Shown one piece after another: positions 1-38,410 of a DNA stretch of 38,410 nucleotides. The stretch is from Hyphomicrobium sp. (GTDB taxonomy: Bacteria; Pseudomonadota; Alphaproteobacteria; Rhizobiales; Hyphomicrobiaceae), in contig JASBSU010000034.1 of the NCBI GenBank assembly GCA_030148725.1, positions 1 through 38,410 on the forward strand. Reading direction: 5' to 3'. The notes beneath the pieces were generated by a model, which was not told the origin of the DNA, made no database searches, and worked only from the letters and a program-made list of their open reading frames with translations. The first letter of the stretch is position 1. Every line of letters begins with the position of its first letter. The position numbers and the translations under genes are program-made.

Positions 1-1
1 C

Positions 2-2287
2 TTCTCGGTCCCGCCGAACCCGTACGTCCAGCGTCAGCATGACGACGACGCGCCCGTGGCGCGCGACGCCGCGTTGGTGATGCAGCGCGCGCTCAGCGTT
101 GTATCTGGAACCGACCCGTTTTTCGACGCCATCAGCGAGACCGCGGACGAATACGTCCTGTTCGGCCGCGGCACGTCCTGGGTCACCTACACTCCTGAAT
201 TCGCAATCCGCGAGTCCGACACCAAGTCGCGCCTCGTTGACGACGAGGAGCCGCCGGAGAACGCTTTCGCCGACGCGGACAGAGATGGCAAGCGCCCGCG
301 TTACGAGGTCCGCACGGACAACGAGGGGCGCTACTACCAGGAGCAGTACGAGTACAAGGCCAACGAGCGCATGGTGCTCGAGTCCGTTGGCCTCAAAGAC
401 TTCCTGCATGGTCCGGCCACGCGCTGGCGTCACGTGCCGTGGATCGCGCGCCGCGTTCCCATGCTGCGCAGCGAGCTGATCAAGCGCTTCGGCAAGGAGA
501 TCGGCAGTAAGGTGCCCCTTACTGCGCGTGAGACGTCCAACCCGCGCCACAAAAGCGCGAACACGGACGACTTCAAGGGTCAGTTCCTCCGCGGCGTCGT
601 TTACGAGATCTGGGATCGCGTCGAGCGCAAGATTATCTGGGTGTGCCCCGATTATCTCGATGCCGTCCTCGACGAGAAAGAGGATGCGCTCGAACTCGAA
701 GACTTCTTCCCGTGCGCCAAGCCAATGTTTGGCACCATGACGAACGACACGCTTCTGCCGGTGCCGGATTACACGCAGTGGCAGGACGTGGCGATCGAGC
801 TGGACGAAGTCACGTTCCGCATCTCGTTGCTGACGGACGCGCTTCGCATTGCGGGCGTCTACGACGAGGACGCTGGCGATGATCTGAAAAAGATCACGAG
901 CCAGACCCGCGGGAACATCATGATTCCTGTGAAGAACTTCGGCCGCTTTCAGGACAATGGGGGCCTGGCAAAGGCGATCGAGTTTTTGCCGCTCGATGCG
1001 ATCATCAAGACGCTGCGCGAACTCTACAACGTGCGCGGCCAGCTCGTTCAGGAGCTGTACGAAGTCACGGGCATCAGCGACATCGTGCGCGGTGCCAGCG
1101 ACCCGCGCGAGACCGCGTCTGCGCAGAAGCTGAAAGGCAACTTCGCGAATGCGCGCCTCAAGGAGCGCCAGCTCGTTGTTGCTCGCCATGTTCGCGAAGT
1201 GCTCCGCATCATGGCGGAGATCATTTGCTCGCTCTACAGCGAGGACACCATCAAGAAGATGTCGGGCGCCGAGAGCTTCATGCTCATTGACGACCCGGCT
1301 CGCCCCGGCGCCAAGGTGTTCGACGAGGCTCGCTGGGCCGCAACGATGGAGCTGCTGCGCGACGAACCGCTGCGCGTGCTCCAGGTCAAGATCGACACCG
1401 ACACGCTCGCTGACGAAGCAATCACGTCTGAGCGCCAGGAAGCGACTGAATTCCTGACGACCATCAGCACGTACATGCAGAACGGCGCAGCCATGCTGCA
1501 GCAGGCTCCGAATGCAGGGCCGCTGTTCGCCAAGATGCTCATGTTCGCAGTCCGCAAGTTCAAGGTCGGCCGCGGCCTCGAAGCTGAGATGGAGCGCATG
1601 GTCGACCAGCTTACGAAGACCGGCCTCGGCGCCCCGCAGGGCGAGGGCGAGGGCGGCGGTGAGTCTGGCATGAATCAGCTGGAGCACAGCATCGAGCAGC
1701 AGCGCCTGGCGCTCGACCAGCAGAAGCTGGAAATCGACAAGATGAAGCTGGAGCTGGAGAAGCAGAAGCTCGGCATCAGCGCCAACAAAGAGCAGAGCGC
1801 AGCCGGCCATCGCGAGAAGGATCTGGCGATTAAGGAATTCACGGCTGTCGAGAACGTGCGGCTCAAGGACAAGCAGATCGACACGCAGGCGGCTGGCCAG
1901 CAGGCACAGATCGCCGTGCAGCAGGAGGCACAGCAGCACGATGCAGCACTCAGCGAGCAAGCACTGCGGCATGACCAGGCCATGCGCGAGGAGGAGTTTG
2001 TTGCTGGGCGTAGCGACGCCGAGCGCGCGGCCACGCAGCACGATCGCGAGTTTGCCGCCGGCCGACAGGATGCGGCGCATGCCGCGCACCATCAGGAGCG
2101 GGAGTTTGCGGCGACTCGTGAGGACGTTGTGCATGAGCGCACTGCTGCAAACGAGCAGCGCGCCTTCGATAATCGCGAGCGCGTGGCTGAACGCAAGCAG
2201 GCCAACTCCAATGCTGCCGCTGACCGCAAGGTGAAGGCGACCCAGGCGAAGGCAAAGGCTGCGAAGCCGGCCAAGCCCAAGCAGTAA
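2..2287 (+). CDS. Phage portal protein, 5' end cut by window
   Basis: The reading frame is open to the first bases of the window, so the gene starts upstream. A GTG at 56 is internal. About 760 residues are visible. The N-terminal two thirds (with segments such as DEYVLFGRGTSWVTY and LYEVTGISDIVRGASDPRE) match podoviral portal proteins, the dodecameric ring through which DNA is packaged and ejected. The last 220 residues are a long Q/E/A/K-rich helical stretch with heptad-like LDQQKLEIDKMKLELEKQKL, probably a barrel or coiled coil extending into the capsid. The C-terminus is basic (KAKAAKPAKPKQ). A palindrome lies in the coding sequence at 505 and another covers the stop codon. Identity comes from family patterns and position. 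Confidence 0.85.
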   Translation, partial: FSVPPNPYVQRQHDDDAPVARDAALVMQRALSVVSGTDPFFDAISETADEYVLFGRGTSWVTYTPEFAIRESDTKSRLVDDEEPPENAFADADRDGKRPRYEVRTDNEGRYYQEQYEYKANERMVLESVGLKDFLHGPATRWRHVPWIARRVPMLRSELIKRFGKEIGSKVPLTARETSNPRHKSANTDDFKGQFLRGVVYEIWDRVERKIIWVCPDYLDAVLDEKEDALELEDFFPCAKPMFGTMTNDTLLPVPDYTQWQDVAIELDEVTFRISLLTDALRIAGVYDEDAGDDLKKITSQTRGNIMIPVKNFGRFQDNGGLAKAIEFLPLDAIIKTLRELYNVRGQLVQELYEVTGISDIVRGASDPRETASAQKLKGNFANARLKERQLVVARHVREVLRIMAEIICSLYSEDTIKKMSGAESFMLIDDPARPGAKVFDEARWAATMELLRDEPLRVLQVKIDTDTLADEAITSERQEATEFLTTISTYMQNGAAMLQQAPNAGPLFAKMLMFAVRKFKVGRGLEAEMERMVDQLTKTGLGAPQGEGEGGGESGMNQLEHSIEQQRLALDQQKLEIDKMKLELEKQKLGISANKEQSAAGHREKDLAIKEFTAVENVRLKDKQIDTQAAGQQAQIAVQQEAQQHDAALSEQALRHDQAMREEEFVAGRSDAERAATQHDREFAAGRQDAAHAAHHQEREFAATREDVVHERTAANEQRAFDNRERVAERKQANSNAAADRKVKATQAKAKAAKPAKPKQ
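505..524. repeat. Dispersed palindrome, copy 1 (8-base spacer)
   Basis: CAGTAAGGTGCCCCTTACTG: perfect 8-base arms around TGCC, inside the portal coding sequence. It is the only copy with an 8-base gap between the GTAA and TTAC cores. Confidence 0.7.
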
Positions 2288-2299
2288 CGGTGTTTACCG
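2282..2299. repeat. Dispersed palindrome, copy 2 (6-base spacer)
   Basis: CAGTAAcggtgtTTACCG. It contains the portal stop codon (TAA, 2285 to 2287) and ends one base before the GTG start of the next gene. Confidence 0.8.
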
Positions 2300-2623
2300 G
2301 TGGCGGGTCCAAACCAGAGCGAGCTGCAGGCTGTAATCCGCCGGGAGACCGGCGAGGCGCAGCCATTCGAGGGCGACTGGCACGCCCTATGGGATCTGCG
2401 CGGTATCTCGCCGGGCACGTTCGACGAGCGACTCCTCGCCTACATCAACTTCAAGCTCGGTACGAGCTACAAATCGCTGAACACAGCGCAGATCGCAATG
2501 GCCCGACTGCTCGGCGTTCGATCCTGGCACGAAGTCACTGAGCTGTACGGCATCTCCTATGCGCTCCAGTGGGCGGGCAACGACCTTGCCTGGGGCTCCT
2601 ACGATCTTGAGTGGGTGTTTTAA
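2300..2623 (+). CDS. Small phage protein of unknown function
   Basis: 107 residues beginning at GTG 2300, directly after palindrome copy 2. No good Shine-Dalgarno is visible, so translation may be coupled to the portal gene or start further in. The stop TAA overlaps the next start (TAATG). The sequence is mildly acidic with no Cys pattern and no membrane segment. Residues 40 to 75 (ERLLAYINFKLGTSYKSLNTAQIAMARLLG) look helical. The C-terminus is rich in W/Y (WAGNDLAWGSYDLEWVF). I do not recognise the family. Its place between portal and fibre suggests a virion or assembly role, which is inference. Confidence 0.75.
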   Translation: MAGPNQSELQAVIRRETGEAQPFEGDWHALWDLRGISPGTFDERLLAYINFKLGTSYKSLNTAQIAMARLLGVRSWHEVTELYGISYALQWAGNDLAWGSYDLEWVF

Positions 2624-4296
2624 TGGCCTCCCGTGACCTGCGTAGCCTTACGCCGATCAGTAGTGCCGGCGAATTGAACGATGCCGCCATCGTATTCGGC
2701 GCCTTGTCTGCCGGCGCGGACGAGCCGTCAACATATGAGCTTGGCGCGCTCCGCGACTTCATAAATGCCGACCGCGTCAAGGCGCCATCGGAGTCGACCA
2801 CAGGAGCCATCCCGCGCTACGTCGACACCACGGGCAAGGAAATCGGTGCATCTGACGCACACGTGGATGCGGACGGAAACATCACGTCGCCTGGTGCTAT
2901 CGCTTCGCAGACGCGCAAGCTCGATGTCCACGACGACATCAAGCTGCAGGCGTCTGTACCCGATGCGCCAGCTGCAGGGTACGTGCGGCTGTTCGCGCGC
3001 GAAGTGGGTGGCGTGACGCGCATCGGCATCATCGACGAGAACGAGGCAGTAACGGAGCTTACTGGCTTGCTCGGCGACGTCTTCGGGCCTGGCTCAGCCG
3101 TCACGGACGGTCACGCCGCAGTGTTCGATGGCGTGACAGGCAAGCTGCTCAAGTCTGCTGGCGCCGCGCCGTCGTTGGTTGGTCACAACCACGACAGCTC
3201 GTACTACACGAAGACGCAGATCGACACCGCACTCAGCGGCAAGTCAGACACCAGCCATGATCACAACTCGATTTACTACACGAAGACGTTGCTCGATGCT
3301 GGCCAGCTCGACGGGCGCTATTACACTGAGGCGGAAGTAGACTCGCTTCTCAGCGGGAAGCAGGCAGCGCTCGCCTACGCGCCGGAGGACGTTGCCAACA
3401 AAGACACCGATACGACGCTCGCGGCGAACAGCGACACGAAGTACCCCAGCCAGAAGGCTATCAGGGCGTACGTCGATGCGCGCATCAATGACCTGATCAA
3501 CGCCGCGCCGGGCACGCTCGACACGCTGGGCGAGATCGCTGCCGCGCTCGAAGACGCAGACGACACGGTGGCGGCGCTCACAGCGACTGTCGTTGGCAAA
3601 CTGGCCAAGTCCAGCAACCTCAGCGACCTGACGAACGCTGCGACAGCTCGCGCCAATCTCGGCGTTGCGATCAACGCTGATGTGCAGGCATACAGCGCCA
3701 ACCTGACGACATTTGCTGGCATTGCGCCATCTGCGAATGCGCAATCGCTACTCGGCGCCGCCAACTACGCCGCGATGCGCGCGCTGCTCGATCTTGAGGC
3801 TGGAACCGACTTCTACAGCGTCGCTGCGGCGGATGCTGCTTTCGTGCCAGTGGCACGGGCTGCGACCGCCGGCTCTGGCCTCACAGGCGGCGGCGACCTT
3901 AGTGGCGACATCAGCTTCTCGATGTCCGCTAATCAGCGCACCGGCAGCATTGTCGTGACGATCGGTGATGGCAGCAATGCGATCACGACGTCGCCAGCCG
4001 TGAAGGGCTATCTACCTATTAGCTTTGCCGGCACTCTGACCGGATGGGCCATTGTTGCCGATGCGAGCGGCAGCGCAGTGGTTGATGTGTGGAAGGCTGC
4101 AGGCTCCGTCCCGACCAACTCCGACAGCATCGCCGGCAGCGAAAAACCGACACTCTCAGCGGCGCAGCTCGCGAGCGACGCATCACTGACGACGTGGACA
4201 ACGTCGTTTGCCGCCGGAGACATCTTCGGCTTCGAGGTCGAGTCTGCCTCCACTGTGAAGCAGATCACCATCACCCTCAGCTTCACTAAGACCTGA
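2623..4296 (+). CDS. Tail fibre protein
   Basis: 557 residues. The ATG at 2623 overlaps the previous stop (TAATG). Residues around 190 to 250 carry the tail-fibre repeat HNHDSSYYTKTQIDTALSGK, SHDHNSIYYTK and GRYYTEAEVDSLLSGK. The two HxH motifs (HNH, HDH) resemble the metal-binding HxH motifs of trimeric fibre needles. These are followed by NSDTKYPSQKAIRAYVDARI and LDTLGEIAAALEDADDTVAA, patterns typical of T4- and lambda-type fibre shafts. The C-terminal 120 residues are beta-rich and probably form the knob. It is expected to be a trimeric receptor-binding appendage. The stop TGA overlaps the ATG of the glycine-rich gene, so the two are translationally coupled. Palindrome copy 3 lies within it. 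Confidence 0.85.
   Translation: MASRDLRSLTPISSAGELNDAAIVFGALSAGADEPSTYELGALRDFINADRVKAPSESTTGAIPRYVDTTGKEIGASDAHVDADGNITSPGAIASQTRKLDVHDDIKLQASVPDAPAAGYVRLFAREVGGVTRIGIIDENEAVTELTGLLGDVFGPGSAVTDGHAAVFDGVTGKLLKSAGAAPSLVGHNHDSSYYTKTQIDTALSGKSDTSHDHNSIYYTKTLLDAGQLDGRYYTEAEVDSLLSGKQAALAYAPEDVANKDTDTTLAANSDTKYPSQKAIRAYVDARINDLINAAPGTLDTLGEIAAALEDADDTVAALTATVVGKLAKSSNLSDLTNAATARANLGVAINADVQAYSANLTTFAGIAPSANAQSLLGAANYAAMRALLDLEAGTDFYSVAAADAAFVPVARAATAGSGLTGGGDLSGDISFSMSANQRTGSIVVTIGDGSNAITTSPAVKGYLPISFAGTLTGWAIVADASGSAVVDVWKAAGSVPTNSDSIAGSEKPTLSAAQLASDASLTTWTTSFAAGDIFGFEVESASTVKQITITLSFTKT
3047..3064. repeat. Dispersed palindrome, copy 3 (6-base spacer)
   Basis: CAGTAAcggagcTTACTG: perfect 6-base arms, inside the tail-fibre coding sequence. 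Confidence 0.7.
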
Positions 4297-5294
4297 TGGA
4301 CAAGCGAACCGACTTACTCGTTGAGGTCGCCAAGCGGCACGGCCTAAAGCCGGCGAAGCGATGGCGCGGCGGCCGGCACAAGTTGCGTACACTGCTGATC
4401 ACGGCGCTTGCCGCGTCGGGTCCGCTCGCCGGCATCGCAACAACCACGTACGAACTCGTCTACGACAAGCCGACAAAAACGCTCCTCGGCGCTCGCGTTG
4501 CCGAGAACGTCAACATACGTGGCGTCGAAAAGAGTAATCCGCTCTACGCCTACACGACATTCATCTACCTCACGGCGACGGGCAGCAACAGTTGGGCAGT
4601 ACCTGCCGACTGGAACAACGCCGACAACCAGATCGAGTGCATCGGCGGTGGCGCTTCGGGCTCCGGCGGCAGTACGGCCTTCGGTGGCACCGCGGCGAAC
4701 GGCGGCGGTGGAGGCGCGTACGCTACGGCGTTCAACGTCTCGCTGACGCCAGGGGGCACGGCCTCCTACACCATAAATGCTGGCGCGGACACCAACTTTG
4801 CCAGTGTTTGCATCGCGAAGGCCGGGGTAGGAACAACAGGAGGACAGGCTGCGTCTTGCACGCCATCCTCCGGCGCATTCAAAGGCGGCAACGGCGGCGT
4901 CGGCGGCGGCGCAAATCAATGGCACGGCGGCGGCGGAGGCGGCGGTGGCGCCGCGGGACCGAGCGGCGCTGGTAGTAATGGCGGCAACGGCGGTTCTGCC
5001 GGTACGCCGGGTAGCATTGGCGGGGCGGGCGGCGGGCCGGCCGGGGCTGGATCGTGGTCGACGCCATCAGCGGCCGGTCCGGGAGCGGGAGGCAGCGGCG
5101 GCGGTGCCCAAAGCACCCCGTCGCAAGGCAACGCAGGATCAGCCGGTGGACTCTATGGTGGCGGCGGTGGTGGGGGCGGCAAGCGGTATAACGTCAACAT
5201 TGGAGCGGCCGGCGCAGGCCGCCAAGGCATCATCCGCATCAGCTACACGCCAGCTGCTGGCGGCGTGCAATTCCGCGCACAGATCATCTTCTGA
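4296..5294 (+). CDS. Glycine-rich tail-fibre tip / adhesin
   Basis: 332 residues, with a start overlapping the upstream fibre stop (TGATG). The N-terminal 40 residues are basic with a hydrophobic run (LLITALAASGPLAGIATTTYELVY). A beta segment ending WAVPADWNNADNQIECIGGG leads into a long Gly/Ala/Ser-rich region (about residues 112 to 305) with runs of G up to 8. The closing motif GRQGIIRISYTP is typical of glycine-rich phage tip proteins. Polyglycine loops of this kind form the receptor-binding tip of T-even gp38 adhesins, so a host-recognition tip on the preceding fibre is a reasonable inference. Base composition here is extremely GC-rich, which makes antisense open frames look longer than they are. 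Confidence 0.75.
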   Translation: MDKRTDLLVEVAKRHGLKPAKRWRGGRHKLRTLLITALAASGPLAGIATTTYELVYDKPTKTLLGARVAENVNIRGVEKSNPLYAYTTFIYLTATGSNSWAVPADWNNADNQIECIGGGASGSGGSTAFGGTAANGGGGGAYATAFNVSLTPGGTASYTINAGADTNFASVCIAKAGVGTTGGQAASCTPSSGAFKGGNGGVGGGANQWHGGGGGGGGAAGPSGAGSNGGNGGSAGTPGSIGGAGGGPAGAGSWSTPSAAGPGAGGSGGGAQSTPSQGNAGSAGGLYGGGGGGGGKRYNVNIGAAGAGRQGIIRISYTPAAGGVQFRAQIIF

Positions 5295-5303
5295 GCGCTC
5301 GAA

Positions 5304-5332
5304 GAAAACCACACAACCCCGCGTGATAAAAT
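5304..5332 (+). promoter_or_regulatory. Phage late promoter, member 1
   Basis: GAAAAC at 5304 and TAAAAT at 5327 are separated by 17 bases, with an upstream TG giving an extended -10. The block GAAAACCAC...CCGCGTG is shared with the promoter before the capsid gene (8012 to 8040), with the same 23-base offset. It lies just after the glycine-rich gene and upstream of 5428. Confidence 0.6.
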
Positions 5333-5338
5333 CACTTT

Positions 5339-5407
5339 CGTCCCGCGCAACAGGTTGCGCGTCTCGGGACGCGTCGCGGTAGCTGGTGCGTACGCACTGG
5401 CTACCGC
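5339..5407 (+). promoter_or_regulatory. Structured 5' leader: nested hairpin plus 14-bp hairpin
   Basis: Outer stem CGTCCCG (5339) pairs with CGGGACG (5365), enclosing CGCAAC/GTTGCG (5346 to 5359). A second hairpin at 5376 to 5407 has a 14-bp stem and a GTAC loop, with a tandem T-G/G-T wobble in its middle. A hairpin with the same inner stem but different, compensated outer bases precedes the decoration gene at 9224. The leader lies between promoter member 1 and the ribosome-binding site at about 5419. Confidence 0.65.
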
Positions 5408-5427
5408 CTACAAATTCAAGGGGTGTC

Positions 5428-5868
5428 ATGACTACTGCCGTCAACGCAGTGAACCGCTATCCGGCGGCCATCTGTCTCGCGTTCTCGTTTGCGCTGATCG
5501 TCTCGCTCGGCGTGTGGTTCGCAAAGCGCCACGTCGACGTGATCCCGGCTGCGGACAACGTCATCGTCAAACAGGTGCCCACCTTCGAGGTCACGCGCGA
5601 GAAGCTGCAGGACCGACTGCCGAATGCTCTCGACGAGCTGGCCGCGCTCCCGCCGATTCCCGAGCCCGACCCCGTGCTGCCGCCGCTCGACATTGACATC
5701 GAGACGCTGCAGCCGGCGGACATCTCGCCCGCGATCGACGTGCCGGCCGTGCCGGCTCCGCGCTCGGAAAAGAAGTCCAAGCGCAAGGTCGCGAAGCAGG
5801 ACAAGCCCGTCTTGGTGCGCGAGTGCGAATACGTGTTCGGCACCACGACCAGCTTCTGTGACTTCTAA
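5428..5868 (+). CDS. Membrane-anchored proline-rich phage protein
   Basis: 146 residues. I chose ATG 5428 because AAGGGG lies 4 to 9 bases upstream; an in-frame GTG at 5386 would start inside the hairpin leader. Residues 9 to 30 form one hydrophobic segment (AAICLAFSFALIVSLGVWFA), probably an N-terminal membrane anchor. A Pro/Asp/Leu-rich stretch follows (IPEPDPVLPPLDIDIETLQP), then a lysine-rich patch (EKKSKRKVAKQDK) and a Cys-containing end (ECEYVFGTTTSFCDF). No family is recognised. The layout could suit an inner-membrane protein with a periplasmic domain, such as a spanin-like or injection-associated protein, but the lysozyme-holin pair is far away. Confidence 0.75.
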   Translation: MTTAVNAVNRYPAAICLAFSFALIVSLGVWFAKRHVDVIPAADNVIVKQVPTFEVTREKLQDRLPNALDELAALPPIPEPDPVLPPLDIDIETLQPADISPAIDVPAVPAPRSEKKSKRKVAKQDKPVLVRECEYVFGTTTSFCDF

Positions 5869-5876
5869 GGTCAGCT

Positions 5877-6335
5877 ATGGCATCGGTCAGCTTTCACGGC
5901 CTCGATCTTTCGTTTCTCAAGAATTCGCCGCCCCTTTCCCCCAAGTGGCGCGAAGCACGGAAGGTCCGCAACGAGGTTCACCCCGCTCGCTCGGACCTTC
6001 CGTGCCCCATGATCATCTCTGACAACGTGGAGTATCGCTCCACGATCACCGGGGAGCCCATTACATCGCGATCGCAGCACCGCGAGCACTTGAAGCGGCA
6101 CGGCTGCATCGAGGTCGGTAGCGAGATGCCTAAGCTCGTCGACAAGGAGACGCGGCGTCGCCAGCGCCGCAAAGAAGTCCAGGGCGACCTGGTCGAAGCA
6201 CTCAAGATGCACGAACAGGGGTATCGCGCCCCGAAGGCGGAAAGCGCGGAAGCTGCTGGCTTCGGCTCCGTCAACATCAATGGCGTCAGCCGCTCCGACG
6301 TGCCTGACGCGAAGCCCAGCATCATCATCCCGTAA
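5877..6335 (+). CDS. Small conserved phage protein near scaffold
   Basis: 152 residues, starting 8 bases after the previous stop with AAGGT upstream. The central motif ISDNVEYRSTITGEPITS followed by SRSQHREHLKRHGCIEVG is a pattern I associate with small proteins found beside head genes in many podoviruses. The following 50 residues are highly charged and helical (DKETRRRQRRKEVQGDLVEALK). Its function is unknown. It sits immediately upstream of the scaffold gene and is probably co-transcribed with it from the promoter at 5304. Confidence 0.75.
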   Translation: MASVSFHGLDLSFLKNSPPLSPKWREARKVRNEVHPARSDLPCPMIISDNVEYRSTITGEPITSRSQHREHLKRHGCIEVGSEMPKLVDKETRRRQRRKEVQGDLVEALKMHEQGYRAPKAESAEAAGFGSVNINGVSRSDVPDAKPSIIIP

Positions 6336-6397
6336 GCACCAGCACGTGAACATGCGCCAGCTCGCCGAGCTTGCTGTGCGCCTCACCAGGAGTACAC

Positions 6398-7582
6398 ATG
6401 CCAGACGACATTCGCGCCTCACTCGAAGAGGCGTTTGCTGCCAAGTCTACCGGTAAGCCGCTCGACGACGTGGCGGAGAAGGAAATTCGCAGCGACGTCG
6501 ACGACGAAACATCGTCGGTCGATGCGCAGCCAAAGGACACCGGTAAAGACCCCGTCGACAAACCTGCCGATAAGGCCGTCGCCGACAAAACGGTCGACGC
6601 AGACAAGACGGCGGCCGACGACCCAAAGAAGACGGACGCAAAGCCCCACATCGCCGCGCCGGTCAAGTGGACCAAAGAAGAAAAAGAAGCGTGGGACAAG
6701 ATGACGGAGGGCCTTGAGCCCGCCGAGGCCGAGCGCATCAACAAGATCAAGTCGATACTGCTTGGCCGGAATCGCTCGATGGAGGGCGAATTCACACGGC
6801 AGATGCAGGCAATCGCCCAGACGCGAAAGTCGTACGACGAGATCAACGCCATCCTTGAACCCGTCCGCGCCGACTGGAAGAAGGCCGGCATCAGTGATGC
6901 CGCGGGCATCCAGGAGCTGATCAAGGGCTTCGATTACTCCAATCGCGACCCGGTCGGCTTTATTCGCTGGATTGCTGAGCTACGCGGTGTCGACCTCACG
7001 AAGGCATTCGGCGGCTCCGCACGACAGCCAGCGGCCACGGAAGGCGACGATCTACCGGCGTTGCATCCCGCCATCCAGAAGCAGCTCGACGATATGCGAG
7101 CCGAGAACCAGCGCCTTAATCAGCAGGTCAGCCAGTTCGGGCAGTCGGTGCAGCAGCGCGCGCAGCAGGAGCAGCAGGCGCTGCAGACGAATGTGCAGCG
7201 TGAGATCCAGTCGTTCGCCGAGGCCGTCGACGAGGCAGGACAGCCAAAGCATCCGCTGTTCAACGAAGTTCGCGGCGACATGCAGCATCTGATCAACAGC
7301 GGTCGCGCCAACAGCTTGGCCGACGCCTACGACATGGCTGTTTACGCCAACCCCGTCACGCGCCAGAAGCTACTGGAGAGCCAAGCACTCCAGCAGCGCC
7401 GCGAGTGGGAGGAGCGACAGCGTCAGGAAGCCGCTCGCGCCAAGAAAGCGGGTGGCGGCATCACGACGTCCGCACCGTCCGTCACGCGAGCAGCTGTCGA
7501 GGAGCCGCCCGCCAGCGGTAGCGTCGCCGACGACTTGCACGCTGCTCTCGCCGCGCGCCTGAGCCGCGGCGCGCGCATCTAA
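6398..7582 (+). CDS. Head scaffolding protein
   Basis: 394 residues from ATG 6398, with AGGAG 6 to 7 bases upstream; an in-frame start at 6371 has no such site. The N-terminal 110 residues are very acidic and lysine-rich (repeats of DK/VDAD/ADK). A conserved block follows (KWTKEEKEAWDKMTEGLEP). Residues about 235 to 290 form a Gln-rich coiled coil (QQVSQFGQSVQQRAQQEQQA), and the C-terminus is basic. This composition and the position just before the capsid gene match podoviral scaffolding proteins, which guide coat assembly and then leave the prohead. No protease gene is seen beside it. Confidence 0.8.
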   Translation: MPDDIRASLEEAFAAKSTGKPLDDVAEKEIRSDVDDETSSVDAQPKDTGKDPVDKPADKAVADKTVDADKTAADDPKKTDAKPHIAAPVKWTKEEKEAWDKMTEGLEPAEAERINKIKSILLGRNRSMEGEFTRQMQAIAQTRKSYDEINAILEPVRADWKKAGISDAAGIQELIKGFDYSNRDPVGFIRWIAELRGVDLTKAFGGSARQPAATEGDDLPALHPAIQKQLDDMRAENQRLNQQVSQFGQSVQQRAQQEQQALQTNVQREIQSFAEAVDEAGQPKHPLFNEVRGDMQHLINSGRANSLADAYDMAVYANPVTRQKLLESQALQQRREWEERQRQEAARAKKAGGGITTSAPSVTRAAVEEPPASGSVADDLHAALAARLSRGARI

Positions 7583-7594
7583 GTCACAACCACC

Positions 7595-7612
7595 CAGTAA
7601 ACAAACTTACCG
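7595..7612. repeat. Dispersed palindrome, copy 4 (6-base spacer)
   Basis: CAGTAAacaaacTTACCG in the scaffold to Acb2 intergenic gap. Its right arm overlaps the CCGGAG ribosome-binding site of the Acb2-like gene. Confidence 0.8.
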
Positions 7613-7624
7613 GAGACCGACACT

Positions 7625-7909
7625 ATGACCGAGGAAAAGAAACACGACCCTCTGCCCGTGAAGGGCTACACCGGCCAGTCCGGCATCGTCGTCGAGAACG
7701 TGAACCTCAACAAGGAGATTGAGGAGCGCATCCTGCGCCGCCTCGATAATCTGGCCAGCCATCCCGACACGGACAAGCGCTGGCTCGCAATCGGGCGTAC
7801 TCACATCGAGCAGGCGTTCATGGCGATCAACCGCGCGATCTTCAAGCCGCAGCGCATCTCGCTGCCGGAGGATACCGCCCCGGCCGATACGCAGGGGCCA
7901 GCCGCGTAA
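7625..7909 (+). CDS. acb2: Acb2-like cyclic-nucleotide sponge (anti-CBASS family)
   Basis: 94 residues, with ATG 7625 preceded by CCGGAG. The core DKRWLAIGRTHIEQAFMAIN followed by RAIFKP (residues about 57 to 82) is the signature of the Acb2/Tad1 helical-hairpin family. Known Acb2 proteins bind cyclic di- and trinucleotides and so block CBASS signalling. Tyr15 and Lys30 are 15 residues apart, the same spacing as the Tyr11/Lys26 pair recalled as ligand-binding in Pseudomonas phage PaMx33 Acb2. The usual length (90 to 100 residues) fits. The gene lies between scaffold and capsid with a strong terminator behind it. Ligand choice cannot be read from sequence. The fold assignment is firm and the activity is inferred. 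Confidence 0.82.
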   Translation: MTEEKKHDPLPVKGYTGQSGIVVENVNLNKEIEERILRRLDNLASHPDTDKRWLAIGRTHIEQAFMAINRAIFKPQRISLPEDTAPADTQGPAA

Positions 7910-7966
7910 GCCTTCGCTGCAGTCGCGATTGCAGCAACCGTCCGGCGCGTTCCGGGCGAACCTAGC

Positions 7967-7991
7967 GGCCACCCTCCGGGGTGGCCGTTTT
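7967..7991 (+). terminator. Intrinsic terminator after Acb2-like gene
   Basis: Perfect 8-bp stem GGCCACCC/GGGTGGCC with a TCCG tetraloop, followed by GTTTT. It separates the scaffold-acb2 unit from the capsid promoter. Confidence 0.85.
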
Positions 7992-8011
7992 GCGTTTGCG
8001 GCGTGCGCGGA

Positions 8012-8040
8012 GAAAACCACCATTCCGCGTGTTGTATTAT
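8012..8040 (+). promoter_or_regulatory. Phage late promoter, member 2 (capsid)
   Basis: GAAAACCAC at 8012 and TATTAT at 8035 have the same 23-base offset as at 5304, and CCGCGTG is shared. It lies just behind the terminator and 177 bases before the capsid start. The 8041 to 8216 leader contains inverted repeats GCAGCTC/GAGCTGC (8095, 8114) and GCGCC/GGCGC (about 8169 to 8181), and no gene. Confidence 0.65.
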
Positions 8041-8216
8041 CCAATTGCAAACGACTCTGCACACGCCGCGAGACATGCTCACGCCGGCCGTTCCGCAGCT
8101 CCCTGCTTCGCACGAGCTGCAAGCCGACTGCCAGGTGAAGCCCTCCCGAGAAGTGCTCGTCGAGACCACGCGCCAACGGCGCGCATCTCAACCAGCCATG
8201 CTTAGGAGATTCACAC

Positions 8217-9218
8217 ATGGCAGTTCCTGGCCAGTCCGTGCTCGATCAGAGCGACTGGGACGACATCGCCACTTCGACGCTGCGCAAGCGCAGCAAGAAG
8301 GTGTCGAATGCTTTCGTCACCAACAACATTCTTCTCGATCGCCTCAAGACCAAGGGCATGCTCAAGCCGACTGACGGCGGGCGCTCGTTGGTCAAGGAGA
8401 TCAGCTACAAGGCCAACGAGACCGTCAAGCGGTACTCCGGCTATGAAACCCTGGACATCCGTCCGCAGCACCACCTGACGTCAGCTGAGTACACGCTGCG
8501 CCAGATGGCTGTTGCTGTCACCATGTCCGGCCTGGAGATGCTGACCAACGACGGCTCCTCGCAGGTGCTCAATCTGCTTGAGCAGCGCATCGAGAACGCC
8601 GAGCAGTCGATGATCGAAGTCCTCGGCGGCGACGTCTGGTCGGACGGCTCGGCTGATGGCGGCAAGCAGCTCGGCGGCCTCCAGCTGCTCGTGTCTGACA
8701 CCGGCCTCGGCACTGTCGGCGGCATCCCGTCTGACACGTGGTCGTTCTGGCGCAACAAGGCTGTCAGCATGTCCGGCTCTGGCATGGGCACGATGTCGGC
8801 AACGACCATCCAGTCGGGCATGAACCGCGTGTACCATAGCCTGGTGCTCGGCCGTCAGCATCCCGACCTCATCATCGCCAACACCAAGGCGTATATGTGG
8901 TATCTGGAGTCGCTGCAGACCATCCAGCGCATCACCAAAGATACCGACGCTTCGGCCGGCTTCCAGTCGCTCAAGTACATGGGCTCGGATGTCGTGCTCG
9001 ATGGCGGCATCGGCGACGGTGATGGACCGCAGGCCGATGGGCGGATGTACTTCATCAACTCGTCGACGATGTTCTACTCGCCCCACAAGGACCGCGACAT
9101 GGTCCCGCTCAACCCGACGCGCCACGTCGTGAACCAGGACGCCATGGTCAAGCTGATCGCTTGGGCCGGCACGATGGGCACGATCAACCGCCGGATGAAC
9201 GGCGTCCTCTTCGCCTAA
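8217..9218 (+). CDS. Major capsid protein
   Basis: 333 residues, with a strong AGGAG 8 to 9 bases before ATG. It has a dedicated promoter and a 170-base leader, as expected for the most abundant virion protein. The sequence, with segments such as KKVSNAFVTNNILLDRLKTK, VKEISYKANETVKRYSGYET and EQRIENAEQSMIEVLGGDVW, matches a phage coat family common in proteobacterial podophages. The central Gly/Ser-rich part (residues 140 to 200) suggests an insertion domain or loop. A hairpin follows 5 bases after the stop. Assignment rests on family pattern plus position after scaffold. Confidence 0.85.
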   Translation: MAVPGQSVLDQSDWDDIATSTLRKRSKKVSNAFVTNNILLDRLKTKGMLKPTDGGRSLVKEISYKANETVKRYSGYETLDIRPQHHLTSAEYTLRQMAVAVTMSGLEMLTNDGSSQVLNLLEQRIENAEQSMIEVLGGDVWSDGSADGGKQLGGLQLLVSDTGLGTVGGIPSDTWSFWRNKAVSMSGSGMGTMSATTIQSGMNRVYHSLVLGRQHPDLIIANTKAYMWYLESLQTIQRITKDTDASAGFQSLKYMGSDVVLDGGIGDGDGPQADGRMYFINSSTMFYSPHKDRDMVPLNPTRHVVNQDAMVKLIAWAGTMGTINRRMNGVLFA

Positions 9219-9223
9219 GCGCA

Positions 9224-9255
9224 ATAGTGGCTGGTGCGCAAGCACTGGCCACTAT
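9224..9255 (+). promoter_or_regulatory. 14-bp hairpin, twin of the 5376 hairpin
   Basis: ATAGTGGCTGGTGC pairs with GCACTGGCCACTAT around a GCAA loop. The inner stem, including the tandem T-G/G-T wobble, is identical to 5376 to 5407, while the outer six base pairs differ with compensation. No T-run follows, so it is unlikely to be an intrinsic terminator. It lies between the capsid stop and the ribosome-binding site of the next gene, and could be a processing or stability element that sets their relative expression. Confidence 0.65.
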
Positions 9256-9286
9256 CCCCGAGACATCAGAGCAGAGAGAGACAACT

Positions 9287-9775
9287 ATGGTTGCGAAACC
9301 CGTTGGGCACCTGATCGGTGCTGATACTCAGGCGGTCGACACGAAGGCGCGCTTCGCGCTCGGTGAGACCGTCGAATTGGAGAAGGGCGGCGAGGCCGTC
9401 TATCTCAAGGCAAGTGCTGCATTCGCAGGCGAAGGCTATGTCGGCGTGGTCGCTCCCGACCTCACGATTGCCCCCGCCTCGCTCACGACCACGGCCACGG
9501 CATTCGGCGCTCGCGTCGCTGTCGCTCAGGCTGCGGTTGGCGAGAACGAGTACGGCTGGTTCGTCTGGAAGGGCGAGTCTCAGGTCCGCGTCGCCGCGTC
9601 GTGCGCCGCCAACGTCGCCATCAACTCGACGGCAACGGCTGGCCAGCTCGACGATGACGGCACGGCTGGATCGGAAGTGATCGAGGGCGTCGTGCTGCAG
9701 GCTGCTCGCGCAGCTTCTGCTGGCAACGCACTCGCCACGCTGGTCAACGCCCGCGTCGGCGCCACCAAGGCGTAA
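9287..9775 (+). CDS. Probable capsid decoration / head stabilisation protein
   Basis: 162 residues from ATG 9287, with AGAGAGAG upstream; an in-frame TTG at 9161 lies inside the capsid gene. The composition is Ala/Gly/Val/Thr-rich with alternating hydrophobic residues (AVYLKASAAFAGEGYVGVVA; VAASCAANVAINSTATAG), suggesting a beta-sandwich. Size and place directly after the major capsid gene fit a decoration protein that binds the mature shell. No specific family is recognised, so the function is by position. It is flanked by hairpins on both sides. Confidence 0.65.
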   Translation: MVAKPVGHLIGADTQAVDTKARFALGETVELEKGGEAVYLKASAAFAGEGYVGVVAPDLTIAPASLTTTATAFGARVAVAQAAVGENEYGWFVWKGESQVRVAASCAANVAINSTATAGQLDDDGTAGSEVIEGVVLQAARAASAGNALATLVNARVGATKA

Positions 9776-9794
9776 GAACACCGCCCTCGTGGCG

Positions 9795-9800
9795 TATAAT
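9795..9800 (+). promoter_or_regulatory. Possible -10 (TATAAT) before the 9895 gene
   Basis: A perfect TATAAT with TGG two to four bases upstream, but no convincing -35, and the expected start would fall inside the hairpin at 9802. It may be an extension of the late promoter family or chance. Confidence 0.3.
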
Positions 9801-9801
9801 G

Positions 9802-9837
9802 GCGGCAGTGGGCTAGCGCCCGCTGCCGCTTTCGTTT
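9802..9837 (+). terminator. Hairpin with T-rich tail after decoration gene
   Basis: 12-bp stem GCGGCAGTGGGC/GCCCGCTGCCGC (one T-G wobble) with loop TAGC, followed by TTTCGTTT. It probably terminates or attenuates transcription between 9775 and 9895. Confidence 0.65.
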
Positions 9838-9894
9838 GGGAGCATGTTTGCGTCTTAGCCCAGCTCCTGACGCATGAACCTCCAAGGAGTACAG

Positions 9895-10692
9895 ATGGAT
9901 CAAGGTGAGATTACCCGCGCGTATGACGGTGCGCTCGGCGGTGCCCACAAGGGCGACGTCATTCCGATGTTTCGGAAGGAAGCCGTCCACAACGAGTACA
10001 AGTCAGCTGAGCAGGGTCGACCAATTTTCGATATGATCGACATGATTCAGATCGTCATCCCTGGTGACCCCAAGACCAGCGTCGTTCGCCTTGTGAAGGA
10101 AGAGGACAAGATCCGCTTCGCCGAGGCTTACGCCCAGTTCAAGGCGGGGCAGGAGATGGCGCTCGAAGGCACGCCGGTCGATGTGTGGCCGCGCCTCACC
10201 ATCGCTGAGGTTCACCAGCTCAAGCGGGCTGGCTTCTACACCGTCGAGCACGTCGCCGATTGCGCGGATTCCAACCTGGGCCGTCTCGGCATTGGCGGTC
10301 TCCAGCTTCGCGAGCTTGCCCGCGGCTTCCTCGAAGCAGCGAAAAATGGTGGCAACGCGGAACGGCTTGTCATGGAGAACTCGCAGCTGCGGTCGCAGCT
10401 GACGAGCGCCCTGCAGTCGATCCAGGATCTGACCGCCAAGTTTGAGGCGTTTGCCCGCAAGTCCGGCGCGGACGTCGGGCAGATCGACGTCGACACAGCC
10501 CTGAGCCACACGCGTGACGCCGTCGCAACGAAGATGCCGGCGCTCCCGGATGGCTGGCAGGAATTCGGCGTCAAGAAGCTGATCGAGCTGTGCGGCGACA
10601 AGGGCTTCGCGGTGACCCCGCGGAACAAGGAAGAGGCTTTCTCTCTGCTCAACGAGTACGAAGCCAAGCGCAACGCCACGCGCGCCAACTAA
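9895..10692 (+). CDS. Phage head-region protein with HhH-like and coiled-coil segments
   Basis: 265 residues. ATG 9895 is chosen over 9874 because AAGGAG lies 6 bases upstream of it. The N-terminal 75 residues are mixed, with a beta-like stretch (IQIVIPGDPKTSVVRLV). Residues about 95 to 150 (WPRLTIAEVHQLKRAGFYTV and LGRLGIGGLQLRELARGFLE) resemble helix-hairpin-helix repeats, and residues about 160 to 195 are a coiled coil. The C-terminus is basic and helical (NEYEAKRNATRAN). Proteins of this pattern occur between capsid and adaptor genes in podophages. A structural or minor capsid role is inferred, and no catalytic motif is seen. Confidence 0.7.
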   Translation: MDQGEITRAYDGALGGAHKGDVIPMFRKEAVHNEYKSAEQGRPIFDMIDMIQIVIPGDPKTSVVRLVKEEDKIRFAEAYAQFKAGQEMALEGTPVDVWPRLTIAEVHQLKRAGFYTVEHVADCADSNLGRLGIGGLQLRELARGFLEAAKNGGNAERLVMENSQLRSQLTSALQSIQDLTAKFEAFARKSGADVGQIDVDTALSHTRDAVATKMPALPDGWQEFGVKKLIELCGDKGFAVTPRNKEEAFSLLNEYEAKRNATRAN

Positions 10693-10700
10693 GCGCGTCG

Positions 10701-10719
10701 CAGTAAGCATACGTTACTG
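10701..10719. repeat. Dispersed palindrome, copy 5 (7-base spacer)
   Basis: CAGTAAgcatacgTTACTG: perfect 6-base arms, intergenic, 10 bases before the adaptor start. It abuts the GGGGAAG ribosome-binding site. Confidence 0.8.
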
Positions 10720-10729
10720 GGGAAGCCCG

Positions 10730-11437
10730 ATGGCAATGAATGTTCTGCAGATCGCCGAAGCACTCACCACGCGCGCCGGGCTTCCCAAGCCGTCCTCGAT
10801 CGTGGGGGCGTCTTCGGGCATCCCCGCTCAGACTCTCGCCCTGATGCAGCAGGCTGCGGCCGACTTGATCGTCTTCCACGACTGGAACTCGCTCAAGAAG
10901 GTCCACACGTTCACAGCAAGTGCACAGGAAAGCCAGTTCAACATCCTGGCAACACTGCCGGCGTTCAAGTCGCTTGACGCGGATACGGTCATCAACCTGA
11001 CGCGCAAAATCCCGATGCGGCCGGCCAACGCTCGCGAGCACACGGCAATTCGTCTCTCGCCATCGCCGTCGTGGCACAACCTGTACCGCATTCTCGATGG
11101 CAATCTTGTACTCCCTGGCAACAGCATCGCCGGGGACGAGATCCTGTTTGAGTATTGCTCGAATGCGTGGGTGCAGGACAAGGACTCGGCCGAGCGTCGC
11201 ATTGCTCCCACAAAGAACACAGACCTCGTTCTGCTCGACGACGAGGCGCTGATCCGCGGCGTGAAGTGGCTTTTCAAGAAAGAAAAGGGCCTCGCGTACG
11301 GCGAAGATCACAACGACTGGATGCGCTACATCATCCACCTTCGCTCGGTCGATACGCCAAAGGGTGACCTGTCGCTCAACACGCCAGCGGCAGCCGGCGG
11401 AGGCATGTTCTCCAACATCTACATCTCGCCGGAGTGA
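10730..11437 (+). CDS. Head-tail adaptor (P22 gp4-like)
   Basis: 235 residues, with GGGGAAG upstream of ATG. An N-terminal helical domain (TLALMQQAAADLIVFHDWNS) leads into LKKVHTFTA. The later IRLSPSPS, GDEILFEYCSNAWV and DDEALIRGVKWLFKKEKGL are the conserved features of gp4/gp11-type connector proteins. Those form a ring under the portal, seal DNA in the head and carry the tail. The gene order (adaptor, small gene, gp10-like hub) agrees. Identification is by family pattern. Confidence 0.7.
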   Translation: MAMNVLQIAEALTTRAGLPKPSSIVGASSGIPAQTLALMQQAAADLIVFHDWNSLKKVHTFTASAQESQFNILATLPAFKSLDADTVINLTRKIPMRPANAREHTAIRLSPSPSWHNLYRILDGNLVLPGNSIAGDEILFEYCSNAWVQDKDSAERRIAPTKNTDLVLLDDEALIRGVKWLFKKEKGLAYGEDHNDWMRYIIHLRSVDTPKGDLSLNTPAAAGGGMFSNIYISPE

Positions 11438-11440
11438 CGC

Positions 11441-11470
11441 GAAAAGTTGTGTGATCCACCGTGGTAAAAT
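11441..11470 (+). promoter_or_regulatory. Phage late promoter, member 3
   Basis: GAAAAG at 11441 and an extended -10 TGGTAAAAT ending at 11470, offset 24. The CCACCGTGG before the -10 recalls CCGCGTG in members 1 and 2. It is followed by a small hairpin GGGC-ATCA-GCCC (11471 to 11482) and lies 33 bases before the next start. Confidence 0.55.
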
Positions 11471-11502
11471 GGGCATCAGCCCAACAACCAACCGGTGATC
11501 AC

Positions 11503-11751
11503 ATGATGTCCCCCGACCAGCGCTCTGCGATGTCGCAGGCACTCGGCTCCGCGCCTCCTACGCAGATGCCCCCTGGTGCCGCCCCCGGCGGTGCTCCTGG
11601 TGGCGCGATGTCCCCCGAGCAGGCACAGCAGTTCCTCGCTTCCAAGGGCATTACCCCCGACGATCTTGAGACCCTAATCATGGCGATCGACACCGTCATG
11701 AATGCTGGCGGTGCTGGTGCCCCGCCTGCTGGTGGTCCGCCCCCCGCGTAA
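11503..11751 (+). CDS. Small Pro/Gly/Ala-rich phage protein
   Basis: 82 residues from ATG 11503 (a second ATG follows at 11506), with GGTGA 5 to 6 bases upstream. Low-complexity PPGAAPGGAPGGA leads into a short helical domain, SPEQAQQFLASKGITPDDLETLIMAIDTVM, and a Gly/Pro tail. The helical part alone looks folded. No family is recognised. It sits between adaptor and tail hub, so a small virion or assembly protein is the likely role. Confidence 0.65.
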   Translation: MMSPDQRSAMSQALGSAPPTQMPPGAAPGGAPGGAMSPEQAQQFLASKGITPDDLETLIMAIDTVMNAGGAGAPPAGGPPPA

Positions 11752-11760
11752 GGAGTGGCA

Positions 11761-13311
11761 ATGGGCCTCTGGGCTCCGCTTTCGCAGCAGCGTGGTCAGC
11801 AAGTCTCCAAGGGGCGCACTCGGCAGGCGCCCACTGGGGGCTGGAACGCGCGCGACCCGTCCGCACAGATGCAGGTCGGCGACGCACTCGAACTCGACAA
11901 CTGGTTTCCCCGGCACCGCGATCTTGTATCGCGTCCCGGGGCCACCACGACGTGCGAGACGGGGACGGTTGGCGCTGTCCGGCGCCTGATCGAATTCGAG
12001 CGCCTGAACGTCCAGAAGCTGATCGCAGCTGGCGACGGCAAGCTGTTTGATGTGAGCGGCAGCTCGCCGAGCGTCATCGGCGAGGGCTTCGGCAGCGACT
12101 ACTGGGCACACACGATCATCTCGCACCATCTGATCCTCGCCAACGGCGTAGATTTGGTTCAGAAGTACGACGGAACGACGCTGAGCCCGGCTGCTTACAC
12201 GAAGCACGCCGACGTCGTCGCCGACCTCGATTTGACCAAGATGATATTCGCCCACGTTCACGGCGGGCGCATCTACCTGATCGAGAAGGACAGCCAGGTC
12301 ATGTGGTACGGAGCGAATCCGCAGACCATAGGTGGCGACCTGTACCGTTTTGATTTCAAGACGGTCGACTCATTCAAGGGCACCCTCTTTGCGACGATGT
12401 CGATCACTCGCGACGGAGGCGATGGGCCTGATGATTACCTGGTCGCGCTGTTCTCGTCGGGCGACTGTGCTGTGTACGCCGGCACAAATCCGAGCGACGC
12501 GGATAACTTCCGCAAGATCGGCTCATTCAACATCGGTCGCCCGCTGTCGCGTTTCGGCTTCATTGACACTGGTGCCGACGTCGTCGCAATCACGGAGCGC
12601 GGCTACGAAAGCGTGACCGTTTCGATCCCGTTCGGAAACACCACGCCGAAGTCCAAAATCCTAAGCAACAAAATTCAGGACGTCGTTCTCGAAGCGACGT
12701 CTCGCGTCGACGTGAATGACGGCTGGTCACTGGCTTATCACAAGTCCCAGGCCATGCTGATCGTGAACGTGCCGCAGGGCAGCTCTTTTGTGCAGCACGT
12801 GCAGAACTTCGACACGAAAGCCTGGTGCCGCTTTACCGGCCTCAATGCGTCAGCGTGGGCGCGTAAGGGCTCGAAAATGTACCTGTCCACGACGTCGGGC
12901 TCCATCAAGCGCTTCGATGGCGTCAACGACGATGGGCGCCCCATCGCCGTCAACGCGCTCACCGCGTGGGACCGCTTCGACAGCGACTGGGCCATCAAGC
13001 ACCACAAGCTGCAGGAACACATCCTCAACTCCGTCGAGATGCCAGACATCTACGCGTCGATGGGGTCCGACTTCGCTGCCATTCCGATCGGGCCGACCGC
13101 TCAGGTGCCTGAGCAGGACGCGCCTGCGTATTGGGGCGTAGCGCGTTGGGATGACGCCTTCTGGACGCAAGAGAACACGACGCAGAAAATCATGACTGGT
13201 TGTGAGACCCTTGGCGGTGTTTCCGCCCTTCGCCTTTATGCGCTCGTCCAGCGCGCGCCGCTCGCGTGGACGTCGACCAAGTACATCTACGAGAACGGAG
13301 GGCTGCTGTGA
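11761..13311 (+). CDS. Tail hub / stabilisation protein (P22 gp10-like)
   Basis: 516 residues. AAGGAG lies 5 to 6 bases before ATG 11761; an in-frame GTG at 11755 is part of that site. The N-terminus WNARDPSAQMQVGDALELDN followed by WFPRHRDLVSRPGATTTCE matches the start of P22 gp10-type proteins, which bind below the adaptor and plug the tail. The rest is beta-rich, with repeated blade-like units (LIAAGDGKLFDVSGSS; GRIYLIEKDSQVMWYG; KMYLSTTSGSIKRFDG) consistent with a propeller-like hub. The stop overlaps the GTG start of the acetyltransferase gene. Confidence 0.72.
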   Translation: MGLWAPLSQQRGQQVSKGRTRQAPTGGWNARDPSAQMQVGDALELDNWFPRHRDLVSRPGATTTCETGTVGAVRRLIEFERLNVQKLIAAGDGKLFDVSGSSPSVIGEGFGSDYWAHTIISHHLILANGVDLVQKYDGTTLSPAAYTKHADVVADLDLTKMIFAHVHGGRIYLIEKDSQVMWYGANPQTIGGDLYRFDFKTVDSFKGTLFATMSITRDGGDGPDDYLVALFSSGDCAVYAGTNPSDADNFRKIGSFNIGRPLSRFGFIDTGADVVAITERGYESVTVSIPFGNTTPKSKILSNKIQDVVLEATSRVDVNDGWSLAYHKSQAMLIVNVPQGSSFVQHVQNFDTKAWCRFTGLNASAWARKGSKMYLSTTSGSIKRFDGVNDDGRPIAVNALTAWDRFDSDWAIKHHKLQEHILNSVEMPDIYASMGSDFAAIPIGPTAQVPEQDAPAYWGVARWDDAFWTQENTTQKIMTGCETLGGVSALRLYALVQRAPLAWTSTKYIYENGGLL

Positions 13312-13736
13312 TTGAGATCATCGCCGCGCCGGCCGTTGCCTCGTGGGTTGCAGACCGCATCAGCGGCGTTGACGACGCGTGCGCGTTCGGCCCCCTTACC
13401 GCCATCGGCGTCGGCGTCAATGGAAAGCCGATCGCTGGCTTTGTCTTCTCCGATCTGCGCACGTCCAAGCATGGCAATGACGTGCGCGTCACTGTCGCGG
13501 CAGAACGCGGCACGCGATGGGCTCGCCCGCAGATCCTCACCTACCTGTTCGACTACGCGTTCAACCAGCTCGCCTGCGCTCGCGCCACCTTCATTATTCG
13601 CGAAGGCAACGAACGAGCAGAGCGCGTCGCCAAGAAGCTCGGATTTCGCAAAGAGGGCGTAATCCGGCGCGGATGGGATGGCAAGACAAACGCCCTGATC
13701 TACGGGCTCCTCAAAACTGAGTGCAGGTATCTCTGA
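13308..13736 (+). CDS. GNAT-family N-acetyltransferase (phage-encoded)
   Basis: 142 residues. GTG 13308 overlaps the previous stop (GTGA), with GGAGGG upstream. The pattern is a GNAT fold: an N-terminal beta/alpha part, a central sheet, then ERGTRWARPQILTYLFDYAF in place of the acetyl-CoA binding loop-helix, and NERAERVAKKLGFRKEGVIR followed by RGW, the classic C-terminal half (asx-x-x-lGF-x-x-EG). The stop overlaps the ATG of the next gene. Small GNAT genes inside tail modules are recurrent in podophages. The substrate is unknown: protein tail parts, a host protein or a small molecule are all possible. Confidence 0.78.
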   Translation: MIEIIAAPAVASWVADRISGVDDACAFGPLTAIGVGVNGKPIAGFVFSDLRTSKHGNDVRVTVAAERGTRWARPQILTYLFDYAFNQLACARATFIIREGNERAERVAKKLGFRKEGVIRRGWDGKTNALIYGLLKTECRYL

Positions 13737-15022
13737 TGGCAAAAGGTGGCTCCTCCGCAGCTCCGGCCGCACCCGATCCAATGAAGACGGCGCAGGCGCA
13801 GCAGCAGCTGAACACGCAGGCGGCGCAGGACAACGCGAAGTACAGCGCCGTCGATATGTACGGCCCGTACGGCAGCGTGATCTACCAGCGCGACGCGAAC
13901 GGCGTGCCGATTTCGCAGACGACGTCGCTTGACCCGACGACGAAGCAGACGATGGACACGCAGAACCAGATCGGCCTCGATCTGGCGAAGCGCGCTCAGA
14001 ATGCTCTCGGCGGCATGCCAACCGACCAGTACAAGATGGCGACCAGCGCGCCGTACGACCCGCGCAGTGTAAACACTGCCGCTATGAACGTGTGGTCGAA
14101 GGGCGCCAACGACTTCGCGTACAATCCGAACAGCTACGGCGACCTGCAGGCGTTCGACCAGAAGGCCGCGGACGCGGTGTGGAACTCGGGCAAGTCGCGC
14201 CTCGACCCGATCTTTGCGCAGCAGCGCGATCGCAACGCGCAGACCTACGAGGACCGCGGCTTGCCGATCGACGGCGAGGCGGCGCGACAGGTCAACCGCA
14301 ACACAGAGGCGAACCAGAACGACGCGTACATGCAGCTGGAGAACCAGTCGTATCTGGCCGGCCATCAGGTCGGACAGGATCGCATCAACATGGAGCAGAA
14401 TCTGCGCTCCAACGCGATCAACGAAGCGCTCACGTTCAACAACCAGGGCAACAGCGACTTCCTGCAGAAGCTCCAGACCGAGCAGGGCTTGCGCTCGCAG
14501 ATCCAGAACGAAGACATTCAGGACCGCGACCGCGCCTTCAACGAGGCCAGCATTTGGCTGCAGGGCTCGCCCGTCTACGGCACGCCGGGACAGGTGCAGG
14601 CGCCGCAGTATCAGACGCAGGCGGCCGACTACGCCGGCAATGCCTACGCGTCAGCCAACATCAACGCGCAGAATTACCAGTCCGCCCAGGCGCAGAAGGC
14701 GGCCATGTGGCAGGGCATAGGTCAGGGTGCAATGGCAGGCGCCTCGCTTTGGAAGATGTCCAGCAGCTCACTCAAGATCGAGCTTGGGGACGCCGACAGC
14801 TTCCTCAAGCGCGCCGGCCGGCTCAAGATTCGCCATTACGTGTACCGAGATCCCGCGCACGGCGATGGCGACCAGATCGGACCCTGGGCAGAAGACTACG
14901 CGGCGCTATTTGGCGGTCCAACCGACCGCATCAACATCGGCAACGCGCTGTTCGTTCTCTGGCGCGCGTTCCAGGAGCTTGTCGAGAAGATCGACGCGCA
15001 GCAGCCGGCGGCAGCCGCGTAA
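13736..15022 (+). CDS. Internal virion protein with possible S74-like C-terminus
   Basis: 428 residues from ATG 13736, overlapping the preceding stop (TGATG); an in-frame GTG at 13721 is less likely. Residues 20 to 290 are Q/N/A/D-rich and largely helical (AQAQQQLNTQAAQDNAKYSA; NEDIQDRDRAFNEASIW), as in ejection proteins. From residue about 342, SSSLKIELGDADSFLKRAGR and LKIRHYVYRDPAHGDGDQIG then PWAEDYAALFGG resemble the intramolecular chaperone (S74) layout of fibre proteins: an SxxLK start, a Y-x-Y core and iG-x-x-AeD. I am not sure of that domain. Coupling to its neighbours suggests one ejection-protein set. Confidence 0.65.
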   Translation: MAKGGSSAAPAAPDPMKTAQAQQQLNTQAAQDNAKYSAVDMYGPYGSVIYQRDANGVPISQTTSLDPTTKQTMDTQNQIGLDLAKRAQNALGGMPTDQYKMATSAPYDPRSVNTAAMNVWSKGANDFAYNPNSYGDLQAFDQKAADAVWNSGKSRLDPIFAQQRDRNAQTYEDRGLPIDGEAARQVNRNTEANQNDAYMQLENQSYLAGHQVGQDRINMEQNLRSNAINEALTFNNQGNSDFLQKLQTEQGLRSQIQNEDIQDRDRAFNEASIWLQGSPVYGTPGQVQAPQYQTQAADYAGNAYASANINAQNYQSAQAQKAAMWQGIGQGAMAGASLWKMSSSSLKIELGDADSFLKRAGRLKIRHYVYRDPAHGDGDQIGPWAEDYAALFGGPTDRINIGNALFVLWRAFQELVEKIDAQQPAAAA

Positions 15023-15023
15023 C

Positions 15024-15042
15024 CAGTAACAGGTGCTTACTC
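15024..15042. repeat. Dispersed palindrome, copy 6 (7-base spacer)
   Basis: CAGTAAcaggtgcTTACTC. It ends at the base before ATG 15043, and its spacer supplies the likely ribosome-binding site (CAGGTG). Confidence 0.8.
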
Positions 15043-16779
15043 ATGGCTGAACTCGTCAAGAAACTGGGTGGGCCGCGCACGCCCTACTCCAAAGCGCTCG
15101 CCGACAACCTCATGAACGCTCAGGCGCCGCAGACCAACCCCGGGATACTGGGTGGTCTGGGCCATGTGTTCGCCAAGGGCGTCGGCGGCTACATGGAGGG
15201 CGGACATGCCGCACAGGAGGAGGAGCGGCGACAGGCTCTCGCCGCAGCGCTCGCTTCTGGCGACATGGAGCAGGTCCGCGCAGCACAGGCCGACATTGAC
15301 CCCGGCACCGCAGCCTCGACGCTGATTCAGGATCAGCGCATCAAGGAGGAGAACACGCGCGCCGACACCAACGCCAAACGCGACCGCGATTGGCGCCGTG
15401 AGGACGCTGCGCAGCAAAATGAGTGGTCAACGAATTCGCAGTTGCGCGGCTTCTCGCACGCGGACGCTACCGCCGAGCGCAGCAACCGCTGGCAGACCGA
15501 GCGCGACGTGTCTCAGCACAAGAACCGGCTCGCAGAGATCGCTGCGCAGGGGGAGAACCGCCTCGCCGCTGTCTCTGCCAAAGCTGCTGCGCAGAGCCGC
15601 AAATTTACGAAATTCACCGATCAGAACGGGATGACCAAGTTCCAGGACTCGACGACGGGCGACGTCTACGAGGACGCGCTCGACGGCACTCTGCGCCTGG
15701 TCGCTTCTCGCCAGCCGCTGAATGAGGCTGCCGCGCCAATGGCAGACGGCGACGCCGCAGCAGCCGCACCAGAGGCCGCGACCCCGGGCACTGATGCTGG
15801 CGCAGCCGCTGCGAGTGCGCCACGTCGCAACCTGAACATGACGATCAGCCGCGACGGCTCGCGTGGGCAGTACGCGAGCGGCGTTATGGTCAATCTGAAA
15901 CGCCCTGACGGCAGCGACATCCCTGACGACGTATTCCAGTACGCGCCAGACGTCGTTACCGCCAACCTTAAGGCGCGCGACGCGTCCGTCAGCTCCTCGA
16001 TCAAGGCGAGCGAGAAGCGCAGAGCGCAGCTCGACGAGTCGGCAGCGGCGGCGAACGAGGAAATGGCGCTTGTCGACCAGTTCGAGGCAGTTGCGAAGGG
16101 GGCGCCACGCGGACTGCGTGCGACTGCGGTTGGACTCGCAAACCCCATCTATCAGGCGGTAACGGGCGACGCGCTCGCGGGCGCAGCGCAGATCGACTCT
16201 GTCGAAAACCTGCAGCTGTACTTCATGAAGGAAGCGCGTAAGGGCTTCCCAGGCGCCGTGTCCGACTACGAAAATAAGCTCTACAAGGCTGCATCTCCGA
16301 GCATCGACAAGAGCCCGATGGGCACCTTCTTGATGTCTGAATTCCTCAAGGCCAAGGCATCTCGCGCGCAGCAGCGCTCGAAGCTGGCCGAGGAATATTT
16401 GGCCGACAAGACGGCTGCCGGCTTGACTCCGGTGCTCGACGCCGGCTTCCAGGCACGCCTGAACGCCGCCGACAAGCAGACGATGCTGTCGCCGGAGGCG
16501 GAACAGGTTCTGGCGCTGCTCGGTCAGGGCAAGCACAAAGAGGCTCAGGCCGCGTTCCGCACGCTGCAGAGCGGTCAGCCGTCCGACACAGGCTCGGGCG
16601 GCGCTGATGGTGCAATGGCTGCTCAGCAGCCCGCGCAAACCGCATCACCCCCTGCTGTAGAATTGCAGTCGGCGCCGGCTGATGTCCAAAACGCCCTCAA
16701 GGCCGGAAAAACGGTCGAAGGGCCAGACGGGAAAAAGTACCGGCTCAACGCTCAGGGTGCCCTCGAAGAGGTCCAGTAA
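15043..16779 (+). CDS. Internal virion / DNA-ejection protein
   Basis: 578 residues from ATG 15043. The frame is open upstream, but that part overlaps the previous gene and lacks a start signal. The N-terminal 60 residues (YSKALADNLMNAQAPQTNPG and GLGHVFAKGVGGYMEGG) are followed by a long charged helical region (about residues 65 to 190), an Ala/Asp-rich linker, and a helical domain near residues 330 to 500 (SSSIKASEKRRAQLDESAAA; NLQLYFMKEARKGFPGAVSD). The C-terminal GPDGKKYRLNAQGALEEV resembles a short motif common at phage virion-protein ends. Length, composition and position fit the E-proteins ejected with the genome. Its stop overlaps the next ATG (TAATG). Confidence 0.65.
   Translation: MAELVKKLGGPRTPYSKALADNLMNAQAPQTNPGILGGLGHVFAKGVGGYMEGGHAAQEEERRQALAAALASGDMEQVRAAQADIDPGTAASTLIQDQRIKEENTRADTNAKRDRDWRREDAAQQNEWSTNSQLRGFSHADATAERSNRWQTERDVSQHKNRLAEIAAQGENRLAAVSAKAAAQSRKFTKFTDQNGMTKFQDSTTGDVYEDALDGTLRLVASRQPLNEAAAPMADGDAAAAAPEAATPGTDAGAAAASAPRRNLNMTISRDGSRGQYASGVMVNLKRPDGSDIPDDVFQYAPDVVTANLKARDASVSSSIKASEKRRAQLDESAAAANEEMALVDQFEAVAKGAPRGLRATAVGLANPIYQAVTGDALAGAAQIDSVENLQLYFMKEARKGFPGAVSDYENKLYKAASPSIDKSPMGTFLMSEFLKAKASRAQQRSKLAEEYLADKTAAGLTPVLDAGFQARLNAADKQTMLSPEAEQVLALLGQGKHKEAQAAFRTLQSGQPSDTGSGGADGAMAAQQPAQTASPPAVELQSAPADVQNALKAGKTVEGPDGKKYRLNAQGALEEVQ
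16635..16663 (+). promoter_or_regulatory. Possible internal late promoter
   Basis: GCAAAC at 16635 and TAGAAT at 16658, offset 23. AAACC-C-CA spacing and TG-TG before the -10 resemble the member at 8012. It lies inside the upstream gene, about 115 bases before the start at 16779. Confidence 0.3.
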
Positions 16780-18914
16780 TGGCCGGTTGGAAGATCCTCG
16801 ACGACGACGCGTCAACTCCCGCGAAGGGGTGGCGCGTCGTCGATGAATCGTCGTCTATCGCTCCGGCTGTCACGGAGCCATCGCTGGCACAGCGCGGGCT
16901 CGATGCCGCGAAGACTGTTGCCGGCAAGGTTGCCGATACCGTTGGGACAATGATCCCAGGCGTCGCGGTGGCGAAGGCGCTCTACAATTACGATCCAGAG
17001 ACTGCTACCGGCATGATGCGCGCGGCAGCATCGGGCGCGACGTTCAACGCATCCGAGCGCGCCGAGGCCGCCGTGCGCGCGGCTACCGGCGACAAGAGCT
17101 ACGACGACAATCTGGAGCAGATCCGCAAGGAGCAGGAGGCGTTCCGCGAGGACTCGCCGGTCCTCGCTATGGGCTCCGAGCTGGCCGGCGGCATCGCCAT
17201 GCCCGGCGGCGCGGTCATCAAGGGCGGCAAGTACGTTGCGGACGTGACGCGCGGCGCCCTGCGTGCCGGCGGAGCTTCGCGCCGTGTAGCCAACGCAGTA
17301 GGCACTACTGCTGGCAGCGTTGCCGCGGGCGGTGCGTTCGGCGGCGCGGCAGGCGCCGGCAACACCAAGGATTTCACTGACGTCGGACAGGTGGCGTCGG
17401 ACGTGGGCTGGGGCACCGGGACCGGAGCCGTGCTCGGGCCGGCGCTTGAGCGCGGCGCCAACCTCGTGTGGGGCGGCGCGAAGGCGGCCGGTCGCTTTGT
17501 CGACGATGCCGGGCGGCGCGTCTACGAGGCTGTCGGCGGTGACGCTTCGACTTCGGCAACGCGGCTGCTCGCCGATGCCGTGGAGGACAAGGGCGTCGCC
17601 CTACTCCCAGGCCAGCGCCGTGGCCGAGCAGGCACGGGCGCGGCTGGGCTCGACCAGGAAGTGGCCAACGCCGCAGTTCCGGGCGTGCAGAACTCGCTCG
17701 CCATTGCCAACCCTCGCGTCGCCGCCCTCGCCGAGGAGCTTGGCGCTGAGCGTTGGATGCCGAACGCGCCGTACGAGCAGTTCGCGCGGCGCAATCTCTT
17801 CAATCAGACCAGCCGTGTCTCACAGGGCGTGGCCGACACACTCAATGGGGCGCCCGTCGATCACCGCACGTTCATGGATGCGCTGGAGACAGGCGCCACC
17901 AGGGCACAGGACGCCACGTATGCACGGATTCGTCAGGGCCAGATCGGCGGCGGCACCGGCAACATGCGTGTCTCCAATCTCCGCGCGGTCGTCGACGAAA
18001 ACCCCGCGCTTGCACGGCATCTGCAGGAAGCACTCGACCAGACCGTCGCAGACCCTAGCGTCGCATTCACCCGTGCTGACGCCGAGCGCATCCTCGACGG
18101 CGACTTCCTGCGCACTGACAACATGCACCCCGCCGTCGTCGAGCGCCTTTACAGCAACCTGACGAGTGCAACGCATTCGGGAGATGGCGTTGCGCGTGGG
18201 CTACTGACGCAGCTGCAGAACCGCCTTGGCCAGACGACCAAGGGGCGGGCCATGCTGGACGTCAAAGAGCGTCACGCAAACGCATTCGCCAAGCGGGACG
18301 CTGCTCATGAGGGCGAGGCGATCTGGGGCAAGCAGGGCGCGTCTCGTGACGCGGCTATGCGCGCTCGCAACAACAACCCTAACGCCGAAGCGCGCGACGC
18401 GTTTCGGGAAGCCGCAGCCGGCGGCGCCGGTCAGCGCATCGCTGGCGACCAGGGCACGTTCGCGCGCCCGCAGAACCTCGTCGGCAGTCCCGAGAACCGC
18501 GCCACGATGGAGGAGCTTTTCGGGGCGCCCAATACGCAGCGCGCGCAGAGCCTCATTGAGCGCGAAGGCAACGTCCACGACGTGTCTCGCCGCATGTTCG
18601 AGGCGCGCACGAATGGCAACAGTATGCCGCCGGATGCGATCGCGAACGCGCTCAAAATGGCGGTGCAGTGGAAGTTCACGCCGAGCGTTGCGATCATGAA
18701 CACGTGGTCGCGCGTTATGCGTGGCGTCACCAAGCCACGCGGCGCCGCGGCAGCCGACATCGCACTCAACCAGGGCGACCAGGGCATCGCGCGAGTGCGT
18801 GCGGAGCTGGCACGCCGCGATGCAATCCGTCAGCGCGCGCCAGAAACCGCCCGTCGTGCTGGTGCATACTCACAGCTGCTCGCCGAACAGCTTGGTGTCT
18901 ACGGCAGCCAGTAA
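16779..18914 (+). CDS. Large internal virion / DNA-ejection protein
   Basis: 711 residues, with the start overlapping the preceding stop. The N-terminus is short and charged (GWKILDDDASTPAKGWRVVD), as in many podophage ejection proteins. Residues about 120 to 235 are Gly/Ala-rich with weakly hydrophobic stretches (LAGGIAMPGGAVIKGGKYVA; VGTTAGSVAAGGAFGGAAGA) that may insert into the host envelope. The C-terminal half is helical and rich in R/N/A (LDVKERHANAFAKRDAAHEG). This fits the last and largest of three proteins ejected ahead of DNA. No transglycosylase or protease motif was found by eye. Its stop codon lies in palindrome copy 7. Confidence 0.68.
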   Translation: MAGWKILDDDASTPAKGWRVVDESSSIAPAVTEPSLAQRGLDAAKTVAGKVADTVGTMIPGVAVAKALYNYDPETATGMMRAAASGATFNASERAEAAVRAATGDKSYDDNLEQIRKEQEAFREDSPVLAMGSELAGGIAMPGGAVIKGGKYVADVTRGALRAGGASRRVANAVGTTAGSVAAGGAFGGAAGAGNTKDFTDVGQVASDVGWGTGTGAVLGPALERGANLVWGGAKAAGRFVDDAGRRVYEAVGGDASTSATRLLADAVEDKGVALLPGQRRGRAGTGAAGLDQEVANAAVPGVQNSLAIANPRVAALAEELGAERWMPNAPYEQFARRNLFNQTSRVSQGVADTLNGAPVDHRTFMDALETGATRAQDATYARIRQGQIGGGTGNMRVSNLRAVVDENPALARHLQEALDQTVADPSVAFTRADAERILDGDFLRTDNMHPAVVERLYSNLTSATHSGDGVARGLLTQLQNRLGQTTKGRAMLDVKERHANAFAKRDAAHEGEAIWGKQGASRDAAMRARNNNPNAEARDAFREAAAGGAGQRIAGDQGTFARPQNLVGSPENRATMEELFGAPNTQRAQSLIEREGNVHDVSRRMFEARTNGNSMPPDAIANALKMAVQWKFTPSVAIMNTWSRVMRGVTKPRGAAAADIALNQGDQGIARVRAELARRDAIRQRAPETARRAGAYSQLLAEQLGVYGSQ

Positions 18915-18927
18915 ACGGGAGTTACCG
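18909..18927. repeat. Dispersed palindrome, copy 7 (7-base spacer)
   Basis: CAGTAAacgggagTTACCG. It contains the stop TAA (18912 to 18914) of the ejection gene, and its spacer holds GGGAG, the ribosome-binding site for ATG 18931. Confidence 0.85.
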
Positions 18928-18930
18928 GCG

Positions 18931-21711
18931 ATGCCGTGGAATGAAGAGACCGGGCAGTTCGACCTCAAATTCAACTTCCGGGACGACGTTATCGCGGGCG
19001 GCGGGCTTGAGATCATCGAGTCCGACCGCGTCATGCAGCAGCTCGAAGACCTCGCGACGGCGCTCGACTCGTTGCTGGTATCCAGCGGCCGGAAGGCCGT
19101 TGGTGGAGACATCGACTTCGGCGGGCAGCGCATCATCAACGCTGGCGACGCCGCCGAGGGCAGCTCCTATGCCACTGCGAAGCAGGCGGCTGGCGCGGCA
19201 ATTCACGTCGGCACGTTCGGCGGCACAGCGAACGCTCTGATCGGCACGCAGCTGTTTACGCCGCTGCCGATTCCTGTTGGTTATGAAGTCAGTGGCACGG
19301 CTCAGTTCAACAATGCGGGCGCGATGACGTACTCGCATAACGCGAGCACGCCCCTTCCATTGAACGACAGATATGGCCAGCCGCTTCCGGCTGGTTCGGT
19401 GCGCGCCGGAGACGTCATTCGCCTGATCTATGACGAACAGACTGTAGGCGAAACCGTCGTGAAGACGTGGCGCCTGCAGACGTTCTCGCGTCACGAATTT
19501 GATGGCTACCTGGCCGCTCGCGCTTCCAACCCGAGCAAGCATCCGTATGTCGCCGGGGATGGCACCATCGCATACAAAGCACCATCCCAGATGAGGACGC
19601 TGCTGGAGCTTGCGGCTGTGGCCACGTCCGGCAGCTACAGCGACCTCACGGGCGGCATTCCTGACCTGGAGACAGATCGCCTCGTTTCCGGGACCGGACG
19701 CGCTGCGGCGCCGTTATCCGTGTCTTTCGCCGGCCTGACGACCGACGAGCGCGGCCACATCTACGCCCGGCTGCCCGACGCGTCGCCCTCTACGCGAGGC
19801 AAGCTGACGCCGCCAGACATCGACGCTCTCGCACTGATCTCGCCGATCATGCACGACATCGGCTCCGATATGACCATCACGCCGAGCACGATCGACGACG
19901 TCACGGGCGGCACCGAATACACTCTCGCTCCGGTCCCCGACGATGGCCTGGGTCCGTACGAGCTGTATTTGCTCAGTGGCGCTCTACCGCCCGGCCTGTC
20001 GTTCGACCCAGAAGCCGGAAGCATCGCGGGCATTGCGCAAAGCCCCGGCGGCGACTTCGACTTTACCCTGCAACTGCGCGACGCACGCGGCGCGCTCAAG
20101 GATTTCGACTTGTCGATCACTGTGGTCGACCCTGCCATCGCGTTCACAAACACAGATGCGCCTGACGCGACTGCATACCGGCCATACTCGTTTTCTGCCG
20201 CGGCCACTGGCCCTTCTACGCCCTTCACGTACGCCCTGCAGTCGGGCGCGCTGCCGGCCGGACTGGCCCTCAACCCGACAACGGGGCAGATCACCGGCTC
20301 GCCTGGAGCGCCCGGCACAGGAACCACGTTCACCGTGCGCGCCACTGATCGCGGCGGCTACCACCAGGACGAGGAGTACACCATCGGCGTGGTTGCGCCG
20401 ACGCTGACGCTCGACCCAACGTCGATTAGTGACCGCGTCCGCACGATCGCCACGACGATCAACATCACCGTCAACGGAAATGGCACGACGCCCTACCTAT
20501 TCGAGCGCACGTCCGGCACGATTCCGCCGGGGCTGACGCTCGACCCAGCGACTGGCGTTCTGTCCGGCACACCGACGACAAACGGCACATTCAACCTCAC
20601 CCTGCGGGCGACCGACGCGAACGGCTTTACCGCGACTCGCACTTATGCCGTCGTCGTCTACACGCCGTCGATTACGCTCCAGCCGGGCTCCATCTCGCCG
20701 CGCGCCCTCAATGAGGCGACGACCGTCAACTTGTCCGTCGTCGGCAATGGCACGGAGCCCTACACCTACGCTGTGGTGGCGGGCGCGCTTCCGGTTGGGC
20801 TCACGCTGAACTCAACCACGGGCGCGATCTCTGGCACGCCGACGATCTCCGGCACGTACAATTTCACGATCGCTGGAACGGACGCCAATGGCTTTGCGGC
20901 CCTGCGCGCCTACGCTGTGATTGTCGCGCTGTCCAACGTCTCGCTCACTCCGACCTTCCTGCCCGGTGCTACGGGCAGCGCGGCCTACAATCAGACCGTA
21001 GCTGGCGCGGGCGGCACATCGCCGTATTCGTTCGCAGTGACCTCTGGCGCCCTGCCAGCTGGGCTCTCGCTCAACACCGCTTCGGGCGCAATCACCGGCA
21101 CGCCGATCGCCGCCGGAACATTCAATTTCACGGTGACGGCAACCGACTTCAACGGATTCCACGGCGACCAGCCGTACTCGATCACCGTGGCCGCGCCGAC
21201 GATCACGATCACGCCGGGCTCGCTGCCGAGTCAGATTGCCGGCACGCCCGGTTACTCACAGCAGCTGGTCGCGGCCGGCGGCCTTGGCCCGTACACGTTC
21301 GCACGCACTTCTGGCGCACTACCGCCGGGCCTTACGCTGGCCAGCGACGGCGCGCTCACCGGCACGCCATCCACTGCGGGCACGTACAATTTCACCATCA
21401 CGGCCACGGACGCAAACGGCTTCACTGGAAGCCGCGCGTTTACACTGTCGGTTGCGGCTGGCCCGCCTATCGGCAGCGTGCGCAGCGCTGTGACGAGCGC
21501 GGTGGCCGCACCTGGCCCAGTGGTCCCGACGACTCTCCCAGCGGGCTGGAGCGCAGTTGTGCAGGGCAATGGCTCGTGGGCGTCGTCCGGCTCACCACCA
21601 CGCTGGATCTCCAACCTCGGCGCCGACGTCGCGGGGCAGACCTGGGCAATCCAGTCCTCAATCTCCGTTGCGCAGAGCGGCAGCTCGCGCAACTACGCTC
21701 GAATTGCATAA
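18931..21711 (+). CDS. Tail adhesin with six Ig-like (He_PIG) repeats
   Basis: 926 residues from ATG 18931, set by GGGAG upstream. The N-terminal 280 residues contain MQQLEDLATALDSLLVSSGR and GGDIDFGGQRIINAGDAAEG, shared with the next gene and probably the virion-anchoring part. Residues about 305 to 843 are six consecutive 85 to 90 residue repeats. Each carries SGALPPGL-x-LDP-x-TG-x-I-x-GTP, then FNFT-x-x-ATD-x-NGF, the He_PIG/cadherin-like Ig pattern of surface adhesins. The 80-residue C-terminus is Ser/Gly/Val-rich. Repeats of this sort bind carbohydrate or protein surfaces, and receptor binding is the expected role. The fourth to sixth repeats look most alike, suggesting internal duplication. 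Confidence 0.82.
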   Translation: MPWNEETGQFDLKFNFRDDVIAGGGLEIIESDRVMQQLEDLATALDSLLVSSGRKAVGGDIDFGGQRIINAGDAAEGSSYATAKQAAGAAIHVGTFGGTANALIGTQLFTPLPIPVGYEVSGTAQFNNAGAMTYSHNASTPLPLNDRYGQPLPAGSVRAGDVIRLIYDEQTVGETVVKTWRLQTFSRHEFDGYLAARASNPSKHPYVAGDGTIAYKAPSQMRTLLELAAVATSGSYSDLTGGIPDLETDRLVSGTGRAAAPLSVSFAGLTTDERGHIYARLPDASPSTRGKLTPPDIDALALISPIMHDIGSDMTITPSTIDDVTGGTEYTLAPVPDDGLGPYELYLLSGALPPGLSFDPEAGSIAGIAQSPGGDFDFTLQLRDARGALKDFDLSITVVDPAIAFTNTDAPDATAYRPYSFSAAATGPSTPFTYALQSGALPAGLALNPTTGQITGSPGAPGTGTTFTVRATDRGGYHQDEEYTIGVVAPTLTLDPTSISDRVRTIATTINITVNGNGTTPYLFERTSGTIPPGLTLDPATGVLSGTPTTNGTFNLTLRATDANGFTATRTYAVVVYTPSITLQPGSISPRALNEATTVNLSVVGNGTEPYTYAVVAGALPVGLTLNSTTGAISGTPTISGTYNFTIAGTDANGFAALRAYAVIVALSNVSLTPTFLPGATGSAAYNQTVAGAGGTSPYSFAVTSGALPAGLSLNTASGAITGTPIAAGTFNFTVTATDFNGFHGDQPYSITVAAPTITITPGSLPSQIAGTPGYSQQLVAAGGLGPYTFARTSGALPPGLTLASDGALTGTPSTAGTYNFTITATDANGFTGSRAFTLSVAAGPPIGSVRSAVTSAVAAPGPVVPTTLPAGWSAVVQGNGSWASSGSPPRWISNLGADVAGQTWAIQSSISVAQSGSSRNYARIA

Positions 21712-21722
21712 GGAACAGACCC

Positions 21723-22907
21723 ATGCCCTGGATTGGCGGCACATTCCGTCTCCTCTACGACTTCCGCGCTGACCAGGCGGTCGGGCCGCCGGATTCGCGC
21801 ATCACTGCCGATCGCATGATGCAGCAGCTCGAAGATATGGCCTCGACCATCGCCGAGGGCATCCGTGCGGACGGAAGCGTTCCGATGGCGAGCAACCTCA
21901 ACATGGACGGGCACAAGGTGGTCAACGCCGCTAATGCCGCCGGCCCTGATGAATTCGTTACGCTGCGCCAGGCTGCCGCCAATCTGAAATTTGCAGCCGC
22001 GTTCGACCAGACAACGCTCGGCGTGAACGACATCAGCACGACGAACTCCCTGGCTCCATCGCCGATCACCGCGGGATACGAGTTTGTCGGCTTCCTGCAG
22101 CATACGAACAACGGCCCGATGACGTGTGCGTTCAACGGCGGCACCCGCCGTCCTTTGCGCTCCCGCAGCGGCGTGGAACTGGCGCCCGGAGACGTGCGCG
22201 GCAACCAGTATCTGCGCGTGCTTTACACCGGCTCGGAATACCGAGTGCAGGGACCGACGATGACCGAGATCAACGGCGCCGTCGTTGGTGCCGTCGACAA
22301 CCCCAACAAGTTCATCTACGTCGAGAGCAATGGCGAGGTCGGTTACAAGACCGAAGCGCAGACGCGTGCCATCCTTGGCCTGCACGCTGTGGCGGTTTCT
22401 GGCTCTTATTCCGATCTGGTGAACAAGCCGAACGTCGTACCGGTCGTCAGCTCGCCGATCATCGGTAACGGCACATCCGGCAACCCGCTCGACATCGACG
22501 TTGAGCTAATGACCGACGAGCAGGTCGATCAGATCATCGCGCAGATGCCCGAGGCAACGTCGCTCACATCTGGCGTCGTCAACCCCGAGACCTACCGCAT
22601 CTTGGATGGCGTCGATCGACTCATGCGCTGGTACGGGCGGGACTTCGCAATCTCGCCGAGCGTTCTGCCGGCGGGCGAGACTGGGGTCGCCTACACCTTC
22701 ACACCTGAGACCGAATCCGGAACTGCGCCGCACGTTTGGTCGCTGTCTCCCGCGTCCGACTCATTGCCGGCGGCGCTCGTTCTGGACGCAGACACGGGAG
22801 AGATCACAGGCACGCCGGCCGTCGCCGGCAGCCACAACATCGTCCTGCGCCTCACCGACTCGTTCGGCTTCTACAAGGATTTCCCGAGCACACTCGTGAT
22901 CGCGTAA
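21723..22907 (+). CDS. Second tail adhesin, paralogue of the 18931 gene
   Basis: 394 residues from ATG 21723, with AAGGA upstream and 11 bases after the previous stop. It shares with its neighbour the start (MPW), MQQLEDMASTIAEGIRADGS, LNMDGHKVVNAANAAGPDEF, PSPITAGYEFVGFLQHTNNG and KTEAQTRAILGLHAVAVSGS followed by YSDL. It then carries only one Ig-like He_PIG unit at the C-terminus (PAALVLDADTGEITGTPAVA; GSHNIVLRLTDSFGFYKDF). It looks like a short duplicate of the long adhesin, perhaps a second fibre or a partner chain in the same appendage. Confidence 0.8.
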   Translation: MPWIGGTFRLLYDFRADQAVGPPDSRITADRMMQQLEDMASTIAEGIRADGSVPMASNLNMDGHKVVNAANAAGPDEFVTLRQAAANLKFAAAFDQTTLGVNDISTTNSLAPSPITAGYEFVGFLQHTNNGPMTCAFNGGTRRPLRSRSGVELAPGDVRGNQYLRVLYTGSEYRVQGPTMTEINGAVVGAVDNPNKFIYVESNGEVGYKTEAQTRAILGLHAVAVSGSYSDLVNKPNVVPVVSSPIIGNGTSGNPLDIDVELMTDEQVDQIIAQMPEATSLTSGVVNPETYRILDGVDRLMRWYGRDFAISPSVLPAGETGVAYTFTPETESGTAPHVWSLSPASDSLPAALVLDADTGEITGTPAVAGSHNIVLRLTDSFGFYKDFPSTLVIA

Positions 22908-22965
22908 TGCAATGCAACTTTTGCGATGCGCCAGCTGCCGCAAAGGTTAAGTGACACCATTTGGT

Positions 22966-22984
22966 CAGTAACGCGCCGTTACCT
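22966..22984. repeat. Dispersed palindrome, copy 8 (7-base spacer)
   Basis: CAGTAAcgcgccgTTACCT in the gap before the lysozyme gene. It is flanked by direct repeats AAGTGACACCA (about 22949) and AAGTGACATCA (about 22990). Confidence 0.8.
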
Positions 22985-23013
22985 GCCCAAAGTGACATCA
23001 GGTGAGCAGTTCC

Positions 23014-23580
23014 ATGACCATCCTCGACGACATGATCACCGACATCCTCGACCGTGAGGGACGCGTATACGAGAACCACCCGAACGACCGCGGTGGGCCG
23101 ACCAAGTTCGGTATCACGCTTGGTCGTCTGCAGCAGGAGCGCGGTCGCGCGACGTGGCAGGACGTGCGGGACCTCACTGAGGCCGAGGCACGCGAGATTT
23201 ACAAGCTCGCATACTATGACCGCCCAAAGATCGAGCGACTACCAGACGAGCTGGAGGCGGCTGTATTCGATTTCTACGTCAACAGCGGCACGTGGGCCGT
23301 GAAGAAGCTGCAGCAGATGCTCAACCAGCTCGGCTTCAAGTGCGCCGTGGACGGAGGAATTGGCCCGGAGACCGTCAGACAGGCGTATGCCTGCCTCGAC
23401 AAATACGACGCCGGCAGCGTGCTAAAATTGTACTTTGAGATCCGCCGCGAGTTCTTTCGCAGCATCGTGCGCAGCAACCCCAGCCAGGGAGTGTTCCTCA
23501 AGGGCTGGCTCAATCGCGTCGATGGGCTTGAAAAGAAGGTGCTTGAGGGCGGCTGGATCGCAACCACAAGGGCGGCGTGA
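23014..23580 (+). CDS. Endolysin, GH108 family with peptidoglycan-binding domain
   Basis: 188 residues from ATG 23014 (AGGTGA upstream; an in-frame GTG at 23002 is possible). Residues 5 to 85 are the GH108 lysozyme domain: ILDREGRVYENHPNDRGGPT then KFGIT, with Glu15 in the place of the catalytic Glu of the EGG motif (here EGR). Residues about 88 to 130 (NSGTWAVKKLQQMLNQLGFK and VDGGIGPETVRQ) are the C-terminal peptidoglycan-binding unit usual in this family. It cuts the glycan strands of murein at lysis. No signal peptide is seen, so release depends on the holin encoded immediately downstream with an overlapping start. Confidence 0.88.
   Translation: MTILDDMITDILDREGRVYENHPNDRGGPTKFGITLGRLQQERGRATWQDVRDLTEAEAREIYKLAYYDRPKIERLPDELEAAVFDFYVNSGTWAVKKLQQMLNQLGFKCAVDGGIGPETVRQAYACLDKYDAGSVLKLYFEIRREFFRSIVRSNPSQGVFLKGWLNRVDGLEKKVLEGGWIATTRAA
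23420..23428 (+). promoter_or_regulatory. Possible extended -10 inside lysozyme gene
   Basis: TGCTAAAAT at 23420 to 23428 matches the extended -10 of the late promoters, but no GAAAAC block is found upstream. It could add a transcript for the holin gene. Confidence 0.25.
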
Positions 23581-24122
23581 TGGGCATCGGCACAATCGGC
23601 ACGGCGATCGGCGCAGCAGTAGACGTGCTGCCCAAGGTGAAAGACGTCGCGGAAGTGTTCGTCGGCAACCGTCGTGCGCGCGAGGACAACCAGCACGAGG
23701 AGAACACGTCGATCTTCGGCGCGTACTCGTCTGAGTGGAGCTACCAGGCCAACAACCGATCCGGCTGGGACGCCTTCTGGGATGGTGTGAATCGCATGCC
23801 GCGCCCGCTCTGCGTGCTCATCATCGTCGGGCTGTTCCCGTGGTGCGCCTACGATCCCGAGTCGTTTGAGCGCTCGATGCGCGCTCTTGGCGTGATGCCG
23901 GAAATGATGTGGTGGCTGATCATGACGATTCTCGGCTTCTACTTCGGCGCCAAGAGTTACGAAAAGAGCCGCATGCCGAGCACTAAGCCGGGCGTGTTGC
24001 CGGCTGAATTCAAGACGACCGTAAAGGGCGTGCCTGTGGCTACGCCTCCTGGTCCTCGCAAACCGGTGCAGCTGGAGCACGAGACCGCGAACGACGCGAC
24101 GATGCGGTCTCTTCGGCAGTAG
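23580..24122 (+). CDS. Holin, GTA 3-TM family-like
   Basis: 180 residues. ATG 23580 overlaps the lysozyme stop (TGATG); GTG 23577 is an alternative. Hydrophobic segments lie near residues 72 to 90 (RPLCVLIIVGLFPWCAYDP) and 106 to 125 (EMMWWLIMTILGFYFGAKSY), preceded by an amphipathic N-terminus (GIGTIGTAIGAAVDVLPKVK). Together with WDAFWDGVNRMPRPL this is the layout of the holin family first named in gene-transfer agents. It permits escape of the endolysin. The C-terminal 55 residues are soluble. Its 3' end overlaps the convergent nuclease gene by 83 bases. Confidence 0.8.
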   Translation: MGIGTIGTAIGAAVDVLPKVKDVAEVFVGNRRAREDNQHEENTSIFGAYSSEWSYQANNRSGWDAFWDGVNRMPRPLCVLIIVGLFPWCAYDPESFERSMRALGVMPEMMWWLIMTILGFYFGAKSYEKSRMPSTKPGVLPAEFKTTVKGVPVATPPGPRKPVQLEHETANDATMRSLRQ

Positions 24123-24987
24123 GCAGCAGCATCGGGTTGAGCTGATAATCAGTGCAGCCGGCCTTCATGAGGTCGTGCGCGAGCGCGCATTTGTGCTTGT
24201 CGCAACCCCACGCACCATCTGCGAGCGCTCGCGAGTGTTCGCACGTTCGGCAATTGCGCTCAGGAACCGCGCCCTCATGGCAGAAGCCTTTGTGGTCGCA
24301 GAAGCGGCACTTGAAGTAGTCCGGGTTATTCGAGATCCGCGGCAGTAACACGCGTTTACCGATGATCATTGAGCCCTTCTCAAGCAGCCGCTCGACGTAA
24401 GAGGCGTCGTAATCGACGTACTCCTTCCACTTCTCGCTGTTGTCCTTGTTGGTGAAGCTGTAGACGGCGACTTCGAGCCCAAATACGTGCATGTAGAGCT
24501 GCATCTGCGCGTAGTGCTCCGGCTTTGCTGCCGCCACGCCGTACTTCTTGGTTTTGTTGAACGACTTGTTGTTGTGCGACTTCATCTCCAGCAGCATCCA
24601 GGGACCACTAACGACGCGGTCGCGGCCGATGCCGTCGAGATAGCCCTTGCAGTGACCATCGAGCACCTTCGCCTGCCACTGCTTCGTAGGGCGAGCGGGG
24701 TCCTTCTCGATGACCTCCCAGCCGATGCGCTTAAGGTCGCGGATAAGCTCGTCTTCGGCGCGCTTGCCGGCCTCGAATAGGCCGAGCATCCGGCCGTCGA
24801 ATTTACGCGGCGCCGTCACCCACATCCACGCGAGCTGCACAGCGCGTCCGCATTCGTCGCCAATTGAGCTTGGACGGATGCTCCACGGAAGCCCGTCGCC
24901 TTCGTTGTCAGCCTCATACGACTTGTAGATGGCGTCGACGATCTCTTCGACGGTGCGCCGCCCGTGATAGCTCTGCTGCTCGCTCAT
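24040..24987 (-). CDS. PD-(D/E)XK nuclease, Cas4/RecB-like with Cys cluster
   Basis: 315 residues. The start at 24987 (MSEQQSYHG) is preferred over 25056 because AGGGCGA precedes it. Asp118, Glu134 and Lys136 (YLDG...LLEMKS) form the PD-(D/E)XK active site, followed by the QMQLYM motif of exonucleases. Cys46 (GDECGR) plus KCRFCDHKGFC match the four-cysteine iron-sulfur layout of Cas4 and AddB. More cysteines follow (NCRTCEHS, CDKHKC). It is last in the - strand recombination operon after a Sak4-like ATPase and a DUF669-like protein, so a 5'-3' end-resecting role is likely. Palindrome copy 9 lies within it. Confidence 0.82.
   Translation of the reverse strand: MSEQQSYHGRRTVEEIVDAIYKSYEADNEGDGLPWSIRPSSIGDECGRAVQLAWMWVTAPRKFDGRMLGLFEAGKRAEDELIRDLKRIGWEVIEKDPARPTKQWQAKVLDGHCKGYLDGIGRDRVVSGPWMLLEMKSHNNKSFNKTKKYGVAAAKPEHYAQMQLYMHVFGLEVAVYSFTNKDNSEKWKEYVDYDASYVERLLEKGSMIIGKRVLLPRISNNPDYFKCRFCDHKGFCHEGAVPERNCRTCEHSRALADGAWGCDKHKCALAHDLMKAGCTDYQLNPMLLPTAEETASSRRSRSRAPAAPVCEDQEA
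24343..24361. repeat. Dispersed palindrome, copy 9 (7-base spacer)
   Basis: CAGTAAcacgcgtTTACCG, inside the - strand nuclease coding sequence. Confidence 0.7.
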
Positions 24988-25072
24988 GTTTCGCCCTGGC
25001 TGGATATGAAAACGGCCGGCGGATACGCTCGCCGGCCGCATACTCACTGAACTCACGCAACTTGGACGCTAC

Positions 25073-25810
25073 TTAACCAGTGGCACCGGCCATCCAGGTT
25101 GGGGCCTGCGCTGCCGGCTGCGGAGCAGCGGCGGCGGGCGGCGGTGCGGCGTAGTTGGACTGCGGCGGCAGCTGAGGCTGCTGCTGCATGCTCGGAGCGG
25201 GCAGCGTTGCGGCAGCCTGCGGCGCCATGCCGGCGCCGTTCCAGGCACCCTGCGGCTGCGCCTGAGCGTACTGCTGAGGGGGCTGCTGCAGGGCTGGGGC
25301 GTACGCCTGCTGCGGGGCTGCATAAGCCTGCTGCATAGGCGCCTGCTGCATGGGAGCGGCGGGCGCATACGACGAACTGGCTGTGATCACGGCCGGCTCG
25401 TATCCGTTGATGCGGTTGCGGGCCTGGTAGACCTTACCGGTGGTTGGGTCGGTGCGCTCCGGCTCGATGTCGATGTCGAGGATGACGCGCTTGCCCTTGA
25501 GTGCCGCGAGATCAGCATCACTCCAATCGCCTTCCGGCTTGCCGAGGACGGCCTTGCCCAGCGAGTTGAGTACGCGCATGCCAAACGCGGTCGCCTTCGG
25601 GTTGCTACTCTGGATCGTTGCTCGCTCGAAAATCTTGCGGTCCTTGCTCGGTCCAGAAATGATCAGGAACGGAAACGAGATCGCCATGCTCTGGTTGTCG
25701 CTCTTGATCTCGTGACCCTGGATCAGCGCCTCGACCTTGCCCTTCGGAATGAGACCGAACGCGACCTCGCCGGCTCCCGACGTGTTCACCTGAATGCCTG
25801 CAATTGCCAT
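25073..25810 (-). CDS. DUF669-like, probable ssDNA-binding recombination protein
   Basis: 245 residues. The conserved N-terminal 135 residues (GAGEVAFGLIPKGKVEALIQ; ISFPFLIISGPSKDRKIFER; NPKATAFGMRVLNSLGKAVL) match phage DUF669-like proteins, which commonly sit beside Sak4-type ATPases and exonucleases. The last 105 residues are a disordered Gln/Pro/Ala tail (QQAPMQQAYAAPQQAYAPA), recalling the flexible C-termini of single-strand binding proteins. The order ATPase, this gene, nuclease on one strand supports a recombination or replication role. Biochemical function is inferred. Confidence 0.72.
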   Translation of the reverse strand: MAIAGIQVNTSGAGEVAFGLIPKGKVEALIQGHEIKSDNQSMAISFPFLIISGPSKDRKIFERATIQSSNPKATAFGMRVLNSLGKAVLGKPEGDWSDADLAALKGKRVILDIDIEPERTDPTTGKVYQARNRINGYEPAVITASSSYAPAAPMQQAPMQQAYAAPQQAYAPALQQPPQQYAQAQPQGAWNGAGMAPQAAATLPAPSMQQQPQLPPQSNYAAPPPAAAAPQPAAQAPTWMAGATG

Positions 25811-25848
25811 TTGTAGTGCTCTCCTGTTTTGCTGATGCTTGCTGTACT

Positions 25849-25867
25849 CGGTAACGTGCGTTTACTG
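25849..25867. repeat. Dispersed palindrome, copy 10 (7-base spacer)
   Basis: CGGTAAcgtgcgtTTACTG. It covers the stop codon of the Sak4-like gene (TTA on +, 25862 to 25864) in the gap before the DUF669-like gene. Confidence 0.8.
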
Positions 25868-26716
25868 CGCTACTGCCATCGCTCCGTTGTGCTGGACGTT
25901 GGGGTTGCCGTGCTGCGCAAAGATGGGCGCGAAGTACGGGATGTGGGACGCAAACTGAGCGAATCCTGCGTAGGGGTTGCCCTGCGGGATCACGATGTAC
26001 GGCGGCATGCCGTAGCGGTTCTTGGCGTTGTGGGTCGCTGCGTTCTGCAGATACAGACGCGCGTCGTCCTCGCCGATCGCCTTGCCAGGGCCGGAGCGCT
26101 GACCCTCTTTCTTGACCACAGTCACGGGGTACGACATGAACCCGACGATGTCGGCGCGCTGCGTCAGAACCTCGATCGCCTGCGGCGGCAGCATGACGTC
26201 GTAGCGTGCATACTCGTCAGTATCCGGCGGCTTGATCTTCACCTGGCGCACGTGGCCCAGTAGTGTGACGGCGATGTTGCGCTGCTCTTTGAGCTTGAGA
26301 ATGTCGTCGTTGATGTAGGCGTACTTCTCGGCGATCACCTTGTCGCCGCGGCCGAAGGCACCGAAGCCGTGCTCGCCCATGTTGTTGCGACCGTCCGGCA
26401 GCTGCCACTTCTGCTCGACACACACTTCCGTGGTGAGCTTCTGATTGAGCGCCGACACCGAGTCGATCACGACGTGGTGGTACGGGTGCTGCTGCTCGCG
26501 AAGCTGCTGCAGCAGTTGGCGGATCTGCGCCAGCGTCTCGATCTGGAAACGCGGGATGTTGCGCAACATCTCCGGCATGCCCTTCTCGACATCCAGGAAC
26601 AGAGTGTTGGGAGGCATGGCGGCGAAGGTGGACTTGCCGATGCCGTTCTGGCCGTAAAGGATCGTGTAGGGCGCTACACCAGTGGCGCCGACTTGGGGCT
26701 TGTTCAGATCGAACAT
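25862..26716 (-). CDS. Sak4-like RecA-fold ATPase (AAA_24)
   Basis: 284 residues. The start at 26716 overlaps the stop of the upstream gene (TGATG), so I prefer it to an earlier in-frame start at 26758. Walker A GQNGIGKST is at residues 22 to 30 and Walker B VVIDS at 82 to 86, with an AAA_24/Sak4 pattern throughout (LFLDVEKGMPEM; ITVLLGHVRQ-type segment near residue 165). Sak4 proteins are small RecA-like annealing or recombination ATPases acting with an SSB. The C-terminal 50 residues are N/P/Q-rich. Followed by DUF669-like and nuclease genes, it forms the core of the phage recombination system. Confidence 0.8.
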   Translation of the reverse strand: MFDLNKPQVGATGVAPYTILYGQNGIGKSTFAAMPPNTLFLDVEKGMPEMLRNIPRFQIETLAQIRQLLQQLREQQHPYHHVVIDSVSALNQKLTTEVCVEQKWQLPDGRNNMGEHGFGAFGRGDKVIAEKYAYINDDILKLKEQRNIAVTLLGHVRQVKIKPPDTDEYARYDVMLPPQAIEVLTQRADIVGFMSYPVTVVKKEGQRSGPGKAIGEDDARLYLQNAATHNAKNRYGMPPYIVIPQGNPYAGFAQFASHIPYFAPIFAQHGNPNVQHNGAMAVAQ

Positions 26717-27375
26717 CAGGCAGACTTTCTCTTTCTCGACTTCGGTTTCTTTGACCAACGGGGGTTGGTGGCATTGCGTTTGCGCTCGACAATCGCCTGG
26801 TCGCGCTTCGTGCCGACGCGCTTGCCCGTCAGTAGATGCTCCGGCAGGCTCGTGCTCTTGCGCGCCTTGTCGACCTGACGGTTGGACATAGTCGCAAGCG
26901 AGCCGCGCTCGATCGTCTCGACAACCTTCGCGGCGAACCGATCATCCACGCCACGCTCACGCAGCAGCGTGTCGATGTCCGCGAGGCGAATGCCGCGCTT
27001 CTGATTACGCTCGATGACGTAGCGCGAGCCGCGCAAGTAATCGTTGAGCCTCTTGGCGATTCCCATAACGACTGACGGGTCGGGCATATCGACGTCAGGA
27101 CGGTGGTCCCAGGTGTGCTCCGCGAGTTGGTTGCGAGATAACCAGCGAGGGAACGCCGCGATCAGCGCGCTCAAAACGTCCAGCTCATTGCGCGACAGCG
27201 CAAGCGGCTGGGAGTCGTCAAGACGCACAGTCTTGTTCACGACGTCGACGACGAGGTCATAACGCGTTGGCCAAGGCTGGCGACAAACCCAGCAACAAAA
27301 CACACCATCAACCTTGCCGACGCGCGGCAGGGCGACCAGTGGGCGCTTGTTGCGAGTGACGATTGGCTCGATCAA
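26716..27375 (-). CDS. Stand-alone OmpR/PhoB-type winged-helix protein
   Basis: 219 residues; its start overlaps the dNMP kinase stop by 4 bases (ATGA) and its stop overlaps the Sak4 start. The N-terminus has Cys27, Cys28 and Cys31 (CCWVC) near RQPWP. Residues about 45 to 132 fit the OmpR/PhoB effector domain: LALSRNELDVLSALIAAFPR, WLSRNQLAEHTWDH as the first helices, and DPSVVMGIAKRLNDYLRGSR then YVIERNQKRGIRL as recognition helix and wing. There is no receiver domain. The last 45 residues are very basic (KKPKSRKRKSA). It is a likely DNA-binding regulator. Target unknown; the dispersed palindrome is one candidate. Confidence 0.72.
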   Translation of the reverse strand: MIEPIVTRNKRPLVALPRVGKVDGVFCCWVCRQPWPTRYDLVVDVVNKTVRLDDSQPLALSRNELDVLSALIAAFPRWLSRNQLAEHTWDHRPDVDMPDPSVVMGIAKRLNDYLRGSRYVIERNQKRGIRLADIDTLLRERGVDDRFAAKVVETIERGSLATMSNRQVDKARKSTSLPEHLLTGKRVGTKRDQAIVERKRNATNPRWSKKPKSRKRKSA

Positions 27376-27986
27376 GCGCGGGCCTCGCCAAGGAATGCCT
27401 TCTCGTTGAGAACGAGCGGCTGCAGTGGATTGTAGGCTGCCGTCTCGGTGTGGCGGGCAACCCCGTACAACGTCATGAGGCGCCGCACGTTCTCGTAGAA
27501 TTCTTCGTTGCGGAAGTTGATCAGCGCGAAGTCGAAGTCGACCCTGTGCAGATCCTTCTCAGACGGAAGGATGGGCAGCGCGTCAGCTTCGTTGTTGAAG
27601 ACTCGGAAGACGCGTCCGCCGGCACGGCGGATTGCCGTCGCCTCGACGTTGTTGCGCACATCGTCGAAGACAAAATTTGCGCCAGCGACAAGCTCGTCGT
27701 GATGGACGTCGAACCAGCGGCGAACCCAGACGTCATCGCCGAACATCTGGCGGGCGCCCTCCCCGATCCACTCCATCGCGTCTCGGGGCGACTTCCCGCC
27801 AAGCTCGGCACATGGCAGCTCCTTAAGCTTGCCCTCTACGTGCTCGTCGGTGAGGAGGAATGCGTCTTTCGTGACGCCCTTGATCGCTTCTGCGAACTTG
27901 GCACGCTCGAAGCCGTATTCTGCGATGAGGAGCTTCGCCCCTTCCGACTTGCCCGCCGTGCGTTTGCCGCAGAATCCGATAAGCAT
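27372..27986 (-). CDS. Deoxynucleoside monophosphate kinase-like
   Basis: 204 residues. The P-loop GKRTAGKS is at residues 7 to 14. The rest (DAMEWIGEGARQMFGDDVWV; NFVFDDVRNNVEATAIRRAG) fits the T4 gp1-type dNMP kinase family, which phosphorylates dNMPs for phage DNA synthesis. GGGGACC lies upstream of the ATG. The gene is overlapped by the extended 3' end of the RuvC-like frame. A promoter-operator module lies just upstream (28017 to 28045), so it may have its own repressible promoter. Confidence 0.8.
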   Translation of the reverse strand: MLIGFCGKRTAGKSEGAKLLIAEYGFERAKFAEAIKGVTKDAFLLTDEHVEGKLKELPCAELGGKSPRDAMEWIGEGARQMFGDDVWVRRWFDVHHDELVAGANFVFDDVRNNVEATAIRRAGGRVFRVFNNEADALPILPSEKDLHRVDFDFALINFRNEEFYENVRRLMTLYGVARHTETAAYNPLQPLVLNEKAFLGEARA

Positions 27987-28693
27987 GCCTGGTCCCCACT
28001 GGTGCGTTCATCGACCACAATGGACGAAGAACGCACCAAAGTCAACGGTGCTGTTGCGTTTATTGTACGCGGCGGGCAAAAAATTTTGCGCCCCTTCTTC
28101 TTCTCAACCACGAGCATCTTGAACTGCCCTAGGTCCATTTGCTCCGCGAGCTTTAGCTGTCGCTCCATCTCCGCAGGCGCATCCGACAGCGCTGCCGCGG
28201 TGTGCATCGTTGCGATTGCGTCACTCTCGTTGTCGTCAAACGGCAGATACCCACGCCCGACGCATGCCGCCTCGACTTCCTCCTTGCTGGCATTACCCTT
28301 GCCGGCAAAGCGCGTTTTGATTGTCTGGATCGGGATGGGTAAGCATGCCTTACCCGTGCGCGCGCACCACGCCATCACCATCGCGCGATAGCCGTTCCAG
28401 AGCGTGGTTTGGCGGCCTTTCGTGCCACCATTGACCTGCTCGAACGTCACAAGGTCGAACCCGCCGCACGCCTGATCCAGCGCGAACATGAATCGCTCAA
28501 GCGCAATGAAGCGCTCGCCGTCCTGGTATTCCCTGATGCCGCTCTCGTTGTATAGCTCAAATACGCCGCTGTCCTTGTGCCGCTCGGGGCCACTGGGGAC
28601 AAACACGCACCAGCCGGTGCGCCGGCCGAGGTCCAGGGCGAGAATCTTTCGCCCCGACAGCGTGCCTACGGGGCACGCATCACGCTTACTCAC
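27836..28693 (-). CDS. RuvC-like Holliday junction resolvase with anomalous extension
   Basis: GTG start at 28693 with GGAAGGG upstream. Residues 16 to 185 are an RNase H-fold resolvase: Asp21 (ILALDLGRRTGW), Glu85 (TFEQV) and the DDNESDAIA acidic motif with Asp158. Phage RuvC-like enzymes are usually under about 200 residues, but this frame runs to 285. The last 75 residues are Ser/Arg-rich and read through an operator region and 150 bases of the dNMP kinase gene in another frame. A T6 run (28078 to 28083 on +) lies at the point of change. One T fewer would give a stop at 28060 to 28062. The true product probably ends there, by mutation, sequencing error or slippage. Confidence 0.72.
   Translation of the reverse strand: MSKRDACPVGTLSGRKILALDLGRRTGWCVFVPSGPERHKDSGVFELYNESGIREYQDGERFIALERFMFALDQACGGFDLVTFEQVNGGTKGRQTTLWNGYRAMVMAWCARTGKACLPIPIQTIKTRFAGKGNASKEEVEAACVGRGYLPFDDNESDAIATMHTAAALSDAPAEMERQLKLAEQMDLGQFKMLVVEKKKGRKIFCPPRTINATAPLTLVRSSSIVVDERTSGDQACLSDSAANARRASRKGRSSSSQNTASSVPSSQKRSRASRKTHSSSPTST
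27999..28061. promoter_or_regulatory. Operator cluster and promoter upstream of dNMP kinase
   Basis: Three TGKTGCGTT-type sites: CTGGTGCGTTC (27999, +), GAACGCACCA (28029, inverted) and CTGTTGCGTTT (28051, +). The first two form an inverted pair. On the - strand TTGACT (28045 to 28040) is 17 bases from CATTGT (28022 to 28017), with one operator in the spacer. This matches the repressor-region layout but with a weak -10. Confidence 0.55.
28337..28355. repeat. Dispersed palindrome, copy 11 (7-base spacer)
   Basis: GGGTAAgcatgccTTACCC: 7-base arms, with flanking G/C instead of CA/TG, inside the RuvC-like gene. Confidence 0.65.
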
Positions 28694-28712
28694 AATTACC
28701 CTTCCCGCCCAT

Positions 28713-28776
28713 TTGACGAATCTATTGGTTTACGATAGACCGAACAGATTGTACAGTAAACGCACCAGTAGGTCAA
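28713..28776. promoter_or_regulatory. Overlapping divergent promoters with repressor operator
   Basis: The - strand promoter is TTGACC (28776 to 28771), 17 bases, TACAAT (28753 to 28748), driving the recombination operon. Its spacer contains the operator CTGGTGCGTTTAC. On +, TTTACG (28729) with 17 bases to TACAGT (28752), or TTGACG (28713) with 17 bases to TAGACC (28736), can drive the repressor. The operator would overlap its transcription start. This is the classic immunity-region layout. Confidence 0.7.
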
Positions 28777-28791
28777 CGGAGAGACACAGAC

Positions 28792-29556
28792 ATGCCGCGC
28801 CCCAGAGGTGTAACTTTTGTCGATCAGCTCATGCAGGCACGATCGGTCGCCCCCGCGCGTACCGGGAAGGTCGGCAGAAACGTGCGTCTACAGGAAGGCT
28901 GGCGCGATCGACTGCTCAAGCACCTGCCTGCGGATGTCTCCTATCGGCTGATTGCCGAGCGGGCGCTTATCGCACCAGGGCGCTCCCTCTCTCACACGAC
29001 AGTGCGCGCTGCTCTCTTGGGATCAGGGACCATAACGCTCGACACACTGGCGGCCATCTGCGATGCGCTTGGCGTCGACATCGCGCAGGTCATCACAGGG
29101 AACGCGGACGTGCGCACGATGGCGCCCGCGAGCGTGGCCCTGCCAGCTGGCCTCAGCATCACGGTGTTGCCGATCGTTGATATTGCCGACGCGGCAAGGT
29201 GGAGCGAGGTCGCCGCAGACTCAGACAAGAAAACCGAGATGTACTTCATCGAGTCGGCCAACGCAGAGGGACTCATGGTGGCGCGCATCACCGATGATTC
29301 GATGGCTCCTGAGTACCTGCAGGGCGACCTCGTGACGTTTCGCATCGGGGCTCCTCCTTCACCAAAGGTCCCCGCGATCGTGCAGGTCGAACCGCACCGC
29401 GAAGCCATGATGCGAATCATGGAAGAGACCGACGAACGCGTGAAGCTGCAGGCGCTGAACGAGGATTATGGATCAGCAACAGTGTCCGCCAAAAAGATCA
29501 GCTTCCTGGCGCATGTCGTCGGACACACGCGCGAGACTCTGTTGACGAATCCATAA
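28792..29556 (+). CDS. C1/LexA-like phage repressor (HTH + S24 peptidase)
   Basis: 254 residues, with GGAG about 10 bases before ATG. Residues about 38 to 103 hold an XRE-like helix-turn-helix (LSHTTVRAALLGSGTITLDT followed by LAAICDALGVDI). Residues about 148 to 245 are an S24/LexA peptidase domain: RITDDSMAPEYLQGDLV carries the nucleophile Ser170, and RVKLQALNEDY contains Lys218 as the candidate general base. An Ala119-Gly120 pair in the linker could be the self-cleavage site. Such repressors keep the prophage silent and are inactivated in the SOS response. It is divergent from the recombination operon. A bidirectional-looking terminator follows downstream. Confidence 0.87.
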   Translation: MPRPRGVTFVDQLMQARSVAPARTGKVGRNVRLQEGWRDRLLKHLPADVSYRLIAERALIAPGRSLSHTTVRAALLGSGTITLDTLAAICDALGVDIAQVITGNADVRTMAPASVALPAGLSITVLPIVDIADAARWSEVAADSDKKTEMYFIESANAEGLMVARITDDSMAPEYLQGDLVTFRIGAPPSPKVPAIVQVEPHREAMMRIMEETDERVKLQALNEDYGSATVSAKKISFLAHVVGHTRETLLTNP

Positions 29557-29683
29557 TTGGTGCGGATACTGTCCACGTCTGGAGCGTAAACGAAACAGTG
29601 CCGCTTGAGCAGCGGTCAACCCTGTAACGTCAGGAGGTTATTGATGTAGCTACAAAGCCCGTTGAAAACGGATCTTGGTATTC
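29557..29683 (+). other. Repressor 3' intergenic segment with start-stop element
   Basis: No gene. It contains a perfect AGGAGG (29632) ideally spaced to ATG at 29642, immediately followed by TAG, so translation would start and stop at once. In another frame the same DNA reads VATKPVENGSWYSAPGWLEP without a start codon, so a decayed small gene is possible. A small hairpin CCGTT/AACGG lies at 29659 to 29671. Confidence 0.4.
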
Positions 29684-29720
29684 AGCGCCCGGATGGCTTG
29701 AGCCGCCTCCGGGCGCTTTC
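29684..29720. terminator. Terminator between repressor and convergent early block
   Basis: 10-bp perfect stem AGCGCCCGGA (29684) / TCCGGGCGCT (29708), with an inner GGC/GCC extension, followed by TTCATTT on +. It lies between the convergent repressor and 29723 genes. Confidence 0.75.
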
Positions 29721-29722
29721 AT

Positions 29723-30874
29723 TTATCCGGCGTATGCAGGCGTCAGGCGCAGCACGGTTCCGCGACTGGACGACTCACGCAGCATCAGCCCGGCCTCCAC
29801 AGCCTCGCGGATCGCATGCCCGATGGTGACCTGGTGCATCCCGAGCTGCTTCTCCCACTCGCTGTACGTTCCGCGCAGCTCGCCGCCGCGCTGCGCGACA
29901 TACCTCAGCATCTGCTCTGCGCGCCCCGTCACAGCATGCAGTGCCTTGCTGCGCTGTGCGGGCACAGACGGCACAGAAGCGCGCCGCGGCTGAGCCGGAG
30001 CTGCTGTGCTGTGCAGCACAGTCGCTGGCTGCGCGGGTAACGTCGGTTTACTGACAGGCAGCGCAGTAGGCTGCGCTGCATCACCCGTGCCCGGGGTGTC
30101 TGTGTCTGCGCTGCGCTGCGCCGGTACGGCGGGGACAGCGGGCGCAGCAATGAGCTGTGCGAGCCCAGCGCAGAGCGGCGCAGCGAGGACAACCAGCGCC
30201 ACATACAGCGCAGCCAAGCTCAGCTCGACCTTGTCGGGGTCTGCGCCTACCCAGCTCTGCATGAACGCAGCCGCTGCGCTGCGCTGCTGTACGACAGGCT
30301 GCACAGCTGCGCGCCGCTGCTTGGCGGTGTCGCGCCGGACAGTGAGCGTGTCGCGCTTGGTGGCGCGATCCAGCTCGACGGCGAGCGTCTTGTTGCGAAC
30401 TGTCTTGCAGCCCTCACGCTCGCACTTGTCGACGTCGTCTTGGATGTCTGACGTCGCCCGCACATCGTCGTAATCGGCCAGGGCTCGCTCCGCGCGATCG
30501 AGCGCAGCCTGGGCGGCATCCCGCTCGGTCGTGAAGCGCTTGGATGCGTCGATGCGGTGCGCTTCCTGCAGGCTGTGCTTGCTCCAGGCGTAGTTGAGGC
30601 CGTTGCTCCCAGCGTTGCCGATGCAAATTGCAGCCAGTGCGGCAGCACATGCTGCAACGAACCAGCGACGGGCCTTGAGGCCGGCGCAGAGATAGTGCGC
30701 GCCAAAGAGCGCGCCGATCTCGATCACGCCGAGTGAGGCCACTGCTGTGTAGAAATCGACGCCCACCAGCTGGGCCGTCGTGGTAGTCCAGCCGGAGGCA
30801 ATTGCAACCCCGGCGAACAACAAAGAAATGGCTTGAAGCACGCGCGTGCGCGCGCTACCAGAACACTCAGACAC
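29723..30874 (-). CDS. Membrane protein with coiled coil and C-terminal winged helix
   Basis: 383 residues. GTG start at 30874 with GGAGG 6 bases upstream. Hydrophobic segments lie near residues 12 to 30, 37 to 63 and 70 to 92. A charged coiled coil spans about 105 to 200 (DAAQAALDRAERALADYDDV), with a Cys pair (DKCEREGCK). A fourth hydrophobic segment is at about 222 to 246 (LAALYVALVVLAAPLCAGLA), followed by a Pro/Ala linker. A helix-turn-helix-like end comes near residues 315 to 378 (RAEQMLRYVAQRGGELRGTY; GMHQVTIGHAIREAVEAGLM). It appears to tether a DNA-binding domain to the inner membrane. No family is recognised. Possible roles are DNA anchoring, partition or superinfection exclusion. 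Palindrome copy 12 is within it. Confidence 0.72.
   Translation of the reverse strand: MSECSGSARTRVLQAISLLFAGVAIASGWTTTTAQLVGVDFYTAVASLGVIEIGALFGAHYLCAGLKARRWFVAACAAALAAICIGNAGSNGLNYAWSKHSLQEAHRIDASKRFTTERDAAQAALDRAERALADYDDVRATSDIQDDVDKCEREGCKTVRNKTLAVELDRATKRDTLTVRRDTAKQRRAAVQPVVQQRSAAAAFMQSWVGADPDKVELSLAALYVALVVLAAPLCAGLAQLIAAPAVPAVPAQRSADTDTPGTGDAAQPTALPVSKPTLPAQPATVLHSTAAPAQPRRASVPSVPAQRSKALHAVTGRAEQMLRYVAQRGGELRGTYSEWEKQLGMHQVTIGHAIREAVEAGLMLRESSSRGTVLRLTPAYAG
30035..30053. repeat. Dispersed palindrome, copy 12 (7-base spacer)
   Basis: GGGTAAcgtcggtTTACTG, inside the - strand membrane-protein gene, in the part encoding the linker. Confidence 0.65.
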
Positions 30875-30892
30875 GGGTAACCTCCGTTGTCG
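30875..30892. repeat. Degenerate palindrome over start of membrane-protein gene
   Basis: GGGTAAcctccgTTGTCG differs from consensus at two right-arm bases. It covers the GGAGG ribosome-binding site of the - strand gene starting at 30874, matching the placement of true copies. Confidence 0.35.
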
Positions 30893-30896
30893 ATAT

Positions 30897-30946
30897 GAAG
30901 GCCCCGGATAGCCGCCAAGCAGCCGGGGCCTTCGCTTATTGTACCA
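30897..30946 (-). promoter_or_regulatory. Promoter and 5' leader hairpin for 30874 gene
   Basis: On the - strand an extended -10 TGGTACAAT (TACAAT at 30943 to 30938) overlaps the end of the upstream gene. A perfect 11-bp inverted repeat GAAGGCCCCGG/CCGGGGCCTTC (30897 to 30933) would lie at the 5' end of the transcript. No U-run follows. Confidence 0.5.
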
Positions 30947-31148
30947 TCCCTCTTCGACGCTCAGCGCGCGCCTCAGATTCTCTCAGTTTGCGCCAGTTTC
31001 GCGACGTCGGAAGCTGACGCGGTGGCTTTGTCCCAGGCGAGCGCTGCGCCTTGGTGGTTGGCGCGCGTGCCGATGCGCTCTTGTTGAGCTGCAAGATGAC
31101 CCACCCAACAACCCCGAGCGACAGCAGCGCAATCGCGTCCCAGCTCAT
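30936..31148 (-). CDS. Small single-pass membrane protein
   Basis: 70 residues from ATG 31148, overlapping the lipoprotein stop by 4 bases (ATGA). Residues 4 to 22 are hydrophobic (DAIALLSLGVVGWVILQL), and the remainder is strongly basic with many Arg/Lys/Ser/Pro. The coupled lipoprotein plus membrane protein pair resembles spanin partners in size. However, the cytoplasmic-looking basic tail and the early-region position, far from the lysozyme, argue against that. An immunity or exclusion role is equally possible. Family not recognised. Confidence 0.6.
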   Translation of the reverse strand: MSWDAIALLSLGVVGWVILQLNKSASARAPTTKAQRSPGTKPPRQLPTSRNWRKLRESEARAERRRGMVQ

Positions 31149-31477
31149 TGCCTCACCGTGCACGTCGTCTGGCCGGTCACCCCGACCTTGTCGTTGCAGT
31201 TGACCTTGTAGCTCTGCGGCACGCCCGGAGCCGCCGTACGGGCAGTTGCCGCCGGGGCCGCCGAGTACGCCTGTCCCACGCTGCCGATCGCATTGCCGGC
31301 AGCCATCAGCGCGCCGGCCTCAGCAACGCGCTGCTGCTGTTTAAGGTCCGCGATGCGCACACAGCGATCGAAGGCCGACTGGTCGGTCAACTTCTGGCAC
31401 TCGGCCAAATCCATCCCGTGCCAGTCCGGCGCGCAAGCCGCGCATGCAATGACTGCGGTGGCGAATATCAGGCGCAT
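31145..31477 (-). CDS. Phage lipoprotein
   Basis: 110 residues. The N-terminal signal MRLIFATAVIACAACAPDWH has a lipobox-like VIAC or AAC, giving lipidation at Cys12 or Cys15. The mature part has Cys pairs (ECQK...FDRCVRI), a helical stretch and a Gly/Ala/Ser-rich region (LMAAGNAIGSVGQAYSAAPA), ending in NCNDKVGVTGQTTCTV. Its start overlaps the end of the upstream zinc-finger gene by 10 bases. Prophage lipoproteins in early regions often alter the host surface or exclude superinfecting phage, which is the likely but unproven role. Confidence 0.7.
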   Translation of the reverse strand: MRLIFATAVIACAACAPDWHGMDLAECQKLTDQSAFDRCVRIADLKQQQRVAEAGALMAAGNAIGSVGQAYSAAPAATARTAAPGVPQSYKVNCNDKVGVTGQTTCTVRQ

Positions 31478-32613
31478 ATCTTACCCCCGGTTGTGCTCAC
31501 AACATCGGTAGGTGATTCGTCGCTCGCGGCGAACAGGTCGAGCGCACCATCCACGCCAGCCTTGATGCGCTTGAGCTTGTCGCGGACCTTCACGCCGATG
31601 CGCCGCAGCTCTACCGGATCGTCGATGTCGTCGATGCTGCGGGCCGGTATCGCGCCGCGGTCCTGCAACCAGCGCACGAACAACGGGATCGGGTCAGCGC
31701 CGCGAGCGCGGTTCTCGATCCATGGCACCATGCGCAAGTTCTCGCGCACGTAGTCGCCGGCCGGGTCGATCTTATCCGGGCTCTGCTTGAACGGCCACGA
31801 GCCCACCCACCCCTTCGGCCTCTTGTAGAAGCGGTATCCATCCGCAATGGCCTTCGCGAGCAGCAGCTTCGTGTCGGCCTTCGACAGATGGACGCGCCGC
31901 CACGGGTTTGTGCGCTCGCCCTTCTGTTCCCACGACTTGCCGTCGCTACGGGCCTTTGCGCTGCGCATATCGCGGAGAAAGCCGTTCACCAGCTCGTCGT
32001 TGTCCTCAACTTCGAGCTGGGCCGGGTCCAGCGCCGCATGGGCTCGCGCCTGAGCCGCCAGGCGCTCATCGCGCAGCTGCTGCTTCTGCTCGCGCGTACG
32101 GGCGCCGCGACTTTGTCTGCGCACCTTGTCACCACCAGGCGTCTCGCCGTCGTTGGTCACAACGACTTTGTGGTCGGACTCAGTAATGACGATGACGGTG
32201 CTCTTGGGGACCGGTGGCACGAGCGCGCGCAAGTCACGCCCTGGGTCGCCGCCGCGCTTGTAGACCTCGACGCTGACGTCGGTCTGGGCGATGTTGCGCG
32301 TGGGGAGACCGAGATTGCGGCGGGCGAAGAATTCGATGGCGTTAGTGGCTGCCTCCCCCTTGTCAAGCTCGCCCCGCCTGACAGCTGTGAACACACGAGC
32401 GCCCCCGGTCGTGCACGCCCTGCAGTTTGACAGAAGTCGGCCGGAGCGAGGTTTTCCATCTTTGTGTGTGCAGGGCCTCGAATAGGGAAAATAGGCCCTC
32501 GTCTCGGGCCACTCCAGCTCGCAGCACTTGCACCGCTTGCGCGTCACCGCCTCGTCACCAGTAAACGCTGTTACTGGGCCTGAGCCGCCATCAACAACCC
32601 CCACAGACTCCAC
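31468..32613 (-). CDS. Zinc-finger / HNH-endonuclease-like protein
   Basis: 381 residues from GTG 32613 with AGAGGA 6 bases upstream; GTG 32547 with GGTGA is an alternative that would leave palindrome copy 13 outside the gene. The N-terminus has CKCCELEW and, about 40 residues later, SNCRACTTG, a likely zinc knuckle pair. A variable charged middle (residues 120 to 220) leads to FKQSPDKIDPAGDYVRENLR then MVPWIENRARGAD. This matches the closing strand of phage HNH nucleases (SvDRID-x-GY-x-x-gNv-x-x-v-x-x-x-N), but the usual His pair is not obvious. It is the first gene of the right early block, behind an operator-controlled promoter. Confidence 0.65.
   Translation of the reverse strand: MESVGVVDGGSGPVTAFTGDEAVTRKRCKCCELEWPETRAYFPYSRPCTHKDGKPRSGRLLSNCRACTTGGARVFTAVRRGELDKGEAATNAIEFFARRNLGLPTRNIAQTDVSVEVYKRGGDPGRDLRALVPPVPKSTVIVITESDHKVVVTNDGETPGGDKVRRQSRGARTREQKQQLRDERLAAQARAHAALDPAQLEVEDNDELVNGFLRDMRSAKARSDGKSWEQKGERTNPWRRVHLSKADTKLLLAKAIADGYRFYKRPKGWVGSWPFKQSPDKIDPAGDYVRENLRMVPWIENRARGADPIPLFVRWLQDRGAIPARSIDDIDDPVELRRIGVKVRDKLKRIKAGVDGALDLFAASDESPTDVVSTTGGKICA
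32559..32576. repeat. Dispersed palindrome, copy 13 (6-base spacer)
   Basis: CAGTAAacgctgTTACTG: perfect 6-base arms, near the start of the zinc-finger gene or just upstream if its start is 32547. It shares CAGTAAACGC with the repressor-region operator at 28755. It is the last copy before the attachment site. Confidence 0.75.
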
Positions 32614-32622
32614 AGCATTCCT

Positions 32623-32674
32623 CTACTGTTGCGTTTGCCTTCCAACGTGTACAGCAAACGCAACAGTAGGTCAA
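32623..32674 (-). promoter_or_regulatory. Right early promoter with 15-bp inverted operator
   Basis: CTACTGTTGCGTTTG (32623) and its exact complement CAAACGCAACAGTAG (32655) are separated by 17 bases. On the - strand TTGACC (32674 to 32669), 17 bases, TACACG (32651 to 32646) forms a promoter. One operator arm lies in the spacer and the other just past the start. The rest of the 32614 to 32989 gap holds only the attachment site. Confidence 0.7.
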
Positions 32675-32812
32675 CCACATCCGTCGTTTCCTCCGTCGTT
32701 CGTGGTGGATGTTCTCGGGCAGTTCACCAAACGCCCCTTAAGAAAGAACGTCAATTCAGCGGCACAATATGCCGAAAACGATCACAAAAATGCAGAAGGC
32801 AGCAAATCTAAG

Positions 32813-32863
32813 ACTGCCCTCCGAAGGCAGAGGCCAGGGGTTCGAATCCCTTCGGGTGCGCCA
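32813..32863 (+). other. 3' fragment of tRNA-Arg(CCG): attachment site
   Basis: Anticodon stem CTGCC/GGCAG with loop CTCCGAA (anticodon CCG, 32821 to 32823), T arm AGGGG-TTCGAAT-CCCTT, acceptor strand CGGGTGC, discriminator G and encoded CCA. The D arm and 5' acceptor strand are absent: upstream sequence does not pair. This is the core left when an element integrates into the 3' half of a tRNA gene. It is att right for the prophage and att left for the next element. Confidence 0.85.
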
Positions 32864-32989
32864 AAATCCGTTCCTCTCCAGCATTGTATTTACGGCATAA
32901 ATTGCTATCCTACGGTGATTCCGGGGCGTTTTGCTGCGTTGCTGACCTAACCCGTTGCACAACCCGCAGCACAACCGGATCACAATTTC

Positions 32990-34309
32990 ATGCCCCGCAT
33001 TCCAGATCTCGCGCCCCACAAGCGCCGCGGCTATTGGTATCTCGCGCGCAAGGTGCCCAAGCGCTATCAGCGCTTCGACAACCGCACCGTTGTCTTTCGC
33101 AGCACCAACATCGCCATTGCTGACGACCCCCGCGGAATCGCGGCCCGCGCCGCAATCCAACGCCTCAACGACATTCTAGAAAGCGAATGGCGAACGCTCG
33201 CCGGCGAACCAGAAGACCCTAGGGTCGTCTACGCCCGCAGCCTGGAGATCGTAAGGCGTCTGGGTATTCCCTACCTGGAAACGCCAAACGTCGTGGAGCT
33301 TCCCGACCACGAATTCTATGGACGGCTGGACATACTCAAACCCGCCGCGACCCAGCAAAATGTAGCGGCCGTCCTAGGCGCCGCCCCTAAGCCCACCTTC
33401 ATGGTGTCGGGGCTTCTCACATCATTCGAATCCGCCCAAGCCACATTGCTCATCAAGAAGTCACCCCGCCAATTGAAGAAATGGCGCAAGGAGCGCGACT
33501 CCGCGCTGAACAACTTCCTCAAAGTCATCGGCGGCGACAAAGCTGTGACAAACCTCACTCTAAGCGACGCCCACGCCTGGCAAGATCACTGGAAGGCTAA
33601 AGCCGTCGCCAAAGAGGGGAAGGTCAAAGTCCACACCGCGAACCGCAACATCAGCCGCATCGCCGTCATGGTGGATTCGATCAACACGCAGCACAGGCTT
33701 CAAATGCCGAAGCTCTTCCAGGAGCTTTACCTGCCCGGTGGTGATGACACCGGCCAACGCATTGCGTTTGAACTGGAGTACATCCAAAAAGTGCTACTTG
33801 CAGACGGCAGGCTCGACGGCCTCAATCATGAGGCACGCCGCATCCTCTATGCCATGGTGGAGACCGGGCTTCGCATTTCAGAAGCCTGCAGCCTGACGAA
33901 AACCACCATCATCCTCGACCACCAAGTACCCCACGTCCTTGTCACCGAGGAACATCGCGAGGCGAAGACCAAAGATTCGCTGCGACCGGTTCCCCTTGTC
34001 GGCGTGTCCCTTATGGCCTTCAAAGCCCAGCCGGAAGGCTTCCCAACCTACTTCGACAAAAACGCGACGGTATCGGCCACCGTCAACAAATACCTCAGAG
34101 AAAACGGCCTTCTACCCAACGGGGAGACCCTCTACTCGCTACGCCACTCCTTTGAGGACCGCCTGACTGCCGTTGAAGCCCCGGAAAAGGTTGTCGCCTC
34201 GCTCATGGGGCACAAGTGGTATCGACCCAAGTACGGCAAGGGTCCCACCCTTGAGCAAAAAGCTCACTGGCTGAACGAAATCGCTTTCAAGCCGCCACTC
34301 AAAGTATGA
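32990..34309 (+). CDS. int: Tyrosine recombinase / integrase
   Basis: 439 residues. The N-terminus (HKRRGYWYLARKVPKRYQRF) is the arm-type or DUF6538-like domain found on many integrases. Residues about 150 to 240 form a SAM-like core-binding domain. The catalytic part has ETGLRISEAC (first Arg), LYSLRHSFEDRL (second Arg and His, with Tyr in the usual first His place), LMGHKWYRPKYGKG (His and the likely nucleophile Tyr). It catalyses insertion and excision at the adjacent tRNA-Arg site. Its place to the right of the tRNA fragment assigns it to the second element rather than to the prophage. The 3' end overlaps a convergent small gene by 46 bases. Confidence 0.88.
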   Translation: MPRIPDLAPHKRRGYWYLARKVPKRYQRFDNRTVVFRSTNIAIADDPRGIAARAAIQRLNDILESEWRTLAGEPEDPRVVYARSLEIVRRLGIPYLETPNVVELPDHEFYGRLDILKPAATQQNVAAVLGAAPKPTFMVSGLLTSFESAQATLLIKKSPRQLKKWRKERDSALNNFLKVIGGDKAVTNLTLSDAHAWQDHWKAKAVAKEGKVKVHTANRNISRIAVMVDSINTQHRLQMPKLFQELYLPGGDDTGQRIAFELEYIQKVLLADGRLDGLNHEARRILYAMVETGLRISEACSLTKTTIILDHQVPHVLVTEEHREAKTKDSLRPVPLVGVSLMAFKAQPEGFPTYFDKNATVSATVNKYLRENGLLPNGETLYSLRHSFEDRLTAVEAPEKVVASLMGHKWYRPKYGKGPTLEQKAHWLNEIAFKPPLKV

Positions 34310-34515
34310 TTTTTAGCCAATGAGCTTTCCAATATGCGGCGCGCTCGCAGGACAGGATCACCGCGAAGCGACATTTCCAAATCCCTTTCCACCCGGTCCA
34401 ACACCGCGACGTATTTGGCCCCAAACTCCGCCACCAAATAAGCCGCAAAAACTCTATAAGCCGCCAATTCCTCTGGCGAAATATATCGAGTGGGGGTGTT
34501 TGCCGTTGTCGTCAT
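34264..34515 (-). CDS. Small hypothetical protein convergent with integrase
   Basis: 83 residues with a protein-like sequence: TRYISPEELAAYRVFAAYLV then AEFGAKYVAVLDRVERDLEM, probably all helical, ending in a Ser-rich tail. The gene runs against the integrase and overlaps its 3' end. No family is recognised. Small helical proteins in this position can be excision or regulatory factors, but nothing here shows that. Confidence 0.6.
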   Translation of the reverse strand: MTTTANTPTRYISPEELAAYRVFAAYLVAEFGAKYVAVLDRVERDLEMSLRGDPVLRARRILESSLAKNHTLSGGLKAISFSQ

Positions 34516-34630
34516 CGCAAAACGATGAGACCGCCATTACCCGACATCAAGAGGCAGAAATTATGCCCCGTCCCCGACCGTAGATCCTCAAGATTCCGCC
34601 GTACCGCACCGTAACTGACAATTGCGTGAA

Positions 34631-34879
34631 CTACCGCTCTTTCTGCCCTCGCAGCCAATCATTCAGGTCCGCCACGTCGTACAACACCATCCGCCGCCGC
34701 CCCCGTCCTATTCGGAAAAACGGCGGACCACCGCCTTCGTAACGGTAGTCCTCCAGCGTCCGCGCGCTCATACGCAAGTATTCCGCTGCTTCCGAAGACG
34801 TCAGCAACGTCATTCGGCCAGCTGTTGGCGGAACTTGTTTTCCCGAGCCACAACCATCATTACTTGCAGCAGCCATCAT
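34631..34879 (-). CDS. AlpA/excisionase-like helix-turn-helix regulator
   Basis: 82 residues from ATG 34879. Other starts are ATG 34876, GTG 34897 and ATG 34813 (about 60 residues, the usual family length). The C-terminal 60 residues are a MerR/AlpA-type domain: TSSEAAEYLRMSARTLEDYR forms the helix-turn-helix, and GGGPPFFRIGRGRRRMVLYD the wing, followed by VADLNDWLRGQ. Such proteins bend att DNA or activate integrase genes. Its location near the integrase fits an excisionase. It is divergent from the following + strand gene, with almost no gap between them. Confidence 0.78.
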   Translation of the reverse strand: MMAAASNDGCGSGKQVPPTAGRMTLLTSSEAAEYLRMSARTLEDYRYEGGGPPFFRIGRGRRRMVLYDVADLNDWLRGQKER

Positions 34880-34897
34880 CGCGAACGGTGCCCCCAC

Positions 34898-35422
34898 ATG
34901 CCGTCATCTGAGCTAAGCCAACTCCAAGCCGCTTGCAACGCCGCCCATGCACACTACAAGGCCGCCCGCACCACGTTGGCCGCAGCCATCAACGCATCAC
35001 CCGACCACGAGGTGGTTGCCGATATAGTCGCTTCTACCGAAGAATACGGCCTCCACGCCACCCTCAAGCGTGTTCGCACTAAAGACCCGAAAGTGGCCGC
35101 TGCCATCACCACACTTGTGACCGCCGCCGACGCCCTCAGCCTCGCCGTTTCCCAACGCGAGCTGCACCTGCTGCAATCAAAGCCAGACCACCAGCGCACC
35201 TTCGTTAGTGACGGACGGGAATACACGCTCAACGGGGATCACATTATCTGGGCCGACAGCCCGGACCGGCCTGAAAAAGTGGACATCCACAAACTGGATA
35301 AGCTGCCGTATTACGACACCATTGAAATGGACACGCCCGACCTCTCAACGCCGGTCATCGAAGACGATGAGGATGATGACGACGACGACAGCCCCCGCCG
35401 CCGCAAGGGCAGGGGCCGTTGA
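34898..35422 (+). CDS. Island protein of unknown family, paralogue A
   Basis: 174 residues from ATG 34898. The helical N-terminus LSQLQAACNAAHAHYKAART and the segment LSLAVSQRELHLLQSKPDHQ followed by RTFVSDGREYTLNGDHIIWA align with the next + strand gene, so the two are paralogues. The C-terminus is a strongly acidic run (IEDDEDDDDDDS) followed by a short basic end (PRRRKGRGR). No family is recognised. No catalytic or membrane feature is seen. Confidence 0.7.
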   Translation: MPSSELSQLQAACNAAHAHYKAARTTLAAAINASPDHEVVADIVASTEEYGLHATLKRVRTKDPKVAAAITTLVTAADALSLAVSQRELHLLQSKPDHQRTFVSDGREYTLNGDHIIWADSPDRPEKVDIHKLDKLPYYDTIEMDTPDLSTPVIEDDEDDDDDDSPRRRKGRGR

Positions 35423-35505
35423 CCTCTGCGCGGAATCATTGCCACCTTCATCCCTTTATCGACCTACGTCTGAATTGATTTATTGCTGCGGAGCCCCGTC
35501 CGCTT

Positions 35506-35883
35506 ATGGAAACCGCTATTATCCAGCCAGCCATACTCGCCCGCCTGCAGGAAGCCTGCGAACTTGCCCATAAGGATTACCGCGACGCCCGCAGCGCCAT
35601 AGCTGACGCCCTGGAAATCGAAGACCAAGGCGAAGTCGCCTTCATCATGACGGGCATGATGCTGCTCAACGCCAAGCCCGAGATAAAGCCTGCCGAACCC
35701 ATCGCCTTCTTGCGTGCCCTGAAAGGTGCAGTTGCCGCTTGGCATGCGCTTGATCACGCGGTTGCCCGACGCGAGGACTACCTTTGTGCGCTGGATGCCG
35801 CCCACCAGCGCGTCACCGTCGAAGACGGCCGGGAATTCATAGTTGCCGCCGACGGTAGCCGCACCATCTTGCGGGACCGATAA
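35506..35883 (+). CDS. Island protein of unknown family, paralogue B
   Basis: 125 residues, with GGAG upstream of ATG 35506. ILARLQEACELAHKDYRDAR aligns with paralogue A (LQ-ACn-AH-x-Y-x-AR), and AVARREDYLCALDAAHQRVT then VEDGREFIVAADGSRTI aligns with its AV-x-RE-x-x-L...HQR...DGRE end. It lacks the acidic tail of A. Function unknown. Followed 13 bases later by the convergent PIN toxin gene. Confidence 0.7.
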   Translation: METAIIQPAILARLQEACELAHKDYRDARSAIADALEIEDQGEVAFIMTGMMLLNAKPEIKPAEPIAFLRALKGAVAAWHALDHAVARREDYLCALDAAHQRVTVEDGREFIVAADGSRTILRDR

Positions 35884-35896
35884 CACCGGCCAACAG

Positions 35897-36472
35897 CTAA
35901 TTCGGCAGCAGCACCCGCATCAACGCCGCAAACCCCCGCAGGTGGGCATTCTCCAGCCGCTCGCAATATTCCGCTTTGTCAAACGGCGGTGCCGACAGCG
36001 ACCGCCTCACCCGATCGACCACGCCTATGATGCCTTCGGCATCCTGCGTCACCAACCGCACCAGGAAAACATCCGGGTGTTCCACACGGATGCCTGTTCC
36101 ACAGTTGGCAATGATCTGTTCCGGGAAATCCTTCAGGTTCCGCGTCACCAGCACATCGCAGTTGCCGTAAAGGGCTCCTGCAAGAACATGCTCATCATCA
36201 GGATCGGGCAGCCCCCTTATCGGCGCATCATTCGGCACACTGACCAGGCTATCAGGCGTCGCGGCTTTCATCGCCTCCACCAGCCGCATGGTTTTCTTCT
36301 CATCGTACCCACGCCGAATGCGGGCCCGCGCCATCTCTTCCAGCACGCGGTCTGAAAACCTGAGGCTTATCCAGCCGCCGATGGACAGGTCCATGAAAAT
36401 ATCGCGCGCCGCCGCTCCATACAGAACGTCGGCGTCGGCAAAGACCCTTACAGCAGCGCTACCCGCACTCAT
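35897..36472 (-). CDS. PIN-domain toxin (VapC-like)
   Basis: 191 residues. The PIN-fold acidic residues are visible: FADADVLY near residues 11 to 18, an Glu pair in DRVLEEMARARI, and LPDPDDEHVLAGAL followed by CDVLVTRNLKDFPEQI, giving the usual D-E-D-D set. PIN toxins are RNases that cut tRNA or rRNA. The start overlaps the antitoxin stop by 4 bases (ATGA), so the pair is translationally coupled. Length is above a minimal VapC (about 130), with a helical C-terminal extension. Confidence 0.82.
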   Translation of the reverse strand: MSAGSAAVRVFADADVLYGAAARDIFMDLSIGGWISLRFSDRVLEEMARARIRRGYDEKKTMRLVEAMKAATPDSLVSVPNDAPIRGLPDPDDEHVLAGALYGNCDVLVTRNLKDFPEQIIANCGTGIRVEHPDVFLVRLVTQDAEGIIGVVDRVRRSLSAPPFDKAEYCERLENAHLRGFAALMRVLLPN

Positions 36473-36954
36473 TCACCGCGCCCGCCGCTCCGGTAATCCG
36501 ACTTGTCCAACGGCGCATCATCCACCGGGCCTTCGCGGTCGATCGCGTAGATTTCCTCCATGGCCGCACGCTGCTTGCCGAGCGCACCTTCCTTGTAGGC
36601 GTACACGGCGTCATAGGGGATGCGGTGGTGGTTGCCCACCATCCGGTGCGGAAGCGTGCCCTCCTGCACCAGCTTCATCACCAACATCCGCGATACCCCC
36701 AGCAGCTCTGCCGCTTCGTTCGGCGTGATCTCCGCCGCCAGGTCCGCCAGCACAACCGTCTTGCCCGCAGCCACCAGCGTCAGCAGATCCCGCACCAGCG
36801 GCACCACCTCGGGCGGAACCACCATGACAGCACCGGTCGAGGTGTTGCTCAAGGCCACGCCGCCGCCCGGCGTCATCAGTTCAAGGATGTTGCGGACCAC
36901 GGCAGCGCTTTCGCCGCTGACCGGTACCTGCTTGTGCAATGGGGACTTCTTCAT
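36469..36954 (-). CDS. Antitoxin with excisionase-type DNA-binding domain
   Basis: 161 residues. Residues about 79 to 130 carry TPNEAAELLGVSRMLVMKLV then EGTLPHRMVGNHHRIPYDAV, the excisionase/MerR-like helix-turn-helix seen in antitoxins paired with PIN toxins. The C-terminal acidic and basic tail (PVDDAPLDKSDYRSGGRGE) probably binds the toxin. It is the first gene of the pair and should repress its own promoter. Direct repeats lie just upstream. Confidence 0.8.
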   Translation of the reverse strand: MKKSPLHKQVPVSGESAAVVRNILELMTPGGGVALSNTSTGAVMVVPPEVVPLVRDLLTLVAAGKTVVLADLAAEITPNEAAELLGVSRMLVMKLVQEGTLPHRMVGNHHRIPYDAVYAYKEGALGKQRAAMEEIYAIDREGPVDDAPLDKSDYRSGGRGE

Positions 36955-36961
36955 GCTTACA

Positions 36962-37004
36962 GTATGGGGCGTAACTGCCGTACTTGCAATATCTGCCGTA
37001 CTTG
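36962..37004 (-). promoter_or_regulatory. Toxin-antitoxin promoter with direct-repeat operator
   Basis: CTGCCGTACTTG occurs at 36975 and 36993 (18-base period), with a partial third ATTGCCGTGC after it. On the - strand TTGCAA and CATACT at 17-base spacing give a possible promoter ending just before ATG 36954. The repeats probably bind the antitoxin. Confidence 0.55.
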
Positions 37005-37133
37005 ATTGCCGTGCGGAAATTGAATCTTCCCGGCAACACTCCCCTCCGGGGATGGGCCTTTACGGCCACCGCCTGCACACCTGTTAGGCAAGTTGTATTG
37101 CCGATGTGTACGGTGCCCTGCCTACGCTGCCGC

Positions 37134-37562
37134 ATGATCATCAGCCACACGGTCAACGTGGACGGAAAGCGGCGCATCTACCTTGGCGCCCAATCCTCCA
37201 TCGACACTTGGTTGGAGCCCAAGGAAGACGGCCGCCATTGGTCGGTCCGGTTCAACACTAGCGATTGCGGCTACCACAGCCGGGATGACGTCCTGCAGGC
37301 CATCATCGGGCAGATGAACCAACTTGCCAGGGCCCTTGCGGTAGAGCCCGAGCGCCTGGACGAGGTCACCTTCGATACCATCGCCGCGCTGCACACCGCT
37401 TCCAACACCCGAGAGCGCCGCATCCCGAGCCCGCAGAGGGACACCATCGAAACCGGCTTCATGGTCACGCCGCCCGGCGTTGCCCGTTCCAAAAACGATT
37501 TCTCGGCGCCGGACTTCCACAAGTATCACACCAAGGGTCGGTCACGCGGCAGCAAGCCCTGA
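37134..37562 (+). CDS. Hypothetical island protein
   Basis: 142 residues from ATG 37134; earlier in-frame starts at 37104 and 36984 would overlap the antitoxin promoter region and are less likely. MIISHTVNVDGKRRIYLGAQ and WSVRFNTSDCGYHSRDDVLQ suggest a small alpha/beta N-terminal domain, then a helical part (QMNQLARALAVEPERLDEVT) and a basic C-terminus (HTKGRSRGSKP). No family is recognised. No ribosome-binding site stands out. Confidence 0.55.
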   Translation: MIISHTVNVDGKRRIYLGAQSSIDTWLEPKEDGRHWSVRFNTSDCGYHSRDDVLQAIIGQMNQLARALAVEPERLDEVTFDTIAALHTASNTRERRIPSPQRDTIETGFMVTPPGVARSKNDFSAPDFHKYHTKGRSRGSKP

Positions 37563-37649
37563 TTCATATTCGGCGCGAATCGCTCCAACCTGCCCCCCCA
37601 CACACCTGTCCGTTTCAGAAGCCGCGCCCACTCCGGACAGGGAGGCCCC

Positions 37650-37958
37650 ATGGCCAAGCCGCTCTTCTACACCGTTGGCGATTTCAGCCCATCCAGCGGC
37701 CAACAGTTCGACCTCCAGTCACCCTATACCGTCTATTCGGCAACCAACTTCGGAACCGAAAGCCGCGACTACGCGCCATACTTCGGTTTCGCTGAATCCC
37801 TCGCGCGTTCCTACGCCGAGTATGACGACGAAGGCCTGCAGACCGACATCATCCAAATTTGGGACCAGCACAACCGCTTGGCCGTGGACATGCGGCGCGC
37901 CAATGCCAAGGCCTTCAACGTGACCTATCACCGGGATTTCGCATACCGATTGAAGTGA
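37650..37958 (+). CDS. Hypothetical island protein
   Basis: 102 residues, with a strong GGGAGG 7 to 8 bases before ATG, so a real gene is likely. The sequence is acidic and aromatic-rich (PYTVYSATNFGTESRDYAPY; FGFAESLARSYAEYDDEGL), with no membrane segment or Cys. Family not recognised. A bidirectional hairpin follows the stop. Confidence 0.65.
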   Translation: MAKPLFYTVGDFSPSSGQQFDLQSPYTVYSATNFGTESRDYAPYFGFAESLARSYAEYDDEGLQTDIIQIWDQHNRLAVDMRRANAKAFNVTYHRDFAYRLK

Positions 37959-37962
37959 AGAC

Positions 37963-37992
37963 CCCGCCGGCCACCAGGCGGCGACCGGCGGG
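37963..37992. terminator. Hairpin between convergent island genes
   Basis: CCCGCCGG (37963) pairs with CCGGCGGG (37985) across a 14-base loop, between the ends of the 37650 and 38002 genes. The T-run is weak. Confidence 0.5.
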
Positions 37993-38001
37993 CATCGCTG
38001 T

Positions 38002-38178
38002 TTAGCGGACAACCATCTTCGTCGCTTTCGCTATCGCTTCGGATTTTGACCATCCACGCGCACTGCACCGCCGACCGTTCGAGCCAACAACGGTCGCCAC
38101 CCAGGGCCCGCTGAAAGTCGAGATCGGCGAGAGGTTATCGTGCTGCGTTTCTACGTGGATGATTTGCACATTGGACAT
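38002..38178 (-). CDS. Small hypothetical island protein
   Basis: 58 residues from ATG 38178, set by AAGGAG about 8 bases upstream; in-frame starts further upstream lack such a site. SNVQIIHVETQHDNLSPIST then GPWVATVVGSNGRRCSARGW and SKSEAIAKATKMVV look like a compact beta-alpha fold. Family not recognised. Confidence 0.6.
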   Translation of the reverse strand: MSNVQIIHVETQHDNLSPISTFSGPWVATVVGSNGRRCSARGWSKSEAIAKATKMVVR

Positions 38179-38410
38179 TGGGAACACTCCTTGATGTTCC
38201 CCCGCCCGGAATGGGAGTCCCGTTAAATTGAACCCTTGCGGCACTTTCATGGCGCCGCCTGTATACACGCCTTCTTCCTTTCCGGCCTTTCTCCCTTTGC
38301 CATGCGGCCTGCTTGTGTCGACAGGTTCGTGCATACGAAGGCGCGCATCCGCAGCGTGGCGCCGATACGATTGCCACCGGCAACATCCTCAAAACACGGC
38401 AGATGATTTT
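38179..38410. other. Terminal segment with no gene recognised
   Basis: I see no convincing start or protein-like frame here. It may hold the upstream region of the 38178 gene or the edge of a gene beyond the window. Confidence 0.4.

Follow-up and report, generated by a model that had tools for sequence, protein, structure and literature searches.

What do the palindromes dispersed over a prophage of Hyphomicrobium sp. do, and what binds them? The stretch of DNA analyzed here (38,410 bp, hereafter the window) contains 13 copies of GTAA-N6-8-TTAC, whereas the mean in shuffled sequence was 0.10 per window, in line with an earlier estimate of fewer than one by chance. An example of a palindrome-bearing sequence is CAGTAACGTGCGTTTACTG; the general form is CAGTAA-N6-8-TTACTG. 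All 13 copies listed in the preliminary description were found (Table 1), the GTAA of each starting 2 bp inside the position listed for it. That description was also borne out for the spacers, which are 7 bp in eight sites, 6 bp in four and 8 bp in one, and for the left flank, where CA precedes GTAA in 10 of the 13 window sites.

Table 1. Palindromic sites and other features of the window. A partner is a site at the matching place in the related phage contig (the relative) described in the text.
Feature	Position	Strand	Remarks
Palindromic site, N8	507..522		within portal gene; no partner in relative
Palindromic site, N6	2284..2297		TAA is stop codon of portal gene; partner in relative
Palindromic site, N6	3049..3062		within tail-fibre-like gene; no partner in relative
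Palindromic site, N6	7597..7610		gene junction; partner in relative
Palindromic site, N7	10703..10717		gene junction; partner in relative is N6
Palindromic site, N7	15026..15040		between stop codon and nearby ATG; partner in relative is N6
Palindromic site, N7	18911..18925		TAA is stop codon; partner in relative is N6
Palindromic site, N7	22968..22982		upstream of endolysin gene; partner in relative is N6
Palindromic site, N7	24345..24359		within Cas4-like exonuclease gene; no partner in relative
Palindromic site, N7	25851..25865		TTA is stop codon of minus-strand Sak4-like gene; partner in relative is N6
Palindromic site, N7	28339..28353		within RuvC-like gene; partner in relative
Palindromic site, N7	30037..30051		within membrane winged-helix gene; no partner in relative
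Palindromic site, N6	32561..32574		near right end of prophage; past end of relative's contig, hence not comparable
OmpR-type winged-helix match, second candidate binder	26716..27375	-	three cysteines near N-terminus
Promoter-linked repeat TGCGTTTATTGTAC, family separate from palindromes	28055..28068	+	probable repressor operator
TGCGTTTATTGTAC-family repeat	28751..28764	-	in TTGACC-N17-TACAAT promoter-like stretch adjoining repressor gene
S24 (CI/LexA-like) immunity repressor	28792..29556	+	43% identical to that of relative
Membrane-type protein, first candidate binder	29723..30874	-	four hydrophobic segments and predicted C-terminal winged helix
TGCGTTTATTGTAC-family repeat, two mismatches	32649..32662	-	ahead of leftward genes ending with 29723-30874
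attR core, 53 bp	32814..32866		same sequence as 3' portion of the tRNA-Arg at attL (contig C50)

The window holds only half of the prophage. The other half lies on contig C50 of the same genome, with attL located within a tRNA-Arg(CCG) gene on C50 and the portal gene split by the break between the two contigs. C50 and the window were analyzed as joined without a gap, with about 23 codons of the portal gene missing between them, and the gene models were crude (longest or homology-trimmed frames). Over the whole prophage we counted 32 sites in about 69.5 kb, compared with 10 in the remaining 3.77 Mb of the genome. Shuffling gave means of 0.12 for the prophage part of the window (13 sites) and 0.18 for the C50 part (19 sites), so the excess over both shuffled and host DNA that had been anticipated is real. 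The 10 non-prophage sites are spread over nine contigs of the 3.84-Mb genome, and the only two that share a contig are about 23 kb apart. The earlier statement that the palindromes are confined to the prophage is right, except that the prophage continues on C50 with its 19 further sites, and the 10 sites elsewhere in the genome have to be added. No site was found in the 5.5 kb past attR, as had been described, but only 0.03 would be expected there by shuffling, and thus this empty stretch is uninformative by itself. Among the 197 four-base arms that occur as such palindromes in the prophage, GTAA is the most enriched (59.6x expectation). A broadly syntenic phage contig of 66,876 bp from IMG/VR, referred to here as the relative, contains 29 sites against a shuffle mean of 0.32, and GTAA is again the most enriched of 203 arms (52.8x expectation). 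The sites are phage-specific, being dispersed in the phage genome and rare in the host.

The array covers the whole phage genome, with about one site per 2.2 kb. Many sites lie at gene ends and often supply the stop codon itself, through the TAA of GTAA or the TTA of TTAC; others are intragenic. Sites within 25 bp of a stop number 13 of 32 in our prophage and 13 of 29 in the relative, compared with about 1.9 and 1.7 expected. Convergent junctions make up 5 of the 63 junctions in each phage and hold 4/32 and 4/29 sites, respectively, and so appear to be over-represented. The spacing is more regular than chance, with a gap CV of 0.50 here and 0.63 in the relative, compared with 0.92 and 0.93 under a gene-junction-aware null (P below 0.0002 and 0.0086); for the junction sites of the relative alone, the regularity is weak (P 0.078). 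The gene-end enrichment, the apparent excess at convergent junctions and the regular tiling would all suit transcription roadblocks, at which some phage protein apart from the S24 repressor, such as the OmpR-type protein, halts or insulates transcription between genes in a stoperator-like but bidirectional manner. However, nine of the 32 sites here and nine of the 29 in the relative lie well inside genes, and nothing yet points to a particular protein. Furthermore, a swap test detected no orientation relative to transcription (P 0.65 for this prophage, 0.11 for the relative), the upstream and downstream halves showing no detectable difference, whereas stoperators depend on orientation (PMC9283540). 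Roadblocks seem to us somewhat unlikely.

The half-site reads roughly C-R-GTAA-(C/A/G), and paired half-sites face each other at a center-to-center distance of 10 to 12 bp, roughly one turn of the helix. The outer bases had been described as nearly always complementary. This proved wrong at the first outer pair, which is complementary in only 6 of the 13 window sites; the second pair is complementary in 10 of 13. The rule for the outer bases is instead that a purine precedes GTAA and a pyrimidine follows TTAC, each side being set separately. In both phages, agreement between the two sides at positions -1 and +5 does not exceed that expected of independent halves. Small excesses of symmetry were found at -2 here (0.59 vs 0.54) and at +6 in the relative (0.62 vs 0.60), and at -4 in this prophage two-sided symmetry is 0.53, compared with 0.29 under independence. 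Since the half-sites vary independently at most positions, they suit a dimeric DNA-binding protein better than an RNA hairpin. Hairpins or RNA processing signals at gene ends would account for the gene-end bias and the symmetry excess at -4, and one site of the relative, at 65628, does lie within a terminator-like hairpin followed by T. However, there is no excess pairing at -1 and +5, A stands opposite C at the first outer pair in 8/32 own and 6/29 relative sites, and a T4 run (or A4 on the other side) occurs within 20 bp of 0/32 and 1/29 sites, respectively, leaving an RNA signal scarcely plausible. A DNA methyltransferase target was dismissed by reasoning, as the spacing varies from 6 to 8.

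Comparison with the relative showed that 23 of the 31 comparable own sites are matched there by a site in the corresponding place, as judged by gene order and by eye, so that conservation in a related phage, an expectation of the preliminary description, largely holds for the single relative compared. The least certain assignments are 13160/9048 and 16577/12267 (C50/relative). Eight of the 31 own sites and six of the 29 in the relative are without a partner. By chance, all eight arm bases would be retained at about 0.8 of the 31 sites. Flank identity at partner sites is 0.63, compared with 0.53 at random, and the spacing has changed in 11 of the 23 pairs. Position +5 is C in 56 of the 58 half-sites of the relative, and here it is A in 23, C in 24 and G in 17 of 64; this concerted difference in the inner half-site points to a trans-acting protein. 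Gene-boundary linkers that favor the exchange of modules through homologous recombination, or neutral relics of an ancient family of repeats, would be expected at gene junctions, where many sites lie. However, inner bases and spacing differ in concert at shared positions, indicating selection by a common factor, and the arms are retained with the flanks near background, which makes linkers or relics highly improbable.

The prophage also encodes a XerC-like tyrosine recombinase (C50, 29599-30564; XerC-family match with E 3.4e-72, below the curated cut-off), and the palindromes could be its recombination sites. Tyrosine recombinase core sites have inverted arms, and a spacer of 6-8 bp suits them, as seen here. 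In this prophage, however, the spacers differ from site to site, unlike those of Xer/dif. In the relative, by contrast, eight sites share one 14-mer. Conservation extends into the spacer there, which speaks against recombination sites. The arms are short, and exchange among so many sites would be expected to scramble the genome. Taken together, a role in recombination is very unlikely.

The preliminary description proposed a parallel with L5 stoperators, which here would be sites of the S24 immunity repressor. Dispersed, phage-specific palindromes would suit a CI-type dimer, the operator of phage 434 has a similar 4-6-4 layout, and the repressor gene lies within the prophage, with a presumed recognition stretch about as well conserved as that of the membrane candidate discussed below. 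However, the repressor promoter region contains no full palindrome, the nearest being those at 28339 and 30037. A different repeat family, TGCGTTTATTGTAC, is found at the repressor and other promoters, and it has changed between the phages as immunity operators would: our prophage has 11 copies of its own type within two mismatches and the relative 0, and the relative has seven copies of another type, of which 0 occur here. The promoter-linked repeats are probably the repressor operators. These repeats differ between the phages but the palindromes are retained, and it is therefore probably not the S24 repressor that binds the palindromes. The proposed link to the immunity repressor thus finds no support, and S24 stoperators are improbable. 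The likeness to L5 stoperators stands insofar as the sites are dispersed, phage-specific, largely kept in the relative and enriched at gene ends, but not in their symmetry and lack of detectable orientation.

It is very probable that a DNA-binding protein encoded by the virus docks at the palindromes, and we consider it likely that they form a genome-wide binding-site array for a phage-encoded dimeric protein distinct from the immunity repressor. The first candidate for the binder would be the membrane-type winged-helix protein, which the preliminary description had already listed among the proteins to try. Its four hydrophobic segments of 19 residues have mean hydropathies of 1.59 to 2.39, and its last 79 residues are predicted to form a winged helix (best of five models, built on two sequences: pLDDT 86.7, range 60.5 to 86.7). 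The best PDB match of this model is the C-terminal domain of CodY (E 8.7e-4). The full-length protein was modelled poorly (pLDDT 43.6), and its topology thus rests on hydropathy. It has no match in Pfam, and hence none to a ParB-family domain. Both phages encode the protein, with 69% identity overall and 56% in the C-terminal domain; the latter value does not set it apart from other proteins. The XerC-like recombinase, at 78% identity to that of the relative, is conserved better. The presumed recognition helix is kept at 8/13 residues in the membrane-type protein, 7/13 in the comparable stretch of the S24 repressor and 7/17 in the OmpR-type protein, counts that do not separate the candidates. 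No homologue of the membrane-type protein was found beyond the two phages, so its co-occurrence with the array rests on these two. It should be noted that scans of viral contigs with the membrane-type, OmpR-type and 1245-residue proteins came back empty even though the relative encodes all three; they were too insensitive to give evidence of absence.

Our best explanation, which is tentative, is that the membrane-type protein binds the array and docks or organizes the phage DNA at the membrane. Its predicted C-terminal winged helix would contact the sites, it would act as a dimer, and once bound it would hold the DNA at the membrane in a Noc-like manner. About 1.8 kb upstream of its gene is a presumed repressor-operator repeat, suggesting that the protein may be produced early in infection or once the prophage is induced. 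One point against this explanation is the mix of spacers of 6, 7 and 8, which is unusual for a rigid dimer. In Bacillus subtilis, Noc docks the chromosome through dispersed palindromes and is a ParB-family protein that reaches the membrane by an amphipathic helix. Our prophage likewise has dispersed palindromes, and its candidate protein may reach the membrane, judging from hydropathy, but the candidate carries hydrophobic segments and a predicted winged helix and is not of the ParB family. The p16.7 protein of phi29 is a phage-encoded integral membrane protein that organizes phage DNA at the membrane; it is not known to have dispersed specific sites. A fuller analogue of chromosome docking, in which the membrane winged-helix protein pins the genome via palindromes every ~2 kb for replication, segregation or protection, and protein and site specificity drift together between relatives, is rather unlikely as a whole.

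Searches for further arrays covered related genomes, phage records and viral contigs. The major head protein gave eight matches in 199 related genomes (our own included) and 11 phage records, and in viral contigs it recovered only the one relative. The single phage record scanned, ppBjS10J-1, has no site over its whole length; its strongest dispersed palindrome is CGGAT-N7-ATCCG, with four copies. Stretches around the head-protein match in genomes G124, G138, G169, G074 and G133 held 0, 0, 1, 0 and 2 sites, respectively, and the 3.4-kb loci of G191 and G039 held 0 each. Enriched palindromes in G124 and G138 were local repeats. The terminase had seven matches in 397 genomes of the order, our own included; of the remaining six, G380 and G177 were read. 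Their similarity is limited to the terminase region, and the stretches examined contain no site. Viral contigs yielded 17 terminase loci, including that of the relative; 14 of the remaining 16 were scanned, and in none of them did GTAA rank among the top palindromes. Two scans of genome contigs returned no close relative (one was empty, the other gave a single terminase at 30%). The strict pattern RGTAACN4-6GTTACY, which would catch only 3/32 own-type sites, occurred at most four times per genome in the 397 genomes of the order, and thus gave no sign of another array like that of the relative. Scanning viral contigs with a 14-mer returned at least 120 stretches, with those of the relative the clearest among the matches listed; several low-GC stretches among these had 3 to 5 sites vs 0.4 to 1.9 expected. 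Seven of those records, 6 to 188 kb long, were counted with GTAACN4-6GTTAC; each had one to four matches, and none was comparably dense.

The closest published parallels are the symmetric repeats of Cluster O mycobacteriophages and the L5 stoperators. The 17-bp dyad repeat of Cluster O (Corndog), TGTTCGGNNNCCGAACA, has invariant arms, a fixed 3-bp spacer and more than 30 symmetric copies genome-wide, many intergenic and about a third intragenic; most positions are common to relatives, the repeat is absent from the host genome, and stable lysogens were not recovered (PMC4351075). Its authors deduce that the binding protein is a dimer and present arguments against control of transcription initiation (PMC4351075). 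Our array likewise has about 30 or more symmetric copies (32 and 29), at positions mostly shared with the one relative compared (23/31, partners by eye). Unlike that repeat, it consists of GTAA-N6-8-TTAC with a shorter, variable half-site and a 6-8 bp spacer, is regularly spaced in an integrated prophage, and has a relative with differing promoter-linked repeats. In L5 and other Cluster A phages, more than 20 repressor sites are scattered over the temperate phage genome, many in short intergenic gaps; these stoperators are asymmetric 13-mers that follow the direction of transcription, and the immunity repressor binds them as a monomer (PMC9283540). The sites studied here are similarly dispersed in the phage genome and rare in the host (32 vs 10), but they are symmetric, show no detected orientation and appear not to depend on the repressor.

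Published descriptions of dispersed symmetric phage repeats with no assigned function go back to at least 2015 (PMC4351075). Here, two dispersed systems in one genome can be told apart, as the promoter-linked repeats have changed and the palindromes persist. The simplest explanation, repressor sites, is thereby unlikely, which leaves a short list of phage proteins. If the membrane-type protein does bind the palindromes, the array would be a viral counterpart of nucleoid docking.

The prophage is divided between the window and a second contig of the same genome, C50 (40,423 bp). A DNA polymerase I-like gene near the left end of C50, which presumably belongs to the host, is followed by a tRNA-Arg(CCG) gene whose 3' part recurs in the window, and then by an integrase gene, many further genes, the terminase gene and an initial portion of the portal gene. 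The assembly breaks inside that gene (C50 40423/window 1), and the window opens within it. Compared with the portal protein of a related phage, C50 and the window account for residues 31-113 and 137-873, respectively, so about 23 codons are absent between them. Based on the attachment-site match, the gene order and the split portal gene, the prophage is ~69.5 kb long, begins at about 3.8 kb on C50, ends at window position 32,866 and contains 32 GTAA-N6-8-TTAC sites. Sequence comparison of the C50 and window halves revealed no similarity besides the att stretch. To the right of attR are a second tyrosine integrase gene and a PIN/HTH_17 gene pair resembling a toxin-antitoxin module; this region (32990-38410) may be a further element at the tRNA-Arg site used by the prophage.

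The window contains 13 sites, compared with 0.10 expected from dinucleotide shuffles, and the preliminary description listed them correctly, including their spacers (N7 in eight, N6 in four and N8 in one). However, its statement that the outer bases are nearly always complementary did not hold, as only 6 of these 13 sites are complementary at the first outer pair. A pattern search of the 3.84-Mb genome found 42 sites, of which the window has 13, C50 has 19 and the remaining contigs have 10, and the backward-read pattern, used as a control, had 52 matches in the whole genome.

A head-protein search of viral contigs found one relative (81%), a 66,876-bp contig with broad synteny to C50 and the window, some unshared genes, and an end at the counterpart of candidate (a). 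It contains 29 sites (17 with N6 and 12 with N7 spacers), whereas the backward control matches it once. A literature search with four exact spellings of its sites found no paper. Matching by gene order gave 23 pairs of sites, in which the arms are conserved and the spacers and flanks mostly are not. Identity of the 60-bp flanks was 0.63, versus 0.53 for random pairs, and at this identity all eight arm bases would be kept by chance in just 0.8 of 31 sites. Spacer length differed in 11 of the 23 pairs, and spacer identity in equal-length pairs ranged from 0 to 0.71. Eight sites of our prophage (C50 5192, 6522, 32422 and 36890; window 507, 3049, 24345 and 30037) and 6 of the 29 in the relative had no partner, and one of the 32 (window 32561), past the end of the relative's contig, was not comparable. 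The inner sequence is tighter in the relative, with C at position +5 in 56 of 58 half-sites (A 23, C 24 and G 17 of 64 in our prophage).

The sites are concentrated at gene ends. Within 25 bp of the stop codon of a conserved gene lie 13 of the 32 sites in our prophage (7/19 on C50 and 6/13 in the window; ~1.1 and ~0.8 expected) and 13 of the relative's 29 (~1.7 expected), and the stop codon is often the TAA of GTAA or the TTA of TTAC. Nine sites in each phage are well inside genes, below the expected 22.5 and 21.3, respectively. Two palindromes lie in a C50 gene whose 1245-residue product shares 59% identity with its counterpart in the relative and had no PHROG match and just weak, ATPase/helicase-like Pfam matches. 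One palindrome of the relative (position 65628 of the reversed contig), located between convergent genes, forms part of a terminator-like hairpin, GCCCGGTAACATCAGTTACCGGGCTTTTT. Spacing is regular, with mean gaps of 2,187 bp (CV 0.50) in our prophage and 2,285 bp (CV 0.63) in the relative, compared with CVs of 0.92 and 0.93 under a null with an equal share of junction sites (P < 0.0002 and P = 0.0086). For junction sites alone (18/32 and 15/29), regularity had P values of 0.0068 and 0.078.

The two halves agree at positions -1 and +5 no more than expected under independence (0.41 vs 0.50 and 0.22 vs 0.34 in our prophage; 0.41 vs 0.45 and 0.93 vs 0.93 in the relative), which fits two protein subunits on double-stranded DNA rather than an RNA stem. 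An RNA stem would be favored by position -4 in our prophage, which runs the opposite way (0.53 vs 0.29), and by small excesses at -2 (our prophage) and +6 (the relative). In 8/32 and 6/29 sites the first outer pair sets an A against a C, and a T-run follows 0/32 and 1/29. Upstream and downstream halves relative to transcription showed no detectable difference (swap test, P = 0.65 and 0.11), whereas the stoperators of phage L5 and Cluster A are described as asymmetric and oriented (PMC9283540). Cluster O mycobacteriophages are reported to carry symmetric 17-bp repeats of unknown function (34 in Corndog), for which the authors inferred a dimeric binder and argued against a role in transcription initiation (PMC4351075).

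A second repeat, TGCGTTTATTGTAC, has 11 copies at ≤2 mismatches in our prophage (shuffle mean 0.4) and 0 in the relative; the relative's repeat, CGACTCGCACTATA, has 7 (shuffle mean 0.1) and 0 in our prophage. One TGCGTTTATTGTAC copy is inside a promoter-like TTGACC-N17-TACAAT adjoining the repressor gene. The repeats occupy corresponding places ahead of the portal gene and around C50 27.5 kb at ≤2 mismatches, and also upstream of the repressor gene and near window 28055 with three mismatches in the relative, a level at which the matches from either search approach or partly equal chance expectation. The S24 repressors of the two phages are 43% identical. The replacement of TGCGTTTATTGTAC by CGACTCGCACTATA-like repeats at several places looks like a natural immunity-operator swap, as is typical of repressor operators upon a change of immunity, and the second family would be the operator set of the S24 repressor. 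Since the palindromes persist while this family differs, they are most likely read by another factor. Small clusters of GTAC-N5-GTAC palindromes on two contigs with related terminases (L034:3206-3334 and L019:349-458) are perhaps operators of other phages.

Coordinates of candidate binders, TGCGTTTATTGTAC copies and other features
Feature	Position	Strand	Description
Candidate (a), membrane-type protein	window 29723-30874	-	383 residues, four hydrophobic segments
Candidate (b)	window 26716-27375	-	OmpR-type winged helix
Candidate (c), S24 repressor	window 28792-29556	+	
Candidate (d), XerC-like tyrosine recombinase	C50 29599-30564 (L002:9599-10564)		shortly before packaging genes
TGCGTTTATTGTAC copies	window 28055, 28751, 32649; C50 10630, 11946, 12015, 27538, 40159		promoter-linked
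1245-residue protein	L001:12047-15784 (C50)		
Match to the 3' part of tRNA-Arg(CCG) (attR core)	window 32814-32866		53 bp, 100%
Second tyrosine integrase	window 32990-34309		
PIN/HTH_17 pair	window 35897-36954	-	

Comparison of candidate (a) with Pfam, PHROG, NCBIfam and PDB sequences gave no match at the cut-offs applied, nor did searches of phage records and plasmids (E up to 0.01) or, among 385 genomes of the class, of the remaining 384 (E up to 1e-4). Its full-length structure model was poor; its last 79 residues are predicted to form a winged helix (pLDDT 86.7 at best and 60.5 at lowest over five models built from two sequences), nearest to CodY, ArsR and MarR-type domains, with weaker viral matches. 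The predicted recognition helix is QVTIGHAIREAVE in our prophage and GVTLGHAIKEAAA in the relative (8/13 identical), and the predicted wing, SSRGTVLRLT, is identical in both. The two phages share 7/17 residues in the stretch taken as the recognition helix of candidate (b) and 7/13 in the comparable stretch of candidate (c). Candidate (d), distinct from the attL integrase, is 78% identical in the relative, and a palindrome lies near the start of its gene at the same place in both phages. Sequence conservation, as far as these comparisons indicate, does not separate the candidates. We rank candidate (a) first, since it is the sole predicted membrane-type DNA-binding protein among them and since regular tiling, sites within genes and the lack of orientation favor a structural over a transcriptional role; the ranking does not amount to proof that candidate (a) binds the palindromes.
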